Source: Brevundimonas goettingensis (lineage in GTDB: Bacteria > Pseudomonadota > Alphaproteobacteria > Caulobacterales > Caulobacteraceae). From it: DNA of 64,000 bases. Position 1 is the stretch's first letter. Each line of letters starts with the position of its first letter. This document shows positions 1 to 64,000 of the stretch, one piece after another. The notes under the pieces are model-generated. The model was not told the origin of the DNA and made no database searches. It saw only the letters and a program-made list of their open reading frames with translations. The stretch is taken from assembly GCF_017487405.1 (NCBI RefSeq), contig NZ_CP062222.1, forward strand, positions 977,001 through 1,041,000. Reading direction: 5' to 3'. Both the position numbers and the translations under genes were made by a program.

Positions 1-83
1 TCATTATCGCCTTCCTGCTGCTGGCGGTGGGTATCCTGGCGATCGCCTTCATGGCGGCGCGTCCGCTGATCGGCCCGCACTGA
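1..83 (+). CDS. C-terminal end of a membrane protein (partial)
   Basis: The reading frame enters from outside the window and stops with TGA at 81-83. The visible 26 residues are one strongly hydrophobic stretch rich in Ile, Leu, Ala and Phe, ending in a short polar tail (RPLIGPH). This looks like a final transmembrane helix. A strong terminator follows 24 bases downstream, which supports a real gene end. The family cannot be named from this fragment. Confidence 0.6.
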   Translation, partial: IIAFLLLAVGILAIAFMAARPLIGPH

Positions 84-107
84 TCGCAACGGGGATCAAG
101 ACGTTGA

Positions 108-136
108 GCCGCGCCGTCATCGACGGCGCGGCTTTT
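108..136 (+). terminator. Rho-independent terminator
   Basis: A perfect 11-bp stem (GCCGCGCCGTC at 108-118 pairing with 122-132), a 3-base loop and a TTTT run follow the partial gene at the left edge. It would end transcription of that gene. Confidence 0.85.
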
Positions 137-178
137 CCTTGATCGGGGAGGGGGAGGCGCGCGCCGAAGCGCTGTGCG

Positions 179-352
179 TCAGCCCTGGCGCGCTGCGGCG
201 ACGGGCGAGGCCTGTTGCAGCGGTCCGTGACCGGCGAAGGCCGGCGCCGCGCACAAGGCGACGGACAAGGTCGTCAGGACCGAAAGCGCCGAGAGGCCGC
301 GCCTGATGAAAGGGCGTCCGGAACTGACAGGCGGGATGGGCGTCGCCGCCAT
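179..352 (-). CDS. Small exported protein, unknown function
   Basis: This 57-residue frame starts at the ATG at 352, preceded by an AGGA about 7 bases upstream; a TTG at 364 is an alternative start. It has a plausible signal peptide: a twin Arg before a hydrophobic core (LSALSVLTTLSVALCA) and an Ala-rich cleavage region (APAFA). Only about 17 residues would remain after cleavage, so the mature product would be a short peptide. It lies just downstream of the SHOCT lipoprotein gene on the same strand and may be co-transcribed with it. I recognise no family, and it could be a chance frame in GC-rich DNA. Confidence 0.3.
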   Translation of the reverse strand: MAATPIPPVSSGRPFIRRGLSALSVLTTLSVALCAAPAFAGHGPLQQASPVAAARQG

Positions 353-379
353 GACGATCCTCAATCCTGTTCCCTGGCC

Positions 380-592
380 CTAGTTGTTGCGCAGGATGTC
401 GCGACGCTTGGCGTCGTACTCGCGCTGGGTGATCACCCCGGCGTCGAGGGCGGCCTTCAGGTCGATGAGCTGCTGACCCGTGGTCTGGGTCTCGATGGCG
501 GTCGTGGAACTGCCGCCGCCGCAGGCCGTGAGACTAAGCGACAGGGCGAGCGCGACCGGCGCGGTGATCACGAGCAATGACAGACGGGGCAT
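380..592 (-). CDS. SHOCT-domain lipoprotein
   Basis: A 70-residue protein. Residues 1-24 are a lipoprotein signal peptide ending in the lipobox LTAC followed by GGG, so the mature protein would be a small lipid-anchored protein. The C-terminal part (LIDLKAALDAGVITQREYDAKR) has the helix-turn-helix pattern of the SHOCT (short C-terminal) domain, which often ends bacterial membrane or secreted proteins and is thought to mediate oligomerisation. The full length is typical for stand-alone SHOCT lipoproteins. Its role is unknown. The small exported-protein frame at 179-352 follows on the same strand. Confidence 0.75.
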   Translation of the reverse strand: MPRLSLLVITAPVALALSLSLTACGGGSSTTAIETQTTGQQLIDLKAALDAGVITQREYDAKRRDILRNN

Positions 593-815
593 GGCGATCT
601 CTCCAGATGGAGCGCCAGACTGCGATCATCCGCCCGGCACGGCACTCAGGTCTAACCCGCAACGCTTGTCAGGGGCGGCGCGGCCGCGACCCGCCCGCCA
701 TCAAGGCCCGCCTGTCGCGGCGAGGGCAGGGGGACCATGAGGGCGTCTAGGGACTCCAACCGATAGGCGCCCTCGCGCTCCAAGCGCCACCATGGCGGCG
801 ACGGAGGGCATGACC

Positions 816-1679
816 ATGATCACCACCTTGAGCGGCCTGCTGGACGGAACCCCGCTGTGGGTCATCGGGATCGGCCTCGTACTCTCCATGGCGATCGCCG
901 CGGCGATCGGCTGGTTCGTCCGGCGACGGCTGGTCGCCGCCTCGGGCGAGCGCGAGAAGTCGGACCAGGAGGGCTATATCGTCTCGGGTGCGCTGGGCCT
1001 GCTGGCCCTGCTTCTGGGCTTCACCTTCTCGCTGGCGATCGAACGCTACGAGGGGCGCAGGGCCCTGGTGCTGGAAGAGGCCAACGACATCGGCACCGCC
1101 TATCTGCGCGCCCAGATCCTGCCGTCGCCGCACCGCGAGCGGGTCAGCAACATCCTGGTGGTCTACACCGACAACCGGATCGCTCTCGCCCAGGTCCATG
1201 GCTCCGGGTCCGAGCGCGACGGGCTGGTCCGCCAGAACGACAGGCTTCTGACCGACCTCTGGGCCGAGACGGTCGCGGTCATGCCCAGCATCCGCGACGC
1301 AGAGTTCTCCGGGGCCTATATCGAGTCCGTGAATGCGGTCATCGACATGGACACCGCTCGCAAGGTCGCCCGTGGGCTGCATGTGCCGTCCGAGGTCTTC
1401 CTGCTGCTGCTGGTCTATCAGATCGTCAGCGCAGGGGTGCTGGGCTTCGTCCTGTACGGCCGCCATGGCATCGCCCTGGCCACCATGTTGTGCCTGCTCT
1501 TCACCCTGTCGCTGCTTCTGATCATCGACGTCGACCGTCCGACCTCGGGCGGGGTGCGCGAGTCGCAGACGCCGATGCTGCTGCTGAAGGACTCGCTCGC
1601 CAGCCAGCCCCCCAAGGTCTTCAACCGGACCGTCGAAGGCGTCGCATCGCCGGAACTGACTGATCCCGCCGCGTTCTGA
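816..1679 (+). CDS. DUF4239 (bestrophin-like) membrane protein
   Basis: A 287-residue membrane protein. I chose the ATG at 816 because GGAGGG at 803-808 sits at ideal spacing; ATGs at 792 and 810 lie upstream of or too close to that site. Two hydrophobic segments are near the N-terminus (starting LWVIGIGLVLSM and LGLLALLLGFTFSLAI) and two more lie in the C-terminal third (LLLLVYQIVSAGVLGFVL, ATMLCLLFTLSLLLI). The cytosolic middle carries the pattern RRALVLEEANDIGTAYLRA, and the end has DVDRPTSGG, both typical of DUF4239 proteins, which are often annotated as bestrophin-like. Molecular function is not established. It is a single-gene unit, convergent with the HAD-like gene 10 bases away. Confidence 0.7.
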   Translation: MITTLSGLLDGTPLWVIGIGLVLSMAIAAAIGWFVRRRLVAASGEREKSDQEGYIVSGALGLLALLLGFTFSLAIERYEGRRALVLEEANDIGTAYLRAQILPSPHRERVSNILVVYTDNRIALAQVHGSGSERDGLVRQNDRLLTDLWAETVAVMPSIRDAEFSGAYIESVNAVIDMDTARKVARGLHVPSEVFLLLLVYQIVSAGVLGFVLYGRHGIALATMLCLLFTLSLLLIIDVDRPTSGGVRESQTPMLLLKDSLASQPPKVFNRTVEGVASPELTDPAAF

Positions 1680-1689
1680 AGCGAGGCTT

Positions 1690-2607
1690 TCAGGCGAAGA
1701 CGTTCTTCCAGTCCCTGGCCATCGACACGACGGTGACACCCAGTTCCCGGGCATGATCCAGCCCCTCGATCAGGGGGCTGAGATGGTTCTCCCGGTCGTA
1801 GGCCGCCTCGCGGAAGGCGTCGTCGTGGTGCAGCAACAGGGCCAGGCCCGGCGTCGGACCGCCCATGGCGTAGCGCAGCATGGGAAGGTCGCTGTCTGAA
1901 CTGCCGAAGGCCAGGATCGGCCGGCGGCCGATATGGTCGGCGATGGTCTCGACCTTGGCCTCGGCGTCGTTGAACAGCCGCACCGTCGGCAGCTTGCACA
2001 GCACCGAGCCGCCGAAGGCGTCGAACCGCTGCTCGATCCGGTTCGAACTGCCGACGACCTGCTCCGGCGGGATGCCGTAGAGGCGCTGGGAGAGGGCGCG
2101 GATGAAGTCCACGCCGCCCGCCGAGATGATCCATGTGCTGAAGCCGCTGGCCCGCAGATATTGCAGAAGCTCGAGCTGGGGCTGGTAGACCAGGTTGGCG
2201 CACAGGCGGACCAGGGCGGGGTTGGGCGTGACCTCCAGCCAGGCCCGCACCCGGGCTTCGAACTCCGGCAGGGTCAGGCCGGCGTCGATCAGGGCCATGG
2301 CCTCGAAGATCGCGCGCTTGCCCAGGCGGTGGGCGGCGGTCGGATCTCGCTCCAGCAACGTGCGGAACGGCTCCCGGTCCCGCAGCGAGGGCGCGCTCTC
2401 GGCCAGCTTCTCCAGACTCTCGCGGGCGAACAGGGTTTGAACCGTCGTCGGCTGTTCGCACCACAGGGTCCCGTCGTGGCCGAAGACGGCGATGCGATCT
2501 TCCTGGGCCACGAAGTGGGCGCTCGAGGGATCGGTCGTCAGCGCGACGAAGTTCAGGATGGCGCTTCGGGCGGCGTCATCTCTCCAGGACGGGAGAACTG
2601 CGGGCAT
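1690..2607 (-). CDS. HAD-superfamily phosphatase-like protein with altered motif I
   Basis: A 305-residue protein of the HAD superfamily, close to the phosphoserine-phosphatase-like group. The start at 2607 has a GGAAG site upstream; an ATG at 2661 has none. The region IAVFGHDGTLWCEQP (about residues 39-53) corresponds to HAD motif I. The family normally reads FDxDGT with the first Asp as nucleophile, but here it is Gly43-His44-Asp45-Gly46-Thr47, so the nucleophile is missing while the second Asp remains. Motif II is probably the Ser in WIISAGG, and motif IV is AFGSSDSDLPML. A cap-like helical segment lies between motifs I and II. Without the nucleophile, normal phosphatase activity would not be expected; a binding role or a changed chemistry is possible. 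Confidence 0.75.
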   Translation of the reverse strand: MPAVLPSWRDDAARSAILNFVALTTDPSSAHFVAQEDRIAVFGHDGTLWCEQPTTVQTLFARESLEKLAESAPSLRDREPFRTLLERDPTAAHRLGKRAIFEAMALIDAGLTLPEFEARVRAWLEVTPNPALVRLCANLVYQPQLELLQYLRASGFSTWIISAGGVDFIRALSQRLYGIPPEQVVGSSNRIEQRFDAFGGSVLCKLPTVRLFNDAEAKVETIADHIGRRPILAFGSSDSDLPMLRYAMGGPTPGLALLLHHDDAFREAAYDRENHLSPLIEGLDHARELGVTVVSMARDWKNVFA

Positions 2608-2719
2608 GGCGGCTTCCAGACAATTTGAGCGACCACACCACAGGACCGACACCCGCGGCATCAGGTCAGACCCTAGCGCGCGGTTCGTGGATGCCCGGCT
2701 CTGGTTGTCAGGTTTGTCG

Positions 2720-3820
2720 TCAGGCCCGGCGCGAACGCCGCGGCGCCCTCACGAGGACGCTGACACCGCGCCCGTTGGAGTCCATGCGCATGGCGCCGCC
2801 CAAGGAGGTGATGCGCGAGCGCATGCTCGCGATGCCTACGCCCCCGCCCTTCATCGCCAGGGCCAGCTGGGCGCTGTTCATGCCCCGTCCGTCATCGGTG
2901 ACCACCAGGCTGACCTCGGCCGGTTCGGCGACCAGCTCCACGCTGACCGAAGTCGCCTGGGCGTGCCGGTGCACGTTCATCAGCGCCTCCTGCGCGATGC
3001 GGAACAGGGCGACTTCGGTATCGAAGGGCAGGAAGGCGCCGTTCAGGCGAACGTCCATGTCGATGGCCAGGCCGGTGCGGCGCGCGAAGCCCTGGGCGAA
3101 TCGTCGCAGGGTCTGCTCCAGCCCCTGTTCCTCGATGCTGGGCGGATGGAGCAGGAAGGCGAAGGTGCGCATCTCGTTCTGCACCGAGCTGAGGGTCTCG
3201 CGCATCTCGCGGACGATCGCCTCGTTCGGGCCCTCGGGTTTGCCTTCCAGCGAACCCAGCAGCATGTCGAGCGCGACCAGATGCTGGATGGTCGAATCGT
3301 GAAGTTCGCGCCCGATGCGGCGGCGCTCGGCCTCCTCGGCGTGGATGATCCGCCGTTCCAGGTCCTTGATCAGCGCAGGCGCGTAGTCCGCCGTGACCTC
3401 GACGGCCGCGCCGATGATCTGTCGGGCGCTGGCTTCGCCCGGCCGCGCGAGCAGGCGTGAGCGGAAGTGCAGCCAGCACAGCCGGTCGTCGTCCTGGGCG
3501 ATCGAGATCACCATGTCCGCCATCTCACCGGGCGGCAGCTCGTGCAGCTTCTTGAGGTGGGCGTTGAGGATAGTGACGTCGGACGGGGTCAGTCGCCGCC
3601 GCAGCCCGCCGAAGCGGAAGGCCCCGCCGGAAGGGACAAGCAGCCGCTCCAGGAAGGCGTCTATGTACTTCGGCCGGCCGGTCTCGAGATCCAGGATATA
3701 GGCCATACCCGGCGACAGGCCCGGACCATGGTGGTGGTCCGCGACCGGCGGTGGGCGCGACTCATCGACGTCGAATGACGCCGAACTGGCCGCGCGGGAT
3801 CGGGTATCGGCCCCTGACAA
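2720..3820 (-). CDS. Sensor histidine kinase, NarX/HisKA_3 type
   Basis: A soluble histidine kinase of 366 residues. I prefer the TTG at 3820, which has GGAGG six bases upstream; a GTG at 3859 is possible but its ribosome site is too close. The N-terminal ~150 residues resemble a PAS-type sensor (ILDLETGRPKYIDAFLE and a later WLHFRSRLL segment). The H-box is RRRIGRELHDSTIQHL with the phospho-accepting His near residue 174, typical of HisKA_3 kinases. The ATPase domain shows an N-box (EALMNVHRHAQA) and a G-box (VTDDGRGM, then GVGIASMRSR). No membrane segments are seen, so it would sense a cytoplasmic signal. It is divergent from a NarL-type response regulator, its likely partner. A four-codon frame with its own AGGAG site (ATG at 3854) precedes it. 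Confidence 0.88.
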   Translation of the reverse strand: MSGADTRSRAASSASFDVDESRPPPVADHHHGPGLSPGMAYILDLETGRPKYIDAFLERLLVPSGGAFRFGGLRRRLTPSDVTILNAHLKKLHELPPGEMADMVISIAQDDDRLCWLHFRSRLLARPGEASARQIIGAAVEVTADYAPALIKDLERRIIHAEEAERRRIGRELHDSTIQHLVALDMLLGSLEGKPEGPNEAIVREMRETLSSVQNEMRTFAFLLHPPSIEEQGLEQTLRRFAQGFARRTGLAIDMDVRLNGAFLPFDTEVALFRIAQEALMNVHRHAQATSVSVELVAEPAEVSLVVTDDGRGMNSAQLALAMKGGGVGIASMRSRITSLGGAMRMDSNGRGVSVLVRAPRRSRRA

Positions 3821-3863
3821 AGCCGCCTCCTGAAAAGCCCTACGGAAGCACCATAACACAACT

Positions 3864-3913
3864 CCTAAGGGTTTTTTCTGATATACTGCAGATATTCAGC
3901 CCCTAATGGTTTT
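3864..3913. promoter_or_regulatory. Direct repeats in the kinase/regulator divergent promoter
   Basis: In the AT-rich gap between the divergent kinase and regulator genes, CCTAAGGGTTTT (3864-3875) and CCTAATGGTTTT (3902-3913) match at 11 of 12 positions in the same orientation, 38 bp apart. Between them lies a palindromic CTGCAG flanked by AT-rich sequence. They may be binding sites for the adjacent NarL-type regulator, but this is inference. Confidence 0.4.
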
Positions 3914-3942
3914 ACCTGAACTGGGCTGTCGGGGAGGGCGCT

Positions 3943-4578
3943 GTGCTGAGGATACTATTGGCGGACGACCATGAGGTCGTTCGCCGCGGGGTGAGCGAGA
4001 TCATTTCTGCAAACCCGGCGTGGGAAGTGGTCGGAGAGGCCGCAGATGGCGATACAGCCTTTGAACTAGCCTTGAGTCTGCGACCGGACATTGCTGTTCT
4101 CGATGTCTCGCTGCCGCATATGAACGGGGTAACCCTTACTCGCCGCCTGAAGCAGGAGGCGCCGGAGATCTCGGTGCTGCTGTTCACGATGCGCGATGAC
4201 GACGAGACGGTGAACGAGGGGCTTGCGGCCGGCGCCAAGGGGTACATCCTCAAGACCGACACCCAGCAGCACCTGAGCGCGGCGATCTCGGCCATCGGGG
4301 CGCGGCGGCCCTACTTCTCGCCGTGGGTGTCGGAGCTGCTGCTCGACGGGCTGGTTCAGGACCGCAAGCGGTCGCGGCTGAAGACCTTCACGGTGCGCGA
4401 GCTGGAGGTGGCGCAGCTGATCGCCGAGGGCCAGTCGAACAAGGCCATCGCCCGCGACCTGAGCATTAGCGTCAAGACGGTCGAGACCCACCGGGCCTCG
4501 GCCATGCGCAAGGCCGGGGTAAGGACGGCGGGCGAGTTCGTCCGCTTCGCCATCAAGCAGCACCTGATCACGCCCTGA
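3943..4578 (+). CDS. NarL/FixJ-family response regulator
   Basis: A 211-residue two-component response regulator. It starts with GTG at 3943, preceded by GGGAGG at good spacing. The receiver domain (about residues 1-120) has the acidic pair in ADDHEVV, the phospho-acceptor Asp in IAVLDVSLP, the conserved switch residue in LLFTM, and the Lys in YILKTD. The C-terminal LuxR-type helix-turn-helix (about 145-205) contains FTVRELEVAQLIAEGQSNK and ISVKTVETHR, typical of this family. The kinase at 2720-3820 is transcribed divergently from the same intergenic region and is the obvious partner. The output genes are not known; the formylglycine-generating enzyme gene lies downstream on the same strand, 140 bases away. 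Confidence 0.93.
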   Translation: MLRILLADDHEVVRRGVSEIISANPAWEVVGEAADGDTAFELALSLRPDIAVLDVSLPHMNGVTLTRRLKQEAPEISVLLFTMRDDDETVNEGLAAGAKGYILKTDTQQHLSAAISAIGARRPYFSPWVSELLLDGLVQDRKRSRLKTFTVRELEVAQLIAEGQSNKAIARDLSISVKTVETHRASAMRKAGVRTAGEFVRFAIKQHLITP

Positions 4579-4718
4579 GCGGGCCGAAGCGGCGTGTTTC
4601 ATGGGCCACATGGGCGCCCGTAAGGCGCTGTTTCCCGGGCGAGTTCGGGGTTTGACCTGATCGTCCGGAGCGGCCGGGACCGCCACCTTCGAGGCCTGAA
4701 CGAGGGGGTCAATCAACC

Positions 4719-5687
4719 ATGTCACGCGCCAGTGTGTTCGGCCGCTACAGGTCGCAGCAACCCGATCCGCGCAACCCGCTGCGCATAGAGCTGCCCGCCG
4801 GGCTGTTCATGATGGGGTCCGACGACCACTATGCCGAGGAGGCGCCCGTCCATGCGGTGATGGTCGACTCCTTCGCCATCGACGCCTATCCGGTGACCAA
4901 CCGGGACTTCGCGGCCTTCGTCGAGGACACCGGCTGGACCACCTTCGCCGAGATCCCGCCGGACCCGAAGGACTATCCGGGCGCCCCGCCCGAGATGCTG
5001 CAGCCCGCATCGCTGGTCTTCACCCCGCCGCCGGGGCCGGTGCCGCTGAACGACATCCGCGCCTGGTGGACCTACCAGAACGGTGCGAACTGGAAGAGCC
5101 CGCGCGGGCCGGGCAGCGATCTGGACGGGCTCTGGGACCATCCGGTGGTCCATGTCGCCTGGGCCGATGTGACCGCCTATGCCCGCTGGGCGGGGGGCGA
5201 GATGCCGACCGAGGCGGAGTGGGAGTATGCGGCGCGCGGCGGCGCTGACACCGCCTATGCCTGGGGCGACGAGTTCGAGCCTGGCGGCAAGGTCATGGCC
5301 AACACCTGGCAGGGTGACTTCCCCTGGAACAATCGCAAGCCCATGGACCAGCGCTACACCAGCCCGGTGGGATCGTTCGATCCGAACGGCTTCGGCCTGT
5401 ACGACATGATCGGCAATACTTGGGAGTGGACCCAGGACTGGTGGTCGACCGAGGCCCCGGTCACCAAGGCCTGCTGTGCGCCGAAGAACCCCCGCGGGGG
5501 CGAGCTCGAGGCCAGCTTCGACCCGGCCCAACCGGCCATCCGCATTCCGCGCAAGGTGCTCAAGGGCGGTTCGCACCTGTGTGCCCCTTCCTACTGCCGG
5601 CGATATCGGCCGGCGGCGCGGCACGCCCAGCCGGTGGATACCTCGACCTCTCACGTCGGCTTCCGGTGCATCGTCCGTATCCGCTGA
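4719..5687 (+). CDS. Formylglycine-generating enzyme (sulfatase-modifying factor family)
   Basis: A 322-residue protein of the FGE-sulfatase/SUMF1 family. The fold starts with GLFMMGSDDHYAEEAPVH and the family pattern YPVTNRDFAAFV, continues with MPTEAEWEYAARGG and GLYDMIGNTWEW, and ends with HVGFRCI. Most SUMF1-like proteins lack the catalytic cysteines, but here GGSHLCAPSYCRRYR carries Cys288 and Cys293 with the five-residue spacing of the human FGE pair Cys336/Cys341. It is therefore likely a true aerobic FGE that converts a sulfatase Cys to formylglycine using copper and oxygen. No signal peptide is evident, so it would act on cytoplasmic nascent sulfatases. No sulfatase gene is in the window, so its clients must be elsewhere. 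Confidence 0.88.
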   Translation: MSRASVFGRYRSQQPDPRNPLRIELPAGLFMMGSDDHYAEEAPVHAVMVDSFAIDAYPVTNRDFAAFVEDTGWTTFAEIPPDPKDYPGAPPEMLQPASLVFTPPPGPVPLNDIRAWWTYQNGANWKSPRGPGSDLDGLWDHPVVHVAWADVTAYARWAGGEMPTEAEWEYAARGGADTAYAWGDEFEPGGKVMANTWQGDFPWNNRKPMDQRYTSPVGSFDPNGFGLYDMIGNTWEWTQDWWSTEAPVTKACCAPKNPRGGELEASFDPAQPAIRIPRKVLKGGSHLCAPSYCRRYRPAARHAQPVDTSTSHVGFRCIVRIR

Positions 5688-5941
5688 GCGGCTCCCGATG
5701 CACTCGAAAAAGATGAGTGCAAAAAGTGCAATTCGGATGTGATGGATCAGATTATCATCTTAACTATCTGAATTGAATGGGTGTGCGTCGGGAGTGATTT
5801 TTCGCTTCGGTGGCGAGGGTTCCTGAACTGTCAAAGACCGGGAGCCAGTCTAGCACGGCCCCGGAGGGGGCTGGGCCGAATGCCGGTCGCGGCGGAAAGC
5901 CTGCATGATTTCAGCGGGCTGGGGTCGATGGATATGCTGGT

Positions 5942-6517
5942 TCAAGGGCCGGGAAGGGCCCGGGTCAGTTCGGCAGCGATGCTGTTCAGCCCGGCCTGGG
6001 TGGCGTCGGCGTGGTCTACCCGCTTGTCCGAGGTGGCGCGCCAGGCAAGGCGGCCGGTCCGGGCGTCGGTGACGTCGAGGATCAGTGTGCCCTTGGCATA
6101 GGCGGCGAGGTTCATACCGCCCCTGGGCGGGCCGTACAGGCCCCAGCCGTCGCGACAGCCGCGAACGCCGCAGGTGGTGCCGCCCGCCAGGCTGAAGCCG
6201 GTGATCGACGTGTCCTGCAGATCCTGAAGGACGGCATGGTAGGCGACCTGAAGGGCCGCGTCCTCGGGCGCCGTGACCCGCCGGTAGCCCCGGGCGGCCA
6301 AGGCCTGGTCGACGGCTGTGTGCAGCCGCTGCTCGACAATGACGCGGGCGACGCGGGGATCAGGCCTGGCGTCGGCGGGAGGCGAGGCCCAGACATAGGT
6401 CGAGCCGGGCGCGAGGCCGGCCGGGTCGGAGGTCAGCACCGTGATCTTGCCCGCCGTGCTCGCGCACCCGGTCGTCAGGGAGGCGATGAAGCAGGCTGCG
6501 AAGGTTCGCCCGCGCAT
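5942..6517 (-). CDS. DUF4136-type lipoprotein
   Basis: A 191-residue predicted lipoprotein. The signal peptide ends with the lipobox LTTGC at about residues 14-18. The mature part begins with a typical DUF4136 strand pattern (STYVWASPP) and includes VEQRLHTAVDQALAARGYRRV, the conserved helix in which a paired component is fused to a poorly soluble repeat. The middle carries a Gly-rich stretch with two Cys (TTCGVRGC), and the end reads GTLILDVTDARTGRLAWRATS, matching the family's terminal strands. The function of DUF4136 lipoproteins is not known; they are thought to sit in the envelope. The gene stands alone and converges with the FGE gene. Its ribosome binding site is inside a perfect inverted repeat (6523-6578). 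Confidence 0.78.
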   Translation of the reverse strand: MRGRTFAACFIASLTTGCASTAGKITVLTSDPAGLAPGSTYVWASPPADARPDPRVARVIVEQRLHTAVDQALAARGYRRVTAPEDAALQVAYHAVLQDLQDTSITGFSLAGGTTCGVRGCRDGWGLYGPPRGGMNLAAYAKGTLILDVTDARTGRLAWRATSDKRVDHADATQAGLNSIAAELTRALPGP

Positions 6518-6522
6518 GGCGT

Positions 6523-6578
6523 CGGCTCCGGCGTCGCGATCCCTGCGATCGCAGGATCAGGAAGCGCTGCCGGAGCCG
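6523..6578 (-). promoter_or_regulatory. Hairpin burying the ribosome binding site of the DUF4136 gene
   Basis: On the minus strand CGGCTCCGGC (6578-6569) is perfectly complementary to GCCGGAGCCG (6532-6523). Between them lies a second perfect palindrome, CCTGCGATCGCAGG (6542-6555). The GGAG at 6529-6526, eight bases before the ATG of the DUF4136 gene, is inside the downstream arm, so the folded leader would hide the ribosome binding site. Whether this is a regulatory switch or a DNA-binding site is not known. Confidence 0.5.
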
Positions 6579-6608
6579 GAGTTTGAATAGGGTGATACCC
6601 CGACCGGT

Positions 6609-6815
6609 TCAGTTAGCGAGGCGTCGCAAGCGCGCGACATAGGGCAGAGCGAACAGCCAGAGGCCCGAGACCAGCAGCAGGATCAGGGGCACGAGGGCCA
6701 GAAGGCCGATCCAGAACGACTGCTGCTTCTGCATCAGGGCGACGATGTTGGCGATCACCGCCAGGGTGAAGGCGATGGAGAGCCAGCGGTGGGTCTGACG
6801 GATCAGGGCGCTCAT
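6609..6815 (-). CDS. Small two-helix membrane protein
   Basis: A 68-residue protein with two hydrophobic segments (LSIAFTLAVIANIVALM and IGLLALVPLILLLVSGLWLF) and a basic C-terminus (RLRRLAN), so both ends are probably cytoplasmic. A GGAGG site lies at suitable spacing before the ATG at 6815. The gene begins four bases after the SRPBCC gene ends, making it the third gene of the ArsR operon. I know no specific function; similar small membrane proteins are common after ArsR/AHSA1 pairs in this group of bacteria. Confidence 0.75.
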   Translation of the reverse strand: MSALIRQTHRWLSIAFTLAVIANIVALMQKQQSFWIGLLALVPLILLLVSGLWLFALPYVARLRRLAN

Positions 6816-6819
6816 GGCC

Positions 6820-7242
6820 TCAGCCCTCCTGCGTCAGAAGCTGGTCGAGGTTGTCGAGGAACTTCGACCAGCCGAACCTGGCGCCGCCGGAGGCCTGTTT
6901 CTGCTCCGGTCGGAAGCCGGCCTGTTCCATGCGCAGATGGACGCCGCCGTCGGTGGGGGTCAGGGTGAAGGTGACCACGCTCTTGAGGGCGTAGGCCGGG
7001 TCCTCGCTGTCGAAGTCCCAGCTGTAGGCCAGGGTCCGCTCGGGCTCGAGGGTCAGAACCTTACAGTCCAGCACCCCGCCCCAGTCGCCACGCAGCTTGA
7101 AGCCGTGGCCGACCTCGGGGACGAAGTCGTTCTTCATCAGCCATTCCTCGATCAGGTGCGGCTGGGTCAGGGCGCGCCAGAGCTTCTCGGGCGCGTGCGG
7201 ATAATCGCGCTCGACGACGACGGATTCGGTGTTGGCGGTCAT
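6820..7242 (-). CDS. SRPBCC (AHSA1-type) domain protein
   Basis: A 140-residue single-domain protein of the START/SRPBCC superfamily in the AHSA1-like group. The N-terminal strand and helix (VVVERDYPHAPEKLWRALT) and the following LIEEWLM are diagnostic. A later strand (RTLAYSWDF) and a long C-terminal helix (GWSKFLDNLDQLLTQ) complete the helix-grip fold, which forms a hydrophobic ligand cavity. Its ligand is unknown. Its ATG overlaps the stop of the upstream ArsR gene by four bases, so the two are translationally coupled; this pair is widespread and is thought to be a small regulator/effector unit. Confidence 0.88.
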   Translation of the reverse strand: MTANTESVVVERDYPHAPEKLWRALTQPHLIEEWLMKNDFVPEVGHGFKLRGDWGGVLDCKVLTLEPERTLAYSWDFDSEDPAYALKSVVTFTLTPTDGGVHLRMEQAGFRPEQKQASGGARFGWSKFLDNLDQLLTQEG

Positions 7243-7565
7243 TGGTCCATCCTGTTCAGCAGGTCTCCGAGGCCGTCGAGACGGGCTTCCCAGAAGTCGG
7301 TCATATCGCGGGTCCAGTCGGTCAGGGCCGACAGGGCGCCGGGGCGGGCGGCGTAGTGGGTCTGGCGGCCCTCGTGCCGGTCCGAGACCAGCCCGGCCTG
7401 ACGCAGGACGCCGAGATGTTTCGACACCGCCGGCTGGGACACGCCCGCGCGGGCGGTCAGGGCCCCGACGGTCTGCTCACCCTCGCGGCACAGGCGCTCG
7501 AACAGAGCCCGGCGGGTCGGGTCGCCGAGGGTGCGGAACAGGAGGTCGGGGTCGGCCGGGGTCAT
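7239..7565 (-). CDS. ArsR-family transcriptional repressor
   Basis: A 108-residue winged-helix regulator. It opens with LLFRTLGDPTRRALFERL, the usual ArsR first helix, followed by the recognition region VSQPAVSKHLGVLRQAGLV and the wing (SDRHEGRQTHYAA). No Cys-based metal site is seen, so it is more likely the SdpR/AHSA1-associated type than a metal sensor. It heads a three-gene operon with the SRPBCC and two-helix membrane proteins. Two ATAAC-N6-GTTAT palindromes lie immediately upstream, which suggests autorepression and possible control of the divergent tricorn-like protease gene. Confidence 0.92.
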   Translation of the reverse strand: MTPADPDLLFRTLGDPTRRALFERLCREGEQTVGALTARAGVSQPAVSKHLGVLRQAGLVSDRHEGRQTHYAARPGALSALTDWTRDMTDFWEARLDGLGDLLNRMDQ

Positions 7566-7573
7566 GAAGATCG

Positions 7574-7615
7574 ATAACTTCGTGGTTATGGATTATCTCA
7601 TAACTGCGGGGTTAT
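7574..7615. promoter_or_regulatory. Double operator, probably for the ArsR repressor
   Basis: Two copies of ATAAC-N6-GTTAT occur at 7574-7589 and 7600-7615, 26 bp apart (about two and a half helical turns). They start nine bases upstream of the arsR ATG and lie in the gap shared with the divergent protease gene. Palindromes of this size and position are typical ArsR autoregulatory sites. Confidence 0.65.
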
Positions 7616-7712
7616 GGGTGCGTCAAGTCGCTTGACAAGCGCGGCCATTCGCCGCGCGATGGGCGCCCAAACCAGACGACTTCCAGACGACTTCTCCCGG
7701 GGCGAACACCAG

Positions 7713-10700
7713 ATGACATCCACCAAGGCGGCGACCCTGATCGCGGTCGCCCTGACGCAGCTTTTCGTTCAGGGCCAGGCGTTTGCGCAGACGTCTTCCG
7801 TCGAGGCCAGGCCGTCCCTGGCCGAACCCAGCCTGTCGGCGGACGGTGGACAGATCGCCTTCGTCTCGGGCGGAGACATCTGGGAGGTTTCAGCCTCGGG
7901 CGGGACCGCGCATCTGCTGGTGACCGATGCGGCGACGGAGGGACGGCCGCTGTATTCGCCGGACGGGACCAAGCTGGCCTTCACCTCGACCCGGGGCGGC
8001 AATGCCAACATCTATATCCTCGACCTGGCCAGCGGTGCGACCACGCGGCTGACCTATGCCGAGTCCAACGAGGAGCTGGACGCCTGGTCCGCGGACGGCA
8101 AGTGGCTCTACTTCGCCTCGGGCATCAATGACGTGGGCCGTCAGCCCGACATCTTCCGCGTCGCCGCGACCGGCGGCACGCCGCTGGAGGTCAGCCGCGA
8201 GCAGTATCTGTCCGAGTTCCAGGCGGCGCCGTCGCCGGACGGGGCGTCCATCGCCCTGATGGCGCGGGGGCTCAGCGCCGGCCAGTGGTGGCGCAACGGC
8301 CATTCCCACATCGACGAGACCGAGATCTGGGTGAAGCCGGTCGCCGGGGACGGCGCCTATCGCAAGCTGCTGGCCGACGAGGCCAAACACGCCTGGCCGA
8401 TGTGGAGCCCGGACGGCCGGACGCTGTACTTCATGAGCGACAAGTCGGGCGCCGAGAACCTGTGGCGGATGCCCGTCGCGGGCGGGGAGGCGACGCCGGT
8501 GACCCGGTTCACCAGCGGCCGCTTCCTCTATCCGAACATGGCGGCCAACGGCTCGGCGGTGGTGTTCGAGCGCGACTTCGGCGTCTGGAAGGTCGATCCG
8601 GCGACGGGGCGGGCGGCGCAGGTGCCGATCACCCTGCGCGGCGCCTCTGCGGCCGAGAGCCAGCGCCATGTGACCCTGACCAATTTCGAGCGCATGGCCC
8701 TGTCGCCGGACGGGAAGAAGGTCGCGGTCCTGGCCCATGGCGAACTGTTCGCGGTCGGGTCCAAGGACGGCGGCCCGGCCCAGCGCGTGACCACCAGCAT
8801 CGCCGCCGAGCGCGAGATGGTCTGGTCGCCGGATTCCAGAAAGCTGCTCTATGTCACCGAGCGCGGTCTGGACCATGTGATTGCCCAGTATGATTTCGAG
8901 ACCTCGACCGAAATCCTGCTGACGACGTCCGGCATGGCGTCCGCCCTGGCCTATGCGCCCGACGGCAAGTCGATCACCTATGTGACCGACGTGAAGGAAC
9001 TGCATGTCATGACCCTGCCGACGGCGAGCGCGCCGGCGGTGGATCGGGTCCTGTTCACAGGCGCTCTCAACACCGACGAGCGCGGGCCGACGCCGGTCTG
9101 GTCGCCGGACAGCAAATGGATCGCCTTCCCGGTGGTCGACCGCCGGTCCTTCACCAATGTGCATGTGGTCCCCGCGGCGGGCGGCGAGGCGCGTCCGGTG
9201 AGCTTCCTGGGCAATGGCCAGATGGGCAAGATCGTCTGGTCGCCGGATGGCAAGTTCATCCTGTTCGACACCTCCCAGCGGACCGAGGACTCGCGGATCG
9301 TCCGCATCGACCTGCTGCCGCATGTGCCCAAATACCGGGAGGATGCCTTCCGCGACCTGTTCAACCCGGAGGCGCCGAAGACCGAGACGCCCGATGCGCC
9401 GTCCACCACCCCGCCGGCGACCCCGCCCGCATCGGGCGGGACGTCCGGCCGCAGCCAGCGCGCCGCGCCGCCCGCGACCCCGCCCCGGACCCCGCCGGTC
9501 AGCGTCTCCATCGTCTTCGAGGGCATCCGCGAACGCGCGACCCTGCTGCCGCTGGGCCTCAACGCCGACGGGCCGGTGATCAGCAACGACGGCAAGACCC
9601 TGGTCTTCCGGGCCAGCGAGCGCGGACAGGAGAGCCTCTATTCCTGGTCGCTGGACGAGCTGGCGACCGAGCCGCCGGTGGCGCAGCAGATCAGCTCCAC
9701 CCCCAAGCCCAAGCCGGACTTCTATCTGACCGGCGACGGCAAGACCCTGTTCTATCTGGATGGCGGCTCGGTGGTGACCACGCCGCTGGAGAGCCCGCGC
9801 GCCAAGACCATCGGCATCCAGGCCCAGATGGACGTCGACTTCGCCCGCGAGAAGCAGGTGGTGTTTGACCAAGCCTGGAGCACCCTGAACCGCAACTTCT
9901 TCGATCCGAACTTCAACGGCCAGGACTGGACCGCCCTGCGCGCCCGGTTCCAGCCCTATGTGGCAGGCGCCCGGACCGGGGACGAACTGCGCCGAACGAT
10001 CAATCTGATGATCGGGGAGCTGAATGCGTCGCACTCGGGCACCGGGGCGCCGCGCGGCGCGGTTCCAACCGACCGGATCGGCGACCTGGGCCTGCGCTTC
10101 GACCGCGAGGCCTATGAGGCCGGACGCGGCCTGATCGTGCGCGAGGTGGTCAATCTGGGCCCGGCCTTCATCGCCGGGTCGATCAAGGTCGGCGACCGGA
10201 TCGTCAGCGTGAACGGCCAGGCGATCGAGGCGAACACCAATCTGGACGCCCTGATGCAGAACCAGGTCGGCGACCGGGTGGCCCTGGGCTTCGTCAACGC
10301 CTCGGGACGGCATGAGGCCATCGTGCGGCCGGTGGGCGCGGGGACGGCCTCGGGTCTGGCCTATCGTCAGTGGGTGGCGAGCCGTCGGGCCTATGTCGAG
10401 CGCGCGTCCGGCGGACGGCTGGGCTATGTCCATATGGCCGACATGTCGGCGGACAGCCTGAACCAGCTCTATCTGGACCTCGACAGCCAGAACCAGGGCA
10501 AGGAAGGCATCGTCATCGACATCCGCAACAACAACGGCGGGTTCGTGAACGGCTATGCGCTGGACGTCTTCTCGCGACGCAACTTCCTGCACATGACGCC
10601 GCGGGATCTGTTCACCCTGCCCAGCCGGCAGGCGCTGGGGCAGAGGGCGCTGGACAAGCCGACGGTGCTGGTGACCAACGAGTCCTCCCTGTCGGACGCC

Positions 10701-10976
10701 GAGGACTTCACCGAGGGCTATCGCACCCTGGGTCTGGGCAAGGTGGTGGGGCAGCCGACGGCGGGCTGGATCATCTTCACGGGCAGCGAGCGGCTGATCG
10801 ACGGCTCGACCGTGCGCCTGCCCGGATCGCGGATCCAGGGCTCGGCGGGCGACGATATGGAGATGCATCCGCGCGCGGTGGATCAGGCCGTGGAACGGCC
10901 TCTGGGCGAGACCCTGTCGGGCCGGGACGCCCAGCTGGACGCGGCCATCGCCCAGTTGCTGAAACCGGCGGGGTGA
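7713..10976 (+). CDS. Exported tricorn-type S41 protease
   Basis: A 1087-residue protein when started at the ATG at 7713, which gives a clean signal peptide (hydrophobic core and QAFAQ). An in-frame ATG at 7614 would bury it. The N-terminal half is a TolB/WD40-like beta-propeller with repeated LSPDGxxIAF-type blades (for example YSPDGTKLAFTSTRG, WSPDGRTLYFMSD). A Pro/Thr-rich linker with many PPATPP repeats lies near residues 565-600. Then come the tricorn C1 region with the Ser-His pair (NASHSG, His near 774), a PDZ domain (VGDRIVSVNGQAIEAN), and the S41 catalytic core with the likely nucleophile Ser near 994 in SLSDAEDF. It probably trims peptides in the periplasm. It is divergent from the arsR operon. 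Confidence 0.88.
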   Translation: MTSTKAATLIAVALTQLFVQGQAFAQTSSVEARPSLAEPSLSADGGQIAFVSGGDIWEVSASGGTAHLLVTDAATEGRPLYSPDGTKLAFTSTRGGNANIYILDLASGATTRLTYAESNEELDAWSADGKWLYFASGINDVGRQPDIFRVAATGGTPLEVSREQYLSEFQAAPSPDGASIALMARGLSAGQWWRNGHSHIDETEIWVKPVAGDGAYRKLLADEAKHAWPMWSPDGRTLYFMSDKSGAENLWRMPVAGGEATPVTRFTSGRFLYPNMAANGSAVVFERDFGVWKVDPATGRAAQVPITLRGASAAESQRHVTLTNFERMALSPDGKKVAVLAHGELFAVGSKDGGPAQRVTTSIAAEREMVWSPDSRKLLYVTERGLDHVIAQYDFETSTEILLTTSGMASALAYAPDGKSITYVTDVKELHVMTLPTASAPAVDRVLFTGALNTDERGPTPVWSPDSKWIAFPVVDRRSFTNVHVVPAAGGEARPVSFLGNGQMGKIVWSPDGKFILFDTSQRTEDSRIVRIDLLPHVPKYREDAFRDLFNPEAPKTETPDAPSTTPPATPPASGGTSGRSQRAAPPATPPRTPPVSVSIVFEGIRERATLLPLGLNADGPVISNDGKTLVFRASERGQESLYSWSLDELATEPPVAQQISSTPKPKPDFYLTGDGKTLFYLDGGSVVTTPLESPRAKTIGIQAQMDVDFAREKQVVFDQAWSTLNRNFFDPNFNGQDWTALRARFQPYVAGARTGDELRRTINLMIGELNASHSGTGAPRGAVPTDRIGDLGLRFDREAYEAGRGLIVREVVNLGPAFIAGSIKVGDRIVSVNGQAIEANTNLDALMQNQVGDRVALGFVNASGRHEAIVRPVGAGTASGLAYRQWVASRRAYVERASGGRLGYVHMADMSADSLNQLYLDLDSQNQGKEGIVIDIRNNNGGFVNGYALDVFSRRNFLHMTPRDLFTLPSRQALGQRALDKPTVLVTNESSLSDAEDFTEGYRTLGLGKVVGQPTAGWIIFTGSERLIDGSTVRLPGSRIQGSAGDDMEMHPRAVDQAVERPLGETLSGRDAQLDAAIAQLLKPAG

Positions 10977-10986
10977 TCCCCGCCGG
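10965..10986. terminator. Hairpin between convergent genes
   Basis: CCGGCGGGG (10965-10973) and CCCCGCCGG (10978-10986) form a perfect nine-bp stem whose loop contains the TGA stop of the protease gene. It lies between the convergent protease and ydbL genes. It lacks a T-run, so it may slow rather than end transcription. Confidence 0.35.
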
Positions 10987-10997
10987 TCAGGCTGTCC

Positions 10998-11375
10998 TTA
11001 GCGTTGGACCCACTGGCCGGCGGCGTTCCTGTACCACTGGCCGGAGCTGACGCGGGCCAGAAGCTGGGTCTCGAACATCCGGGCGGCGGCGATTTCCGTC
11101 GTCGTGCCGGCCTCGGTGGCGCTGCGGGCATAGACCGCGCGGCGGCCGTTGTTGGTGGCGTCGACGGCGGCGCGCAGCTCGGCGTCGGCGTTGGTGCGCA
11201 CGCCGACATAGCCGTCGGCCTGTTCGCCCACCGTCCCTTGCGACTTGGCGGCGTCGATCAGGGCCTTCTGGGCCGAGGTCTGGGCCATGGCGGCGGTGGC
11301 GCCGACAGCAAGGAGGGCGACGGCGGCGCCGGCGATCATGAGTTTGCGGAAGGTCATCTGCTGAATCTTTCCCAT
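10998..11375 (-). CDS. ydbL: YdbL-family periplasmic protein (DUF1318)
   Basis: A 125-residue exported protein with a signal peptide (LMIAGAAVALLAVGATAAMAQ). The mature part has the YdbL pattern: ALIDAAKSQGTVGEQADGYVGV followed by a helix with repeated Ala and Asn and ending ARVSSGQWYRNAAGQWVQR. The gene shares one base with the stop of ynbE (TGATG), which indicates coupling; an internal ATG seven codons in may be the real start. In Escherichia coli YdbH, YnbE and YdbL work together as one of the AsmA-like systems that move phospholipids to the outer membrane. The order and spacing here match that set, so the same role is likely. Confidence 0.85.
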   Translation of the reverse strand: MGKIQQMTFRKLMIAGAAVALLAVGATAAMAQTSAQKALIDAAKSQGTVGEQADGYVGVRTNADAELRAAVDATNNGRRAVYARSATEAGTTTEIAAARMFETQLLARVSSGQWYRNAAGQWVQR

Positions 11376-11566
11376 CAGAACAGGTTGGGGTTCTCTTGAA
11401 GGAGCGTCTGCAGCTCCTTGTCGAGACGGATGCGCACGTCGGCGCTGAGGGTGGCGTTGATGGTGATCGGGGCCACTTCCAGACGCACGGTCGGGGTGCA
11501 GGCCGAGGCTCCGGCCGCGGCGAGGCCGCCGAGGACGAGGGCGGCGAGGGTCCGCTTTGTGATCAT
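11375..11566 (-). CDS. ynbE: YnbE-type lipoprotein
   Basis: A 63-residue lipoprotein. The ATG at 11566 has GGAG nine bases upstream; an upstream start at 11599 lacks one. The signal peptide is Ala/Gly-rich and ends before Cys in GASACTPT. The mature domain (VRLEVAPITINATLSADVRIRLDKELQ) matches YnbE, an outer-membrane lipoprotein that binds the C-terminus of YdbH. It lies between ydbH and ydbL on the same strand, as in the enterobacterial operon. Confidence 0.85.
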   Translation of the reverse strand: MITKRTLAALVLGGLAAAGASACTPTVRLEVAPITINATLSADVRIRLDKELQTLLQENPNLF

Positions 11567-11636
11567 GATCGCAACTCCGGAATCGATGACGTCCCCCACC
11601 TTAACGCGGTGCGGGGTGAATGGCCCCTGAACAATT

Positions 11637-14600
11637 TCAGGGGGCGGGCGGCGTCTCCGCCGAGACCTGACCCTGACGCACGCGGTTGAGCTCCAGCAGG
11701 TCGCCGATCAGCTGGTTGGCGTTCAGGGTCGTGTCGAGGTTCAGATTGACGCCGGTGCCCGAGGGCAGGGGCAGGGGCTTGTCGAAGAACTGACGCCGCA
11801 GGACCTGCAGCCAGGTCAGGCGGATCTCCTGCTTCTGCGGCGGATCGTGACGGCCGTGGATGGCGAACCTGAGGTTCAGGCGGCCCGCGTCGAGGCTGTT
11901 GACCACCACGGTCATGTCGTCGAAGGCCAGGTTCTCGAGCGCCTGATAGGCCAGATCGGTCATCAGGTTCGGCGGGACCTCGGTGTCGGCGTTGGAGGCT
12001 TCCATGCCGGTCAGGGCCTCGCGCTGCAGCTCCAGCCGGCCCGGCTGGACGGCGTTCAGGACCCCGCCCTGGACGCGGACGCCCTCGGGGCCGGAGGTGA
12101 AGGGCAGGCGGCCCGAGACGATGGCGTCCAGCTTGACCTTGTCGTCCAGACCCGCGCCCGAGAAGATGTTGCCGATCTGGACCTTGTCGAGGACCAGGGC
12201 GCCGGTAATGGTCTTGGTCCGATCGAAGGGCACCGACAGGGGCTCGATCCGCACGACGCCGCCGCCGACCCGCAGATCGGCGCCGCCGAGGGTGAAGCGG
12301 GTCAGGTCGAGACCGAACTCCAGCTTCAGATCGGTCAGGGGGGTGACAGAGGCCAGGCTGTCGAGCGTCAGGGTCTGGTTCGGGGCCGTGGTCAGAGGGA
12401 CGAGGCTGGTCAGGACGACCTCGCCCTTCAGGCCCTTGGCCGCGCCGACCGGGCTGACGAAGTCGAGGCCGGGGACGGTGATGAGGCCCGAACTGGTCTG
12501 GGTCTCCGGCGTCCAGTCGAAGCGGCCGGTGAAGCGCGCCTGGCCGGTGACCGGCGGCTCGACGAAGCCGGCGACGAGGGGGCTGAGGTCCAGCGGCTGG
12601 AGCCCGCCCTGGGCGAAGGTCAGCATACCGGTGTCGATCGTCAGACCGCCGCTTTCGGTGATCCCGTTGTTGTGCAGGGTGATCTGGCCGAGCGGGTTCT
12701 GGCCGGAAGCGACGTCGAAGGTCCCGGTCCACTGTTCCTTCGCCAGACCGGCGGTTCCGGTGAGGCGCAGCGGGTTGAAGCGGCGGGTGGCGGCCGCGTC
12801 GCGGACCGTCGCCTGTTCTATCCGGGCCGACAGGCTCAGGTCGCCGCCCCTGGAGCCGTCGACGCTCAGGCTGCCCTCGGCGTCGGCGACGCGGGCCTCA
12901 AGGAAGGGGGCGGCGGCCGAGACCCCGGCGAAGCGGCCGCGCACGTGCCAGCCGTCGTCGGCTACGACGACCAGCGGACCGGCGGGCGGACAGAGGTGGC
13001 CGGCGACGTCGGAAACGTCGTTCTCGCCCAACTCCAGCAGACGGGCGGCGAAGGGGCTGCAGCCCCGGGGGGCGAAGATCAGGCGGCTGTCGGCCGAGGT
13101 CAGGCGTCCCGTCGTGCGCACCGTCAGACCTTGGGCCAGGCCGAAGTCGAGGGCGGCGCGGGCGTCGAGGTCGGCGGTGAAGCCGGTGGGCGTCAGGCTC
13201 CAGCGCGGGACGGCGACCGCCGCCTCCGGGAGGCCCTTGCCGCGCGTGGCCGTGATGGACAGGGCGCCGCCACCCAACTGGCCCGGGACGGAGACGAAGA
13301 CGGGCGCCGAGAGCGCCATCAGGGTCAGGACGCCGCCGTTGGACGGGGTCAGGCGGACGGGGCGGGTCAGCCGCGCCTCGGTCCCCGTAGGCCCGACGGT
13401 CAGATGCACGGCGGGGGCGGAGACGGCGAAGTCGCCAAGCGCCCGCTTCATGTCGGCCAGTTCGGCGGTGTCGTCGGAGGCGACCGGGCCGAACAGGGGC
13501 CAGGCGCCGTGGGCGGCGGTCGCGGCGATGTCGGCGTTGATCCTGAGCGCGTCGTCGGCGACGAGCCGGAGCGCGGTGGTGGTGCGCACGGTCTTGAGGT
13601 CGAGCTCGCCGAAGCGGAAGCGATCGGCGGCAGCCGCGACCGGGCCGGAAAGGTCGGTGCGGAAGCCTGTACCGCCGCGCGCGATTTCCGTTGGGGCGTT
13701 GCTGGTCGTGGCGCGAAGGCCAGTGAGCTTCAGCGTTCCGGTCGCGGCCTCGCGCGCGGTCAGGGCCAGGTCGGTGGCGCCGGTGATGCGGAAGGCCTCG
13801 ATCCAGCCTTGCGTCCGGCCGTCGAAGGTCAGGTTGAGGGCGGCGTCGGTCAGGCTGTTGTCGTCGGTGGCCGCCGAACCGGCGGTCAGGGCGGCCTGAA
13901 CCCGGGCCTGTCCGTCGCCGCGCCGGGTCTTGAGGTCCGGATAGGGCAGGGCGCCGGTCAGGGTCAGGCGCAGGTCGCGCCCACTGCCCCGGGGACCGGA
14001 GATGGCGTCTGCCGCCGAATGGACCGTCACAGCGACCCGGTCGCCGGTGGTGGTCAGGTCGATGTCGGCCTGAAGGTTCGTCACGGTCGTAGGGCCGCTT
14101 CTGAGGGACGCAGCGGGCATCCGCGCGACCAGTCGCATGAGCTTGCCGTCATTGACGGTGGCGTCGGCCAGCACATCGACAGTCCCGTAATCGCTCTGGA
14201 GCCGCAGCCGCCCGCCCTCCACGAGGATCAACGGGCCACGACTGTCCGGCTTCGGCGGCTGGCCCGTAAACTTCTTCACCAGCGGGTCGAGCGACCCGAG
14301 CGAGAACTGGCGGTTATGCCAGCGCGCCGAGAGGACGGGGCGGACGAGTCGGATTCGGCCGGGGGTCACGCCGAAGCCCGCGCGCGACCAGGGGGCGCCG
14401 ATGGCGTAGTCGACCTCGGCCCGGTCGACAACGAAGTCGGGATGGGCGGGGTCGCCGATGACGATGCGGCCGACGAAGCCGTCCAGTTCGATGCGCTGGA
14501 CCTGAACCTGGGCCGCGACGCCCTGGTCCTTGAGCCAGCCGGTGAGGATCTGCTGGGCCGCGGCGCGTCGGTTCAGATAGAGGCCGCCGGCCAGGACAAC

Positions 14601-14714
14601 CACGACAACGAGGGCCGTGCCGCCGGTGACGAGGGCGATCCGGCCCGCCCTGCGTCGCTTCCTCGCTTTCAGCGGGGGCTCGGACGGCGTTTCTGAGGCG
14701 GCGGGGGAACGCAT
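11637..14714 (-). CDS. ydbH: YdbH-family AsmA-like intermembrane protein
   Basis: About 1025 residues. A basic N-terminus (KARKRRRAGR) is followed by one transmembrane helix (LVVVVVLAGGLYL), then a long periplasmic body of beta-strand repeats rich in Thr, Asp, Leu and Val. The C-terminal region contains the conserved YdbH-like part (LDKVQIGNIFSGAGLDDKV and FTSGPEGVRVQGGVLNAVQPG) and ends with NLNLDTTLNANQLIGDLLELN. YdbH is predicted to form a grooved beta-structure bridging the two membranes and carrying phospholipids, redundant with TamB and YhdP in E. coli. The gene is followed by ynbE and ydbL. The length is somewhat greater than the E. coli protein (near 880 residues). Confidence 0.85.
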   Translation of the reverse strand: MRSPAASETPSEPPLKARKRRRAGRIALVTGGTALVVVVVLAGGLYLNRRAAAQQILTGWLKDQGVAAQVQVQRIELDGFVGRIVIGDPAHPDFVVDRAEVDYAIGAPWSRAGFGVTPGRIRLVRPVLSARWHNRQFSLGSLDPLVKKFTGQPPKPDSRGPLILVEGGRLRLQSDYGTVDVLADATVNDGKLMRLVARMPAASLRSGPTTVTNLQADIDLTTTGDRVAVTVHSAADAISGPRGSGRDLRLTLTGALPYPDLKTRRGDGQARVQAALTAGSAATDDNSLTDAALNLTFDGRTQGWIEAFRITGATDLALTAREAATGTLKLTGLRATTSNAPTEIARGGTGFRTDLSGPVAAAADRFRFGELDLKTVRTTTALRLVADDALRINADIAATAAHGAWPLFGPVASDDTAELADMKRALGDFAVSAPAVHLTVGPTGTEARLTRPVRLTPSNGGVLTLMALSAPVFVSVPGQLGGGALSITATRGKGLPEAAVAVPRWSLTPTGFTADLDARAALDFGLAQGLTVRTTGRLTSADSRLIFAPRGCSPFAARLLELGENDVSDVAGHLCPPAGPLVVVADDGWHVRGRFAGVSAAAPFLEARVADAEGSLSVDGSRGGDLSLSARIEQATVRDAAATRRFNPLRLTGTAGLAKEQWTGTFDVASGQNPLGQITLHNNGITESGGLTIDTGMLTFAQGGLQPLDLSPLVAGFVEPPVTGQARFTGRFDWTPETQTSSGLITVPGLDFVSPVGAAKGLKGEVVLTSLVPLTTAPNQTLTLDSLASVTPLTDLKLEFGLDLTRFTLGGADLRVGGGVVRIEPLSVPFDRTKTITGALVLDKVQIGNIFSGAGLDDKVKLDAIVSGRLPFTSGPEGVRVQGGVLNAVQPGRLELQREALTGMEASNADTEVPPNLMTDLAYQALENLAFDDMTVVVNSLDAGRLNLRFAIHGRHDPPQKQEIRLTWLQVLRRQFFDKPLPLPSGTGVNLNLDTTLNANQLIGDLLELNRVRQGQVSAETPPAP

Positions 14715-14769
14715 CACCGCGACTTAGAGCAAATCAAACCCCGGATCGCCATGATGAAATTGGAGAAGC

Positions 14770-17226
14770 CTACCAGGGCGACCAGGTCAGGGTCAGGCCG
14801 ATGGTGCGCGGTCGGAGCGGGGTGGTGGCCAGGGCTTCGGGCAGGCGGAAGGGGTCGCCGAAGGAGAAGGTGTTGGCCTCGGTGTCGGCGGGATTGTCCA
14901 CGAAGGCGGTCGCCGTCCAGTGGTCGCCCTCGATCCCGGCCGACAGACGCCCGGTGACATAGTCGCCCATCCGGTAGCGGCGCGAGGCGTCGAAGGTCAG
15001 GCGCGAGGCCCCGACATAGGCGACCACGGCGTCGGAGGTGAAGACCAGATCGCGCCAGAGCGGGCGACGATAGCTGGCGTTCAGATTGGCCGAGATGGCC
15101 GGCACTCCGGGCAGGCCGGCGTCGCCTTTGGAGTTGAAGGCCGGGCTGGGGCGGGTGATCTCAGGATCGGCCAAAAGGGTGTTGAAGCGCAGGATCAGGC
15201 GGTCGCTGGGCTGCCAATTGGTCTCGATCTCGAGGCCCTTGTTCGCCCCGTCGCCGACATTGACCGCATAGGCGAGGCCCGTGGGCAGGAACTGGTCGCT
15301 CTGGATGTCCTTCCAGCGGGAGACGAAGGCGGCGACCCGGGCCTGGACCTTGCCGTCCCACAGCCGCGCCTTGGCCCCGACCTCATAGTTCCACAGGGTG
15401 TCGGGACGATACTCCCGCGCGGGCATCCCGACCCGGCCGGTGAACTGCTGCCAGATGGGCCCAGCGGTGTTGAAGCCGCCGGTGCGGTGGCCCTGGCTGA
15501 TCAGGGCGTAGAGGTTCAGGTCGGGGCTGTAGCGGTAGTCGAGGCCGAATTTCGGGGACAGGCCGTCGCCGTCGCCTTCGCCGGCGAACGGGCGATGGAA
15601 GCCGTAGTGGTCAACGTCGGAAATGGCGCTGTAGTTGACCCGGTAGTAGCGCGCGCCGACAGTAGCGGTCAGGTCGGGCTTGAGGTCCAGCGACAGCTCG
15701 CCGTAGGCGGCGACCTCGTCCAGCTTGTCGAGGCGGTTCTCGGTGTAGATCTGCTCCACGGGGAGAGGGCGCAGGGCCGAGAGGTTGGTCACGGACGGCG
15801 TCCGGCTGGTCGAGAAGAAGCCGCCGGCGAGCCAGCGCAGGGGACCGGCGTCGGGCGAATGCCAGGTCGCCTCGCCGACCAGAAGCCGGATGTTCTTGAC
15901 CTCGTCCAGGGCGCCGATCCGGCCGAAGGAGCCGAAGGTGATCAGGGCGCTGGAGGCGTCGTAGCGGCTGGTGAAGTCGTGATTGATCTCGGCCACCGAG
16001 GCGTCCAGCCGCCCCCAGTCGCCCTGGCCGTTCAGGGTGACATAGGTCTCCTCGAACTGGTTCTCGTGCGGTTCACGCACCAGATTGGCGCGGGTCAGCC
16101 CGCCCAGCACCCGATAGACATAGTGGGTGTCCTCGGTCTTGATCGACTGGCGGACATAGCCGGCGGTCAGGCTCCAGTCGGGATTGAGCCAGGCGCCCAC
16201 CGCGATCCGTCCGCCGTGGCGCGTGCCGTCGTTCACCCGGTGCAGGTTCAGGTTCACATCGTTGATATAGCCGCCGAAGGACTCCTCGTAGATCGAGCCC
16301 CGGATGGCCAGCCGTCCGTCGATAAGCGGCAGGTTGCCGGTCGCGGAATAGTCGGTGTTCTGGCCGCCCGAATGGGTCCAGGAATTGGTCGCAGACAGCT
16401 CGAGCTTCAGATCATCCGGGTTCGGACTATGGGTGACGATGCGCACCACTCCGCCGATCGGGCCGGTGCCGTAGAGGGTGCCATGGGGCCCCCGCAGCAC
16501 CTCGACGCGCTCTATGTCGAGCAGCTTCAGGTCCGGATCGGGAGCGCTGTAGGTGATCGGGGCGAGGTCGAGATAGATGGCCACCGTTGACTGGGTCAGG
16601 CCGGTGAAGGCGCCGTCCGACATCCCGCGCAGCAGGATCTTGTTGCGGCCCGAGCCGAGGTTGGTCGTCGTCATCCCGGCGACGAGGGAGCTGACGTCGG
16701 TCAGGTCGGTGACGTCGGCCAGGCCGATGCGGTCGCCGGACAGGGCGGTCAGGGCGGTCGGGGCCTGCTGGGCGGTGTCCGGACGGCGTTCGGCGGTGAC
16801 GACGATGTCGCTGAGCTCCGAGGCCTCGGCCGGATAGTCGATCGCCGGAGGGGCGGGGCGACGCGGGACGGGGGCGGCGGGCGGCGCCGCGCGGCGGATG
16901 ATCACCGCACCATTGGTCCCGATCGACCAGCTGCAGCCGCTGCCGGTCAGGATGCGGTCGAGCGCGGTCTCAAGGCTCACGGCGCCGTGGACGGCGGGGC
17001 TGGTCCCGCGACAGGCGCCGACCTCGCCGCCGAGGGAGCGCCGGCTCTGCAGGGCGAGATCGAGAAGGGCGTCGCGGACGCCCTGGCGCGGAATATTGAA
17101 GGCGCGCGACTGCCGCGCCTCGGCGGGGGTCGCCAGAAGCGTGGTCAAACAACTGATGGCCAGCATCGACCCTAAGGCCCGGTGAAACCCCGCCCCGAGG
17201 CGACGCCGGTTCCTAGCGGGCGTCAC
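14770..17226 (-). CDS. TonB-dependent receptor with STN signalling domain
   Basis: An 818-residue outer-membrane receptor. It starts with GTG at 17226, overlapping the FecR gene by 14 bases, or with an ATG at 17166. After the signal peptide (LLATPAEARQ) comes an STN domain (about 40-110: FNIPRQGVRDALLDLALQSR and the VHGAVSLETALDRILTGSG segment), which contacts an anti-sigma protein. Then a TonB box-like DIVVTAERR, a plug domain (NKILLRGMSDGAF, VEVLRGPHGTLYGTGPIGG) and a 22-strand barrel ending in TIGLTLTWSPW, with a terminal Trp. With FecR and the ECF sigma upstream it forms a FecI/FecR/FecA-like cell-surface signalling system, probably for a ferric chelate or a similar large ligand. The substrate is not clear from sequence. 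Confidence 0.9.
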   Translation of the reverse strand: MTPARNRRRLGAGFHRALGSMLAISCLTTLLATPAEARQSRAFNIPRQGVRDALLDLALQSRRSLGGEVGACRGTSPAVHGAVSLETALDRILTGSGCSWSIGTNGAVIIRRAAPPAAPVPRRPAPPAIDYPAEASELSDIVVTAERRPDTAQQAPTALTALSGDRIGLADVTDLTDVSSLVAGMTTTNLGSGRNKILLRGMSDGAFTGLTQSTVAIYLDLAPITYSAPDPDLKLLDIERVEVLRGPHGTLYGTGPIGGVVRIVTHSPNPDDLKLELSATNSWTHSGGQNTDYSATGNLPLIDGRLAIRGSIYEESFGGYINDVNLNLHRVNDGTRHGGRIAVGAWLNPDWSLTAGYVRQSIKTEDTHYVYRVLGGLTRANLVREPHENQFEETYVTLNGQGDWGRLDASVAEINHDFTSRYDASSALITFGSFGRIGALDEVKNIRLLVGEATWHSPDAGPLRWLAGGFFSTSRTPSVTNLSALRPLPVEQIYTENRLDKLDEVAAYGELSLDLKPDLTATVGARYYRVNYSAISDVDHYGFHRPFAGEGDGDGLSPKFGLDYRYSPDLNLYALISQGHRTGGFNTAGPIWQQFTGRVGMPAREYRPDTLWNYEVGAKARLWDGKVQARVAAFVSRWKDIQSDQFLPTGLAYAVNVGDGANKGLEIETNWQPSDRLILRFNTLLADPEITRPSPAFNSKGDAGLPGVPAISANLNASYRRPLWRDLVFTSDAVVAYVGASRLTFDASRRYRMGDYVTGRLSAGIEGDHWTATAFVDNPADTEANTFSFGDPFRLPEALATTPLRPRTIGLTLTWSPW

Positions 17227-18217
17227 CGCTCAGGCGGACGTCGGTCGGGGACCGGGTCGCACGGACGGGGACGAAATCCTGGAGCTGCTTCAACATCGTG
17301 GCCTCATCGCCCACGCGCAGAGCACCAGTGAAGTGCATAGACCGCGCGGACGCGTCCACTGTAACTGGCTTGTCGAAATAACGCGACAGGTCGTCGGCGA
17401 CATCGCCGAGGTCGGCGTCGCGATAGACCAGCATGCCCTGACGCCACATCGCGGTCTGATCGGCCGCAACCTGTGAGAGTGTCGGCGTCTGCGTCCCGGT
17501 CTGGGCGATCTTCTGTCCGGCGACCAGTCGGACGGCGGCCGTCTTCGTTGCGCCGGCCGGGGTCACGGCGACGATCCCGCGCTCGACGTCGACCGCGAAA
17601 CGATCGCCGTGGCTGAGGACGTTGAAGGCGGTGCCCAGCACGCGCACGCTGTGGTCGCCGGCCGCGATCGTGAACGGGCGGGCCGCGTTGTGAGCGACGT
17701 CGAAGGCGGCCTCGCCGTCGGTCAGGGTCACGGTCCGGGCCTTGCGCCCCATGCGCACGCTGAGCTCGGAATGCCGGTTCATGTCGATGCGGGTGCCGTC
17801 CGACAGGACGACGGTCCGCGGGGCGGCGTCGGTGTGATAGCTCTCGGTCGGGGCGACGTCCGCCACCTGGGGCCAGACGCCGACCACGACGGCCACGGCG
17901 GCCGCGGCGGCGAAGGAGGGCAGCAGCCAGGCTGGACGGCGGCGCAGGGCCCGGCGGGCGGCGGGACTGACGTCCTCGTCATTGGCGGCGACGGGCAGGA
18001 CGGTCACCTCGGCGGGCGCAGCCACGGCGGCGGAGACCGGAATGATGTCCAGCTCGACCCAGGTCCGTTCGACGTCGTCATAGGCCAGACGATGGGCGTC
18101 GTCCGCCTCCAGCCAGTCCTGGAACGCGATCCAGGCGAACGCGGGCGCATCGACGTCGCTCAAGCGGACGAACCACTCCAGCGCCTGGTCTTCGATTTGC
18201 GGTTGCGTCGTGGTCAT
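17213..18217 (-). CDS. FecR-family anti-sigma/sigma regulator
   Basis: A 334-residue inner-membrane protein. The N-terminal cytoplasmic part begins with EDQALEWFVRLSDVDAPAFAWIAFQDWLE, typical of FecR proteins, where this region binds the ECF sigma factor. One transmembrane segment follows (SFAAAAAVAVVVGVW, about 118-132). The periplasmic FecR domain has VLSDGTRIDMNRHSELSV, TVTLTDGEAAFDVAH and VRVLGTAFNV, and a C-terminal STN-like segment (FDKPVTVDASARSMHFTGAL) that would contact the receptor. It lies between the sigma gene and the STN receptor on the same strand. Confidence 0.92.
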   Translation of the reverse strand: MTTTQPQIEDQALEWFVRLSDVDAPAFAWIAFQDWLEADDAHRLAYDDVERTWVELDIIPVSAAVAAPAEVTVLPVAANDEDVSPAARRALRRRPAWLLPSFAAAAAVAVVVGVWPQVADVAPTESYHTDAAPRTVVLSDGTRIDMNRHSELSVRMGRKARTVTLTDGEAAFDVAHNAARPFTIAAGDHSVRVLGTAFNVLSHGDRFAVDVERGIVAVTPAGATKTAAVRLVAGQKIAQTGTQTPTLSQVAADQTAMWRQGMLVYRDADLGDVADDLSRYFDKPVTVDASARSMHFTGALRVGDEATMLKQLQDFVPVRATRSPTDVRLSGDAR

Positions 18218-18252
18218 GGGTGGAGGGGTTGAACTCGCGTCGTGTGAAAGAT

Positions 18253-18269
18253 CGTCTAATCCCTAGACG
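18253..18269. promoter_or_regulatory. Inverted repeat in the sigma/fecR gap
   Basis: CGTCTA (18253-18258) and TAGACG (18264-18269) form a perfect six-bp inverted repeat with a five-base spacer. It sits in the 100-base gap between the sigma gene and the fecR start. It may be an operator or an mRNA hairpin; nothing else supports either. Confidence 0.25.
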
Positions 18270-18317
18270 TCACCGAAAGGGTATCACCTTCGTTATAATT
18301 TAGCCTGGCCGCAAAAT

Positions 18318-18842
18318 TCACGACTTCACCTTGGCCGAAAGGGTGCGCAGGGCGTCCATCATGTGCTTCTCGACCGAGCTGCGAGAGATGCCGAGATGGG
18401 TCGCGACCTCGGCGTAGCTGAGGCCCTCGAACTTGTGCAGGTTGAAGACGGTGCGGGTCTTTTCGGGCAGGCGGGCGACGGCGGCGGTCAGGCTGGCCAG
18501 CCTCTGGCGGCCCGCGACCACGGCCTCGGCGGAGGGGTTGTCGTCCATGTCCTCGGAGGCGCCGACCGCATGGGTGGCCAGCCGCCAGGCGGCGTCACGC
18601 GCGACCGACCTCTGGCCCGAGCGCCAGCGGTCCATCATCATGTTCGAGGTCAGGCGGTAGAGGAAGGCGCGGGTGTCGCGGACGTCCGTCGCGGGGTCCA
18701 GGCCGGCGACCTTGAGATACAGGTCCTGCAGCAGGTCCTCCACATCGCCGGACGCGCCGAGGCGCGCCTGAAGGAACCGCCCCAAGGCTTCGCGCTGCTC
18801 GAAATAGGCTGCGATCAGAGGTTGCGCGGCGGGCGCGGTCAA
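18318..18842 (-). CDS. ECF sigma factor, FecI-like
   Basis: A 174-residue sigma-70-family factor with regions 2 and 4 only. It starts with TTG at 18842 with AAGGA about 10 bases upstream; no ATG fits. Region 2 includes ASGDVEDLLQDLYLKV and TRAFLYRLTSNMMMDRWRS. Region 4 is LPEKTRTVFNLHKFEGLSYAEVATHLGISRSSVEKHM, with a helix-turn-helix and the SSVEKH pattern typical of FecI-type sigmas. The FecR-like gene follows 100 bases downstream and the STN receptor follows that. It would be freed or activated when the receptor is occupied and would probably transcribe the receptor genes. Confidence 0.92.
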   Translation of the reverse strand: MTAPAAQPLIAAYFEQREALGRFLQARLGASGDVEDLLQDLYLKVAGLDPATDVRDTRAFLYRLTSNMMMDRWRSGQRSVARDAAWRLATHAVGASEDMDDNPSAEAVVAGRQRLASLTAAVARLPEKTRTVFNLHKFEGLSYAEVATHLGISRSSVEKHMMDALRTLSAKVKS

Positions 18843-19082
18843 AAAGCGGATGTCCTTCCCGGTCGCCCTATTTTGGCGCTGTCGCGCCCTTGGAGGCGAA
18901 CTCTGCAGGCTTCATGCCGCGCCTGATTTTTTGAGGCAAGACGCCTTTCGCGTCGTCCGCAGCGAACACGTCCGCGCGCGAACGCGGGTATTTACGATCT
19001 TTTCACTGTGTTTTTTGAGGTCGGCCCCACCCGGCGCCGTCCTACCCCTGAGACCGACACAGAGCGGTCGGTTGGGGCCGTG

Positions 19083-20069
19083 ATGTACGATATCTGGCGT
19101 TCCGGATTTGTCAGGCGTTCGCTGTCCAGCGTGACGGCGACCGGCGGCGTGGACGCTGCGGAACTCGTGTGGCTGCCGGACTCCGGCCCGTTCCAGTATG
19201 TCGCCGATCCGTTCGGGATCGAGCGCGACGGCGTCCTGACCGTCTTCGTCGAGGCCTTCGACTATCGAGTCCGGCGCGGCGAGATCCATTTCTACCAGTA
19301 CGGGGCGGACGACGCCCTGATCGGGCAGGGGACGGCCCTGATCGAGCCGGTGCACCTGTCCTATCCCTCGCTGATCGAGGACGGCGGCGAGCTCTATATG
19401 CTGCCCGAGGGCTACAAGGCCGGGGGTCTGACCCTGTATCGCTGCGTGCGCTTCCCCGACCAGTGGGAGCCGGCGCGGCAGATCATGGATGTGCCGGCCA
19501 TCGACGCCACGGTCGTGAAGCACGGCGACAAATGGTGGGCCTTCTACAGCCTGCCGGGTCCGGCCGACCGGGCCATGCGCGAACTGCACGTCGCCTACGC
19601 CGACAGCCTGATGGGGCCCTGGACCCCGCATGCGGCCAATCCGGTGCGGACGGGCTTCGACACCTCGCGTCCGGGCGGCACGGCCTTCGTCCACGACGGC
19701 GCCCTGCATCTGCCGGTGCAGGACTGTTCGACCACCTATGGCGCGGCGATCAACCTGCTGCGCATCGACGTCCTGACGCCCGAGACCTTCGAAGCGCGGC
19801 CGGTCAAGCGGTTCGAACCGACCGGCCTGTTGGGCGATCACGAGGATGGCCTCCACACCCTTTCGGGGATGGGTGACCTGACCTTCGTGGACGTGAAGCG
19901 CATCCTGCAGTCCTCGTCCGAAGGCTGGATCAAGGCCCAGTTCAAGCTGCGCCGCCTGCTGGGGCTGAACAAGCCGCGCGCCGGTCGTCGCGCCGGCCGT
20001 GGCAAAAAAGCCGGGCACATCAGCCGCTTGACGGCCGTTGATCTCCGTGAAGCCCGAGTGAGGGGTTGA
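19083..20069 (+). CDS. Beta-propeller protein, GINT1 N-terminal-like
   Basis: A 328-residue protein. The start at 19083 begins MYDIWRSGF; the longer frame upstream has no ribosome site. It is a predicted five-bladed beta-propeller resembling glycosidase-like folds (GINT1 N-terminal domain-like): PFQYVADPFGIERDGVLTVF, VEAFDYRVRRGEI, HLSYPSLIEDGGELYMLPEGY, YRCVRFPDQWEPA, and IDATVVKHGDKWWAFYS. Such proteins occur near glycosyltransferases, and their role is unclear. A basic C-terminal tail (GRRAGRGKKAG) may bind nucleic acid or membrane. The gene is three bases from the GT4 glycosyltransferase start, so they form an operon. Confidence 0.6.
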   Translation: MYDIWRSGFVRRSLSSVTATGGVDAAELVWLPDSGPFQYVADPFGIERDGVLTVFVEAFDYRVRRGEIHFYQYGADDALIGQGTALIEPVHLSYPSLIEDGGELYMLPEGYKAGGLTLYRCVRFPDQWEPARQIMDVPAIDATVVKHGDKWWAFYSLPGPADRAMRELHVAYADSLMGPWTPHAANPVRTGFDTSRPGGTAFVHDGALHLPVQDCSTTYGAAINLLRIDVLTPETFEARPVKRFEPTGLLGDHEDGLHTLSGMGDLTFVDVKRILQSSSEGWIKAQFKLRRLLGLNKPRAGRRAGRGKKAGHISRLTAVDLREARVRG

Positions 20070-20071
20070 GT

Positions 20072-21244
20072 ATGCGTATCGCCGTGGTCATGCCGCGAGG
20101 CAGCGTTATGGGCCGGGACAAGGCCAACTCCATGGAGACGGTCGCACGGACCCTGCTGGAGAACAGCCGCCTGAAAGGCTCCATCCGCGTGATCTGCGAC
20201 GCCGGCGCCGAGACGCCCGCCCTGCCGGACCTGCTGACCGTGCCCGCGGGCCTGAGCAAGAGGAAACGCGCCGACGCCGTCGCCGAACTGCTGGCCGGCT
20301 TCGACCCCGACTACATCGAATACCACCAGCAGCTGGAATCCTCGGCCGCCCTGGCGCGCCGCTTCCCGAACAAGATCAACGTCCTGTACCGCCACACCCG
20401 GATCAAGCAGCCCAGGAGCGCCCTCGACCGCCTGCGTTACGGCGCGCGGCTGAAGGCCTTCGACCGGCTGATCTTCGTGTCCAAGGCGGCCGGGCAGGAG
20501 TTCGTCGGCGACTATCCGGCGCTGGCCGGCCGCGTCGCCTCGGTGTGCAACCCCATCGAGATGGACGCGTGGAAGGCCTGCCCCGACAGCCGTGAGAAGC
20601 TGATCCTGTTCTCGGGCCGCGCCATGGAAGAGAAGGGGCTGGAGCCGTTCTGCGACGCCCTGGCCGCCGTCCTCGACAAGAACGCCGACTGGCGCGGCGC
20701 CCTGATGCTGGGCGACTGGGACAGACACGCCGAATGGGCGACGCCGCGCATCGAGGCCCTGGCCCGGTTCGGCGATCGCGTCGAGATCCACAAGTCGGCT
20801 TCGCTGCCGCAGGTCCAGGCCGTGACCCGCCGGGCCGCCATCGCCGTGACCCCGTCCTTCGTCGCCGAGGCGCTTGGCCTGTCGGCGCTGGAAGCCCACG
20901 CCGCCGGTGCCGCCCTGATCTCCTCGGGCCGTGGCGGCCTGCGCGAGGCCAGCGGCGATCACGCCGTCTATGTCGATCCGCCCCAGGCGCCCGACCTGAC
21001 CCGCGCCCTGGCCGCCCTGGTCGCCAACGACGACGAACGCGTCGCCATGGCCCGCGCCGGTCAGGATTTCGTCGCCTCCGTCCACGCCCCGGCCGTCCGC
21101 TCGGCCCAGCTGGACGATCTGCGCGAACGTCTGCTGGTCGAACAGGCCCTGTCGCGCCGTCCGGTCTGGGCGCCGTCGTCGATCCGCCGCCGTGTGTCCG
21201 GCGCCCTGCGTGGGCGTCCGTGGACGGTCCAGCCCGCCGGCTGA
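20072..21244 (+). CDS. GT4-type glycosyltransferase
   Basis: A 390-residue glycosyltransferase of the GT-B fold. The ATG at 20072 has GAGGGG upstream and follows the previous gene by two bases. The N-terminal half contains IEYHQQLESS and NVLYRHTRIK. The C-terminal donor domain has KLILFSGRAMEEKGLEPFCDAL (the usual GRLxxxKG motif) and a metal-free catalytic pattern SFVAEALGLSALEAHAAGAALISSGRGGLREA (the EAxGLxxxEA signature of GT4). It would transfer a sugar from a nucleotide-sugar to a glycan or lipid. With the propeller gene and the nearby methyltransferase it suggests surface glycan synthesis or modification. Confidence 0.88.
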   Translation: MRIAVVMPRGSVMGRDKANSMETVARTLLENSRLKGSIRVICDAGAETPALPDLLTVPAGLSKRKRADAVAELLAGFDPDYIEYHQQLESSAALARRFPNKINVLYRHTRIKQPRSALDRLRYGARLKAFDRLIFVSKAAGQEFVGDYPALAGRVASVCNPIEMDAWKACPDSREKLILFSGRAMEEKGLEPFCDALAAVLDKNADWRGALMLGDWDRHAEWATPRIEALARFGDRVEIHKSASLPQVQAVTRRAAIAVTPSFVAEALGLSALEAHAAGAALISSGRGGLREASGDHAVYVDPPQAPDLTRALAALVANDDERVAMARAGQDFVASVHAPAVRSAQLDDLRERLLVEQALSRRPVWAPSSIRRRVSGALRGRPWTVQPAG

Positions 21245-21340
21245 GGCCATCCGTCGCTGGGAGAAGGGTCCGCTCGGGCTTGACCCCGGAGGACCGGCCC
21301 GCCAACCCCTCGATCGCGGCGCCCGTGTGCGCTCCGATGC

Positions 21341-21940
21341 ATGGAGACCGCCTTGGGCGCTGGAACCTTCTTCACCCGCCTGTTCTTCGGCGAGGCCGGG
21401 GTCACCCGACGCAAGACCGCGGGCGCCAAGCGCATCCTGCAACTGCCCGACCGCAAGCTGCTGGCCGAGGCCTATCTGCCGGCGATGGCGGCGGATGGCG
21501 GACGCATCCTCTGGGTCGGCTGCCGCGCCTATACGGCCGATGACTATGCGGCGCTGGAAGCGGGCGGCGCCGAGGTCTGGACCACCGACATCGACCCCGA
21601 GGCGGCGCGCTGGGGCGTGCTGGGTCGGCACCGGACGGGCGACGTCTGCATCATCGACAAGATCTTCCCCGACATGATCTTCGACGCCATCAGCTGCAAC
21701 GGCGTGCTGGGCTATGGCGTCGATACGCCGGAGCAGCAGCGCCAGGCTCTCGTGGCGATGGCCGCCATCCTGCGGCCCGGCGGGCGGCTGCTGCTGGGCT
21801 GGAACACGGACAAGATCGAGGACCCGGTCGCGGCCGGCCTGACCTCACCCGAGTTCGCGCCGACGCCTTACGCCGGGCAGGAGAGCCGGGTGCGGTTCGA
21901 TGAAGTGACCCACGTCTATGACGCCCTGGTCCGCACCTGA
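21341..21940 (+). CDS. Class I SAM-dependent methyltransferase-like protein
   Basis: A 199-residue protein with a Rossmann-like core. ILWVGCRAYTADDYAAL is a weak motif I; TTDIDPEAARWG is the usual acidic motif II; FDAISCNGVLGYG and AAILRPGGRLLLGWNTDK are motifs IV and post-motif. Motif I lacks a standard GxGxG, so substrate or cofactor use may vary. It lies 96 bases after the GT4 gene on the same strand and may add methyl groups to a glycan or lipid made by that cluster. Its short length fits small bacterial class I methyltransferases. Confidence 0.65.
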   Translation: METALGAGTFFTRLFFGEAGVTRRKTAGAKRILQLPDRKLLAEAYLPAMAADGGRILWVGCRAYTADDYAALEAGGAEVWTTDIDPEAARWGVLGRHRTGDVCIIDKIFPDMIFDAISCNGVLGYGVDTPEQQRQALVAMAAILRPGGRLLLGWNTDKIEDPVAAGLTSPEFAPTPYAGQESRVRFDEVTHVYDALVRT

Positions 21941-21952
21941 TGAGGCGCGCCC

Positions 21953-23605
21953 TCAGGTATGGATGTCGACGTCCTTGCCTTCCTTGATGAATAGGAAGCC
22001 GACCACCGCCGTGATCACGGCGATGACGATCGGGTACCAGAGGCCGTGGTAGATGTTGCCTGAGGCCGCGACCATGGCGAAGGCCGTGGTCGGCAGGAAG
22101 CCGCCGAACCAGCCGTTGCCGATGTGATAGGGCAGGGACATGGAGGTGTAGCGGATGTTGGTCGGGAACATCTCCACCAGCGCCGCCGCGATCGGCCCGT
22201 AGACCATGGTCACATAGAAGACGAGGGCGAAGAGGATGGCGACGGTCAGCGGCTTGTTGACCAGAGCGCTGTCGGCCTTGGCGGGATAGCCGGCCGCCTT
22301 CAGATGATCGCCGAGACCGGTCTCCCAGGTCTTCTTCGCGGCCTTGAAGTCGGCGGCGGGGAGTTGGTCGCCCCGGAAGCTTTCGACAGTGGTCGCGCCG
22401 ATGCGGACCTGGGCCACGGTTCCGGCGGGCGCGGCTTGGTTGGCATAGGCGACGCCGGCCTTGGCCAGATACGACTTCGCCAGATCACAGGATTTGGAGA
22501 AGGTCGTCTTGCCGATGGGATCGAACTGGAACGAGCAGTCGGCCGGGTCGGCATAGACGGTCACCGGCGCCGAAGCCGCCGCCGCCGCCAGCCGCGGATT
22601 GGCCGCCGCCGTCAGGGCGTGGAACAGCGGGAAGTATGTCAGGGCCGCGATCAGGCAGCCGGCCAGAATGACGGGCTTGCGGCCGATCTTGTCCGAGATC
22701 CAACCCCAGAAGACAAAGAAGGGCGTGGCCAGCAGCAGGGCGACGGCCACCAGGGTGTTGGTCAGGGCGCCGTCGACCTTGAGGGTCTTCTCGAGGAACA
22801 GCAGAGCGTAGAACTGGCCCGTGTACCAGACCACGGCCTGGCCGGCGGCGAGGCCGAACAGGGCCAGGATCACCAGCTTGAGGTTCGGCCATTTGCCGAA
22901 GGAGTCCTTCAGAGGGGTGGTCGAGCCCTTGCCTTCGGCCTTCATCTTCTTGAACGCGGGGCTTTCGGCCAGTTTCAGCCGGATCCACAGCGACACGCCC
23001 AGCATCAGGATCGAGACGAGGAAGGGAATGCGCCAGCCCCAGGCGGCGAAGGCCTCCTCGCCGATCGACAGCCGCACACCGAGGATGACGACGAGGCTGA
23101 TCATCAGGCCGGCCGTCGCGGTGATCTGGATGAAGGAGGTATAGAAGCCGCGCTTCCCGTTCGGGGCATGCTCGGCGACATAGGTGGCCGCGCCGCCGTA
23201 TTCCCCGCCCAGGGCCAGCCCTTGCACCAGCCGCATGAGCACCAGAATGACCGGCGCCGCGACCCCGATGGCCGCATAGGACGGCAGCAGGCCGACGACG
23301 AAGGTCGACAGCCCCATCAGGAGCATGGTAACGAGGAAGGTGTTCTTGCGCCCCCACAGGTCGCCCAGCCGCCCAAAGACGATGGCCCCGAACGGCCGAA
23401 CCGCGAACCCGGCCGCGAAGGCCAGAAGGGCGAAGATATAGCCCGTGGTCTCATTCACGCCCGAGAAGAACTGGGTCGTGATGATCGCGGCCAGGGAGCC
23501 GTAGAGGTAGAAGTCGTACCACTCGATCACGGTCCCGACCGATGAGGCCAGAATGACGAGCTTGTCGTTGCGATCGACCGTGTGGCCGGTGTCTTCCGTC
23601 GTCAT
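21953..23605 (-). CDS. MFS transporter, metabolite:H+ symporter (MHS) family
   Basis: A 550-residue permease. The ATG at 23605 has a GGGGG/AGGA site upstream. It begins with NDKLVILASSVGTVIEWYDFYLYG, a signature of MHS-type symporters, then AVRPFGAIVFGRLGDLWGRKNTF (the RxGxDxxGR-like loop 2-3 motif) and MRLVQGLALGGEYGGAATYVAEHA. An extra soluble segment of about 110 residues (roughly 345-455) with two Cys (DCSFQF and KSCDL) sits between transmembrane segments, probably in the periplasm. Family members move organic acids, betaine/proline or sugars; the substrate here is not evident. The gene stands alone, convergent with the methyltransferase gene. Confidence 0.85.
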   Translation of the reverse strand: MTTEDTGHTVDRNDKLVILASSVGTVIEWYDFYLYGSLAAIITTQFFSGVNETTGYIFALLAFAAGFAVRPFGAIVFGRLGDLWGRKNTFLVTMLLMGLSTFVVGLLPSYAAIGVAAPVILVLMRLVQGLALGGEYGGAATYVAEHAPNGKRGFYTSFIQITATAGLMISLVVILGVRLSIGEEAFAAWGWRIPFLVSILMLGVSLWIRLKLAESPAFKKMKAEGKGSTTPLKDSFGKWPNLKLVILALFGLAAGQAVVWYTGQFYALLFLEKTLKVDGALTNTLVAVALLLATPFFVFWGWISDKIGRKPVILAGCLIAALTYFPLFHALTAAANPRLAAAAASAPVTVYADPADCSFQFDPIGKTTFSKSCDLAKSYLAKAGVAYANQAAPAGTVAQVRIGATTVESFRGDQLPAADFKAAKKTWETGLGDHLKAAGYPAKADSALVNKPLTVAILFALVFYVTMVYGPIAAALVEMFPTNIRYTSMSLPYHIGNGWFGGFLPTTAFAMVAASGNIYHGLWYPIVIAVITAVVGFLFIKEGKDVDIHT

Positions 23606-23703
23606 TCCTGTTCCCCCTCGCGCCGTCAATGCGGCGTTCTTGAGGGCAGGATGGCACGCGAACGACGGTCCGTCAGTCCGATTCTGACGAACCGTCTTCG
23701 TGT

Positions 23704-26136
23704 TTACTTGCCGTAGCGGTCGGCGACCGGTGCGTAGCGGTCCCAGACGGCCTTGTCGGCCAGCGAACGCAGCAGCTTGATGTATTCGGCGTGGGACCAG
23801 GCGAGGGGGGTCGCCGAGTCGGTGCCAGCGCCGGTTTCATAGCCCTCCGGCTTCACCCCGACGCCGTCCCAGACCTGTTCGGAGAGCAGCAGGCCGTCGT
23901 TGGCGAACCGCTCCATGCCCCGGACATAGGTCTGGCGGATGGCGGTCAGGTCGGCTGCGCCGCCTGATTGAAGAGCGCGGGCCAGTTCATAGTGACCGCG
24001 TTCACCGGTGAAGATCGGCCAGACCCGGCCGCGCTGGCCGGGCGCCATGACGCCGCCGATGCCGTAGTTGGCGCCGTTGGTGCGGTCCTCGCCATAGCCG
24101 TCGACGCCATAGCGCCGCCAGCCGGGGGTCGCATCACCCGCGGGACCGAAGTCATAGCGGACGCGGGTCAGGTCCGGGCGGGTCTGGTCGTCGTATTCGG
24201 GCAGGGTGGCGAGGATGTGCGGATCATTGGCCGCGCGGACGCCGTAGCGGACCAGCTCGAGGAAGCCACCGTCGACGACGTGGTCCTGGGGCTGACCGGG
24301 CTGGCCGTTGTTGTCGCCCATGGGGGCATGGCTGTTCGGGCTCTCGGTCTTGGACAGGCGCAGGAAGTAGTTTCCGTCGCCGAAGGCGCCGTTGGTGGTG
24401 AACATCCGCGCGTCGGCCTTCTTCGAATAGTCGTCGGCGGCGGCGAGGTAGCGGGCGGCCGAAGCGGTGTCGTTCGAGGCTTTCGCGATGTCGGCGGCGA
24501 CCGTCAGCCCGGCGATGACGGCGGCGGTGGTCGAGGGCGAGAAGCCGTCCTGCTCCTCCCAGCGCTCCTGCTGGGTGAAGGGCGGGGTGACGGTGCGGTC
24601 GTTCCACAGGATGCCGATCTTGCCGCCGGTGACCAGGAAGTCGGCGGCGGGCTTGATCATCCGGCCGTACATGGTCTGGAGCTCGGCGTCGGAGACGAGG
24701 CCGGCCTTCCACAGACGCCAGCCCAGCATGATCGGCATGGCGGTCTGGTCCAGCTGGACGCCCACCCATTCGACCTCGCCGTCGACGTGGGTCTTCTGCA
24801 GGAACCAGCCGGTCGCGCCCGTATTGCCGGGGGTGTCGGCGCGGACCTGGACCTGGGGCAGATAGCGGAAGGCGGCGACGGGCGTCTGGGTATCGCCTAG
24901 CGCGAGCAGGGCCATGGCCACCTGATAGAAGTCGCGCGGCCAGACGGCCTTGTAGCCGGTCGAGCTGTTGGTCGCGTCGACCGTGTCGCCCCAGGGGTTG
25001 GACAGCGACGCGATCAGGGCGCCGGCGTGGGTGCGGTCCTCCTGAACCTTAAGCATCAGGGCCGAGGCGTATGCCAGCTTGCCGCCGTCGGTGGACTGTT
25101 GGGCGATGCGAGGCAGGTCGGTCAGGGAGCCGATCCAGTCCTCCCAGCCGAGGCGGTCGCCCGTGCCGTTGAAGCGGGCGAGGACCTCGTCGAGGCCGGT
25201 GGAGAACCCGCCGTCGGCAGCGGCTTCCGCTTCTGCTTTCGAGGCGCCGAAGCCGATGACGAAGTCACGGGTCAGGCTCTGGCCGGCCGGGATGGTCGGC
25301 AGGGCGCCGGTCAGGACCACCGCCCCGGCCGTGTCGCCGGTGGAGGCCCAGGCGTGGGTCAGGCGGCCGTTGGCCTTGAGGTCGGTCAGGCCGTCCGACG
25401 ATCCGAGGAAGCCCGCGCTGGCCGTCTCGAACGGGGCGCTGGGGCGCAGGGCCAGATGGACGTCGCCCTCATGGGCATAGAGGCCGTTGGCGTCGGCCGA
25501 GGCGAAATCGCCGCCGCCGGTGTTGGCCATGTGCGGTTCGAGGATGGCGTAGGGGGTGACGGCGGCGCCGGTGGCCTTGATCGTCACGCGCAGGACCAGG
25601 GCGTTGCGGTCGGGGTCGGTGAAGATACGTTTCTCGATCTCATACTTTCCGGCCTTGTCCGTGGTGACCACCCGATAGGCGGGCGACAGGGGGCGGCCTT
25701 GGGCGTCGACGTCGAGATATTCGGTGCGCTCGGTGGTGTCGGTCCCTTCCAGCGACAGGCCGGCGTCGGAGGCTAGGGCGAAGCGCAGGGACTTGATCTG
25801 GGCCTCGTGGATCAGGCCGTACATGGTCTCGGTCAGGACGCCGTCGGCGATGGAGAACCAGACGCGCGACACAGCGCCGGTCGGGCCGCCGTCCTTGTAC
25901 TGGCCGTCGACATAGGCCTCGTAGGACGCGCCGACGCCGGTCTTGGCCGCGCTGGACCAGGTGGTCGCCGCGCCCGGCGCGCCGGGGGCGACGGGTTCGC
26001 TGACGACCGCGGGCGCGGCGGGCGAGGCCTCGACGGCAGCGGCGGGCATCGAAGCGCAGGCACCGGTCGCCAGCAAGGCGGCGACGCCGACGGAAGCGGC
26101 GAGTTTCTGGATCAGGGGCATGGTCTGGGTACTCAC
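23704..26136 (-). CDS. GH15 glucoamylase (glucan 1,4-alpha-glucosidase)
   Basis: An 810-residue exported glucoamylase. The start is GTG at 26136, overlapping the esterase stop by four bases; an ATG at 26121 is a possible alternative. A signal peptide with a hydrophobic core ends near GACAS and may carry a lipid anchor. Residues about 65-335 form the bacterial N-terminal beta-sandwich, and the rest is an (alpha/alpha)6 barrel. NSSTGYKAVWPRDFYQV lines the substrate pocket; the general acid is in QERWEEQDGFSPST and the base in LLLSEQVWDG. It cuts glucose from the non-reducing ends of maltodextrins in the periplasm. It ends a four-gene operon with GH97, the MFS transporter and the esterase. Confidence 0.92.
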   Translation of the reverse strand: MSTQTMPLIQKLAASVGVAALLATGACASMPAAAVEASPAAPAVVSEPVAPGAPGAATTWSSAAKTGVGASYEAYVDGQYKDGGPTGAVSRVWFSIADGVLTETMYGLIHEAQIKSLRFALASDAGLSLEGTDTTERTEYLDVDAQGRPLSPAYRVVTTDKAGKYEIEKRIFTDPDRNALVLRVTIKATGAAVTPYAILEPHMANTGGGDFASADANGLYAHEGDVHLALRPSAPFETASAGFLGSSDGLTDLKANGRLTHAWASTGDTAGAVVLTGALPTIPAGQSLTRDFVIGFGASKAEAEAAADGGFSTGLDEVLARFNGTGDRLGWEDWIGSLTDLPRIAQQSTDGGKLAYASALMLKVQEDRTHAGALIASLSNPWGDTVDATNSSTGYKAVWPRDFYQVAMALLALGDTQTPVAAFRYLPQVQVRADTPGNTGATGWFLQKTHVDGEVEWVGVQLDQTAMPIMLGWRLWKAGLVSDAELQTMYGRMIKPAADFLVTGGKIGILWNDRTVTPPFTQQERWEEQDGFSPSTTAAVIAGLTVAADIAKASNDTASAARYLAAADDYSKKADARMFTTNGAFGDGNYFLRLSKTESPNSHAPMGDNNGQPGQPQDHVVDGGFLELVRYGVRAANDPHILATLPEYDDQTRPDLTRVRYDFGPAGDATPGWRRYGVDGYGEDRTNGANYGIGGVMAPGQRGRVWPIFTGERGHYELARALQSGGAADLTAIRQTYVRGMERFANDGLLLSEQVWDGVGVKPEGYETGAGTDSATPLAWSHAEYIKLLRSLADKAVWDRYAPVADRYGK

Positions 26137-27077
26137 GAAGCGGTCGCTGTGGGGGACGGCGACAGAAGGAATTTCAGCGGGACGTCGAGGCGGGCGTTCC
26201 AGGACGTCTCGTTGTGCTGGGCGCCGGGGAAGACGAGGGTCTCGAACTGGTTGGGCTGATAGCCGCGGGCGCGGAAGGTCTCGTCGACCTTGACCTGGAA
26301 GGCGGCGTAGAAGGCGTCGAGGGTCTCGTCGCCGTGGTCGAAGTAGAAGCGGCGGCCCATGGCGGGATCGGGCAGGCCGGCGGAGACGACGCCGGTCCAG
26401 GCGGCGACCAGACGCTCGCGCCAGGTGGCCAAGGGCGCGCCTTCCTCAAGGCCGACGACCTTCAGCGGCCAGTGGGTCGAGAGGCAGGCACAGGCGCCGA
26501 AGACGTCGGGGCGCTTCATAACGCTGTAGAGCGACATCAGCGCGCCCATGCTGGAACCGGAGACGGCGGTGTCTGCCGGGCCGGTCAGGGTGCGGTAGGT
26601 CCGGTCGATGAAGGGCTTAAGCTCATCGGTCAGAAAGGCGAGGTAGCCGTCGGACAGCGACGGGCCGCCGTAGATGTTCTGAATGTCGCCGCGCATGTCG
26701 TCGGGCAGGGCCGCGATCAGGTCGGCAGGGACGTATTCGCGCAGACGCAGCGGCGTGTTCCAGACCCCGACCACGATCGGCGCCCGAACCTGACCGGCGG
26801 CGATCAGCCGGCCCAGATGCTCGTCCACGCCCCACTCGCCGGAATAGGCTTTCGAGGCGTCGAACAGGTTCTGGCCGTCGTGCATGTAGAGGACGGGGTA
26901 GCGGGCGTCGGTCCCGTCATAGCCGGGCGGCAGCCAGACGGTGACGTTGCGCGTCGCCGCATGGGCGGAGGTCCTTTCCGGATGCTCGACCAGACGGCCG
27001 AGCGTGGGGACGTCGGCGACGGCGCGACCGGCGAACGGGAGCGCGGCGAACAGGGTCAGGAGGGTGCGGCGGTCCAT
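26133..27077 (-). CDS. Exported alpha/beta-hydrolase, esterase D type
   Basis: A 314-residue protein of the putative esterase (Fes/esterase D-like) family. A signal peptide (TLLTLFAALPFAGRAVA) precedes the mature enzyme. It shows the usual features: VWLPPGYDGTDARYPVLYMHDGQNLF for the oxyanion loop and core strands, AVSGSSMGALMSLYSVMKRPD with the nucleophile Ser in GSSMG, and HNETSW near the C-terminus for the catalytic His. It overlaps the downstream glucoamylase and touches the transporter by one base (TGATG). The substrate could be an acylated (for example acetylated) glucan or a sugar ester; co-expression suggests de-esterification to help the glucosidases. Confidence 0.82.
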   Translation of the reverse strand: MDRRTLLTLFAALPFAGRAVADVPTLGRLVEHPERTSAHAATRNVTVWLPPGYDGTDARYPVLYMHDGQNLFDASKAYSGEWGVDEHLGRLIAAGQVRAPIVVGVWNTPLRLREYVPADLIAALPDDMRGDIQNIYGGPSLSDGYLAFLTDELKPFIDRTYRTLTGPADTAVSGSSMGALMSLYSVMKRPDVFGACACLSTHWPLKVVGLEEGAPLATWRERLVAAWTGVVSAGLPDPAMGRRFYFDHGDETLDAFYAAFQVKVDETFRARGYQPNQFETLVFPGAQHNETSWNARLDVPLKFLLSPSPTATAS

Positions 27078-28588
27078 CAGCTCTTGATCTCCTTGACCCG
27101 CAGGGCGCTCGCCGCGGCGATGAAGAAGGACACCCCGCCGATGACCAGGGCCCAGATGGCCTGGCCGCCGAAGACGCTCTTGAGGATCAGGCCCAGAAGG
27201 GTCGCGGCCACCAGCTGCGGCACGACGATGAAGATGTTGAAGACGCCCATATAGACGCCCATTTTCCGGCCCGGCACGGCGCTGGACAGGATGGCGTAGG
27301 GCATCGAGACGATCGAGGCCCAGGCGCAGCCGACGCCGATCATCGGCAGCCAGAGCAGGCTCGGGTCACGGATCAGGAAGATGCCGATCAGGCCCAGACC
27401 GCCCAGCACCAGATTGATCGCATGGGCGCCGCGCTTGCCGGTGCGTTTGGCCAGTATCGGGATCAGGAAGGCGGCGAGGGCGGCGACGCCGTTATAGACG
27501 CCCATCAGCACCCCGACCCAGTCCGCGCCCCGGCCATAGGCGGGGTCGGTGGGCGAGAGGGCGCCGAAGTGGACGGCGGTCACGGCGGGGGTGGTGTAGA
27601 TCCACATTGCGAACAGGGCGAACCAGCTGAAGAACTGGACCACGGCCAGATCGCGCATGGTCGCGGGCATGGCGAAGATGTCGCCCATGATCTCGGACAG
27701 GCCGTTCGACGCGTTCGCCTGCCGGATCAGGCCGACGGCGATCTGGAGCAGGCCGAAGGCCGCCAGACCGCCGAACAGGACATAGAGCTCCTTCTCCACG
27801 CCCCAGGCGAAGACGCCCGCGACGCCGAGCGCGCCGACGATCAGCCAGATCAGGCCGCCGCCGATCCAGGCGCGCACCGGGCGGCCGGATGCGGCGTGTT
27901 CGTCGTCAGCGGCCGGGCCTTCGAAAGCCGCGATCTGGTCGGGGCTGTATTCCTTGGTCGTGAAGACGGTCCAGAGCACCGCCGTCAGCAGGGCGGCCGC
28001 CCCGACGTAGAAGGAGATGCGGACGCTGTCGGGCACCACGCCCTCGGGCGCGGTCGAGGCCACGTGGAAGACGTTCGACAGCAGCCAGGGCAGGATGGAG
28101 GCGAAGACGGCGCCGGCGCCAATGAAGACGCTCTGCATCGCATAGCCGGCGGTGCGCTGGTCCTCGTTCAGATTGTCGCCGACGAAGGCGCGGAACGGCT
28201 CCATCGTGATGTTGATCGACGCGTCCATGATCCACAGCATGGCCGCGGCGAACCACAGGCTGGGCGCATTGGGCATGGCGATCAGGGCCAGGGTGGTCAG
28301 GATCGCGCCCACGAGGAAATAGGGCCGCCGCCGTCCCAGCCGGCCCCAGGTGCGGTCCGACAGGTGGCCGATCAGGGGCTGGACCAGCAGGCCGGTCAGG
28401 GGCGCGGCGATCCAGAGGATGGCCAGGCTGTCGACCTCAGCGCCCAGGGTCTGGAAAATCCGGCTGGTGTTGGCGTTCTGCAGGCCGAAGCCGATCTGGA
28501 TGCCGAAGAAGCCGACGCACATGTTGACGATGGCGACCGGGCTGAGCCGGGGCCGCATCGAGAACAGACCTGTGGTGCTGGTGCTCAT
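27077..28588 (-). CDS. MFS sugar transporter, SLC45/MalY-like
   Basis: A 503-residue 12-helix transporter. The N-terminus FGIQIGFGLQNANTSRIFQTLGA, the loop GHLSDRTWGRLGRRRPYFLVGA and MDASINITMEPFRAFVGDNL match the SLC45-type sugar carriers, and the C-terminal half has MGVYMGVFNIFIVVPQLVA. In Caulobacter crescentus a transporter of this kind (MalY) is encoded with the maltodextrin receptor MalA and takes maltose across the inner membrane; this gene is probably its counterpart. Start and stop overlap the flanking GH97 and esterase genes, so the four genes are coupled. It would bring in maltose or glucose released in the periplasm. Confidence 0.88.
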   Translation of the reverse strand: MSTSTTGLFSMRPRLSPVAIVNMCVGFFGIQIGFGLQNANTSRIFQTLGAEVDSLAILWIAAPLTGLLVQPLIGHLSDRTWGRLGRRRPYFLVGAILTTLALIAMPNAPSLWFAAAMLWIMDASINITMEPFRAFVGDNLNEDQRTAGYAMQSVFIGAGAVFASILPWLLSNVFHVASTAPEGVVPDSVRISFYVGAAALLTAVLWTVFTTKEYSPDQIAAFEGPAADDEHAASGRPVRAWIGGGLIWLIVGALGVAGVFAWGVEKELYVLFGGLAAFGLLQIAVGLIRQANASNGLSEIMGDIFAMPATMRDLAVVQFFSWFALFAMWIYTTPAVTAVHFGALSPTDPAYGRGADWVGVLMGVYNGVAALAAFLIPILAKRTGKRGAHAINLVLGGLGLIGIFLIRDPSLLWLPMIGVGCAWASIVSMPYAILSSAVPGRKMGVYMGVFNIFIVVPQLVAATLLGLILKSVFGGQAIWALVIGGVSFFIAAASALRVKEIKS

Positions 28589-30657
28589 GAGCGGCGGCCT
28601 CTGCCCAACGGAACGAAGCGGATCGCCTGACCCCCGCCGGGCGCGAGGGCCAGGGTCAGGGTGTCGGCCGAGGTGACCTCGCGCTGCTCGATGATGATGT
28701 CCTCGCGCTTGCCCTTGTAGTCCGCGTTCGGGCCGTCGCGATAGATTTCAGCGCGATAGCGGCGACCGTCGTCGAGGAAGTCGAGGGCGGCGGTCAGGAC
28801 GCGCGGGTTCTCGTCGGTGATGGCGCCGAGGGCCCAGACGTCGGAGTTGCGGTCCTTGCGGGCGATGGTGACGAAGTCGCCGACCTCGCCGTTCAGCACC
28901 CGGGTCTCATGCCAGTCGCAGGGCACGTCCTTGATGAACTGGAACGGGCCGGGGTTTGCCTCGTAGTTGACCAGCAGGTCGGCGGCCATGACGACCGGGC
29001 TGTAGATCACGACGTACAGCGCCAGTTGCTTGGCCCAGGTCGTCTGGACGCCGCCGGGACTGCGCGTCTCCATGCCGAAGATGCCCGGGGTATAGTCCAT
29101 CGGCCCGGCCAGCAGGCGGGTGAAGACCAGATTGGGCTCATGCTCGGGCGGGTTTCCGGGGTTGCCCCAAGCCGCATATTCCATCCCCCGCGCGCCTTCG
29201 CGGCTGATCATGTTCGGATAGGTGCGGCGCAGGCCGGTGTCCTTGAACGGCTCGTGGGCGTTGACCGCGACCTTGTGCCGGGCGCCGGTCTCGACGACGC
29301 GCAGATGGTGCTGGGCCATCGCCTGGCTCTCGTGCCAGGCCATGACCATCGAGCCGTCCGGGGCGGCGACGCGGGCGCCCTGGGCATCGGCGACATAGCC
29401 GGTCTTGACCGAATGGACGCCCAGCCGCTCGTACAGGGCCATGGCCGGCTCGAGCTGCTGTTCATAGTGGAAGGCGTTGCCGCCCGTCTCGTGGTGACCG
29501 ATCAGCTGGACGCCCTTGGACCGGGCATGGGCGCAGACGGCCTCGATGTCGAAATCCGGATAGGCTTCGGTGAAGCTGAAGTCCGAGCCGTTGGCGAACC
29601 ACTGGCCGTCCCAACCCTTGTTCCAGCCCTCGACCAGAACGCCGCCGAGGCCATGCTTCGCGGCGAAGTCGATGTGTTTGATGGTGTTCTCGGTGGTCGC
29701 GCCGTGCTTGGGACCGGCGTTCCAGCTCTTGAGCTCCAGGTGCATTTCCCACCAGACGCCGACGTATTTCATCGGCTTGAACCAGCTGATGTCGCCCAGC
29801 TTGTTGGGCTCGTTGAGGTTCAGGATCAGGCTCGAGTCGACCAGACCGGCGGCCGTGTCCGAGATCTGCAGCGTGCGCCACGGGGTGTTGAACGGGGCCT
29901 CGCGCACCACGGCGGCGTTGGTCAGGCCGGGGGTCAGTGCGCTGCGGAACTTCGTGCCTTCCGAGCGGCGCAGGTTCATCCCGGCGTAGTCTACGCAGGC
30001 GGCTTCGTGGATGGAGACGTGCAGGCCCGACTGGCCCTTGACCGTGATCGGGGTCTGGCAGGAGCCGACCTCGTCGATGGCGGTACGGTCGTAGAGGTAT
30101 TCCTCGCGGTTCCACTCCCAGGCCGGAATCCACCAGGCCGTGCCGTTTTCGGCGAGGTTGAACTCGGTCAGCTCAGAGCCGATGCGGACGGTCTTGAGGC
30201 CCGCCTGTTCGGGCACCTCGTAACGGAAGCCAAGGCCGTCGTCGTACAGGCGGAAGACCACATCAACGCGGCGGGCCAGCGCGCCCGTTTCGGTGAAGCT
30301 GGCGCGGAACTCGTTGTAGTGATTGCGGATGAAGCGGCGCTCGCCCCAGGGCTGCTCCCAGGTCTCGTCGAAGGTCACGGGCTGGGCCGCCGTCAGCTTC
30401 AGGCCGCGCTCGATGGCCGGGGCGTCGGTCAGGAGGAAGCCGAGCTTGGAGGCCGTCACGACCGGGCGGCCCTGACGGATCACCGAATACATGGGGCGGC
30501 CGTCGTTGTCGGTGGTGACCTCGACCGTCAGCAGGCCGCCGGGGGAGGAGGCGCGGGCAACATTGGGCGCGGTCTGGGCGCGGGCGGGGCGCGACGTCAG
30601 GGCCGTGACGCCCGCCGCGGCTGCGGAAAGGGCCAGAAACGAACGGCGTTGCATCAT
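28585..30657 (-). CDS. GH97 alpha-glucosidase (SusB-like), Tat-exported
   Basis: A 690-residue glycoside hydrolase family 97 enzyme. The start MMQRRSFLALS has a twin-arginine motif, so the protein is probably exported folded by the Tat system; an AAGGAAG lies upstream. The N-terminal beta-sandwich, the central (beta/alpha)8 barrel and the C-terminal beta-domain are all of typical size. Near the active site are GVLVEGWNKGW, LIGHHET, NAHEPFKDTGLRRTYPN and ISREGARGMEY, which carry the Glu residues that in SusB act as acid, base and calcium ligands. It cleaves alpha-glucosidic bonds with inversion. Its gene leads the four-gene operon and is divergent from a LacI gene. Confidence 0.92.
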   Translation of the reverse strand: MMQRRSFLALSAAAAGVTALTSRPARAQTAPNVARASSPGGLLTVEVTTDNDGRPMYSVIRQGRPVVTASKLGFLLTDAPAIERGLKLTAAQPVTFDETWEQPWGERRFIRNHYNEFRASFTETGALARRVDVVFRLYDDGLGFRYEVPEQAGLKTVRIGSELTEFNLAENGTAWWIPAWEWNREEYLYDRTAIDEVGSCQTPITVKGQSGLHVSIHEAACVDYAGMNLRRSEGTKFRSALTPGLTNAAVVREAPFNTPWRTLQISDTAAGLVDSSLILNLNEPNKLGDISWFKPMKYVGVWWEMHLELKSWNAGPKHGATTENTIKHIDFAAKHGLGGVLVEGWNKGWDGQWFANGSDFSFTEAYPDFDIEAVCAHARSKGVQLIGHHETGGNAFHYEQQLEPAMALYERLGVHSVKTGYVADAQGARVAAPDGSMVMAWHESQAMAQHHLRVVETGARHKVAVNAHEPFKDTGLRRTYPNMISREGARGMEYAAWGNPGNPPEHEPNLVFTRLLAGPMDYTPGIFGMETRSPGGVQTTWAKQLALYVVIYSPVVMAADLLVNYEANPGPFQFIKDVPCDWHETRVLNGEVGDFVTIARKDRNSDVWALGAITDENPRVLTAALDFLDDGRRYRAEIYRDGPNADYKGKREDIIIEQREVTSADTLTLALAPGGGQAIRFVPLGRGRRS

Positions 30658-30764
30658 GACGAAGCTTCCTTGTTACGAGGACTTGCCAGACGGCGTTGTG
30701 GCGCCGCATGAATAAGCAAGTTTTGCAGAAAATTTTGCAGACGGCCTGCCTGGAGCCCGCGACC
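30658..30764. promoter_or_regulatory. Divergent promoter of the GH97 operon and LacI gene, with TTTTGC repeats
   Basis: This gap separates the GH97 start from the preferred LacI start. It holds TTTTGCAG twice, at 30721 and 30733, and a GCAAG/TTTTGC inverted pattern just before them. The same TTTTGC/GCAA elements recur near the amylase and receptor promoters (35.28-35.50 kb). They are candidate operators for the LacI protein, both for autoregulation and for the operon. Confidence 0.45.
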
Positions 30765-31778
30765 TTGAGCCGCAAGACCACCCGACTGGAAGACCTGGCG
30801 CGTATGGCCGGGGTGTCGATCGCGACGGCGTCGCGTGCGCTGAACGACAGTCCCGCCGTCAACGACCGCACCAAACAGGCCATCTGGAAGCTGGCGCGCG
30901 AGCACGACTATCCGTTCCGCCGCTATATGCCGGCCGGCCCGATCGGGGCGCAAGGCACGATCGCGCTTGTCACGCCGCGTCCGCAGGGGCGGGAAGGGCG
31001 ACTGAGCGATCCCTTCTTCCTTGAACTGCTGGCCGGCGTCGGCGAGGCGGCGCGCGAACGGGGCTGCGATCTGGTGATGAGCCACGTCTCGCCGGCCAAT
31101 CTGGACGACCTGTCGGTGGCCATGACCACCAGCCGCGCCGACGGCGTCATCTTCCTGGGTCAGAGCACGCTTCACGCCGCCTTCAACCGCATGGCCGAGA
31201 CCGAGAGCCGGTTCGTGGTCTGGGGCGCCGAACTGCCGGACCAGAACTATTGCTCGATCGGGTCGGACAACACCAACGGCGGGCGCCGGGCGACGGCCCA
31301 CCTGGCGCGTCTGGGCCGCAAGCGTATCGTCTTCCTCGGCGATCTCGATCCGCCCGAGGCCATGCAGCGCCAGCGCGGCTATGCCGAGGCCATGGAGGCT
31401 GCCGGTCTGGGTCTGGATCCCGATCTGGTCGTGCCGGCCCATTTCGAGGTCGAGAGCGCCGAAGCCTCGGTCGATTCCCTGCTGGCGCGCGGGCTGGACT
31501 TCGACGGCATCGTCGCGGCGTCCGACCTGATCGCGCTCGGCGCCGTGCGCTCCCTGCTGCATCACGGCAAGACCGTACCCGGCGACGTCTCGGTCATCGG
31601 CTTCGATAATGTGCCCTTCAGCCGCTACAGCCGTCCGGCCCTGTCGACCATCGCCCAGGACACCATGAAGGCGGGCCGGCTGATGGTCTCCAAACTGCTC
31701 GATTCCACGGGCGACCGTGCCGGCCGGTCCGAACGCATTCCGACCGACCTGATCGTGCGCGAGACCTGCGGCGGCTGA
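30765..31778 (+). CDS. LacI-family regulator of the alpha-glucan locus
   Basis: A 337-residue regulator. I prefer TTG at 30765 (SRKTTRLEDLAR), which has GGAG nine bases upstream and places the TTTTGC repeats in the promoter; an ATG at 30708 would add 19 residues. The helix-turn-helix is LEDLARMAGVSIATASRALNDSP, and the hinge helix region includes REHDYPFRRY. The periplasmic-binding-protein-like sensor contains PFFLELLAGVGEAARERG, RADGVIFLGQS and the dimer contact VIGFDNVPFSRY. It lies between the GH97 operon (divergent) and the GH13 operon (convergent, six bases away), so it is well placed as the local maltodextrin sensor, similar in position to MalI of Caulobacter. Confidence 0.88.
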   Translation: MSRKTTRLEDLARMAGVSIATASRALNDSPAVNDRTKQAIWKLAREHDYPFRRYMPAGPIGAQGTIALVTPRPQGREGRLSDPFFLELLAGVGEAARERGCDLVMSHVSPANLDDLSVAMTTSRADGVIFLGQSTLHAAFNRMAETESRFVVWGAELPDQNYCSIGSDNTNGGRRATAHLARLGRKRIVFLGDLDPPEAMQRQRGYAEAMEAAGLGLDPDLVVPAHFEVESAEASVDSLLARGLDFDGIVAASDLIALGAVRSLLHHGKTVPGDVSVIGFDNVPFSRYSRPALSTIAQDTMKAGRLMVSKLLDSTGDRAGRSERIPTDLIVRETCGG

Positions 31779-31783
31779 TCGCA

Positions 31784-33415
31784 TCAGGCCCGCGCCAGCA
31801 ACAGACCGGCCAGCGAGGGCAGGGTTCCGGCGGCCGGATCGGGGGTATTGACCGCCTCCACCACCTGCCAACCAGCGGGGATGCTCCACGCCTCGGGCGA
31901 GTGGCCCAGGTTGAAGACGCACAGCAGGGCCTGATCGCCCTCGCCGCGTTCGAACGACAGCACGGGACCGGCGACCGGATACATGTGCATGCCGCCGGTG
32001 CGCAGCGCCGGATAGCGGTGACGCAGGCCGATCAGTTCGCGTGACAGGTTCAGGATCGAGGTCGGATCGGCGTCCTGAACATCGACCGCCAGCGGATAGT
32101 GGCGCGGGTCGATCGGCAGCCAGGGCTCGACGGTCGAGAAGCCGGCCTGAACGGCGTCGGCCTTCCACGGGATCGGGGTGCGGGCGCCGTCGCGGCCCAG
32201 GGTCTCGGGCCAGTTGGCGATCGCCTCGGGATCGACCAGCCGTTCGAACGGGACGTGCGCCTGGGGCAGGCCCAGCTCCTCGCCCTGATAGACGAAGACA
32301 TTGCCGCGCAGGGACATGAGCAGCAGCATGGCCATCTCGGCGAAGGCTTTCTCGTCGCGGCCCTCCGCCCAGCGGGAGATGGCGCGCGGGGCGTCGTGGT
32401 TCGAGAAGGTCCAGGAGGGCCAGCCCTCGCCGTCGACGCCGGGCCACATGGCCGGGCCCTGCTCGACCAGTTCGGCGCTGAGGTGGTCGGAGTAGAGATA
32501 GAGGAAGCCGTAGGCCGAGTGCAGCCGGTCAATCCCCTGGGTGTACTGCTTCATCTCCTCATTGGCGCGGTCGCCGCCGACCTCCGCGACCAGGAAGCGG
32601 TCGCCGGGGTAGGTCTCGGCCAGGGCGCGCAGGCGGCTGAGGAAGAGCGGGATCTCCGGCTGGGACTGGTTGTGGATCTTGTCCTGGAAGTCGAAGGGCC
32701 GGGTCCGCTTGCCGTTCGAGGTGAAGGCCGGGTTGTCGGTCAGCTTCGGGTCGTGGATGGCGAAATTGATGGCGTCCAGGCGGAAGCCGTCGACGCCGCG
32801 GTCCAGCCAGAACCGCATGGCGTCGATCAGGGCGTCCTGCACTTCCGGATTGGCCACGTTGAGCTGCGGCTGCTCCTTGAGGAAGTTGTGCATGTAGTAC
32901 TGGCGACGCCGGGCGTCCCAGGTCCAGGCCGGACCGCCGAACACCGACTGCCAGTTCGACGGCGGCGAGCCCTCGGGCTTGGCGTCGGCCCAGACGTACC
33001 AGTCGGCCTTGGGGTTGGTGCGGTTCTGGCGGCTTTCGGTGAACCACGGATGCTCGTCCGATGTGTGGGAATAGACCTGGTCGATGATGACCTTCAGGCC
33101 CAGCTCATGCGCGCGGGCGACCATGGCGTCGAAGTCGGCCAGGGTGCCGAAGATCGGATCGACGTCGGTATAGTCCGAGACGTCGTAGCCGAAGTCCTTC
33201 ATCGGCGAGGTGAAGAAGGGCGACAGCCAGACGCCGTCGACGCCCAGCGAGGCGATATGATCCAGATGGGCGGTGATGCCGGGCAGGTCGCCGACGCCGT
33301 CATTGTTCGTATCGGCGAAGCTTCGCGGATAGACCTGATACAGGACCGCGCCGCGCCACCATTCGGTGGCGGCGTCGGCAGAAGTCAGAGGATGGCTCAG
33401 GGTCTGGACGTTCAC
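31784..33415 (-). CDS. Cytoplasmic GH13 alpha-glucosidase (oligo-1,6/maltase type)
   Basis: A 543-residue GH13 enzyme without a signal peptide, so cytoplasmic. The N-terminus AVLYQVYPRSFADTNNDGVGDL is typical of the maltase/oligo-1,6-glucosidase subfamily (GH13_23-like). Catalytic residues: nucleophile Asp214 in GFRLDAIN, acid Glu278 in VAEVGG, and stabilising Asp341 in SNHDAPR. A Val follows the acid Glu, often linked with alpha-1,4 specificity. The gene overlaps the upstream alpha-amylase stop by four bases, so the pair is coupled. It would finish maltose and short dextrins brought in by the transporter. Confidence 0.93.
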   Translation of the reverse strand: MNVQTLSHPLTSADAATEWWRGAVLYQVYPRSFADTNNDGVGDLPGITAHLDHIASLGVDGVWLSPFFTSPMKDFGYDVSDYTDVDPIFGTLADFDAMVARAHELGLKVIIDQVYSHTSDEHPWFTESRQNRTNPKADWYVWADAKPEGSPPSNWQSVFGGPAWTWDARRRQYYMHNFLKEQPQLNVANPEVQDALIDAMRFWLDRGVDGFRLDAINFAIHDPKLTDNPAFTSNGKRTRPFDFQDKIHNQSQPEIPLFLSRLRALAETYPGDRFLVAEVGGDRANEEMKQYTQGIDRLHSAYGFLYLYSDHLSAELVEQGPAMWPGVDGEGWPSWTFSNHDAPRAISRWAEGRDEKAFAEMAMLLLMSLRGNVFVYQGEELGLPQAHVPFERLVDPEAIANWPETLGRDGARTPIPWKADAVQAGFSTVEPWLPIDPRHYPLAVDVQDADPTSILNLSRELIGLRHRYPALRTGGMHMYPVAGPVLSFERGEGDQALLCVFNLGHSPEAWSIPAGWQVVEAVNTPDPAAGTLPSLAGLLLARA

Positions 33416-35262
33416 TCTTGGCCTTCCGAAACGCAGATCATGTAGTCGAGGGGAGGGACGCTAACCCGGATCGTTCCGGGCGCCGATGCCGTGGTCGGGC
33501 AGGTCCCGCGCAGGCTGTTCCACTTTTGCGACGCGGCCGCGACTTCCACATTGGCGGTCAGGGCTTCCGTCGAGGTGTTGTAGAGGATCAGGGTCTCGCC
33601 GGGCTCGCCGTCAATGACGCGTGAGACGGCGAACAGGCCGGGCTTGTCGCCGGCGAAGCGCACGATCTGGCGGCCGCGGCGCAGGGCGGGGTCGGCGGCG
33701 CGGATGCGGGCCATCTCGGCGATGCGCTGATAGAGGGGGGCTGAGGTGTCGAAGGGCGCGTGATCCCCGCCGATCCGCTTGTGGCGGGCGTAGTCGGCGA
33801 CCTGGCTGGTGAACATGTCGGCGCGGGCGGCGCCGTAGCCGCCTTCGCCGGCGAAGCCCTGTTCGTCGCCGTAGTAGAGGACCGGGGCGCCGCGCGAGAA
33901 CATCATCAGGGCGTGGGCCAGCGCATCCCGCGCCAGCAGTTCTTCGTCCGAGGCCTCCGGATGGGCCTTGGCGATGAAGCCGCCGATGCGGCCCATGTCA
34001 TGGTTGCCGAGGAAGGTCGGCAGCTGCATCGCGCCCTGCTCGCCGCCGGCATAGAGGGCGTCGGCCATGAACAGGCGGGCCAGGGCGTCCGTGCCCTTGA
34101 CCCCGTTGGCGACGTCGGTCGCCGTGCTCTGGAAGGCGAAGTCCAGCACCGCCGGATAACGGTCCACCTGGGTGAAGCGGGCCAGCATCGCCGGGTCGTG
34201 GTCATAGACCTCGCCGAAGATGTGGAAGTTCGGAATGCCCTTGGCCTTGGCGCGCTCCAGCATGGCGGGGACGAAGGCCTGCCAGAACTCGGGGTTCACA
34301 TGGCGGGCGGTGTCGATGCGGAAACCGTCGACGCCGTAGCGGTCGATCCAGTCGCCGTAGATCTCGATCATCCCCTGAACCACGCGCGGGTTCTCGGTGA
34401 ACAGATCGTCGAGGCCGGCGAAATCGCCCTCGGTGGAGCTTTCGCCCGTGAAGGTCGTATCGCCGCGGTTATGATAGTAGATCGGGTCGTTCAGCCAGGT
34501 CGGGACCTTCACCGTCTCCTCACCCGCGGGCAGGTAGGGGGTGTAGGCGTAGTTCGGGCTGGTCAGTCGGTCGAAATTCGAGCCGTCGAAGCCGTCATTG
34601 ATCGCCGCGCCTTCGACGCCGCCCTGACGCGAATAAGGATAGTCGGCGCGGCTGCGATAGGCGCAGTCGTTCTTCGGGCATTCGCGATAGCGGATCACAT
34701 CGGCCGTGTGGTTGGCGATGATGTCCATATAGACCTTCATCCCGCGCGCATGGGCGGCCTGAACCAGGGCGGCGAACTCTTCATTGGTGCCGAAATGGGG
34801 ATCGACCGAGGTGAAGTCGGTGATCCAGTAGCCGTGGGCGCCGGAGAACTCGCGGCCCGGCTCGCCCTGGACCGGCTTGTTCTTGAAGACGGGGGCGACC
34901 CAGACGGCGGTGGCGCCGAGGCCCTGAATATAGTCGAGGCGGCGGGTCAGGCCGGTGAGGTCGCCGCCGTGGTAGAAGCCCTCATCGGTCGGATCGAAGC
35001 CGTTCTGCAGCTTGCCGCCCGGGATGCCGCCCGTGTCGTTGCCGCGATTCCCGTTCTCGAACCGGTCGGGCAGCAGGAAATAGATGACCTCATCCTGGGG
35101 CAGGCGGGCGCGGAAGTCGGCCGGCGCGGCCTGAACGGCGGGGGAGGTGGTGGCGGAAGCCGCCTGGGCCATCGCCGCCCCGCACACGATCATGCCCATG
35201 ACACCGGTTGCAACGGCCACAGACGCACGGATCATTCGGTTTCGGGTCATTCGCCGTCCCAT
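33412..35262 (-). CDS. Exported alpha-amylase family enzyme (GH13)
   Basis: A 616-residue GH13 enzyme. The ATG at 35262 has a GGA nearby and precedes a clear signal peptide (ASVAVATGVMGMIVCGAAMAQ); another ATG at 35250 is possible. The mature part starts LPQDEVIYFLLPDRFENGN, and the conserved regions are MDIIANHTADV, VDGFRIDTARH (nucleophile Asp), HIFGEVYDHD (acid Glu) and FLGNHDMGR. This layout suits periplasmic maltogenic or alpha-amylases. It cuts larger maltodextrins for the glucoamylase and GH97. Transcription is divergent from the TonB receptor at 35548. Confidence 0.9.
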   Translation of the reverse strand: MGRRMTRNRMIRASVAVATGVMGMIVCGAAMAQAASATTSPAVQAAPADFRARLPQDEVIYFLLPDRFENGNRGNDTGGIPGGKLQNGFDPTDEGFYHGGDLTGLTRRLDYIQGLGATAVWVAPVFKNKPVQGEPGREFSGAHGYWITDFTSVDPHFGTNEEFAALVQAAHARGMKVYMDIIANHTADVIRYRECPKNDCAYRSRADYPYSRQGGVEGAAINDGFDGSNFDRLTSPNYAYTPYLPAGEETVKVPTWLNDPIYYHNRGDTTFTGESSTEGDFAGLDDLFTENPRVVQGMIEIYGDWIDRYGVDGFRIDTARHVNPEFWQAFVPAMLERAKAKGIPNFHIFGEVYDHDPAMLARFTQVDRYPAVLDFAFQSTATDVANGVKGTDALARLFMADALYAGGEQGAMQLPTFLGNHDMGRIGGFIAKAHPEASDEELLARDALAHALMMFSRGAPVLYYGDEQGFAGEGGYGAARADMFTSQVADYARHKRIGGDHAPFDTSAPLYQRIAEMARIRAADPALRRGRQIVRFAGDKPGLFAVSRVIDGEPGETLILYNTSTEALTANVEVAAASQKWNSLRGTCPTTASAPGTIRVSVPPLDYMICVSEGQE

Positions 35263-35280
35263 ACGTTCCTGTCCAGTTTG

Positions 35281-35326
35281 CAGGCAAATGCATCGTTTGC
35301 CTGACGTGTTTGCAAGATTTTGCAAA
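35281..35326. promoter_or_regulatory. Two candidate LacI operators in the amylase/receptor gap
   Basis: CAGGCAAA (35281-35288) and TTTGCCTG (35296-35303) form a perfect eight-bp inverted repeat with a seven-base spacer. Just downstream TTTGCAAGATTTTGCAAA (35309-35326) is palindromic at all but one pair. Both lie right upstream of the amylase operon start, and share the GCAA/TTGC core seen at 30.72 kb. Confidence 0.5.
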
Positions 35327-35350
35327 ACCGCTCTGGCCTGTCAATCGCCT

Positions 35351-35380
35351 GATTTTGCCGTGTTGTCCTGCGGCAAAATC
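35351..35380. promoter_or_regulatory. Perfect inverted repeat in the amylase/receptor gap
   Basis: GATTTTGCCG (35351-35360) and CGGCAAAATC (35371-35380) are perfectly complementary with a 10-base spacer. It lies in the middle of the divergent promoter of the amylase operon and receptor. It shares the TTTTGC/GCAAAA core with the neighbouring candidate operators and could be one more operator or an mRNA hairpin; a TTTTGCATATTTTTGC repeat also lies at 35482-35497. Confidence 0.45.
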
Positions 35381-35547
35381 GCATGCTGCGCTGCAACATC
35401 TCGATTCTAACTGTGTTTTAGCGACGCCATACCGACGGTTTTTGCGCGTCCAATCATTACGGACTTGCAAGGCTGGCGATCTTTTGCATATTTTTGCGAC
35501 AGGCCAGATCGCAGCGTCAGAAACGCGGGCGGCCACCAGGGAGGTAG

Positions 35548-38337
35548 ATGATGATCAATCGTTTCAACATTCGCGCACGTCTCATGACCGGGGGCGCCAT
35601 CGGCGTCGTGGCCATGATGGCCTTCGCCGGCGCGGCCAGCGCCCAATCCACGCCTGCCCAGACCGATCCTGACGCGACCCAGGTCGATGAGATCGTCGTC
35701 ACCGGCATCCGCGCGTCGATCGCCAACTCGGTCGCGGCCAAGGCCCGCAACACCTCCATCGTCGAAGTCATTTCGGCCGAGGACATCGGCAAGCTGCCGG
35801 ACGTCTCCATCGCCGAATCGCTGGGCCGTCTGCCGGGCCTGAGCACCCAGCGTCTGGACGGGCGCTCGCAGGCCCTGTCGATCCGCGGCCTGGGTCCGGA
35901 CTTCACCACCGCCCTGCTGAACGGCCGCGAACAGGTCACCACCGGTGACAACCGCGGCGTCGAGTTCGACCAGTATCCGTCGGAACTGCTGAGCGGCGTG
36001 ACCGTCTACAAGACCCCGGACGCCGGCCTGATCGGCCAGGGCCTTGCCGGCACCGTCGACATGCAGACGATCCGCCCGCTGGCCTATGGCCGCCGCACGA
36101 TCGCGGCCAACGCCCGTTATGAGATGAACGACATCGGCGCGCTGAACTCCGGCACGACCGATCACGGCAACCGTTATTCGATCTCCTACATCGACCAGTT
36201 CCTGGACGGCACCCTGGGCGTCGCCCTCGGCTACGCCCACATGGAAAGCCCCTATCAGTCCGAGCGCTTCAACAGCTGGGGCTACGCCAACCTGAACGCC
36301 ACGACCCTCGTTGAGGGCGGCCTCAAGCCCTACGTCATGTCGAGCGAGCTGAAGCGCGACGGCTATATGGGCACCCTGGAGTGGAAGCCGAACGACCGCT
36401 TCTCCTCGACCATCGACGCTTTCTATTCGAAGTTCGAAAACTCCCAGGTCCTGCGCGGCATCGAATTCCCGCTCGCCTGGGGCGGTTCGGCTGGCGATTG
36501 CACGGTCAACGTCCAGAGCGCCATCTGTCGCCCGGGCCCCGCGCTGCGCGCCGGCTATACGGTGACGGACGGTTTGGTCACGGCCGGGACCTTCGACAAC
36601 GTGAAGGGTGTGATCCGCAACGACTTCAACGGTCGCAACAGCGAGATCACCTCGATCGGCTGGAATACCAAGTTCCAGGCCACCGATGACTGGGGCTTCG
36701 CCCTGGATCTGAACTATTCGAAGGTTGACCGCACCGACACCATTCTGGAGAGCTACTCCGGCACGGGTCGCAACATCGCCGGTCAGTTGGACACCCTGGG
36801 CTTCACCCTGGATGACGACGGCGTCACCCATCTGACCAGCAACATCAACTACGCCGACCCGAACCTGATCCGTCTGACCAGCCCGCAGGGCTGGGGCGGC
36901 GACATCATCCCGGGCGGCCAGGACGGCTATCTGAACACGCCGACGATCACCGACGAGATCAAGGCGGTGCGTCTGACTGCGCGTCGTGAACTGCACCAGA
37001 GCCCGTTCAGCTCGATCGACTTCGGCTTCAACTACACCGAACGCCAGAAGGACTTCGTCAACGACCAGTACTTCCTGGGCGTCCCCGGCGGCGCGTCGGC
37101 TGTGGTCCCGAGCCAGTTCCTGCTGGCCCCGACCGAACTGGGCTACCTCGGCATCCCGGCGGTGCTCAGCTACGACGCCATCGGCCTGGTCAACAGCGGC
37201 TTCTACAACCTGGTCCGCAACCCCAACGCCGATGTTCTGTCGGGCAACTGGCAGGTGACCGAGAAGGTCTCGACCACCTACATCAAGGCGAATATCGACC
37301 ATAACCTGTTCGGCCTGCCGCTCACCGGCAACGTCGGCGTCCAGGCGGTCTATACGGATCAGAGCTCCAATGGCTTCTCGGCCAGTGGCACGGGCGCCTC
37401 GACGGTGTCCCTGCCTGTGACCGGCGGCGCCGAGTATCTGGAGATCCTGCCGAGCTCCAACTTCATCCTCGAGACCGGCGAGAACATGTTCGTTCGCTTC
37501 GCCGTCGCCCGCACCCTGGCGCGGCCGCGGATGGATGACATGCGGGCTTCACGCAACTTCGGCTTCGATGTCTCCAAGAACATCGCCGGCGCACAACCCG
37601 ACCTCAACTCTCCGTGGAGCGGCGGTGGCGGCAATCCCGAGCTGAAGCCTTACATCGCCGACGTCGTCGATCTGTCGATCGAGAAATACTTCGCCAACCG
37701 TCGCGGTTATGTCTCGCTGGCCGGCTTCTACAAGAACCTGGAGACCTTCGTGTATACGAAGAACCAGGTCTTCGACTTTACCGGCTATCCGACCGGCGGC
37801 GTTACCCCGTTGATCAACCAAGGCGTGGTTTCGGCCCCGGCCAACGGTCAGGGCGGCTATATTCAGGGCTTCGAGTTCGCCCTGTCGATCCCGGCCGAGA
37901 TGATTCACCCGATGCTGGAGGGCTTCGGCGCCCAGTTCAGCTATTCGGAGACCTCCAGCGAAATCCAGCCCGATCCGACCCAGGCCCCGACCGCGGTGCC
38001 CGGCCTGTCGGAAAAGGTCGCCAACCTGACCGTCTACTACGAGCGCGACGGCTTCCAGGCGCGGATCTCGGACCGCTATCGTTCAGACTACCTGGGCGAG
38101 GTCGCCGGCTTCGGCAACGGCCGCACCCTGCGTTCGGTCGCCGCCGAAAACGTCGTCGACGCCCAGATCGGCTATACCTTCCAGTCGGGTCCGCTCGAGA
38201 ACCTCGGCATCCTGGCCCAGGTCAACAACCTGACCGACGAGCCGTTCAAGACCTTCCAGAACGGCGACGAGCGCCAGACCATCGACTTCCAGCGCTATGG
38301 CCGCACCTTCCTGTTCGGTGTGAGCTACAAGTACTGA
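35548..38337 (+). CDS. TonB-dependent receptor, MalA-like (alpha-glucan uptake)
   Basis: A 929-residue outer-membrane receptor of the Xanthomonas/Caulobacter type. GGAGG lies three bases before ATG 35548 and six before the next in-frame ATG, 35551. The signal peptide ends AGAASAQ. The N-terminal TonB box region is DEIVVTGIRAS, followed by the plug (SVAAKARNTSIVEVISAEDIGKLPDVSIAES, then LSIRGLGPDFTTALLNGRE). The rest is a 22-strand barrel ending FLFGVSYKY, with a terminal aromatic residue. It has no STN domain, so it is a pure transporter. Position beside the amylase operon and LacI regulator suggests maltodextrin uptake, as for MalA of Caulobacter crescentus. A terminator follows at 38385. 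Confidence 0.93.
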   Translation: MMINRFNIRARLMTGGAIGVVAMMAFAGAASAQSTPAQTDPDATQVDEIVVTGIRASIANSVAAKARNTSIVEVISAEDIGKLPDVSIAESLGRLPGLSTQRLDGRSQALSIRGLGPDFTTALLNGREQVTTGDNRGVEFDQYPSELLSGVTVYKTPDAGLIGQGLAGTVDMQTIRPLAYGRRTIAANARYEMNDIGALNSGTTDHGNRYSISYIDQFLDGTLGVALGYAHMESPYQSERFNSWGYANLNATTLVEGGLKPYVMSSELKRDGYMGTLEWKPNDRFSSTIDAFYSKFENSQVLRGIEFPLAWGGSAGDCTVNVQSAICRPGPALRAGYTVTDGLVTAGTFDNVKGVIRNDFNGRNSEITSIGWNTKFQATDDWGFALDLNYSKVDRTDTILESYSGTGRNIAGQLDTLGFTLDDDGVTHLTSNINYADPNLIRLTSPQGWGGDIIPGGQDGYLNTPTITDEIKAVRLTARRELHQSPFSSIDFGFNYTERQKDFVNDQYFLGVPGGASAVVPSQFLLAPTELGYLGIPAVLSYDAIGLVNSGFYNLVRNPNADVLSGNWQVTEKVSTTYIKANIDHNLFGLPLTGNVGVQAVYTDQSSNGFSASGTGASTVSLPVTGGAEYLEILPSSNFILETGENMFVRFAVARTLARPRMDDMRASRNFGFDVSKNIAGAQPDLNSPWSGGGGNPELKPYIADVVDLSIEKYFANRRGYVSLAGFYKNLETFVYTKNQVFDFTGYPTGGVTPLINQGVVSAPANGQGGYIQGFEFALSIPAEMIHPMLEGFGAQFSYSETSSEIQPDPTQAPTAVPGLSEKVANLTVYYERDGFQARISDRYRSDYLGEVAGFGNGRTLRSVAAENVVDAQIGYTFQSGPLENLGILAQVNNLTDEPFKTFQNGDERQTIDFQRYGRTFLFGVSYKY

Positions 38338-38384
38338 CGAACCCAGCGTCGGGCGTTTCCTCCCTGACCCGACACTGAAACTTG

Positions 38385-38415
38385 CGCCGCTCGTCCCCCC
38401 GACGGGCGGCGTTTT
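38385..38415 (+). terminator. Rho-independent terminator after the MalA-like receptor
   Basis: CGCCGCTCGTC (38385-38395) pairs with GACGGGCGGCG (38401-38411) with one mismatch, and TTTTG follows. It ends the receptor transcript 48 bases past the stop and separates it from the halogenase gene. Confidence 0.8.
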
Positions 38416-38479
38416 GTTTGCCGCGCCTGCAAGCTGCTAGATTAATGAAAAGGCCGGGAAACAGGCCTTGGGAGAGACC

Positions 38480-39994
38480 ATGGCTGAACCCATAAAGTCC
38501 GTTCTGATCGTCGGCGGCGGCACCGCCGGCTGGATGGCCGCGGCGGCGCTCAATCGCTCGCTCGGCCCCCACTGTCAGGTGTCGCTGGTCGAAAGCGACG
38601 ACATCGGCATTGTCGGGGTGGGGGAGGCGACCGTGCCGCCCATCCGCGACTTCAACGCCTTGATCGACCTCGACGAGGCCGAGTTCATGCGCGAGACCCA
38701 GGCGACGCTGAAGCTGGGCATCGAGTTCGTCGATTGGGGCTCGAAGGGGAACACCTATCTGCATCCCTTCGGCACCTTCGGGCCGGGGCCGACGCTGGGC
38801 GAGTTCCAGCAGTCGTTTCTGGCTCTGAGGGCGGGGGACCGGATCGCCGACGACGTCGAGGCCTATTCGCTGTGCAGCCAGGCCATCAAGGCGGGCAAGG
38901 CGGCGTTCCGCGATCCCGACCCGCGCTCGCCACTGAACGCCCTGTTCACCGCCTATCATTTCGACGCCGGCCTCTATGCCCGCTACCTGAGGAAGGTCTG
39001 CGAGGGGCGAGGCGTGACCCGCATCGAGGGCGAGATCGTCGATGTGGCGCTGCGGCCCGAGGACGGCTTCGTCGATCGGGTGAAGCTCAAGGACGGCCGC
39101 GAACTGACCGCCGACCTCTTCATCGACTGCACCGGCTTCCGCGGCCTGCTGATCGAGGGGGCGCTGAAGGCCGGGTTCGAGGACTGGTCGCACTGGCTGC
39201 CGATGAACCGCGCCTGGGCCGTGCCGTGCGACCGGGTGGCGCCGACCACGCCCTTCACCCGCTCCACGGCCCGCGACGCCGGCTGGCAGTGGCGCATCGC
39301 CCTGCAGCACCGGACCGGCAATGGTCACGTCTACTGCAACGACTTCATGGGCGACGACGAGGCGCGGCAGGTGCTGCTGGACAACCTCGACGGCCCGGCC
39401 CAGGCCGAGCCGCGTCCGCTGCGGTTCACCACGGGACGGCGCAAGCGGTTCTGGGAGAAGAATGTCGTCGCTCTGGGCCTGTCGAGCGGCTTCATCGAGC
39501 CGCTGGAATCGACCAGCATCCATATGGTGCAGTCGGGCATTTATCGCCTGCTGCAGCATTTCCCCGACAGCCGCTTCAGCCCGGTGAACATCGAGACCTA
39601 CAACCGGCGCATCGGCGCCGAGGTCGAGCTGATCCGCGACTTCGTCATCCTGCACTATCATGCGACCCAGAGGGACGACACGCCGTTCTGGCGGCACGTC
39701 GCGGCCATGCCGGTGCCTGATACCCTGAGTCAGCGCGTCGAGGCCTTCCGCAACCGGGGCCTGCTCTATCAGTCGGGCGCGGACGAGTATTTCAGCCAGG
39801 GTTCGTGGATGGCGGTGATGTATGGCCAGGGGATCAAGCCGACGGGGTTCAACCCGTTGTACGGCTTCCAGAACCTGGATCAGGTCCAGGCCGGCTTCGG
39901 CCAGATCGCCGAACGCTGGCGCGAGGTGGCGGCGCGGATGCCGATGCACGACGACTTCCTGAAGGCGCGGGGCATGTGGGCGGGGGCGGAATGA
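38480..39994 (+). CDS. Flavin-dependent tryptophan-type halogenase 1
   Basis: A 504-residue FAD-dependent halogenase-like protein. ATG 38480 has GGGAGAG upstream. The FAD-binding motif is GGGTAGW near the N-terminus. Lys78 (LKLGIEF) matches the catalytic Lys79 of PrnA, and Glu343 (FIEPLES) matches Glu346. The halogenase signature WxWxIP is altered to WQWRIA (residues 269-274), with Ala for Pro. Such proteins brominate or chlorinate indoles in related Brevundimonas (BrvH prefers bromide), but their natural substrate is unknown. No flavin reductase is encoded nearby. It follows the alpha-glucan receptor and overlaps the cupin gene by four bases. Confidence 0.88.
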   Translation: MAEPIKSVLIVGGGTAGWMAAAALNRSLGPHCQVSLVESDDIGIVGVGEATVPPIRDFNALIDLDEAEFMRETQATLKLGIEFVDWGSKGNTYLHPFGTFGPGPTLGEFQQSFLALRAGDRIADDVEAYSLCSQAIKAGKAAFRDPDPRSPLNALFTAYHFDAGLYARYLRKVCEGRGVTRIEGEIVDVALRPEDGFVDRVKLKDGRELTADLFIDCTGFRGLLIEGALKAGFEDWSHWLPMNRAWAVPCDRVAPTTPFTRSTARDAGWQWRIALQHRTGNGHVYCNDFMGDDEARQVLLDNLDGPAQAEPRPLRFTTGRRKRFWEKNVVALGLSSGFIEPLESTSIHMVQSGIYRLLQHFPDSRFSPVNIETYNRRIGAEVELIRDFVILHYHATQRDDTPFWRHVAAMPVPDTLSQRVEAFRNRGLLYQSGADEYFSQGSWMAVMYGQGIKPTGFNPLYGFQNLDQVQAGFGQIAERWREVAARMPMHDDFLKARGMWAGAE

Positions 39995-40995
39995 AGCCGG
40001 TTCCGGTCTTCCGCGGCGTCGACCGCGCCCGGTTCGAGGCCGAGATCGTCCGGGCGGGTCGTCCGGCCGTGCTCAAGGGGCTGATCGCCGACTGGCCGAT
40101 CGTGAAGGCGGCGACCTCGGACGAGGCCTTGGCCGCCTACATCGGCGGCTTCGACAACGGCCGGCCGGTCCGGACCTTCGTCGGGGCGCCGGAGATGGGC
40201 GGGCGGTTCGGCTATTCCCCCGACCTCAAGGGCTTCAACCACGAACAGATGACGGCGCCTCTGGCCGAGCTGCTGCGGCGGCTGCTGGCGGGGCGGGGCG
40301 ATCCGCGCATGCCGCACGTCTATGCCGGGGGCGTGCCCGCGCCGGATGTCCTGCCGGGGCTGGCCGAGGCCAATCCGATGCCGCTGCTGGATCCGGGGAT
40401 GGAGCGGCTGACCTCGCTGTGGATCGGCAACCGGTCGCGGACTGCGGCCCATTGGGACCTGCCGCAGAACCTCGCCTGTGTTGTGCGGGGCGAGCGGCGC
40501 TTCACCCTTTTTCCGCCCGACCAGATCGGCAACCTCTACGTCGGGCCGCTGGACTTCACTTTGGCCGGCCAGCCGATCAGCCTGGTCGACGTCGTCGATC
40601 CCGATTTCGACAAACATCCGAAATTCCGCGAGGCGCTCGAGCATGCCGAGGTCGCGGAGCTGGAGCCCGGCGACGCCCTCTACCTGCCCAGCCTGTGGTG
40701 GCATCATGTTGAGACGCCTGAGGATTTCGGGGCCATGGTCAATCTGTGGTGGCGCGACGGGCCGGCCTATATGACCACGCCGCTGCTGACCCTGTTCCAT
40801 GCCCTGACAACGATCCGCGACCTGCCGGCGGACGAGCGGATGCGCTGGCGCGCCTTCTTCGACCACTACATTTTCCAGACCGGCGACGACCCCGTGGCCC
40901 ATATTCCGGTGGCGGCGAGAGGGGTTCTGGCTCCGATGACGGGCGATCTTCTGGGCCGGATCAGGGCGCTGATCGGTCGCAGCCTGCAACGTTGA
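39991..40995 (+). CDS. Cupin-like/JmjC-type putative Fe(II)/2-oxoglutarate oxygenase
   Basis: A 334-residue protein of the cupin_8 (JmjC-like) family. The ATG at 39991 overlaps the halogenase stop (ATGA), so the two are translationally coupled. The HxD of the facial metal triad is His154-Asp156 (AAHWDLPQN) and the second His is 238 or 239 (WWHHVETP). Segments RPAVLKGLIADWPIVKAAT and YLPSLWWHHVE are typical of the family, which includes asparaginyl hydroxylases such as factor inhibiting HIF. It probably hydroxylates a protein or small molecule. A function with the halogenase is inferred only from the overlap. Confidence 0.85.
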   Translation: MKPVPVFRGVDRARFEAEIVRAGRPAVLKGLIADWPIVKAATSDEALAAYIGGFDNGRPVRTFVGAPEMGGRFGYSPDLKGFNHEQMTAPLAELLRRLLAGRGDPRMPHVYAGGVPAPDVLPGLAEANPMPLLDPGMERLTSLWIGNRSRTAAHWDLPQNLACVVRGERRFTLFPPDQIGNLYVGPLDFTLAGQPISLVDVVDPDFDKHPKFREALEHAEVAELEPGDALYLPSLWWHHVETPEDFGAMVNLWWRDGPAYMTTPLLTLFHALTTIRDLPADERMRWRAFFDHYIFQTGDDPVAHIPVAARGVLAPMTGDLLGRIRALIGRSLQR

Positions 40996-41007
40996 GAGCG
41001 TTCTCAA
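40992..41007. promoter_or_regulatory. LacI-type operator A upstream of the first GH3 gene
   Basis: TTGAGAGCGTTCTCAA is palindromic except for one central pair and has a central CG, as usual for LacI/GalR operators. It overlaps the cupin gene's stop and lies about 115 bases before the GH3 start. The reverse complement of operator B (46470-46485) matches it at 15 of 16 positions. Confidence 0.75.
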
Positions 41008-41121
41008 TTTTTGATGACAAGGGTCGCCGAATGAGCCATCAGTGGGCTCAAGGCTTCCTCGCCGGGACGGTCGCCGCTCAATGAGCGACCGGGGCAGGGG
41101 GCATTGGTCGAGGAAAAATCC

Positions 41122-43668
41122 ATGAAGTCCGCCGTCTCCAGACTGGCCCTCGCGGCCGCGATTCCGCTGCTGAGTCTTTCGGTCCTGAGCCCCGCTTCGG
41201 CGCAATCCAGTGTCGGGGCGGGCCCCACCCCGGCCCAGGTTTCCAGCGCCCGACCCGACTCGACCGCCCATCCCGCCCTGTGGCCCCACGCTGCGTCTCC
41301 GGCGGCGATGAGCGACGCCGAGACCGAAGCCTTCGTCACCGAACTAATGAGCCGGATGACGCTGGAGGAGAAGGTCGGCCAGACCATCCAGGCCGACATC
41401 AGCACCATCACGCCCGAGGATCTGGCTACATATCCGCTGGGCTCGATCCTGGCGGGCGGCAGCTCCGGTCCCTGGGGCGACGACAAGGCGCCGGCGCAGA
41501 AATGGGTCGACCTGTCGCGCGCCTTCCGCGCCGCCGCCGCGGCCCGTCCGGGCGCCAAGGTGCCGCTGATCTACGGCATCGACGCCGTCCACGGCCACAA
41601 CAACGTCCCGGGCGCGACCATCTTCCCGCACAACATCGGCCTGGGCGCCGCGCGCGATCCCGACCTGATCCGCCGCATCGGCGAGGCGACAGCGATGGAG
41701 GTGGCGGTCACCGGCGCCGACTGGACCTTCGGCCCGACCCTGGCCGTGCCCCGCGACGACCGCTGGGGCCGCTCCTACGAAGGCTATTCCGAGGACCCGG
41801 AGGTCCAGCGGTCCTACGCCGGTCCGATGACCTTGGGCCTGCAGGGCGAGCTGTCGGCCGACCATCCGCTGGCGCCCGGCCATATCGCCGGCTCGGCCAA
41901 GCATTTCCTGGCTGACGGCGGCACCTTCGAGGGTGAGGACCAGGGCGATTTCCGGGGGACCGAGCAGGAGCTGATCGACATCCATCTGGGCGGCTATCCG
42001 GCGGCGATCGACGCGGGCGTGCTGTCGGTCATGGCCAGCTTCTCGGGCTGGAACGGGGTCAAGCATTCGGGCAACCACAGCCTGCTCACCGACGTCCTGC
42101 ACGGGCCGTTGGGCTTTGACGGCTTTGTGGTCTCCGACTGGAATGCCCACGGCCAGCTGCCGGGCTGCACCAACGACAGCTGTCCCCTGGCCATCAACGC
42201 CGGGATCGACATGCTGATGGCGCCCGACACCTGGAAGCCGCTCTACGCCAGCACGCTGGAGGCCGCGCGGACCGGGGTGATCCCGCAGGCGCGTCTGGAC
42301 GAGGCCGTGCGCCGCATCCTGCGCGCCAAGGTCAAGGCGGGCGTCTTCCGGCCCGACCGCCCGGTCGAAGGCGACCTGTCGCAACTGGCCTCGCCCGCGC
42401 ACCGGGCCCTCGCCCGCGAGGCGGTGCGTGAGTCGCTGGTCCTGCTCAAGAACGAGGGTTCGGTCCTGCCGATCCGGGCCGGGGCGCGGGTGCTGGTCGC
42501 CGGAACCGCCGCCGACGATATCGGCCAGGCCGCGGGCGGCTGGACCCTGGCCTGGCAGGGCACGGGCAACACCAACGTCGACTTCCCGCAGGGGCAGTCA
42601 ATCTGGGGCGGCATCGAGGAGGCGGTGAAGGCCTCGGGCGGAACTGCAACCCTCAGCGCCGACGGCGCCTTCACCGACAAGCCCGATGTCGCCATCGTCG
42701 TCTTCGGCGAAACCCCCTATGCCGAGTTCCAGGGCGACGTCGACACCCTGGACTTCATCCCGACCGGGCCGCTGGAGACGCTGAAGAAGTTGAAGGCGGC
42801 GGGCATCCCGACCGTGTCGGTCTTCCTCTCGGGCCGTCCGATGTGGACCAATCCCGAGATCAATGCGTCGGACGCCTTCGTCGCCGCCTGGCTGCCGGGC
42901 ACCGAGGGCGGCGGCGTCGCTGACGTCCTGATTGGCGATGCCGCAGGCAAGCCGCGCAACGATTTCCACGGGACCCTGTCGTTCAGCTGGCCCAAGAACG
43001 CCCGGGGTGAGCTCCTGAACCACGGCCAGCCGGGCTATGACCCGCAGTTCGCCTATGGCTATGGCCTGACCTACGCCCATGGCGCCTCGGTCGGGGCCCT
43101 GTCGGAGGAAAGCGGCGTCGAAGCGGCGACCTCCAACGTGGACCACTATTTCGTCGATGGCCGCTATGTCGCGCCCTGGGGCCTGATGCTCCGCGACGCG
43201 GGGGGCCAGAACAAGCCGGGCACGGTCAAGGTCGCCTCCAGCCCGCGCGGCGGGGTCTCGGTGCGGCCCATCGACGATCTGGCCCAGGAAAGCGGACAGC
43301 AGTTCGCCTTCTCCGGCAACGGTCCGGCCCAGGCCTTTATCGAGGGCACGCCCATCGATCTGACCCGTCAGGCCAACGGCGAACTGGCGCTCAGCTTCCG
43401 CTATCGCATCGACGCGGCGCCGCAGGGGGCGGTCGGTCTGTCGGTCGGGCAGGGCAGGGTGGACGTCACCGAACTGTTCCGCTCGGCCCCGGTGCGCGAA
43501 TGGCGAACGCTGAAGGTGCGGCTGTCCTGCCTGCGCGACGCGGGCGCGGACATCGCCCATGTCGATGTGCCGTTCCGACTGGACACCGATGCGGCCTTCA
43601 CGGTCTCGGTGTCGGAAATCGAACTGGCGCCGAACGCCAACGACACCGTCTGTCCCGCGAGACAATAG
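41122..43668 (+). CDS. Exported GH3 beta-glucosidase (exo-glucanase type)
   Basis: An 848-residue GH3 enzyme. ATG 41122 has GAGGA seven bases upstream. The signal peptide ends SPASAQ. The N-terminal (beta/alpha)8 domain has LIYGIDAVHGHNN, EDPEVQRSYAGPM and the nucleophile Asp339 in GFVVSDWNAHG. The (alpha/beta)6 sandwich follows (VRESLVLLKNEGSVLP; YGYGLTYAHG near the end). A C-terminal beta-sandwich of about 170 residues (galactose-binding-like, as in the barley ExoI-type/ExoP enzymes) completes it. It removes glucose from beta-glucan oligomers in the periplasm. Its expression is probably controlled at operator A. Confidence 0.9.
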   Translation: MKSAVSRLALAAAIPLLSLSVLSPASAQSSVGAGPTPAQVSSARPDSTAHPALWPHAASPAAMSDAETEAFVTELMSRMTLEEKVGQTIQADISTITPEDLATYPLGSILAGGSSGPWGDDKAPAQKWVDLSRAFRAAAAARPGAKVPLIYGIDAVHGHNNVPGATIFPHNIGLGAARDPDLIRRIGEATAMEVAVTGADWTFGPTLAVPRDDRWGRSYEGYSEDPEVQRSYAGPMTLGLQGELSADHPLAPGHIAGSAKHFLADGGTFEGEDQGDFRGTEQELIDIHLGGYPAAIDAGVLSVMASFSGWNGVKHSGNHSLLTDVLHGPLGFDGFVVSDWNAHGQLPGCTNDSCPLAINAGIDMLMAPDTWKPLYASTLEAARTGVIPQARLDEAVRRILRAKVKAGVFRPDRPVEGDLSQLASPAHRALAREAVRESLVLLKNEGSVLPIRAGARVLVAGTAADDIGQAAGGWTLAWQGTGNTNVDFPQGQSIWGGIEEAVKASGGTATLSADGAFTDKPDVAIVVFGETPYAEFQGDVDTLDFIPTGPLETLKKLKAAGIPTVSVFLSGRPMWTNPEINASDAFVAAWLPGTEGGGVADVLIGDAAGKPRNDFHGTLSFSWPKNARGELLNHGQPGYDPQFAYGYGLTYAHGASVGALSEESGVEAATSNVDHYFVDGRYVAPWGLMLRDAGGQNKPGTVKVASSPRGGVSVRPIDDLAQESGQQFAFSGNGPAQAFIEGTPIDLTRQANGELALSFRYRIDAAPQGAVGLSVGQGRVDVTELFRSAPVREWRTLKVRLSCLRDAGADIAHVDVPFRLDTDAAFTVSVSEIELAPNANDTVCPARQ

Positions 43669-43738
43669 GGCGGCTGAACTGCTAAGCTGAACGACGGCGA
43701 GACTCGCACAAGACGGGCCGCCGAGGGGGAAGAAAAAG

Positions 43739-45016
43739 ATGACCGCATCCGTCCACGCGACCGAACTGCTGCTGTTCTCGATACTGGTTCAGCTGATCAT
43801 CATGATCGGCGCGGCCCGGCTGCTTAATCTGGCCTTCCGCAGGATGGGCCAGCCCGGGGTGATCGGCGAGATCGTCGCCGGTCTGCTGCTCGGGCCGTCG
43901 CTGTTCGGGCATTTCTTCCCCGAGCTGTCGGTCAGTCTGTTCGGCGCCAAGGCGGCCCAGCCGATCGTGATCCTGAGCCAGATCGGCCTGATCCTGCTGA
44001 TGTTCCAGATCGGGTCGGAGTTCGAGTTCGGTCATCTGAAGACGCCAAAGAACCGGCGGGCGATGGTCTGGGTCTCCCTGCTGTCGATCACCGTGCCCTT
44101 CGGCCTGGGCTTCGCCATCGGTCAGATGTCCCAGCCGGTGCTGGCGCCGGGAATCAACGCCCTGGTCTACAGCCTGTTCTGCGGCGTGGCCCTGGCCATC
44201 ACCGCCGTGCCGATCCTGGGCCGGATCCTGCGCGAGTTCGGCCTGACCCGCGACGAGATGGGCGTCGTCGCCATCTCCTCGGCCGCGGTCAACGACGTCG
44301 TCGGCTGGATACTGCTGGCGTTGATCTCGGCCTATGCGGCGTCCCGACTTTCGACCGCCCATGTCGGGATCCAGCTGGGCGGGCTGGCCGGTCTGGGGCT
44401 GGTGCTGTGGTTTGTGCTGCGGCCGGCCGTCGACTGGCTGCTGAAGCGGTTCCCTATCGTGGACGGCCAGATTCCGCCGACCCTGATGGCCATCGTCATC
44501 ATCCTGACCTTCGCCTTGGGCATCACGACCTACAAGCTGGGCATCTTCGCCATCTTCGGGGGCTTCGCGGCGGGCCTTTTGTTCCACAAGCACGAGGACT
44601 TCGTCGTCGCCTGGCGTCAGCAGGTGGGCCAGTTCGTGCTGGTCTTCTTCCTGCCGATCTTCTTCACCTTCACCGGTTTGCGGACCAATCTGCTGGGTCT
44701 GGGTCTCGGCGATCTGGGCTGGCTGGGCGTGATCCTGGCGGCGGCGATCCTCGGCAAGATCATTCCGGTCTATTTCGGCGCCCGGATCGCGGGCTTCGAT
44801 CATCCCCGGTCGATGGTGCTGGGCACGCTGATGAACACCCGGGCCCTGATGGAGCTGATCGTGCTAAACATCGGCTACGACATGGGCTTCCTGCCGCAGA
44901 AGGTCTTCACCATGCTGGTCATCATGGCCGTGGTGACCACGGTCATGACCGGGCCTCTGCTCAAATGGCTGCTGCCGAAGACCGGACATGTCGCGCCGAG
45001 GCAGGTCGAGGCCTGA
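43739..45016 (+). CDS. CPA-family cation:proton antiporter (Kef/NhaP-like)
   Basis: A 425-residue membrane protein with about 12 transmembrane segments. The N-terminal GQPGVIGEIVAGLLLGPSLFG is a signature of the CPA2 sodium/proton exchanger domain, and the acidic ion site is in SSAAVNDVVGW. No C-terminal TrkA-type NAD-binding domain is present, so it is the short form. It may export sodium or potassium in exchange for protons. It lies 70 bases after the GH3 gene and may be co-transcribed; its role within a beta-glucan locus is not obvious. Confidence 0.88.
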   Translation: MTASVHATELLLFSILVQLIIMIGAARLLNLAFRRMGQPGVIGEIVAGLLLGPSLFGHFFPELSVSLFGAKAAQPIVILSQIGLILLMFQIGSEFEFGHLKTPKNRRAMVWVSLLSITVPFGLGFAIGQMSQPVLAPGINALVYSLFCGVALAITAVPILGRILREFGLTRDEMGVVAISSAAVNDVVGWILLALISAYAASRLSTAHVGIQLGGLAGLGLVLWFVLRPAVDWLLKRFPIVDGQIPPTLMAIVIILTFALGITTYKLGIFAIFGGFAAGLLFHKHEDFVVAWRQQVGQFVLVFFLPIFFTFTGLRTNLLGLGLGDLGWLGVILAAAILGKIIPVYFGARIAGFDHPRSMVLGTLMNTRALMELIVLNIGYDMGFLPQKVFTMLVIMAVVTTVMTGPLLKWLLPKTGHVAPRQVEA

Positions 45017-45121
45017 CCGTACCGAAAGTGAGCCGCTCGAAAGACCGTTGAACCGCTTGCGAAAGCCGCGCCTCTGGCTGACACATGGGCGAATGCATCG
45101 GACCACCGGAGCCACAGCCTG

Positions 45122-46360
45122 ATGTCCGATTCCGCCCCGGGGGAGGCGAAGGCGGGCGAGGTCCCATCCCGGGGGCTGGGCTTCCTGCTGCTCTACGCCC
45201 TGGCCTGGGGCGGAGGCGTCATCGCCTATGTGCCGCTGCTGACCCTGATCCTGCCGGTCAAGATCGAGGCCATCGCTCCTGACGACAAGGTCGCCCTGCT
45301 CAGCCTGACCACCCTGCTGGGCGCCGTGGTGGCCAGCGCCATGAACGTCCTGATCGGCATGGCCAGCGACCATACGGTGATGCGTGAGCGGGGGCGCAGG
45401 CCCTGGGTGGCTCTGGGGCTGGTCCTGACCCTGATCTCCTATGCCGTGCTGCACGCCGCGACGACGCCGGTCGCCCTGGTGATGGGGGTGATGCTGTTCC
45501 AGGCCGCGCTCAACCTGATGCTGGCCCCGCTCAGCGCCGTGCCGGCGGATGAGATTCCCGACACCCAGAAGGGCCTCGTCGGGGGGCTGATGGGGGCGGT
45601 CTATACCTTCGGCGCCCTGGCGGGGATGGTGGTCACCGCCTCGCCCTGGTTCTCGGAGCGGATGCAGCTGACCATTGCGGGCGTGCTGGTCTCGGCGGGC
45701 GTGCTGCCCTTCCTGCTGCTGAGCCGCAAGCGGGGGCCCATCGTCCCGGCCTCGGCGCCGATGATCCGCGCCGGGAGCCGCCGCAAGCACAACCTGATCC
45801 GCATCTGGATCGCCCGGCTGCTGGTGCAGATCTCGGGCAGCATCTTCTTCGCCTATCTGCTCTTCTATTTCGAGACGGTGGACCGGACGGGGCTGGCCTT
45901 CGCCGGTGGCGACATCACCAGCCAGGTGGCCTGGCTGGCGGGGTCGGTGACGGTGGTGCTGGCGCCTCTGGCGATCGCCACCGGCCGGGTGTCCGATGCG
46001 GTGCGGTCGAGAAAGCCCTTCCTGGTGGTCACCGCCGCCATGGTCACGGTCGGCCTCCTGACCATGGCGCTGGCGCCGCAATGGGGGCCGGCGGCGATGG
46101 GCTATGTGCTGTTCGCCTGTGGGTGCGCCCTGTTCCTCGCCCTTCAGAGCGCCTACGCCATGCAACTCCTGATCACGCCCGAGCATCGCGGGCGAGACAT
46201 GGGGGTGCTCAATCTGACGAACACCATCCCGGCCCTTATCGCGCCGTCGATGGCCTATCTGATGGCGGGGGAGGGGGACTTCACCCTGCTTCTTCTGGTG
46301 CTGGCGGGACTCACCGGCGTCGCCCTGATCCTCTGTCTTCAGGTTCGCGACGAGGCCTGA
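45122..46360 (+). CDS. MFS sugar transporter (beta-glucoside locus)
   Basis: A 412-residue MFS transporter with 12 predicted helices. The N-terminal half has GMASDHTVMRERGRRPWVALGLVL, the loop 2-3 motif, and ALNLMLAPLSAVPADEIPDTQKGLVGGLMGA, and the C-terminal half has ITPEHRGRDMGVLNLTNTIPALIAPSM. It resembles the SLC45-like group of the alpha-glucan locus but is shorter and not closely similar. Standing between two GH3 genes, it most likely imports glucose, cellobiose or other beta-glucosides after periplasmic cutting. CGGAG lies about 10 bases upstream of the ATG. Confidence 0.78.
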   Translation: MSDSAPGEAKAGEVPSRGLGFLLLYALAWGGGVIAYVPLLTLILPVKIEAIAPDDKVALLSLTTLLGAVVASAMNVLIGMASDHTVMRERGRRPWVALGLVLTLISYAVLHAATTPVALVMGVMLFQAALNLMLAPLSAVPADEIPDTQKGLVGGLMGAVYTFGALAGMVVTASPWFSERMQLTIAGVLVSAGVLPFLLLSRKRGPIVPASAPMIRAGSRRKHNLIRIWIARLLVQISGSIFFAYLLFYFETVDRTGLAFAGGDITSQVAWLAGSVTVVLAPLAIATGRVSDAVRSRKPFLVVTAAMVTVGLLTMALAPQWGPAAMGYVLFACGCALFLALQSAYAMQLLITPEHRGRDMGVLNLTNTIPALIAPSMAYLMAGEGDFTLLLLVLAGLTGVALILCLQVRDEA

Positions 46361-46778
46361 ATGACCCGCGAAGAGGTTGAAACTCGACGGTTCGTCGATT
46401 GTTTCGCGTCTGAAATCAACGTCCTGTGGCCGCCGAGCGGGACTGTAACCATTTGTGGCTTCTTTGGGGTTGTGAACGCTCTCAACCCGTGTTCTATCTT
46501 GAGCATGAGGGGGCGAAGACCCTCCAGGGACGGAAACAGAGGAGCAGCAGACACACGGAATCTGAAGACGTCTTTCCAGACATGCGGCGCGCCGAAAGGT
46601 TTCGGGGCCGCGGGAAGATCGACTTTTGAGGATCGTCAGCCGCCAGATCGGCCCTGAAGAGGGTCAAATCGGTTCGGATGAGGTGAGCGAATGCTCACGG
46701 GCTGCTTTGCGGCCTTCGATCAACTGTGTCTGATCTGAACTCTCTGCAATTCCAGTCTCAGGCGAATCTGGAGGGCGA
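46361..46778. other. Long leader/promoter region of the second GH3 gene
   Basis: This 418-base gap holds operator B (46470-46485), a TATCTT-like -10 at 46495, and a small hairpin GTGAGC/GCTCAC (46683-46698). GGAGG lies before the GH3 ATG. The frame at 46361-46657 has no family features. The region after the operator would be a 5' leader of about 280 bases; I see no known riboswitch in it. Confidence 0.5.
46470..46485. promoter_or_regulatory. LacI-type operator B upstream of the second GH3 gene
   Basis: TTGTGAACGCTCTCAA; its reverse complement, TTGAGAGCGTTCACAA, matches operator A (40992-41007) at 15 of 16 positions. Both precede GH3 genes, so both are likely bound by the same LacI protein, plausibly the one encoded at 55512. 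Confidence 0.75.
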
Positions 46779-49091
46779 ATGCAGAGTATCGGTCAGCGTC
46801 GTTTGCGTCACAGTGTGTCGATCAGCGTTATCGCGCTGGTCGCGACGCAGATGTTTGGCGCGCCCGCATGGGCGGCCGAGGGCGTTCCAGCGCCCGCGAC
46901 GACTGCCGTCTCCGCCTCGGCCCAGGCCCCGGGCCGGACCCCCGCCCAGACGCGCGCCGCCGGTCTGGTCGCCCAGATGACGCGCGAGGAGAAGCTGTCT
47001 CTGGTGCACGGCTATTTCCCGCCCTGGGCCGACCGCACCCCCGGAGCCCCGGTCGCCGAGATGATCCCTTCGGCCGGCTATGTGCCCGGCATCCCGCGCC
47101 TGGGCATTCCCGCCCTGCGTGAAAGCGACGCCAGCCTGGGTGTCGCCAACCAAGTCGAGCAGCGCAAGGGCGACGTCGCCACGGCCCTGCCGTCGAGTCT
47201 TGCCACCGCCGCCACCTTCGACCCCGAGATCGCCCACGCCGGCGGCGTCATGATCGGCTCGGAAGCCCGGTCCAAGACCTTCAACGTCCTGCTGGCCGGC
47301 GGGGTCAACCTGACCCGTGACCCGTGGAACGGCCGCAATTTCGAATATCTGGGCGAGGATCCGCTGCTGGCCGGGACGTTGGCCGGCGCGCATATCATGG
47401 GAGTCCAGTCGAACAATATCGTTTCCACGATCAAGCATTTCGCCTTCAACAGCCAGGAAACCGGCCGGATGATCATGGACGCCCGTCTCGACGAGGCGTC
47501 CCTGCGTGAAAGCGACCTGCTGGCCTTCCAGATCGCCATCGAACGCGGCCATCCGGGCTCGGTGATGTGCGCCTACAACCGCATCAACGGCGATTACGCC
47601 TGCGAGAACGACTTCCTGCTCAACCAGGTGCTCAAGCGCGACTGGAACTATCCGGGCTGGGTCATGTCCGACTGGGGCGCGGTCCATTCGACCGAGAAGG
47701 CCGCGATCAACGGGCTGGACCAGGCGTCCGGTCAGGAACTGGACCGCGCGCTCTTCTTCGCCGCCCCACTTGCCGAGGCCGTGGCGGCCGGACGGGTGCC
47801 TGAAGCTCGGCTGGACGACATGGTCACGCGCATCCTGGTCGGGATGATCGAGACCGGCGCCATGGACCATCCGGTGTCGACGACGGCGGAAACGCCCGAC
47901 TACGCCGCCCACGCCGAGGTCGCCCAGCGTGCGGCCGAGGCCGGGATCGTCCTGCTCAAGAACGACGCCGGCGCCCTGCCTCTGATGGCGACGGCGAAGC
48001 GGATCGTGCTGATCGGCGGCCATGCCGACGTCGGCGTCCTGTCGGGCGGCGGCTCGTCACAGGTGCGGTCGGTCGGCGGGGCTCCGGTCGAGATTCCGCT
48101 GACCTCGGGCGCGGCGTCCTCGTTCGCCCGCGTCACCTGGCATGCTTCCTCGCCGCTCAACGCGATCAAGGCGACGGCGCCCGACGCGGAAGTCGTCTTC
48201 GTCTCCGGAACCGACCATGCCGCCGCCGCCCGGGCCGCACGTGGCGCCGACGCCGTCGTGGTCTTCGCCACCCAGTGGACGACCGAGGCCCAGGATGTCG
48301 AGACCCTGTCTCTTCCCGATGATCAGGACGCCCTGATCGCCGCCGTCGCCGCCGCCAATCCGCACACCACCGTGGTGCTGGAGACGGGCGGGCCGGTGCT
48401 GATGCCCTGGATCGACGCCGTCCCGGCCGTGGTCCAGGCCTGGTACCCGGGCCAGAGGGGCGGCGAGGCCATCGCCCGCATCCTGTTCGGTCAGGTCAAT
48501 CCGTCCGGCCGCCTGCCCATCACCTTCCCGCGCAGCGCCGACCAGCCGCCGCGCCCGACCGTGCCGGGTCTGGAGGCCATGAAGGCGCATGACGAGGCCT
48601 CGAACGCCGGTTCGGGTTCGTCGATCGTCTTCGCGCCCTTCCCGGTGGAATACCCGGAGGGCTCCGACGTCGGCTATCGCTGGTACGAGCGCGAGGGCAG
48701 GGCGCCCCTGTTCCCGTTCGGCCATGGCCTCAGCTACACGAGCTTCCAGTACGGCGACCTGCGCGTCGAGGGGGGCTCCGGCCTGACGGTCAGCTTCAAC
48801 GTCACCAACACCGGCGACCGTGAGGGGACCGACGTGCCCCAGCTCTATGTCGCCGCCGACGGTTCGGGTCACGCGCGCCGCCTGGCCGGCTGGTCGCGGG
48901 TGACGCTGAAGCCGGGCGAGAGCCACCGCGTCACCATCACCGCCGAGCCCCGCATCCTGGCCGAGTACGACACCTCGACGCCCGGCTGGCGGATCGCGGC
49001 GGGACCCTATCGCGTCCACATCGGACACGACGCCCTGGATAACGAACTCGGGGGAGAGGCGACCTTGTCTTCACAGACACTGAAGCCCTGA
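46779..49091 (+). CDS. Exported GH3 beta-glucosidase
   Basis: A 770-residue GH3 enzyme with a signal peptide ending APAWAA. The barrel domain has GIPRLGIPALRESDASLGVAN, the substrate-binding NGRNFEYLGEDPLLAG and KHFAFNSQETGR, and nucleophile Asp298 in WVMSDWGAVHS. The second domain has EAGIVLLKNDAGALPL, and the acid Glu is in the C-terminal part near TTEAQDVETLSL. A C-terminal fibronectin III-like domain (NTGDREGTDVPQLYVA) is typical of beta-glucosidases. It would cleave cellobiose or other beta-glucosides. It is one of two different GH3 forms in this locus and follows operator B. Confidence 0.92.
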   Translation: MQSIGQRRLRHSVSISVIALVATQMFGAPAWAAEGVPAPATTAVSASAQAPGRTPAQTRAAGLVAQMTREEKLSLVHGYFPPWADRTPGAPVAEMIPSAGYVPGIPRLGIPALRESDASLGVANQVEQRKGDVATALPSSLATAATFDPEIAHAGGVMIGSEARSKTFNVLLAGGVNLTRDPWNGRNFEYLGEDPLLAGTLAGAHIMGVQSNNIVSTIKHFAFNSQETGRMIMDARLDEASLRESDLLAFQIAIERGHPGSVMCAYNRINGDYACENDFLLNQVLKRDWNYPGWVMSDWGAVHSTEKAAINGLDQASGQELDRALFFAAPLAEAVAAGRVPEARLDDMVTRILVGMIETGAMDHPVSTTAETPDYAAHAEVAQRAAEAGIVLLKNDAGALPLMATAKRIVLIGGHADVGVLSGGGSSQVRSVGGAPVEIPLTSGAASSFARVTWHASSPLNAIKATAPDAEVVFVSGTDHAAAARAARGADAVVVFATQWTTEAQDVETLSLPDDQDALIAAVAAANPHTTVVLETGGPVLMPWIDAVPAVVQAWYPGQRGGEAIARILFGQVNPSGRLPITFPRSADQPPRPTVPGLEAMKAHDEASNAGSGSSIVFAPFPVEYPEGSDVGYRWYEREGRAPLFPFGHGLSYTSFQYGDLRVEGGSGLTVSFNVTNTGDREGTDVPQLYVAADGSGHARRLAGWSRVTLKPGESHRVTITAEPRILAEYDTSTPGWRIAAGPYRVHIGHDALDNELGGEATLSSQTLKP

Positions 49092-49153
49092 CGCCGGAAA
49101 CACTACGGACCAAGCCGCACAGAGAGGCGGCGCACACGGAGGAGGAGACGACC

Positions 49154-52100
49154 ATGAGACTGCAAAAACGATCCATTCTGACGGCCTTGCTGGCCAGTAC
49201 GGCCCTGGCCTCGCCGGCCTTCGCCCAATCGTCCGGGCAGACCGATCCGGAGGCGACGACCGTCGACGAGATTGTCGTAACCGGTATCCGCGGCTCGCAG
49301 GAGCAGGCGATCAATATCAAGCGCAACACCACCGCCGTGGTCGATGCGATTTCGGCGGAAGACATCGGCAAGCTGCCCGACGTCACGGTCGCCGACGCCC
49401 TGCAGCGGATCGGGGGCGTCCAGATCCGGCGCACGGCCGGCGAGGGCGCCACGGTCAATATTCGCGGCCTGCCCCAGGTCGTGACCCTGATGAACGGCGA
49501 ACAATATCTGACGCCGGGCAACCTCGGCACCGCCCAGCCCGATCTGAACGACATTCCCGCCCAGCTGATGAACTCGCTGGTCGTGTACAAGTCGATGGAT
49601 GTGCGCAACGCCCTGTCGGGCATCTCGGGCACGATCGACCTGCGCACCCAGCGGCCCCTCAACTTCAAGGAGGGCCTGACCACCGCCCTGGCGCCGGAAT
49701 ACGCCACCGGCGAGGACACGCGTCAGGACGACTATCTGTTCAACGCCCTGCTCAACTGGCGCAACGACCGCTTCGGCGTCATGGTCGCCGCAGTCCAGCA
49801 GGAAGCCAACCTGGGCAACAATTACTCCGGCATTTCCCAGGGCGTGTTCGGTAACAACGACTGGGGCGGCACGGACAACAACTGGATCTCGCCGCACGGC
49901 TACGACACCTTCCACCGCGAGGTCGAGCGCAAGCGGACCGGCGTCAACGCCGCCTTCACCTGGCAGATCGACGACGGCTTCGAACTGACCGGCGAGTTCT
50001 TCTATACCAAGCTGGAAGAGCATGACCGCGCCGCCGGCCTGAACATCTCCAATCGCTGGAACGGCCTGACCTGGACGACCCCGACGGCCTTCACGACCAC
50101 GGGCGTCAACGGCTCCAACGGCAACCCGTGGCTGGACGTGACCGAGTACGATCTCGACGTCTGGTGGATGAACTCCTTCACGGTGAACCGCACCAAGAAC
50201 AACGACTCCAAGAACTTCAATCTCGAGCTGAACTACGACAAGGGCGGTCCCTTCACCTTCTCGGCTCGCGCCATTCACGCCGAGGCCTCGCTGCTCAGCA
50301 TGAACGGCCAGGTCCAGGGCGATCTGTCCAACTGGCAGTATGCGCCTGACCGGTCCTTCACCCTGTTCCGCGATACGGCCGACCGGACGCGCGGGCCCTT
50401 CTATTCGGCGGCGATCGCCGCCCAGTATCCGGCCTCGCAATACTCCAACGGAATCGTCGGATCGGCGGGCGGTCGCTACATCAACCCGAACCCGCTGGGG
50501 ATCGGCAACGACCCGCAGATCCACCTGAACATCGGTGGCGGCCAGACGGTCTGGAGCAACTTCAACAACCCGATCGTCGGCGGCCTGGGCAATGTGCCCC
50601 TGGCCCAGTACATGGCCAACCAGGACAGCTACGCCGTCGCGGCCTATTCGTCGGAAGGCAACCAGCGTAACCAGTCCGACCTCAGCGCCGTGCGCATGGA
50701 CGGTAGTTACGAGTTCCAGGCCGAGCCGCTGCTGGGCTTCGTCAACAAGATCGACGTCGGCCTGCGTCACTCGGATCGCCAGGTCTCGATCGAAAACTTC
50801 CACCTGTTCTCGGACGTCAACGGCTGTTCGGTTCAGTGGAAGGCGATCGACGTCGTCATGAACCAGAACCAGTGCTCGGCCGGCGAGCAGGTGCCGAACC
50901 CGGCGTTCAACCCGGCCCTGCCGGTCAGCACCACCAACCCGACGACGGTGTTCCAGGGCTACACGGTCAACCGGCCGACCAAGCTCTATACGAACAACAA
51001 CACCTACTTCCTGGACAACTACGGCTCGATCACCAGCGGCCTGCCGGGCGTCTGGGTCGTGGATCCGCGCGACTTCGACGATATCGTGTCCTTCCAGCAG
51101 CGCGTCTTCGGCAGCGCCTATGAAGTCATCATTCCGGGCAACACCTATGACGTCGATCTGTACGAGGACAGCGGCTATCTGAACGCCAACATCGGCTTCG
51201 GAAACCTGCACGGCGACATCGGCGTCCGCGCCATCCGCACCCAGTTGCACGTGCGTCAGAACCAGACCGGCGACACCCGCAACTACGGTGACACCAACCT
51301 GGATGTCGGCGACACCATCTCCAAGCGGGCCTACACCGACTATCTGCCGTCGGTGAACATGGTCTACGACTTCACCGACCGGCTGAAGCTGCACGCGGCC
51401 TACAACAAGACCATGATCCCGCTGGATCTGGGCGCCTACGGCGGCGGCGTCACCATCTCGACGGCCGACTCGGCCGGCCCGACCGCGGCCGATCCGACCG
51501 CTCCGCCGCTCGGCATCCGCCGCGTCACCGGCGCGACCTTCGCGGGCAGCCCCGACCTGAACCCCTGGCGGTCGAACAACTACGACCTGACCCTGGAATA
51601 CTACATGGGCCGGGCGACGATGTTCAGCATCGCCCTGTTCAAACTGGAGATCGAGAGCTTCGTGACCCGGGCCACGGTTCCGGGCGGCCGGTTCCCGGAC
51701 GGCGACGGCATCATTCGCCGCGACGTGCCGGTCAACATGCCGGTGCAGGGCGAGGGCGGTTCGCTGCAGGGCGTCGAACTGGGGGCCAAGCTGGCCGTCA
51801 GCGACATCTGGGACACCGACAGCTTCATCCGGGACTTCGGCTTCGACGGCAGTTTCACCTATTCGGACAGCTCCCAGAACGCCCAGAACCTGTCCGGCGA
51901 GGACCTGCCGTTCCCGGATAACTCCGAGTACTCGGTCAACGCCGCGGTCTGGTACCAGAGCGACAAGCTGCAGGCGCGGGTGGCCTACAACTACCGCACG
52001 CCTCGGCTGCAGAGCACCTTCGGCGCCATCCCGATCTACCAGGACACGGCCCAGTATGTGGACGTCAACGTCACCTATAACCTGACCGAGAACGTCACCC

Positions 52101-52234
52101 TCTACGCCAACGGCTCCAACGTTCTGGGCGAGATCGAGGAATACTACCTCGAGTTCGAGAAGGGGGCGGAGCAGTTCCACTCCCGCAACGAGTTCGAACC
52201 CCGCTGGTCGATCGGCGCGCGGGCCAAGTTCTAA
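49154..52234 (+). CDS. TonB-dependent receptor of the beta-glucoside locus
   Basis: A 1026-residue outer-membrane receptor. GGAGGAG lies ahead of the ATG. The signal peptide ends SPAFAQ, the TonB box region is DEIVVTGIRGS, and the plug has AVVDAISAEDIGKLPDVTVADALQRIGGV and GATVNIRGLPQV. The barrel ends WSIGARAKF with a terminal Phe. The family is the long Xanthomonas/Caulobacter receptor type; no STN domain is present. The context of two GH3 enzymes and a sugar transporter suggests uptake of beta-glucan oligomers. A strong terminator follows at 52253, and halogenases 2 and 3 come next. Confidence 0.92.
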   Translation: MRLQKRSILTALLASTALASPAFAQSSGQTDPEATTVDEIVVTGIRGSQEQAINIKRNTTAVVDAISAEDIGKLPDVTVADALQRIGGVQIRRTAGEGATVNIRGLPQVVTLMNGEQYLTPGNLGTAQPDLNDIPAQLMNSLVVYKSMDVRNALSGISGTIDLRTQRPLNFKEGLTTALAPEYATGEDTRQDDYLFNALLNWRNDRFGVMVAAVQQEANLGNNYSGISQGVFGNNDWGGTDNNWISPHGYDTFHREVERKRTGVNAAFTWQIDDGFELTGEFFYTKLEEHDRAAGLNISNRWNGLTWTTPTAFTTTGVNGSNGNPWLDVTEYDLDVWWMNSFTVNRTKNNDSKNFNLELNYDKGGPFTFSARAIHAEASLLSMNGQVQGDLSNWQYAPDRSFTLFRDTADRTRGPFYSAAIAAQYPASQYSNGIVGSAGGRYINPNPLGIGNDPQIHLNIGGGQTVWSNFNNPIVGGLGNVPLAQYMANQDSYAVAAYSSEGNQRNQSDLSAVRMDGSYEFQAEPLLGFVNKIDVGLRHSDRQVSIENFHLFSDVNGCSVQWKAIDVVMNQNQCSAGEQVPNPAFNPALPVSTTNPTTVFQGYTVNRPTKLYTNNNTYFLDNYGSITSGLPGVWVVDPRDFDDIVSFQQRVFGSAYEVIIPGNTYDVDLYEDSGYLNANIGFGNLHGDIGVRAIRTQLHVRQNQTGDTRNYGDTNLDVGDTISKRAYTDYLPSVNMVYDFTDRLKLHAAYNKTMIPLDLGAYGGGVTISTADSAGPTAADPTAPPLGIRRVTGATFAGSPDLNPWRSNNYDLTLEYYMGRATMFSIALFKLEIESFVTRATVPGGRFPDGDGIIRRDVPVNMPVQGEGGSLQGVELGAKLAVSDIWDTDSFIRDFGFDGSFTYSDSSQNAQNLSGEDLPFPDNSEYSVNAAVWYQSDKLQARVAYNYRTPRLQSTFGAIPIYQDTAQYVDVNVTYNLTENVTLYANGSNVLGEIEEYYLEFEKGAEQFHSRNEFEPRWSIGARAKF

Positions 52235-52252
52235 CCACCACCCCTGGACCCT

Positions 52253-52292
52253 GGCCGACGACGACGTTCGCGTTGTCGTCGGCCGATTTTTT
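52253..52292 (+). terminator. Rho-independent terminator after the second receptor
   Basis: A 14-bp stem (GGCCGACGACGACG at 52253 with 52271-52284, one G-T wobble) capped by a TTCG loop, followed by GATTTTTT. It cuts the receptor transcript before the halogenase pair. Confidence 0.9.
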
Positions 52293-52341
52293 CGCGTAAT
52301 CCTCCAGGATCAGCTTGCGTCAGACAGGCGAGGAAACGGCC

Positions 52342-53880
52342 ATGAACACAGCGTCTGGCGACAGACTTTCCCCGAACGCCATCCGTCGGGTGGTGATCGT
52401 CGGCGGCGGCACGGCGGGCTGGATGACGGCCGCGGCCCTGAGCCAGCACCTGCGGCACACCGGCGTGCGCATCACCGTGGTCGAGTCGTCCGAGATCGGC
52501 ACGATCGGCGTCGGCGAAGCGACCATTCCGACCATCCGCCGCTTCTACGCACAGCTCGGCATGACCGACGCCGAGGTGATGACGGCGACCCAGGCCAGCT
52601 GCAAGCTCGGCATCCGCTTCACCGGCTGGAGTGGCGCCGGGTCGGACTTCATCCACCCCTTCGGCCTGTACGGACAGGACCTGCGCGGGGTGGGTTTCCA
52701 CCACTACTGGGCCAAGCAGCGCCAGACGGGCGACCAGACGCCGCTGGCGGCCTATTCCCTGGGCGCAGCCCTGGCCTTCGGCGGCAAATTCATCGAGCCG
52801 TCGCCGACGCCGCCGTCGTCCCTGTCGGTGTTCGACTGGGCCCTGCATCTGGACGCCTCCCTGTTCGCCCAGCACTTGCGTAGGTACGCCGAGGCCAGCG
52901 GCGTCGAGCGCATCGACGCCCGCATCGTTGATGTCCAGCTGCGCCCCGAAGATGGGTTCGTGCGGGCCGTGACCCTGGGCGACGGGCGCGAGGTCGAGGG
53001 CGATCTGTTCGTCGACTGCTCGGGCTTCCGCGGTCTGCTGATCGGCGAGGCCCTCGGCTCGGCCTATGAGGACTGGGGTCAGTGGCTGGCCTGCGACGCC
53101 GCCTTCGCCGTGCAGAGCGAGAACGGCCCGGGCATGGAGCCCCATCCCTATACCCAGGTCACCGCCCATGCGGCGGGCTGGCAGTGGGGCATTCCGCTGC
53201 GCCACCGCGCCGGCAACGGCCTGGTCTTCTCCAGCGCCCATATGACCGACCAGCAGGCGCTGGACGCCCTGATGCCCAATCTGATGGGCAAGCCCCTGAT
53301 GGAGCCGCGCCGTATCGGCTTCCGTCCCGGCCGCCGCGACCGGGCATGGGTCAAGAACTGCGTCTCCATCGGCCTGTCCGCGGGCTTCCTGGAACCGCTG
53401 GAAAGCACCAGCATCGCCCTGATCGAGAACGGCATCGAGCGGCTCAAGTCCCTGTTCCCGGACAAGACCTTCGCCCCCTCGATCATCGACGAGTTCAACG
53501 ACCAGTCGGCGCGCGAGATGGAGCGCACCCGCGACTTCATCATCCTGCACTACTGGCTGAACGGCCGCGACGAACCCTTCTGGCAGGAGCGGCGCGAGGC
53601 GGCCATTCCCGACACCCTGGCCCGCAAGGTCGAGCTCTGGAAGGCGAGGGGACAGTTCGTCCGCTATCGCTGGGAGATGTTCCACCCGGCCAGCTGGCTG
53701 GCCATCTACGACGGCTTCGGCGTCCTGCCCGAACAGCTGGATCCCGCGGTCGAGGGGCTGGACCCCGGCCAGCTCGCCAACAGCCTTCACCAGATGAAGG
53801 CGTCGGTCGCCGAGACCGTCGCCCGCACCCCGAGCCACGCCGCCTTCCTGGCGCGGCTCGACCGACCTGTAGCCGCTTGA
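52342..53880 (+). CDS. Flavin-dependent tryptophan-type halogenase 2
   Basis: A 512-residue halogenase with GAGGA seven bases before ATG 52342. GGGTAGWMTAAAL binds FAD. Lys88 (CKLGIRF), Trp280 and Trp282 in WQWGIP, and Glu354 (FLEPLES) cover the catalytic set, with the Pro of the signature intact. It lacks the C-terminal LHYxATQR pattern of halogenase 1 (here LHYWLNGRDEPFW), so it belongs to a different subgroup. It is followed 11 bases later by halogenase 3, a likely operon. The substrate is unknown, and no flavin reductase is nearby. Confidence 0.9.
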   Translation: MNTASGDRLSPNAIRRVVIVGGGTAGWMTAAALSQHLRHTGVRITVVESSEIGTIGVGEATIPTIRRFYAQLGMTDAEVMTATQASCKLGIRFTGWSGAGSDFIHPFGLYGQDLRGVGFHHYWAKQRQTGDQTPLAAYSLGAALAFGGKFIEPSPTPPSSLSVFDWALHLDASLFAQHLRRYAEASGVERIDARIVDVQLRPEDGFVRAVTLGDGREVEGDLFVDCSGFRGLLIGEALGSAYEDWGQWLACDAAFAVQSENGPGMEPHPYTQVTAHAAGWQWGIPLRHRAGNGLVFSSAHMTDQQALDALMPNLMGKPLMEPRRIGFRPGRRDRAWVKNCVSIGLSAGFLEPLESTSIALIENGIERLKSLFPDKTFAPSIIDEFNDQSAREMERTRDFIILHYWLNGRDEPFWQERREAAIPDTLARKVELWKARGQFVRYRWEMFHPASWLAIYDGFGVLPEQLDPAVEGLDPGQLANSLHQMKASVAETVARTPSHAAFLARLDRPVAA

Positions 53881-53891
53881 GAGACACGCTG

Positions 53892-55421
53892 ATGGCCAAC
53901 AATCCCCACCGCCCGATCCGCAAGATCTGCATCGTCGGCGGCGGCACCGCCGGCTGGATGGCCGCGGCCCTGATGTCCGAGCACTTCAAGGGAACGATGG
54001 GCGCCATCGAGGTGGTCGAGTCCGACGACATTTCGACCGTCGGGGTGGGTGAATCGACCGTTCCGCCCCTGCTCGAGCTGATCGCCAAGCTGGGTATCAA
54101 CGAACAGGAATTCATCCGCGAGACCCAGGGCACTTTCAAGCTGGGCATCGACTTCCGCGACTGGCGGGTGAAGGGCGAGAACTATTTCCACCCGTTCGGC
54201 GATCTCGGCGCGCGGGTCGATCTGTCCGACTTCTACCAGCTGTGGCTCAAGGCCAGGGCCAACGGCTATCAGGGGCCGCTGCAGGACTTCGCCCCCGCCG
54301 CCGTGATGGCGCGCGAGCGCAAATTCATGCTGCCGTACAAGGCTCCGAACACCCCGATCGCCAGCGCCAGCTATGCGCTGCATTTCGATGCCAAGCTGGT
54401 GGCCCGCTATCTGCGCAAATACGCCGAGGCGCGGGGCGTGAAGCGCACCGAGGGCATGGTTCAGGACGTCGCCCTGCTGCCGAACGGCTTTGTCGAGAAG
54501 CTGATCCTCAAGGACGGCCGGACCATCGACGCGGACTTCTTCATCGACTGCTCGGGCTTCCGCAGCCTGCTGATCGGCAAGGCGATGCAGACCGGTTTCC
54601 ACGACTGGTCCGACTGGCTGCTGTGCGACCGGGCCGTGGCCCTGCAGATCGAGAACGAGACCCCGCCCATGCCGGTCACCCGGGCTCAGGCCATGGACTG
54701 CGGCTGGCGCTGGGTCATCCCGCTGCAGCACCGCAGCGGCACGGGCTATGTCTTCTCCAGCAAGCATCTGAGCGATGACGAGGCGACCGCGGCCCTGCTG
54801 GCCCAGTGCGAGGGCAAGCCCGTGACCAAGCCGTGGATCGTGCCGTTCAAGACGGGCGTGCGGGAGAAGCTGTGGGAGAAGAACGTTCTCGGTATCGGCC
54901 TGGCGGGCGGCTTCATCGAGCCGCTGGAATCCACCGCGATCCATCTGATCTATCGCGGCATGGACTTCTTCTTCCGCTTCCTGCCCGACCGCGACTGCGA
55001 TCCGGCCCTGGCCGCCGAGTACAATCGCCGCATGATCGCCGACTACGAGGAGATCCGCGACTTCGTGATCCTGCACTACTGCACGACCCAGAGGGAAGAC
55101 ACGCCCTTCTGGCGCGAGGTGAAGGCCATGGAGCCGCCGGCCTCCCTGAAGCGCAAGATCGAGCTGTTCCGCGTCAACGGGACGCGAGCGGAGGGCCTGG
55201 ACGAGCTGTTCCGCGCCGTCAGCTGGCAGTCGGTGATGGAGGGGATGGGCGTCCATCCGCGCGGCTATCACCCGCTGGTCGACCGCATTCCGTTCGAGAA
55301 CGTGCCCGAGCAGCTGGATCACGCGCGGGAAATGCTCCGCCGCGTCGTCGCCGACCTGCCCACCCAGGAAGAGTTCATCGCCCGGCACTGTGCGGCGGTG
55401 ACGCCGGAAATGGCGGCCTGA
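53892..55421 (+). CDS. Flavin-dependent tryptophan-type halogenase 3
   Basis: A 509-residue halogenase starting with ATG 53892, 11 bases after halogenase 2. It has GGGTAGWMAAAL for FAD, Lys83 (FKLGIDF), the intact WRWVIP signature with Trp272 and Trp274, and Glu346 (FIEPLES). The tail TQREDTPFWREV is close to halogenase 1 (TQRDDTPFWRHV). It is more similar to halogenase 1 than to 2 in these motifs. Two different halogenases coupled to one another imply sequential or heteromeric halogenation of a ligand, but that is inference. Confidence 0.9.
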   Translation: MANNPHRPIRKICIVGGGTAGWMAAALMSEHFKGTMGAIEVVESDDISTVGVGESTVPPLLELIAKLGINEQEFIRETQGTFKLGIDFRDWRVKGENYFHPFGDLGARVDLSDFYQLWLKARANGYQGPLQDFAPAAVMARERKFMLPYKAPNTPIASASYALHFDAKLVARYLRKYAEARGVKRTEGMVQDVALLPNGFVEKLILKDGRTIDADFFIDCSGFRSLLIGKAMQTGFHDWSDWLLCDRAVALQIENETPPMPVTRAQAMDCGWRWVIPLQHRSGTGYVFSSKHLSDDEATAALLAQCEGKPVTKPWIVPFKTGVREKLWEKNVLGIGLAGGFIEPLESTAIHLIYRGMDFFFRFLPDRDCDPALAAEYNRRMIADYEEIRDFVILHYCTTQREDTPFWREVKAMEPPASLKRKIELFRVNGTRAEGLDELFRAVSWQSVMEGMGVHPRGYHPLVDRIPFENVPEQLDHAREMLRRVVADLPTQEEFIARHCAAVTPEMAA

Positions 55422-55511
55422 ATCGTATGATCTTTGCCGGGACGGGCGCGGCGGGATCGGCTAGCGTGACCTTATGAGTGGACTCAGCGGACAGCCGGGG
55501 AACGGAACAGC

Positions 55512-56552
55512 GTGCGTCGCCCGGTAACGATCAAACACGTCGCCGCCGAGGCCGGGGTCTCGCTGCAGACCGTCTCGCGGGTCATCAACAATGGGCCCAA
55601 CGTCCGTCCGGAGGTGCGTGAGCGCGTCAATGAAGCCGTGGCCAAGCTGGGCTATGTGCCCAGTATCGCGGCCCAGCGCATGGGCGGCTCGCGGTCCTGG
55701 CTGCTGCTGGCCCTGAACGACCGTGACCGCACCATCGAGGGCTGGCGTCTGGGCGAGGGCACCGACTGGGTCGATAAGATGCTGATGGGCGGGATGCTGG
55801 AGTGCGCCGAGCACGGCTACCGCATGATCTTCGAACTGGTCGACACCCATTCGAACCATGTCGAGCGCGAGGTTCGGGCGGCGATCTCGGCCCTTCACCC
55901 CGACGGCGTCATCCTGACCCCGCCACATTCCGACAATCCGCTGATCATCGACCTGCTGGTCCAGCTGGGCCTGCCGTTCGCGCGGATCGGCTCGGTCGTC
56001 GACGGCCCAGGCTTCGCCATCACCATGGACGACCGCGCGGCGGGCAAGGCCGCGACGGATCACCTGCTGGACCTCGGGCACACCCGCATCGGCTTCATCA
56101 CCGGCAGCGACGAATGGGCCATCAGCGGGGCGCGTCTGGACGGCTACAAACAGGCGATGACGGAGCGAGGCCTGGCCATCGACGAGGCCCTGATCGGGCG
56201 CGGCGACTTCTCGTTCGAATCCGGCACGGCGGCGATGGAGGCCTTCTGCGAACTGGCTGAGCCCCCGACGGCCCTGGTGGCCTCCAATGACCAGATGGGG
56301 CTGGCGGCGCTGCGGGTCATCAACAGCCGGGGGCTGAAGTCGCCCGAGAACCTGGCCATCGTCAGCTTCGACGACACCCCCATCGTCAAATTCAGTCATC
56401 CGCCCCTGACGGCCATCGTCCAGCCTATTGCGGCGATGACGGCCGAAGCCTCGCGCCTCTTGATCCGGGCCAAGGCGGGGGACGCTGATCTGCCCGATGC
56501 GGTGGTCGTGCCCTTCGGTCTGGCGATCCGGGACTCCACTCGGCGCGCCTGA
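55512..56552 (+). CDS. LacI-family regulator of the beta-glucoside locus
   Basis: A 346-residue regulator starting with GTG at 55512. The helix-turn-helix is [26 protein letters not shown], with the hinge [22 protein letters not shown]. The sensor domain has [16 protein letters not shown] ends of the small helix, [15 protein letters not shown] and [19 protein letters not shown] at the dimer side. It is the last gene of the locus, directly after halogenase 3 on the same strand. It is the best candidate to bind operators A and B, although the LacI protein at 30765 cannot be excluded. Ligand: probably cellobiose or another beta-glucoside. Confidence 0.9.
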
Positions 56553-56595
56553 GGCCCTACACCGACGTCAAAACAAGACTCGGAGGCGACCCCCA

Positions 56596-57891
56596 ATGGC
56601 GAATGCGCGAGCCTATCTGCCCGGCTTCGGCAATCACGGCGTGTCAGAGGCCGTGCCCGGCGCCCTGCCGGAGGGCCAGAACTCGCCCCAGCGCGCGCCG
56701 TTCGGCCTCTATGCCGAGCAGCTGTCCGGCACGGCCTTCACCGCCCCGCGGCACGAGAACCGGCGCAGCTGGCTCTATCGCCTGCGCCCGACCGCCAACC
56801 ATCCGCCGTTCCAGCCGTGGCTGGGCGGTAGTCTGCTCAAATCCGGTCCGTTCGAGCGGCCGCCGACGCCCAACCGGTTGCGTTGGGATCCTCTGCCCAT
56901 GCCGACGGCGCCGACCGACTTCGTGGAGGGTCTGGTCACCTATGGCGGCAACGGCGAGGTGGGCCAGAACGCCGGCATCGGCGTGCACCTCTACGCCTGC
57001 AACCGCTCCATGGAGGGGCGGGTCTTCTTCAACGCCGATGGCGAACTGCTGATCGTGCCGCAGGAAGGCGGGCTGGTGATCACCACCGAATTCGGGATCA
57101 TCGACCTGGAGCCGGAGCAGATCGCGGTCATCCCGCGCGGCGTCCGCATCCGCGTCGCCCTGATGGGGCCGCAGGCGCGGGGATACATCTGCGAGAACTA
57201 TGGCGCCCTGTTCCGCCTGCCGGACCTCGGCCCGATCGGCTCCAACGGCCTGGCCAATCCGCGCGACTTCGAAACGCCGATCGCGGCCTATGAGGACGTC
57301 GAGGGCGGGGTCGAGCTGATCCAGAAATTCCAGGGTGAGCTGTGGTCCACGATGCTGGACCATTCGCCGTTCGACGTGGTCGCCTGGCACGGCAATCTGG
57401 CGCCCTATCGCTATGACCTGCGGCGGTTCAACACGATCAACACGGTCAGCTACGACCACCCCGATCCGTCGATCTTCACGGTCCTGACCAGTCCGTCGGA
57501 CACACCGGGGACGGCCAACTGCGACTTCGTCATCTTCCCGCCGCGCTGGATGGTGGCCGAGGCGACGTTCCGGCCGCCGTGGTTCCACCGCAACGTGATG
57601 AGCGAGTTCATGGGGCTGATCCACGGCGCCTATGACGCCAAGGAGGGCGGCTTCGCCCCCGGCGGCGCTTCGCTGCACAATTGTATGAGCGGTCACGGGC
57701 CGGATCAGGCCAGCTACGTCAAGGCGGTCGAGGCGGACCTCAAGCCGATGAAGATCGAGAACACCATGGCCTTCATGTTCGAGAGCCGCTGGGTCATCCG
57801 CCCGACGGACCACGCCATGGAGGCCCCGACCATGCAGCTGGACTATGACGACGTCTGGTCGGATTTCGACAAGGGCAAGCCGACGGGGTAG
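56596..57891 (+). CDS. hmgA: Homogentisate 1,2-dioxygenase
   Basis: A 431-residue homogentisate dioxygenase with GGAGG upstream of ATG 56596. It begins [27 protein letters not shown] and contains [13 protein letters not shown] and [16 protein letters not shown], a standard start for HmgA. The cupin-fold core has the iron ligands His, Glu and His in the regions [26 protein letters not shown] (first His and Glu) and [14 protein letters not shown]. The C-terminus has [18 protein letters not shown]. It opens the ring of homogentisate in tyrosine degradation with molecular oxygen. It stands outside the sugar loci. Confidence 0.96.
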
Positions 57892-58246
57892 GGCGGCAAA
57901 CGACCGGCCCGGCGAGGTGACTGGTGGTGAATACGCCGGACCGGCCGCCGCAAGGCGAGGCTCAAGGTCTTTTGGACTGTGGGCCATGCCCTGAAGATGA
58001 TCTTGCAGATCAATGTGACGGCTGTCACCTAACTTTGGTTATATTTACCAACAATTTCAAATAGACACGGCCAGCGGGTAATGTTCCGTTGTTCCCGTTT
58101 CGGCTATGAAGCGGCCATTCGGACCCGGATCGGAGCCTGGGTCCTGGCCCCTTTGGATCGCGCCATGCGCGGCGAAGGCGTGGCGAAAAGGAAAAGGCCG
58201 GGGAGGGGGCTCCCCGGCCTTTTCTGTTTCAGGAACTCCGCGCGCC
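57892..58246. other. 355-base gap with an AT-rich segment and a terminator
   Basis: Between hmgA and msrA lies a low-GC stretch at about 58010-58080 with a perfect GTGAC-N4-GTCAC palindrome (58015-58028), then a GC-rich 110-base part ending in the strong terminator at 58192. There is no convincing protein. The layout of promoter-like AT-rich DNA followed by a terminator fits a small RNA on the plus strand, but this is a guess. Confidence 0.4.
58192..58223. terminator. Bidirectional rho-independent terminator
   Basis: AAAAGGCCGGGGAG (58192-58205) and CTCCCCGGCCTTTT (58210-58223) form a perfect 14-bp stem with a GGGG loop, and T/A runs on both sides. It ends msrA on the minus strand, 24 bases past its stop, and would also end any plus-strand transcript from the gap. 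Confidence 0.9.
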
Positions 58247-58765
58247 TCAGGAGGCGGCGGCTTCCGCACGGACGGGCAGGGTCCAGTTCGGGCGGATGAA
58301 GTGGCAGGTATAGCCGTCGGGCAGGCGCTCCAGATAATCCTGGTGCTCGGGCTCGGCCTCCCAGAAAGGGCCGGCCGCCGTTACCTCGGTCACCACCTTG
58401 CCGGGCCAGATGCCCGAGGCGTCGACATCGGCGATCGTGTCCAGCGCGACCGCCTTCTGCTCGTCCGAGGTGTAGAAGATGGCCGAGCGGTAGCTGGTCC
58501 CGATGTCATTGCCCTGACGGTTCAGGGTCGACGGATCGTGGATCTGGAAGAAGAACTCCAGCAGGCGGCGATAGGTGATGACCTCGGGATCGAAGATGAT
58601 CTCGATGGCCTCGGCGTGGGTCCCGTGGTTGCGATAGGTGGCGTTGGGCACGTCGCCGCCGGAATAGCCGACGCGGGTCTCCAGCACGCCCGGATAGCGG
58701 CGCAGCAGGTCCTGCACGCCCCAGAAACAGCCTCCGGCCAGGATCGCGGTTTCGGTTTTGGCCAT
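58247..58765 (-). CDS. msrA: Peptide methionine-S-sulfoxide reductase MsrA
   Basis: A 172-residue MsrA. ATG 58765 has AAGGAG upstream. The active-site motif is AGGCFWGVQ with the catalytic Cys, followed by [20 protein letters not shown], typical of the family. The end has [19 protein letters not shown]. No second Cys near the C-terminus (the usual recycling Cys) is obvious, although TCHF provides one. It reduces methionine sulfoxide in proteins and small molecules, using thioredoxin. It is transcribed alone and ends with the terminator at 58192. Confidence 0.96.
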
Positions 58766-58896
58766 GTCTGTCGCTCCTTGATCAGTTCGCACGGATAGAT
58801 AGGACGCGCCGCCGTCCGGAAAAAGGGGCCGCCTGGATCGAACCGGCGAGGAACGGCGCGCTTCGTCACGGGTTTCCGCAGTCCACGGAGACAGAG

Positions 58897-59160
58897 ATGG
58901 CCCGATACTTCTTCCACACGCTCGACGGCGAATGCGTTCGCGATGAACTGGGCGAGGAGCTCGCCGGCGACGACGCCGCCCGGGAGGAGGCGCTGGTCGT
59001 CTTCGGGGAACTGCTGCAGCACTGCGGTCACAAATTCTGGCACTCAGGCACGTTCAGCGTGATCGCCACCAACGAGCAGCGGGAGGTCGTCATCGCCCTC
59101 ACGGCCCAGGCCTCGACGGACCTGCCCGACGATGATCGCGCCTCTGCCCTGGTCGGCTAG
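58897..59160 (+). CDS. DUF6894-family small protein
   Basis: An 87-residue protein. The start [22 protein letters not shown] is the hallmark of DUF6894 proteins, which are common in alphaproteobacteria and of unknown function. The frame ends exactly one base before the Crp-type gene starts (TAG then ATG), so the two are probably co-transcribed. GGAGA lies ahead of the ATG. Confidence 0.8.
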
Positions 59161-59880
59161 ATGAAGAACGCCCTGATCGAAAAACTGGCGCGCCGCGACG
59201 TTCTGGACGCGGTCGAGGAGGCCGCGATGGAGCGGGTGCTGGGACCATCGATCCGAGTGCCGGCCGGCCGTGACATCGTCAGCGAACACGTGCGCGTCGA
59301 ACAGAGCACCCTGATCATCAGCGGGTTTACGGCCCGCTACACCACCCTGGCGAACGGGCGGCGGCAGATCACCGAGATCAACATCACCGGCGACTTCATC
59401 GACCTGCACAGCCTCCTGATGAAGCAGATGGACCACGGCATCGTCGCCCTGACGGACTGCGTGATCGTCCACGCCAGCCACGCCGATCTGCGCAAGCTCA
59501 TCGACGCCCATGGCCATCTGGCGCGCCTCTTGTGGCTCGACACGGTGATCGACGCGGCCATCCACCGGCAGTGGCTGGTGGCCATGGGCCGGCGCAGCGC
59601 ACTGGCGCACCTCTGCCATCTGCTCTGCGAGATGTATCTCCGGCTTGAGGTCGTCGGGCAGGCTTGCCACCAGACGTTCGACCTGCCGCTCAGCCAGGCG
59701 GTGCTGGGCGATGCGCTCGGCCTGTCGACGGTCCACGTGAACCGGCTGATCGGCGAGCTTCGGTCCGAGGAGATCATCAGCTGGACCGGTGCGCGGATCA
59801 CCATTCTGCAATGGCATCGGCTGGCCGAGATCGCGGAGTTCGACCCCACCTATCTGCGTCTGCACCGCGAACCCACCTGA
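59161..59880 (+). CDS. Crp/Fnr-family transcription regulator
   Basis: A 239-residue regulator. The N-terminal part is a cyclic-nucleotide-binding-like beta-roll (IRVPAGRDIVSEHVRVEQS, FTARYTTLANGRRQITEINITGDFIDLHSLL), followed by the long dimerisation helix. The C-terminal winged helix-turn-helix is LSQAVLGDALGLSTVHVNRLIGELRSEEII, with no Fnr-type Cys cluster in the N-terminus. The ATG immediately follows the DUF6894 stop. The effector is unknown; such proteins in this group often react to redox or nutritional stress. Confidence 0.9.
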   Translation: MKNALIEKLARRDVLDAVEEAAMERVLGPSIRVPAGRDIVSEHVRVEQSTLIISGFTARYTTLANGRRQITEINITGDFIDLHSLLMKQMDHGIVALTDCVIVHASHADLRKLIDAHGHLARLLWLDTVIDAAIHRQWLVAMGRRSALAHLCHLLCEMYLRLEVVGQACHQTFDLPLSQAVLGDALGLSTVHVNRLIGELRSEEIISWTGARITILQWHRLAEIAEFDPTYLRLHREPT

Positions 59881-59942
59881 GAAACGAAGTGGGATTCACC
59901 TATGTTAATGCGCGCGGGAGTGGAGCGTCGCATCGGCGAGGG

Positions 59943-60506
59943 ATGATTTCTGATTTCCTCGATTCGGACGAACCCGGTCCGCCGTCTGTCGCCGCCAAGG
60001 GACTGCGGCGTGAGGCGGGGGTCGGCCCGGCCCGGGTCGAGGCCGGCGTTTTCATCGAAACCTCTCCGGCCGGGCGGCTGGCGCGGGTCGTCGGGCCGGG
60101 CGAGCCGATCCAGGACGAAGGCGTCTGGGCGACGGACGGGCGGTTTCGCGAATTGGACGCCGATCCCGCCGATCCGCGACAGGCCGCCGCCGTGGATCGC
60201 CGCGTCCGGGTCTTCAAGGCCCGGCTGGACTGTCTGATGTCCCACGCCGGCGCCGCCCGCCTGGCCGACCTTCTGGCCACGGTCCATGACCGGACGCAGG
60301 ACGAGCGGCTGGCCATCACCCAGCAGGAGCTTGGCGCCTTGGTCGGCCTGCGCCGTGCGACGGTCAATGAGGCGCTTCAGGCCCTGCAGGACCGCAAGAT
60401 CGTCCGCATCGGTCGGGGTCGGGTGGACATCTGCAACCCGGAGGGTCTGGCCGCGGCGGCCTGCGGCTGTGAGAGCGGTCTCGCCGATCCCGACATGGGC
60501 TCATAG
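59943..60506 (+). CDS. Truncated Crp-family regulator with HTH only
   Basis: A 187-residue protein with a poor ribosome site (GAGGG touching the ATG). The C-terminal 85 residues match the Crp winged helix: LADLLATVHDRTQDERLAITQQELGALVGLRRATVNEALQALQDRKIVRIGRGRV, ending ACGC. The N-terminal ~95 residues are too short for a full cyclic-nucleotide beta-roll and show no clear fold. It could be a degenerate regulator or one with a novel short sensor. It lies 62 bases after the other Crp gene and may be co-transcribed. Confidence 0.75.
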   Translation: MISDFLDSDEPGPPSVAAKGLRREAGVGPARVEAGVFIETSPAGRLARVVGPGEPIQDEGVWATDGRFRELDADPADPRQAAAVDRRVRVFKARLDCLMSHAGAARLADLLATVHDRTQDERLAITQQELGALVGLRRATVNEALQALQDRKIVRIGRGRVDICNPEGLAAAACGCESGLADPDMGS

Positions 60507-60528
60507 GCGGAGATCAGGGGAGGGGGCG

Positions 60529-60618
60529 TGGCGGACAGAGAGGGATTCGAACCCTCGGTAGGCTTTCACCTACACACGCTTTCCAAGCGTGCGCGATCGA
60601 CCACTCCGCCACCTGTCC
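60529..60618 (-). tRNA. tRNA-Ser(GGA)
   Basis: A 90-base serine tRNA on the minus strand. The acceptor stem pairs GGACAGG with the TCTGTCC end, followed by discriminator G and an encoded CCA. The anticodon loop TTGGAAA gives GGA, the T arm is GAGGGTTCGAATCCCTC, and a long variable arm (GTAGG/CCTAC) is present, as required for serine. It reads UCC and UCU codons. Confidence 0.97.
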
Positions 60619-60751
60619 GTTTCCACGACATGCCCGAGGGCCGTACGCAGCGCCGGATGGTCTCTCCGGCGGGAGGCGAGGCTGATAGAACAGCCCGCGC
60701 ACATCGGCAAGCGCCGCGTGGCCCCCGGATGAAGTTTTCAGCGCGGACCGC

Positions 60752-62689
<1,938 letters not shown>

Positions 62690-63008
62690 CAGCGTCGCCT
62701 CGGGTCTCGGTTTCTGCGTGGGCCGTAGGCCCGGAGCGGTTGATTTCCGCCGCCCGCACCGAACATCAAGCCCCGGCCCGGGTCCAGTCCCGCATCGGGC
62801 GGCAGGGACGATTTGCACCCCGGACAGTGTCGCGAATCTGACCCGGTCGGGACGAGTTTCTTTTCCGGCGGGGTTTCGGGTTTGTGCGGACTTGTTCGAG
62901 GGGCGGGAGTGACCCTAGAGTGTGCTCAGGCATGGGGGCGCCAGTAAACACGGACAGGGCAGGGGCGACGGTTCGTCCCGTGTCAGGCCTGTTCGCGGCG
63001 GAGCTGTA
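62690..63008. other. Intergenic region between acs and the pseudokinase gene
   Basis: A 319-base divergent promoter region. GGAG lies five bases before the pseudokinase ATG at 63009 and GAGG before the acs ATG. No clear operator, hairpin or gene is seen; the frame at 62718-62912 has no family features. Confidence 0.4.
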
Positions 63009-64000
63009 ATGACGTCGGATCGACGCCAGACCGTGCTGAAGCTGGTTTCAGCGAACCGCGCCCAATCCGTCGGTGACGTCTGGACGCACGAGGCCGCCGA
63101 CGAGCGCGTGCGTCTCTACTGGCCGGCCGGGATTCTGGTGCGCAGCGAGACTGGCGAACCGGTGATCGCCAATCCCGACTGGGCCGAAGCCTATGAGGCC
63201 GGGCGGCGCGCCTTCCTGGCCCAGGCGACGGCTCTGGCGAGCCTGTCCCATCCGAATGTGGGGACGATCCGGACCATCTCCGATCTCGACGACCTGGCGG
63301 TGGTGCGGACGACACCGATGGGCGTCAGTCTCGCCGCACGACTCGGTGGCGGGGCGGTGGTCCGGCCCAAGGCGGTGCTGGCCCTCGCCGCTGATCTGGC
63401 CGCGGGGCTGGAGGCCATTCACGCCCGGGGGCAGCTGCATCTGAACCTCGCGCCCAATAGCATCGGCGTCGGGACGGGGCGGGCGGTGCTGTACGACCCT
63501 TCCGTCGACCGGCGGCGGTTCATCCCTCTCGTCCGGCGTCTCGACGGCCTGTTCCGGCCGGGCCTGGCGCCGTTCGAGGCCCAGGACGCGACCGAGAGCG
63601 CGCCCCTGGTTCCCGCGACCGACCTCTATGGCCTGTGCGCCGTCCTCTATCGAGTGATCACGGGACGCGATGCGCCCGACTGGTTCGGCTGGACCGACGA
63701 GACCCGACTGTCGGCCCGTCCGGAGGCCGCCGACTATCCGACCGCCTTCATCGCCGCCGTCGAGACGGGGCTGTCGCGCAACGCCGCCGACCGGTTCGCC
63801 ACCGTCGGTGACTGGCGCGCGGTCGCGGGACTGGCGGAGGCGCCGCCGCTGGAGGGGCGGGTCTGGTTCGATGCGGTGGAGGATCTGAACGTCCCGCCGA
63901 CCCCGCCCGACGATCTGGCTCTGGCTCCGCCGCCCGTGAAGCCCGACCCCGCGCCGGTGGTCGAGGACCTGGGCGCGCTCCGGCCCACGCCGACGCCGGA
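63009..64000 (+). CDS. Ser/Thr protein-kinase-like pseudokinase (partial)
   Basis: The reading frame starts with ATG at 63009 and has no stop before the window ends. Its first ~280 residues match the eukaryotic-type kinase fold: ALASLSHPNVGTIRTI (kinase alpha-C/beta4), then the catalytic loop and subdomain IX, PATDLYGLCAVLYRVITGRDAP, and XI, SRNAADRFATVGDWRAV. Key residues are lost: HRD is His144-Leu145-Asn146, the catalytic Asp is Asn, the following Lys is Ala, the metal Asn is Ser, DFG is Asp-Pro-Ser (163-165), and no VAIK Lys is seen (VRLYWP). It is followed by a Pro-rich linker. It is probably a scaffold or ligand-binding protein. Confidence 0.8.
   Translation, partial: MTSDRRQTVLKLVSANRAQSVGDVWTHEAADERVRLYWPAGILVRSETGEPVIANPDWAEAYEAGRRAFLAQATALASLSHPNVGTIRTISDLDDLAVVRTTPMGVSLAARLGGGAVVRPKAVLALAADLAAGLEAIHARGQLHLNLAPNSIGVGTGRAVLYDPSVDRRRFIPLVRRLDGLFRPGLAPFEAQDATESAPLVPATDLYGLCAVLYRVITGRDAPDWFGWTDETRLSARPEAADYPTAFIAAVETGLSRNAADRFATVGDWRAVAGLAEAPPLEGRVWFDAVEDLNVPPTPPDDLALAPPPVKPDPAPVVEDLGALRPTPTP

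Follow-up and report, generated by a model that had tools for sequence, protein, structure and literature searches.

The three flavin-dependent halogenases halA, halB and halC of Brevundimonas goettingensis are members of a widespread BrvH-type group that partners sugar-type TonB-dependent receptors (TBDRs). This recurrent pairing suggests that the halogenases chemically finish receptors rather than make natural products. In our best reading, which we put forward tentatively and with slightly less than even confidence, halogenase and receptor genes constitute a receptor-tailoring cassette in which the receptor polypeptide would be the halogenase substrate. We arrive at this reading because the two genes are paired, because their products diverge together, because the catalytic residues are intact and because the companion genes include hydroxylase-type genes.

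Both cassettes lie in a stretch of 64,000 nt of NZ_CP062222.1 (the window), whose positions are used throughout. In the first, the gene for the MalA-type receptor TBDR_A (35548..38337, + strand; TIGR01782 593.5 bits; Plug domain) is followed by halA (38480..39994, + strand; PF04820 619 bits; nearest structures 9luq, 6y1w and 6frl) and a gene for a Cupin_8/FIH-JmjC-like protein (39988..40995, + strand; PF13621 235.9 bits), the start of which, counted from the likely ATG at 39988, overlaps the end of halA by 7 nt. Genes for a GH97 and two GH13 proteins (28585..35325, - strand; Pfam scan) diverge from TBDR_A. Thus, the alpha-glucan locus of the original prediction is real, and the predicted cupin gene overlapping a halogenase gene is indeed there, encoding a PF13621 Cupin_8 protein. 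Between the two cassettes are two GH3 glycoside hydrolase genes, which form part of the locus context, one after the cupin gene (41104..43668, + strand; PF00933, PF01915, PF18559) and one before TBDR_B (46779..49091, + strand; PF00933, PF01915, PF14310). In the second cassette, the gene for the TonB-dependent receptor TBDR_B (49154..52234, + strand; TIGR01782 468.5 bits) is followed by halB (52342..53880, + strand; PF04820 597 bits) and a second halogenase gene, halC (53892..55421, + strand; PF04820 612 bits; nearest structure 6frl at 443 bits), with all PF04820 scores measured on the scanned reading frames. Both receptors pass the TIGR01782 (TonB-Xanth-Caul) cut-off of 310. The 3.98-Mb single-contig genome has exactly three PF04820 (Trp_halogenase) matches, i.e. 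halA, halB and halC, together with 56 Plug-domain matches and 11 intact TIGR01782 receptors above the cut-off. Because all three halogenases adjoin 2 of these 11 receptors in a genome with 56 Plug matches, their adjacency to receptors goes beyond chance.

All three halogenases have the FAD glycines and the catalytic Lys intact, as well as the Glu within EPLEST; for Lys and Glu this agrees with the original prediction. In halA, WxWxIA replaces WxWxIP. Halogenases were sorted by their own profile score into class I (>600 bits), class II (300-600 bits) and degenerate (<=300 bits) enzymes, with thresholds set by eye and ORFs <300 aa excluded from the counts; the catalytic Lys and Glu are present in 170/170 class I enzymes. 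Among solved structures, 6frl, which is BrvH itself, is the top match of halB (874 bits; runner-up 446 bits), so the kinship to BrvH is closer than had been claimed. Halogenating activity is known for BrvH, and halA, halB and halC may share it. A Pfam scan detected no biosynthetic genes and no flavin reductase among the scanned neighbors of the window halogenases. The earlier statement that a flavin reductase and a natural-product cluster are absent thus holds among the scanned window proteins, and the scanned neighbors do not form a natural-product halogenase cluster, in which such genes adjoin the halogenase.

In 60 genomes of the order, a TBDR is encoded in 61/65 class I halogenase regions as compared to 7/40 control regions, which lie at a fixed rather than randomized shift (~60-100 kb) on long contigs only. 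By comparison, a TBDR is present in 6/18 class II regions and, for all classes together, in 67/83 regions. Within fetched regions of ~10-19 kb, the size of which bounds the receptor distances, 6/96 class I and 12/27 class II enzymes are without a TBDR. Thus, receptor linkage is strongly enriched for class I enzymes, which consistently lie beside a TBDR as expected of a receptor-tailoring cassette, and class II enzymes are less linked; a survey without such enrichment, the outcome that would have spoken against the original prediction, is not what the counts gave. The order TBDR_B-halB-halC recurs in 36/36 fetched halB relatives, and GH3 is absent from some of these regions. Similarly, the halogenase-receptor pair is found in 20/20 examined proteobacterial plasmid loci, of 25 (H37, H40, H42, H43 and H51 were left out, as was Nocardiopsis H56), and here the sugar enzymes vary. 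The repeated receptor association is therefore real, but its predicted scope of two loci and the Caulobacterales was too narrow, and the system is wider. Where a halA orthologue stands alone (four genomes), TBDR_A is still encoded elsewhere in all four, which we count in favor of receptor tailoring.

Halogenase and receptor distances correlate at 0.76 (49 pairs), and this correlation exceeds those between the halogenase and GH3, GH13, MFS and LacI on shared subsets. Because the sugar enzymes vary by locus while the pair is constant, and because the halogenases diverge more closely with the receptor than with the glycoside hydrolases, these data point to the receptor protein, or its constant cargo, rather than to one glycan. 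In the original proposal that halogenation acts on a receptor-linked or glycan-derived ligand, the receptor link is supported, while the glycan-derived ligand becomes weaker. It could be argued that the halogenases hitchhike, i.e. travel with sugar loci without a functional tie to the receptor, and the presence of loci on plasmids, the likewise correlated divergence of receptor and LacI (0.79) and the 15/82 Brevundimonas-type genomes that, among the matches listed, have TBDR_A and lack any halogenase would all agree with this. However, we consider hitchhiking quite improbable, as the GH genes change but the receptor stays with the halogenase throughout, the catalytic residues are strictly kept, the pair is found in same-strand as well as opposite-strand arrangements, and companion genes are present near linked and absent near unlinked receptors.

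Near the linked receptors (n=94), Cupin_8 was found 18 times, SapC 14 times and DUF6445 6 times, as compared to 0 near the unlinked receptors (n=52), which were selected for absence of a halogenase and from which one internal-stop and one partial family member were left out; DUF6445 also occurs in 1/40 control regions. Companions of the protein-hydroxylase type (Cupin_8/FIH-like, DUF6445, 2OG-FeII_Oxy_5) are present at a minority of loci, and SapC, DUF6445 and 2OG-FeII_Oxy_5 are partners at other loci, with none seen beside the halA or halB-halC cassettes. In phages, 2OG-Fe(II) or phytanoyl-type oxygenases share the region with the halogenase in five of six loci examined, which were chosen among 30 of 81 phage records, and four lie near tail-fibre or structural genes. 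PF13759 is shared by four phage loci and one locus with a bacterial receptor. We speculate that flavin halogenases and 2OG-Fe(II) oxygenases may represent a protein-surface tailoring common to the tail fibres of cyanophages and the sugar receptors of bacteria, and that halogenated and/or hydroxylated aromatics in outer TonB receptor loops (e.g. QWKAIDVV of TBDR_B) may tune sugar binding or hide the receptor from phages. Under this reading, which as a whole we regard as possible but, on balance, doubtful, BrvH-type enzymes would serve this function in nature. The phage-borne relatives, and the formation of hypohalous acid by flavin halogenases (discussed in PMC11337851), could also be taken to mean that the enzymes serve defence or detoxification by producing hypohalous acid or halogenated compounds, and share no more than regulation with sugar uptake. 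This has a very low probability in our view, as the enzymes keep receptor-specific lineages and not a shared defence context, and no defence genes were noticed by inspection in the loci examined.

If receptors are the substrates, a modified residue might be recognizable in them. We aligned 146 receptors (94 linked, 52 unlinked), of which 73 remained after removal at >55% identity (30 linked, 43 unlinked). A universal Trp target was rejected because no Trp column is common to all linked receptors in the 146-receptor alignment. Total Trp is similar in linked and unlinked receptors (13.0 vs 12.1), while Trp columns specific to clades reach 0.33-0.40 in linked vs 0.02-0.07 in unlinked receptors. 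Each receptor type has its own Trp loop, i.e. an LTDPxGWGQ-like, a QWKAIDVV or an NWGxxSxxW-like loop. QWKAIDVV (residues 561-568 of TBDR_B; 50834..50857, + strand), a candidate site only, is the 8-residue segment with the highest conservation outside the plug and is invariant across 28/28 aligned orthologues. Among the matches listed, two receptors of the TBDR_A type that have no halogenase gene next to them retain the GWG loop, one of them in a genome without PF04820 matches. Because the LTDPxGWGQ-like loop is kept in this way, we do not claim a modification site. Mean receptor Trp is 11.8, 14.9, 17 and 18.2 with one, two, three and four halogenases, respectively (n=38, 64, 2 and 5; uncorrected for relatedness); a rise of Trp with halogenase number was set aside because n is small, one receptor family dominates and relatedness is uncorrected. 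The missing shared Trp column, the similar total Trp, the GWG loop without adjacent halogenase, the receptors in halogenase-free genomes, the class I and class II enzymes without a TBDR and the DUF6445 gene in a control region are counted against receptor tailoring.

In the receptor-tailoring model, the halogenase would draw on reduced FAD supplied by a general cell reductase, together with O2 and halide. With these it would modify an aromatic residue (Trp in the simplest case) of the receptor chain with which it is paired, in the cytosol before receptor export, and a 2OG-Fe(II)-type partner, where present, may hydroxylate the same receptor protein. The changed residues would end in receptor surface loops and may tune ligand binding or exposure. 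TBDRs are reportedly able to carry aromatic compounds, and gene pairing alone cannot separate the receptor from its ligand. Thus, the halogenases could instead act on a small aromatic (a ligand, signal or surface compound) taken up or released near the receptor, with the shared ligand as the link, and BrvH brominates free indole in vitro (PMC5945002, accessible part). We find this rather unlikely: the enzymes encoded near the paired receptors act on a wide range of sugars, which makes a common aromatic ligand hard to name; no biosynthetic genes lie among the scanned neighbors; and the activity of BrvH on indole is only 2.5 mU/mg, with its authors doubting that indole is native (same source). 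Against receptor tailoring, in turn, stands that BrvH acts on free indole at C3, a position that is blocked once the indole belongs to a Trp residue (PMC5945002), so another position or residue would be needed. The native substrate of the biocatalyst BrvH and its relatives is described as unknown in the accessible parts of PMC5945002 and PMC7336383, and the receptor provides a concrete candidate. If correct, receptor tailoring would represent a novel type of post-translational modification for outer-membrane receptors. It would influence how a large group of bacteria that live in water or with plants takes up nutrients, and perhaps how phages adsorb to them, and would point to a function for cyanophage halogenases.

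A literature search by title and abstract start, mostly without subscription papers, found no halogenase-TonB receptor system. Trp-halogenase-like genes have reportedly been noted among members of N-acetylglucosamine loci in Xanthomonas and Shewanella. The closest known enzyme is BrvH of Brevundimonas BAL3, which, like halB with halC, has a second halogenase gene adjoining it; the accessible text of PMC5945002 has 0 occurrences of TonB. The group-C halogenases of Xanthomonas, among them Xcc4156 (PDB 6y1w), are similar in sequence, at 424-470 bits to halA, halB and halC, and Xcc4156 has an open substrate site and a native substrate given as unknown (PMC7336383, accessible part); for the open active sites of BrvH and Xcc4156, acceptance of peptides has been suggested (PMC5945002 and PMC7336383, accessible parts). 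In Xanthomonas and in aquatic bacteria, CUT loci likewise combine a TBDR with a regulator, a transporter and carbohydrate enzymes, but the main text of PMC1790865, as far as accessible, has 0 occurrences of halogenase. The tryptophan halogenases of natural-product pathways (RebH/PrnA/PyrH type) have the fold family and catalytic residues in common with the enzymes described here but score lower, and by contrast the one actinobacterial locus examined, on a Streptomyces plasmid, has genes for an adenylation domain and for a flavin reductase near the halogenase and no receptor gene. The protein hydroxylases FIH, JMJD5 and JMJD7 are the nearest solved relatives of the window Cupin_8 protein, although at ~70 bits only; the HxD and distal H iron ligands align, while the Lys of GYKRC in FIH is Arg, and co-substrate binding may therefore differ. 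Finally, the lanthipeptide halogenase MibH (PDB 5uao) is an earlier case in which a flavin halogenase modifies Trp within a peptide (PMC7336383, accessible part), but it scores only 191-207 bits to halA, halB and halC, and here the partner is a large outer-membrane receptor.

All three matches to the flavin-dependent halogenase family PF04820 found by profile search in the 3.98-Mb single-contig genome lie within the window. halA (38480-39994, +) is behind the TonB-dependent receptor (TBDR) gene TBDR_A (35548-38337, +), while halB (52342-53880, +) and halC (53892-55421, +) follow the second receptor gene, TBDR_B (49154-52234, +). The genome has 56 Plug matches and 11 intact TIGR01782 receptors above the cut-off, and the halogenases adjoin two of these 11. 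By Pfam scan, two GH13 genes and a GH97 gene are divergent from TBDR_A, and the last nucleotides of halA overlap the start of a Cupin_8 gene (39988-40995, +). The order TBDR_A-halA-Cupin_8 confirms the original observation of a halogenase with an overlapping cupin gene behind the receptor of the alpha-glucan locus. Two GH3 genes, one sodium/hydrogen-exchanger-family gene and one MFS gene separate the two cassettes. A homogentisate 1,2-dioxygenase gene (HgmA_N and HgmA_C; 56497-57891, +) lies ~1 kb past halC. Elsewhere in this genome, the TIGR01782 receptor gene at C1:3671259-3672200 matches as two fragments, of which one carries an internal TAG, and is likely a decayed receptor.

halA, halB and halC all retain the FAD glycines as well as the catalytic Lys and the EPLEST Glu, the latter two as had been claimed; in halA, Ala replaces the Pro of WxWxIP. 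The three are 41-45% identical to each other. The best structure match of halB is the Brevundimonas halogenase BrvH (6frl; 874 bits, runner-up structure 446 bits), while halA and halC score 424-487 bits against BrvH-type structures (6frl, 9luq, 6y1w) and lower, at ~301 bits or less, against tryptophan halogenases. In the BrvH report, brvH is adjoined by a second halogenase gene, 42.7% identical (PMC5945002); halC may be its counterpart.

Receptor-halogenase pairing extends well beyond this genome. A scan with halB gave 36 loci in taxa including Brevundimonas (the closest match, at 96%, and many further ones), Asticcacaulis, Sphingomonas, Hephaestia, Azospirillum, Niveispirillum and Gammaproteobacteria. 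TBDR_B, halB and halC have identical order and strand in 36/36 loci, with broken reading frames in one (L035), whereas GH3 genes vary in position and strand and are absent from 7/36 regions. Among the matches listed, PF04820 is above the cut-off in 37 of 60 genomes drawn from the Caulobacterales. As controls for 83 halogenase regions, we used 40 regions lying ~60-100 kb away in the same genomes. A TBDR is present in 61/65 regions with class I enzymes (>600 bits on our own halogenase profile), in 7/40 controls (class I versus controls, Fisher p = 4e-16) and in 6/18 regions with only class II enzymes (300-600 bits). Thus, the predicted enrichment of halogenases beside receptors holds for class I. 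Among 96 class I enzymes, a receptor lies within 500 nt for 46, within 2.5 kb for 69 and within the region for 90; the nearest receptor is on the same strand for 54 of the 96 and, therefore, many pairs are not operons. Using tblastn with halA against PLSDB, 27 plasmid records matched, 25 of them proteobacterial. In all 20 proteobacterial loci examined (17 by annotation, three unannotated records by our own profiles), a TBDR gene adjoins the halogenase, or nothing but a further halogenase or a companion gene lies in between; in one unannotated record (L262), the gap is ~0.9 kb. A Streptomyces plasmid record has a halogenase with an adenylation-domain gene, MbtH and a flavin reductase, and annotation and profiles revealed no receptor at this locus.

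The survey also contained other halogenase types. For 12/27 class II enzymes there is no TBDR in the region (e.g. L078, L097, L110, L111, L136, L144, L145, L151 and L192-L194), and class II may have a different role. Six tandem arrays (L080, L085, L086, L092, L127, L141) include a degenerate member (up to 300 bits), one place from the receptor-proximal halogenase, with the catalytic Lys changed to Ser, Arg or Val; the second member of a Niveispirillum plasmid array is likewise low-scoring. The degenerate member may be a pseudo-enzyme serving as a partner or recognition subunit.

The pairing is not obligatory. Among the matches listed in 131 Brevundimonas-type genomes, 67 have halogenase and TBDR_A, 15 TBDR_A alone, seven the halogenase alone and 42 neither (Fisher p = 1.5e-14, uncorrected for ancestry), with part of the TBDR_A matches just 51-57% identical. 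In 13 genomes checked for TIGR01782 receptors only, one lies within ~2.2 kb of the listed halogenase in six and none is nearby in seven. Four of these seven halogenases are halA orthologues (72-73% identical) with TBDR_A elsewhere in all four genomes, and within ~1.5 kb of them nothing matches TBDR_A, TBDR_B, the cupin gene or the GH3 genes. The stand-alone halA orthologues (L241-L244, Brevundimonas-type) lie apart from TBDR_A, and their gene surroundings are of at least two kinds. A GWG loop common to TBDR_A-type receptors is also kept in two receptors without an adjacent halogenase, one in a genome without PF04820 among the matches listed. Thus, the receptor strictly needs neither the halogenase nor its adjacency.

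Among neighboring genes, the receptor is the constant partner. Sugar enzymes differ by pair (GH32 and amylosucrase, GH3, alpha-L-fucosidase, GH43, GH68, GH95, GH16, GH2, or amylases and GH97), whereas receptor and halogenase distance matrices of class I correlate at 0.76 (49 pairs). On shared subsets, the halogenase-receptor correlation exceeds that of the halogenase with GH3 (0.88 versus 0.56, n=24), GH13 (0.65 versus 0.19, n=15), MFS (0.86 versus 0.70, n=17) and LacI (0.84 versus 0.68, n=29); the receptor-LacI correlation is 0.79. Therefore, the halogenase tracks the receptor, in addition to some common locus history.

By eye, the halogenases have an FAD motif near the N-terminus and no signal peptide and, judged from sequence, should be cytosolic. 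At nearly every class I locus, the receptor is the sole large aromatic-containing partner, and it passes through the cytosol. BrvH-type enzymes lack the site-closing loops of Trp halogenases, and peptide substrates are suggested by the structure authors (PMC5945002, PMC7336383). Because of this open site, the constant large aromatic partner and its cytosolic passage, we favor the receptor polypeptide as substrate, tentatively and at slightly less than even odds. In this scheme, the halogenase would modify its partner receptor during passage through the cytosol. In peptide Trp, C3 is closed to an attack like that of BrvH, and the reaction would have to target a different position of the ring or a different aromatic residue. 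A candidate site comes from an alignment of TBDR_B with 27 orthologues (50-93% identical to it). QWKAIDVV (residues 561-568), invariant in 28/28 sequences, is the most conserved eight-residue stretch outside the plug; other Trp-bearing stretches rank second (VQGDLSNW), fourth (GLNISNRW) and seventh (FGNNDWGG). The structural model has a mean pLDDT of 76, with a poorly modelled plug. It places residue 561 between strands 530-555 and 665-682, in an extended segment whose only strands are short, which from strand order we read as a probable outer loop. Alternatively, the conserved Trp residues may simply bind sugar.

Modification of the receptor polypeptide might involve further enzymes. Of 146 full-length receptors, 94 have a halogenase nearby (linked) and 52 do not (unlinked). 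Cupin_8 lies within 4.5 kb of 18/94 linked versus 0/52 unlinked receptors, SapC of 14/94 versus 0/52 and DUF6445 of 6/94 versus 0/52; by region, they occur in 18, 14 and 11 of 83 halogenase regions and in 0, 0 and 1 of 40 controls. Therefore, the majority of linked receptors lack these companions, and DUF6445 is not confined to halogenase regions. The combination TBDR-SapC-cupin-halogenase occurs at one plasmid locus. By eye, ten DUF6445 sequences have H-x-D and, further on, an H, as well as an R, which is the 2OG-Fe(II) oxygenase pattern.

A similar combination is present in phages, where 81 records, for the most part cyanophages, have a halA relative. In 5/6 phage loci examined (L248, L250, L252, L253 and L254; cyanophage and pelagiphage), the halogenase region has a 2OG-Fe(II)/phytanoyl-type oxygenase, and four of these five are close to tail-fibre or structural-protein genes; in phage S-B64, neither is annotated in this region. 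All five oxygenases scanned, four from phages and one from a Catenovulum receptor locus with amylosucrase, match PF13759 (2OG-FeII_Oxy_5). In two settings that are unrelated to each other, halogenase and oxygenase lie beside genes for large surface proteins, which favors a protein substrate, as a parallel rather than a proof. Two unannotated faecal "Bacteriophage sp." records (MT837902.1, MT835646.1) have halogenases ~52% identical to halA, far closer than the cyanophage ones, and may be bacterial DNA.

The receptor-halogenase-oxygenase cassette as a system was not found in the open literature searched, most subscription papers being outside it; halogenases, receptors and CUT-type loci are each already known. 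Among solved structures, the Cupin_8 protein of the window is nearest to FIH, JMJD5 and JMJD7, with which its iron ligands align, but it carries Arg at the position of FIH's Lys.
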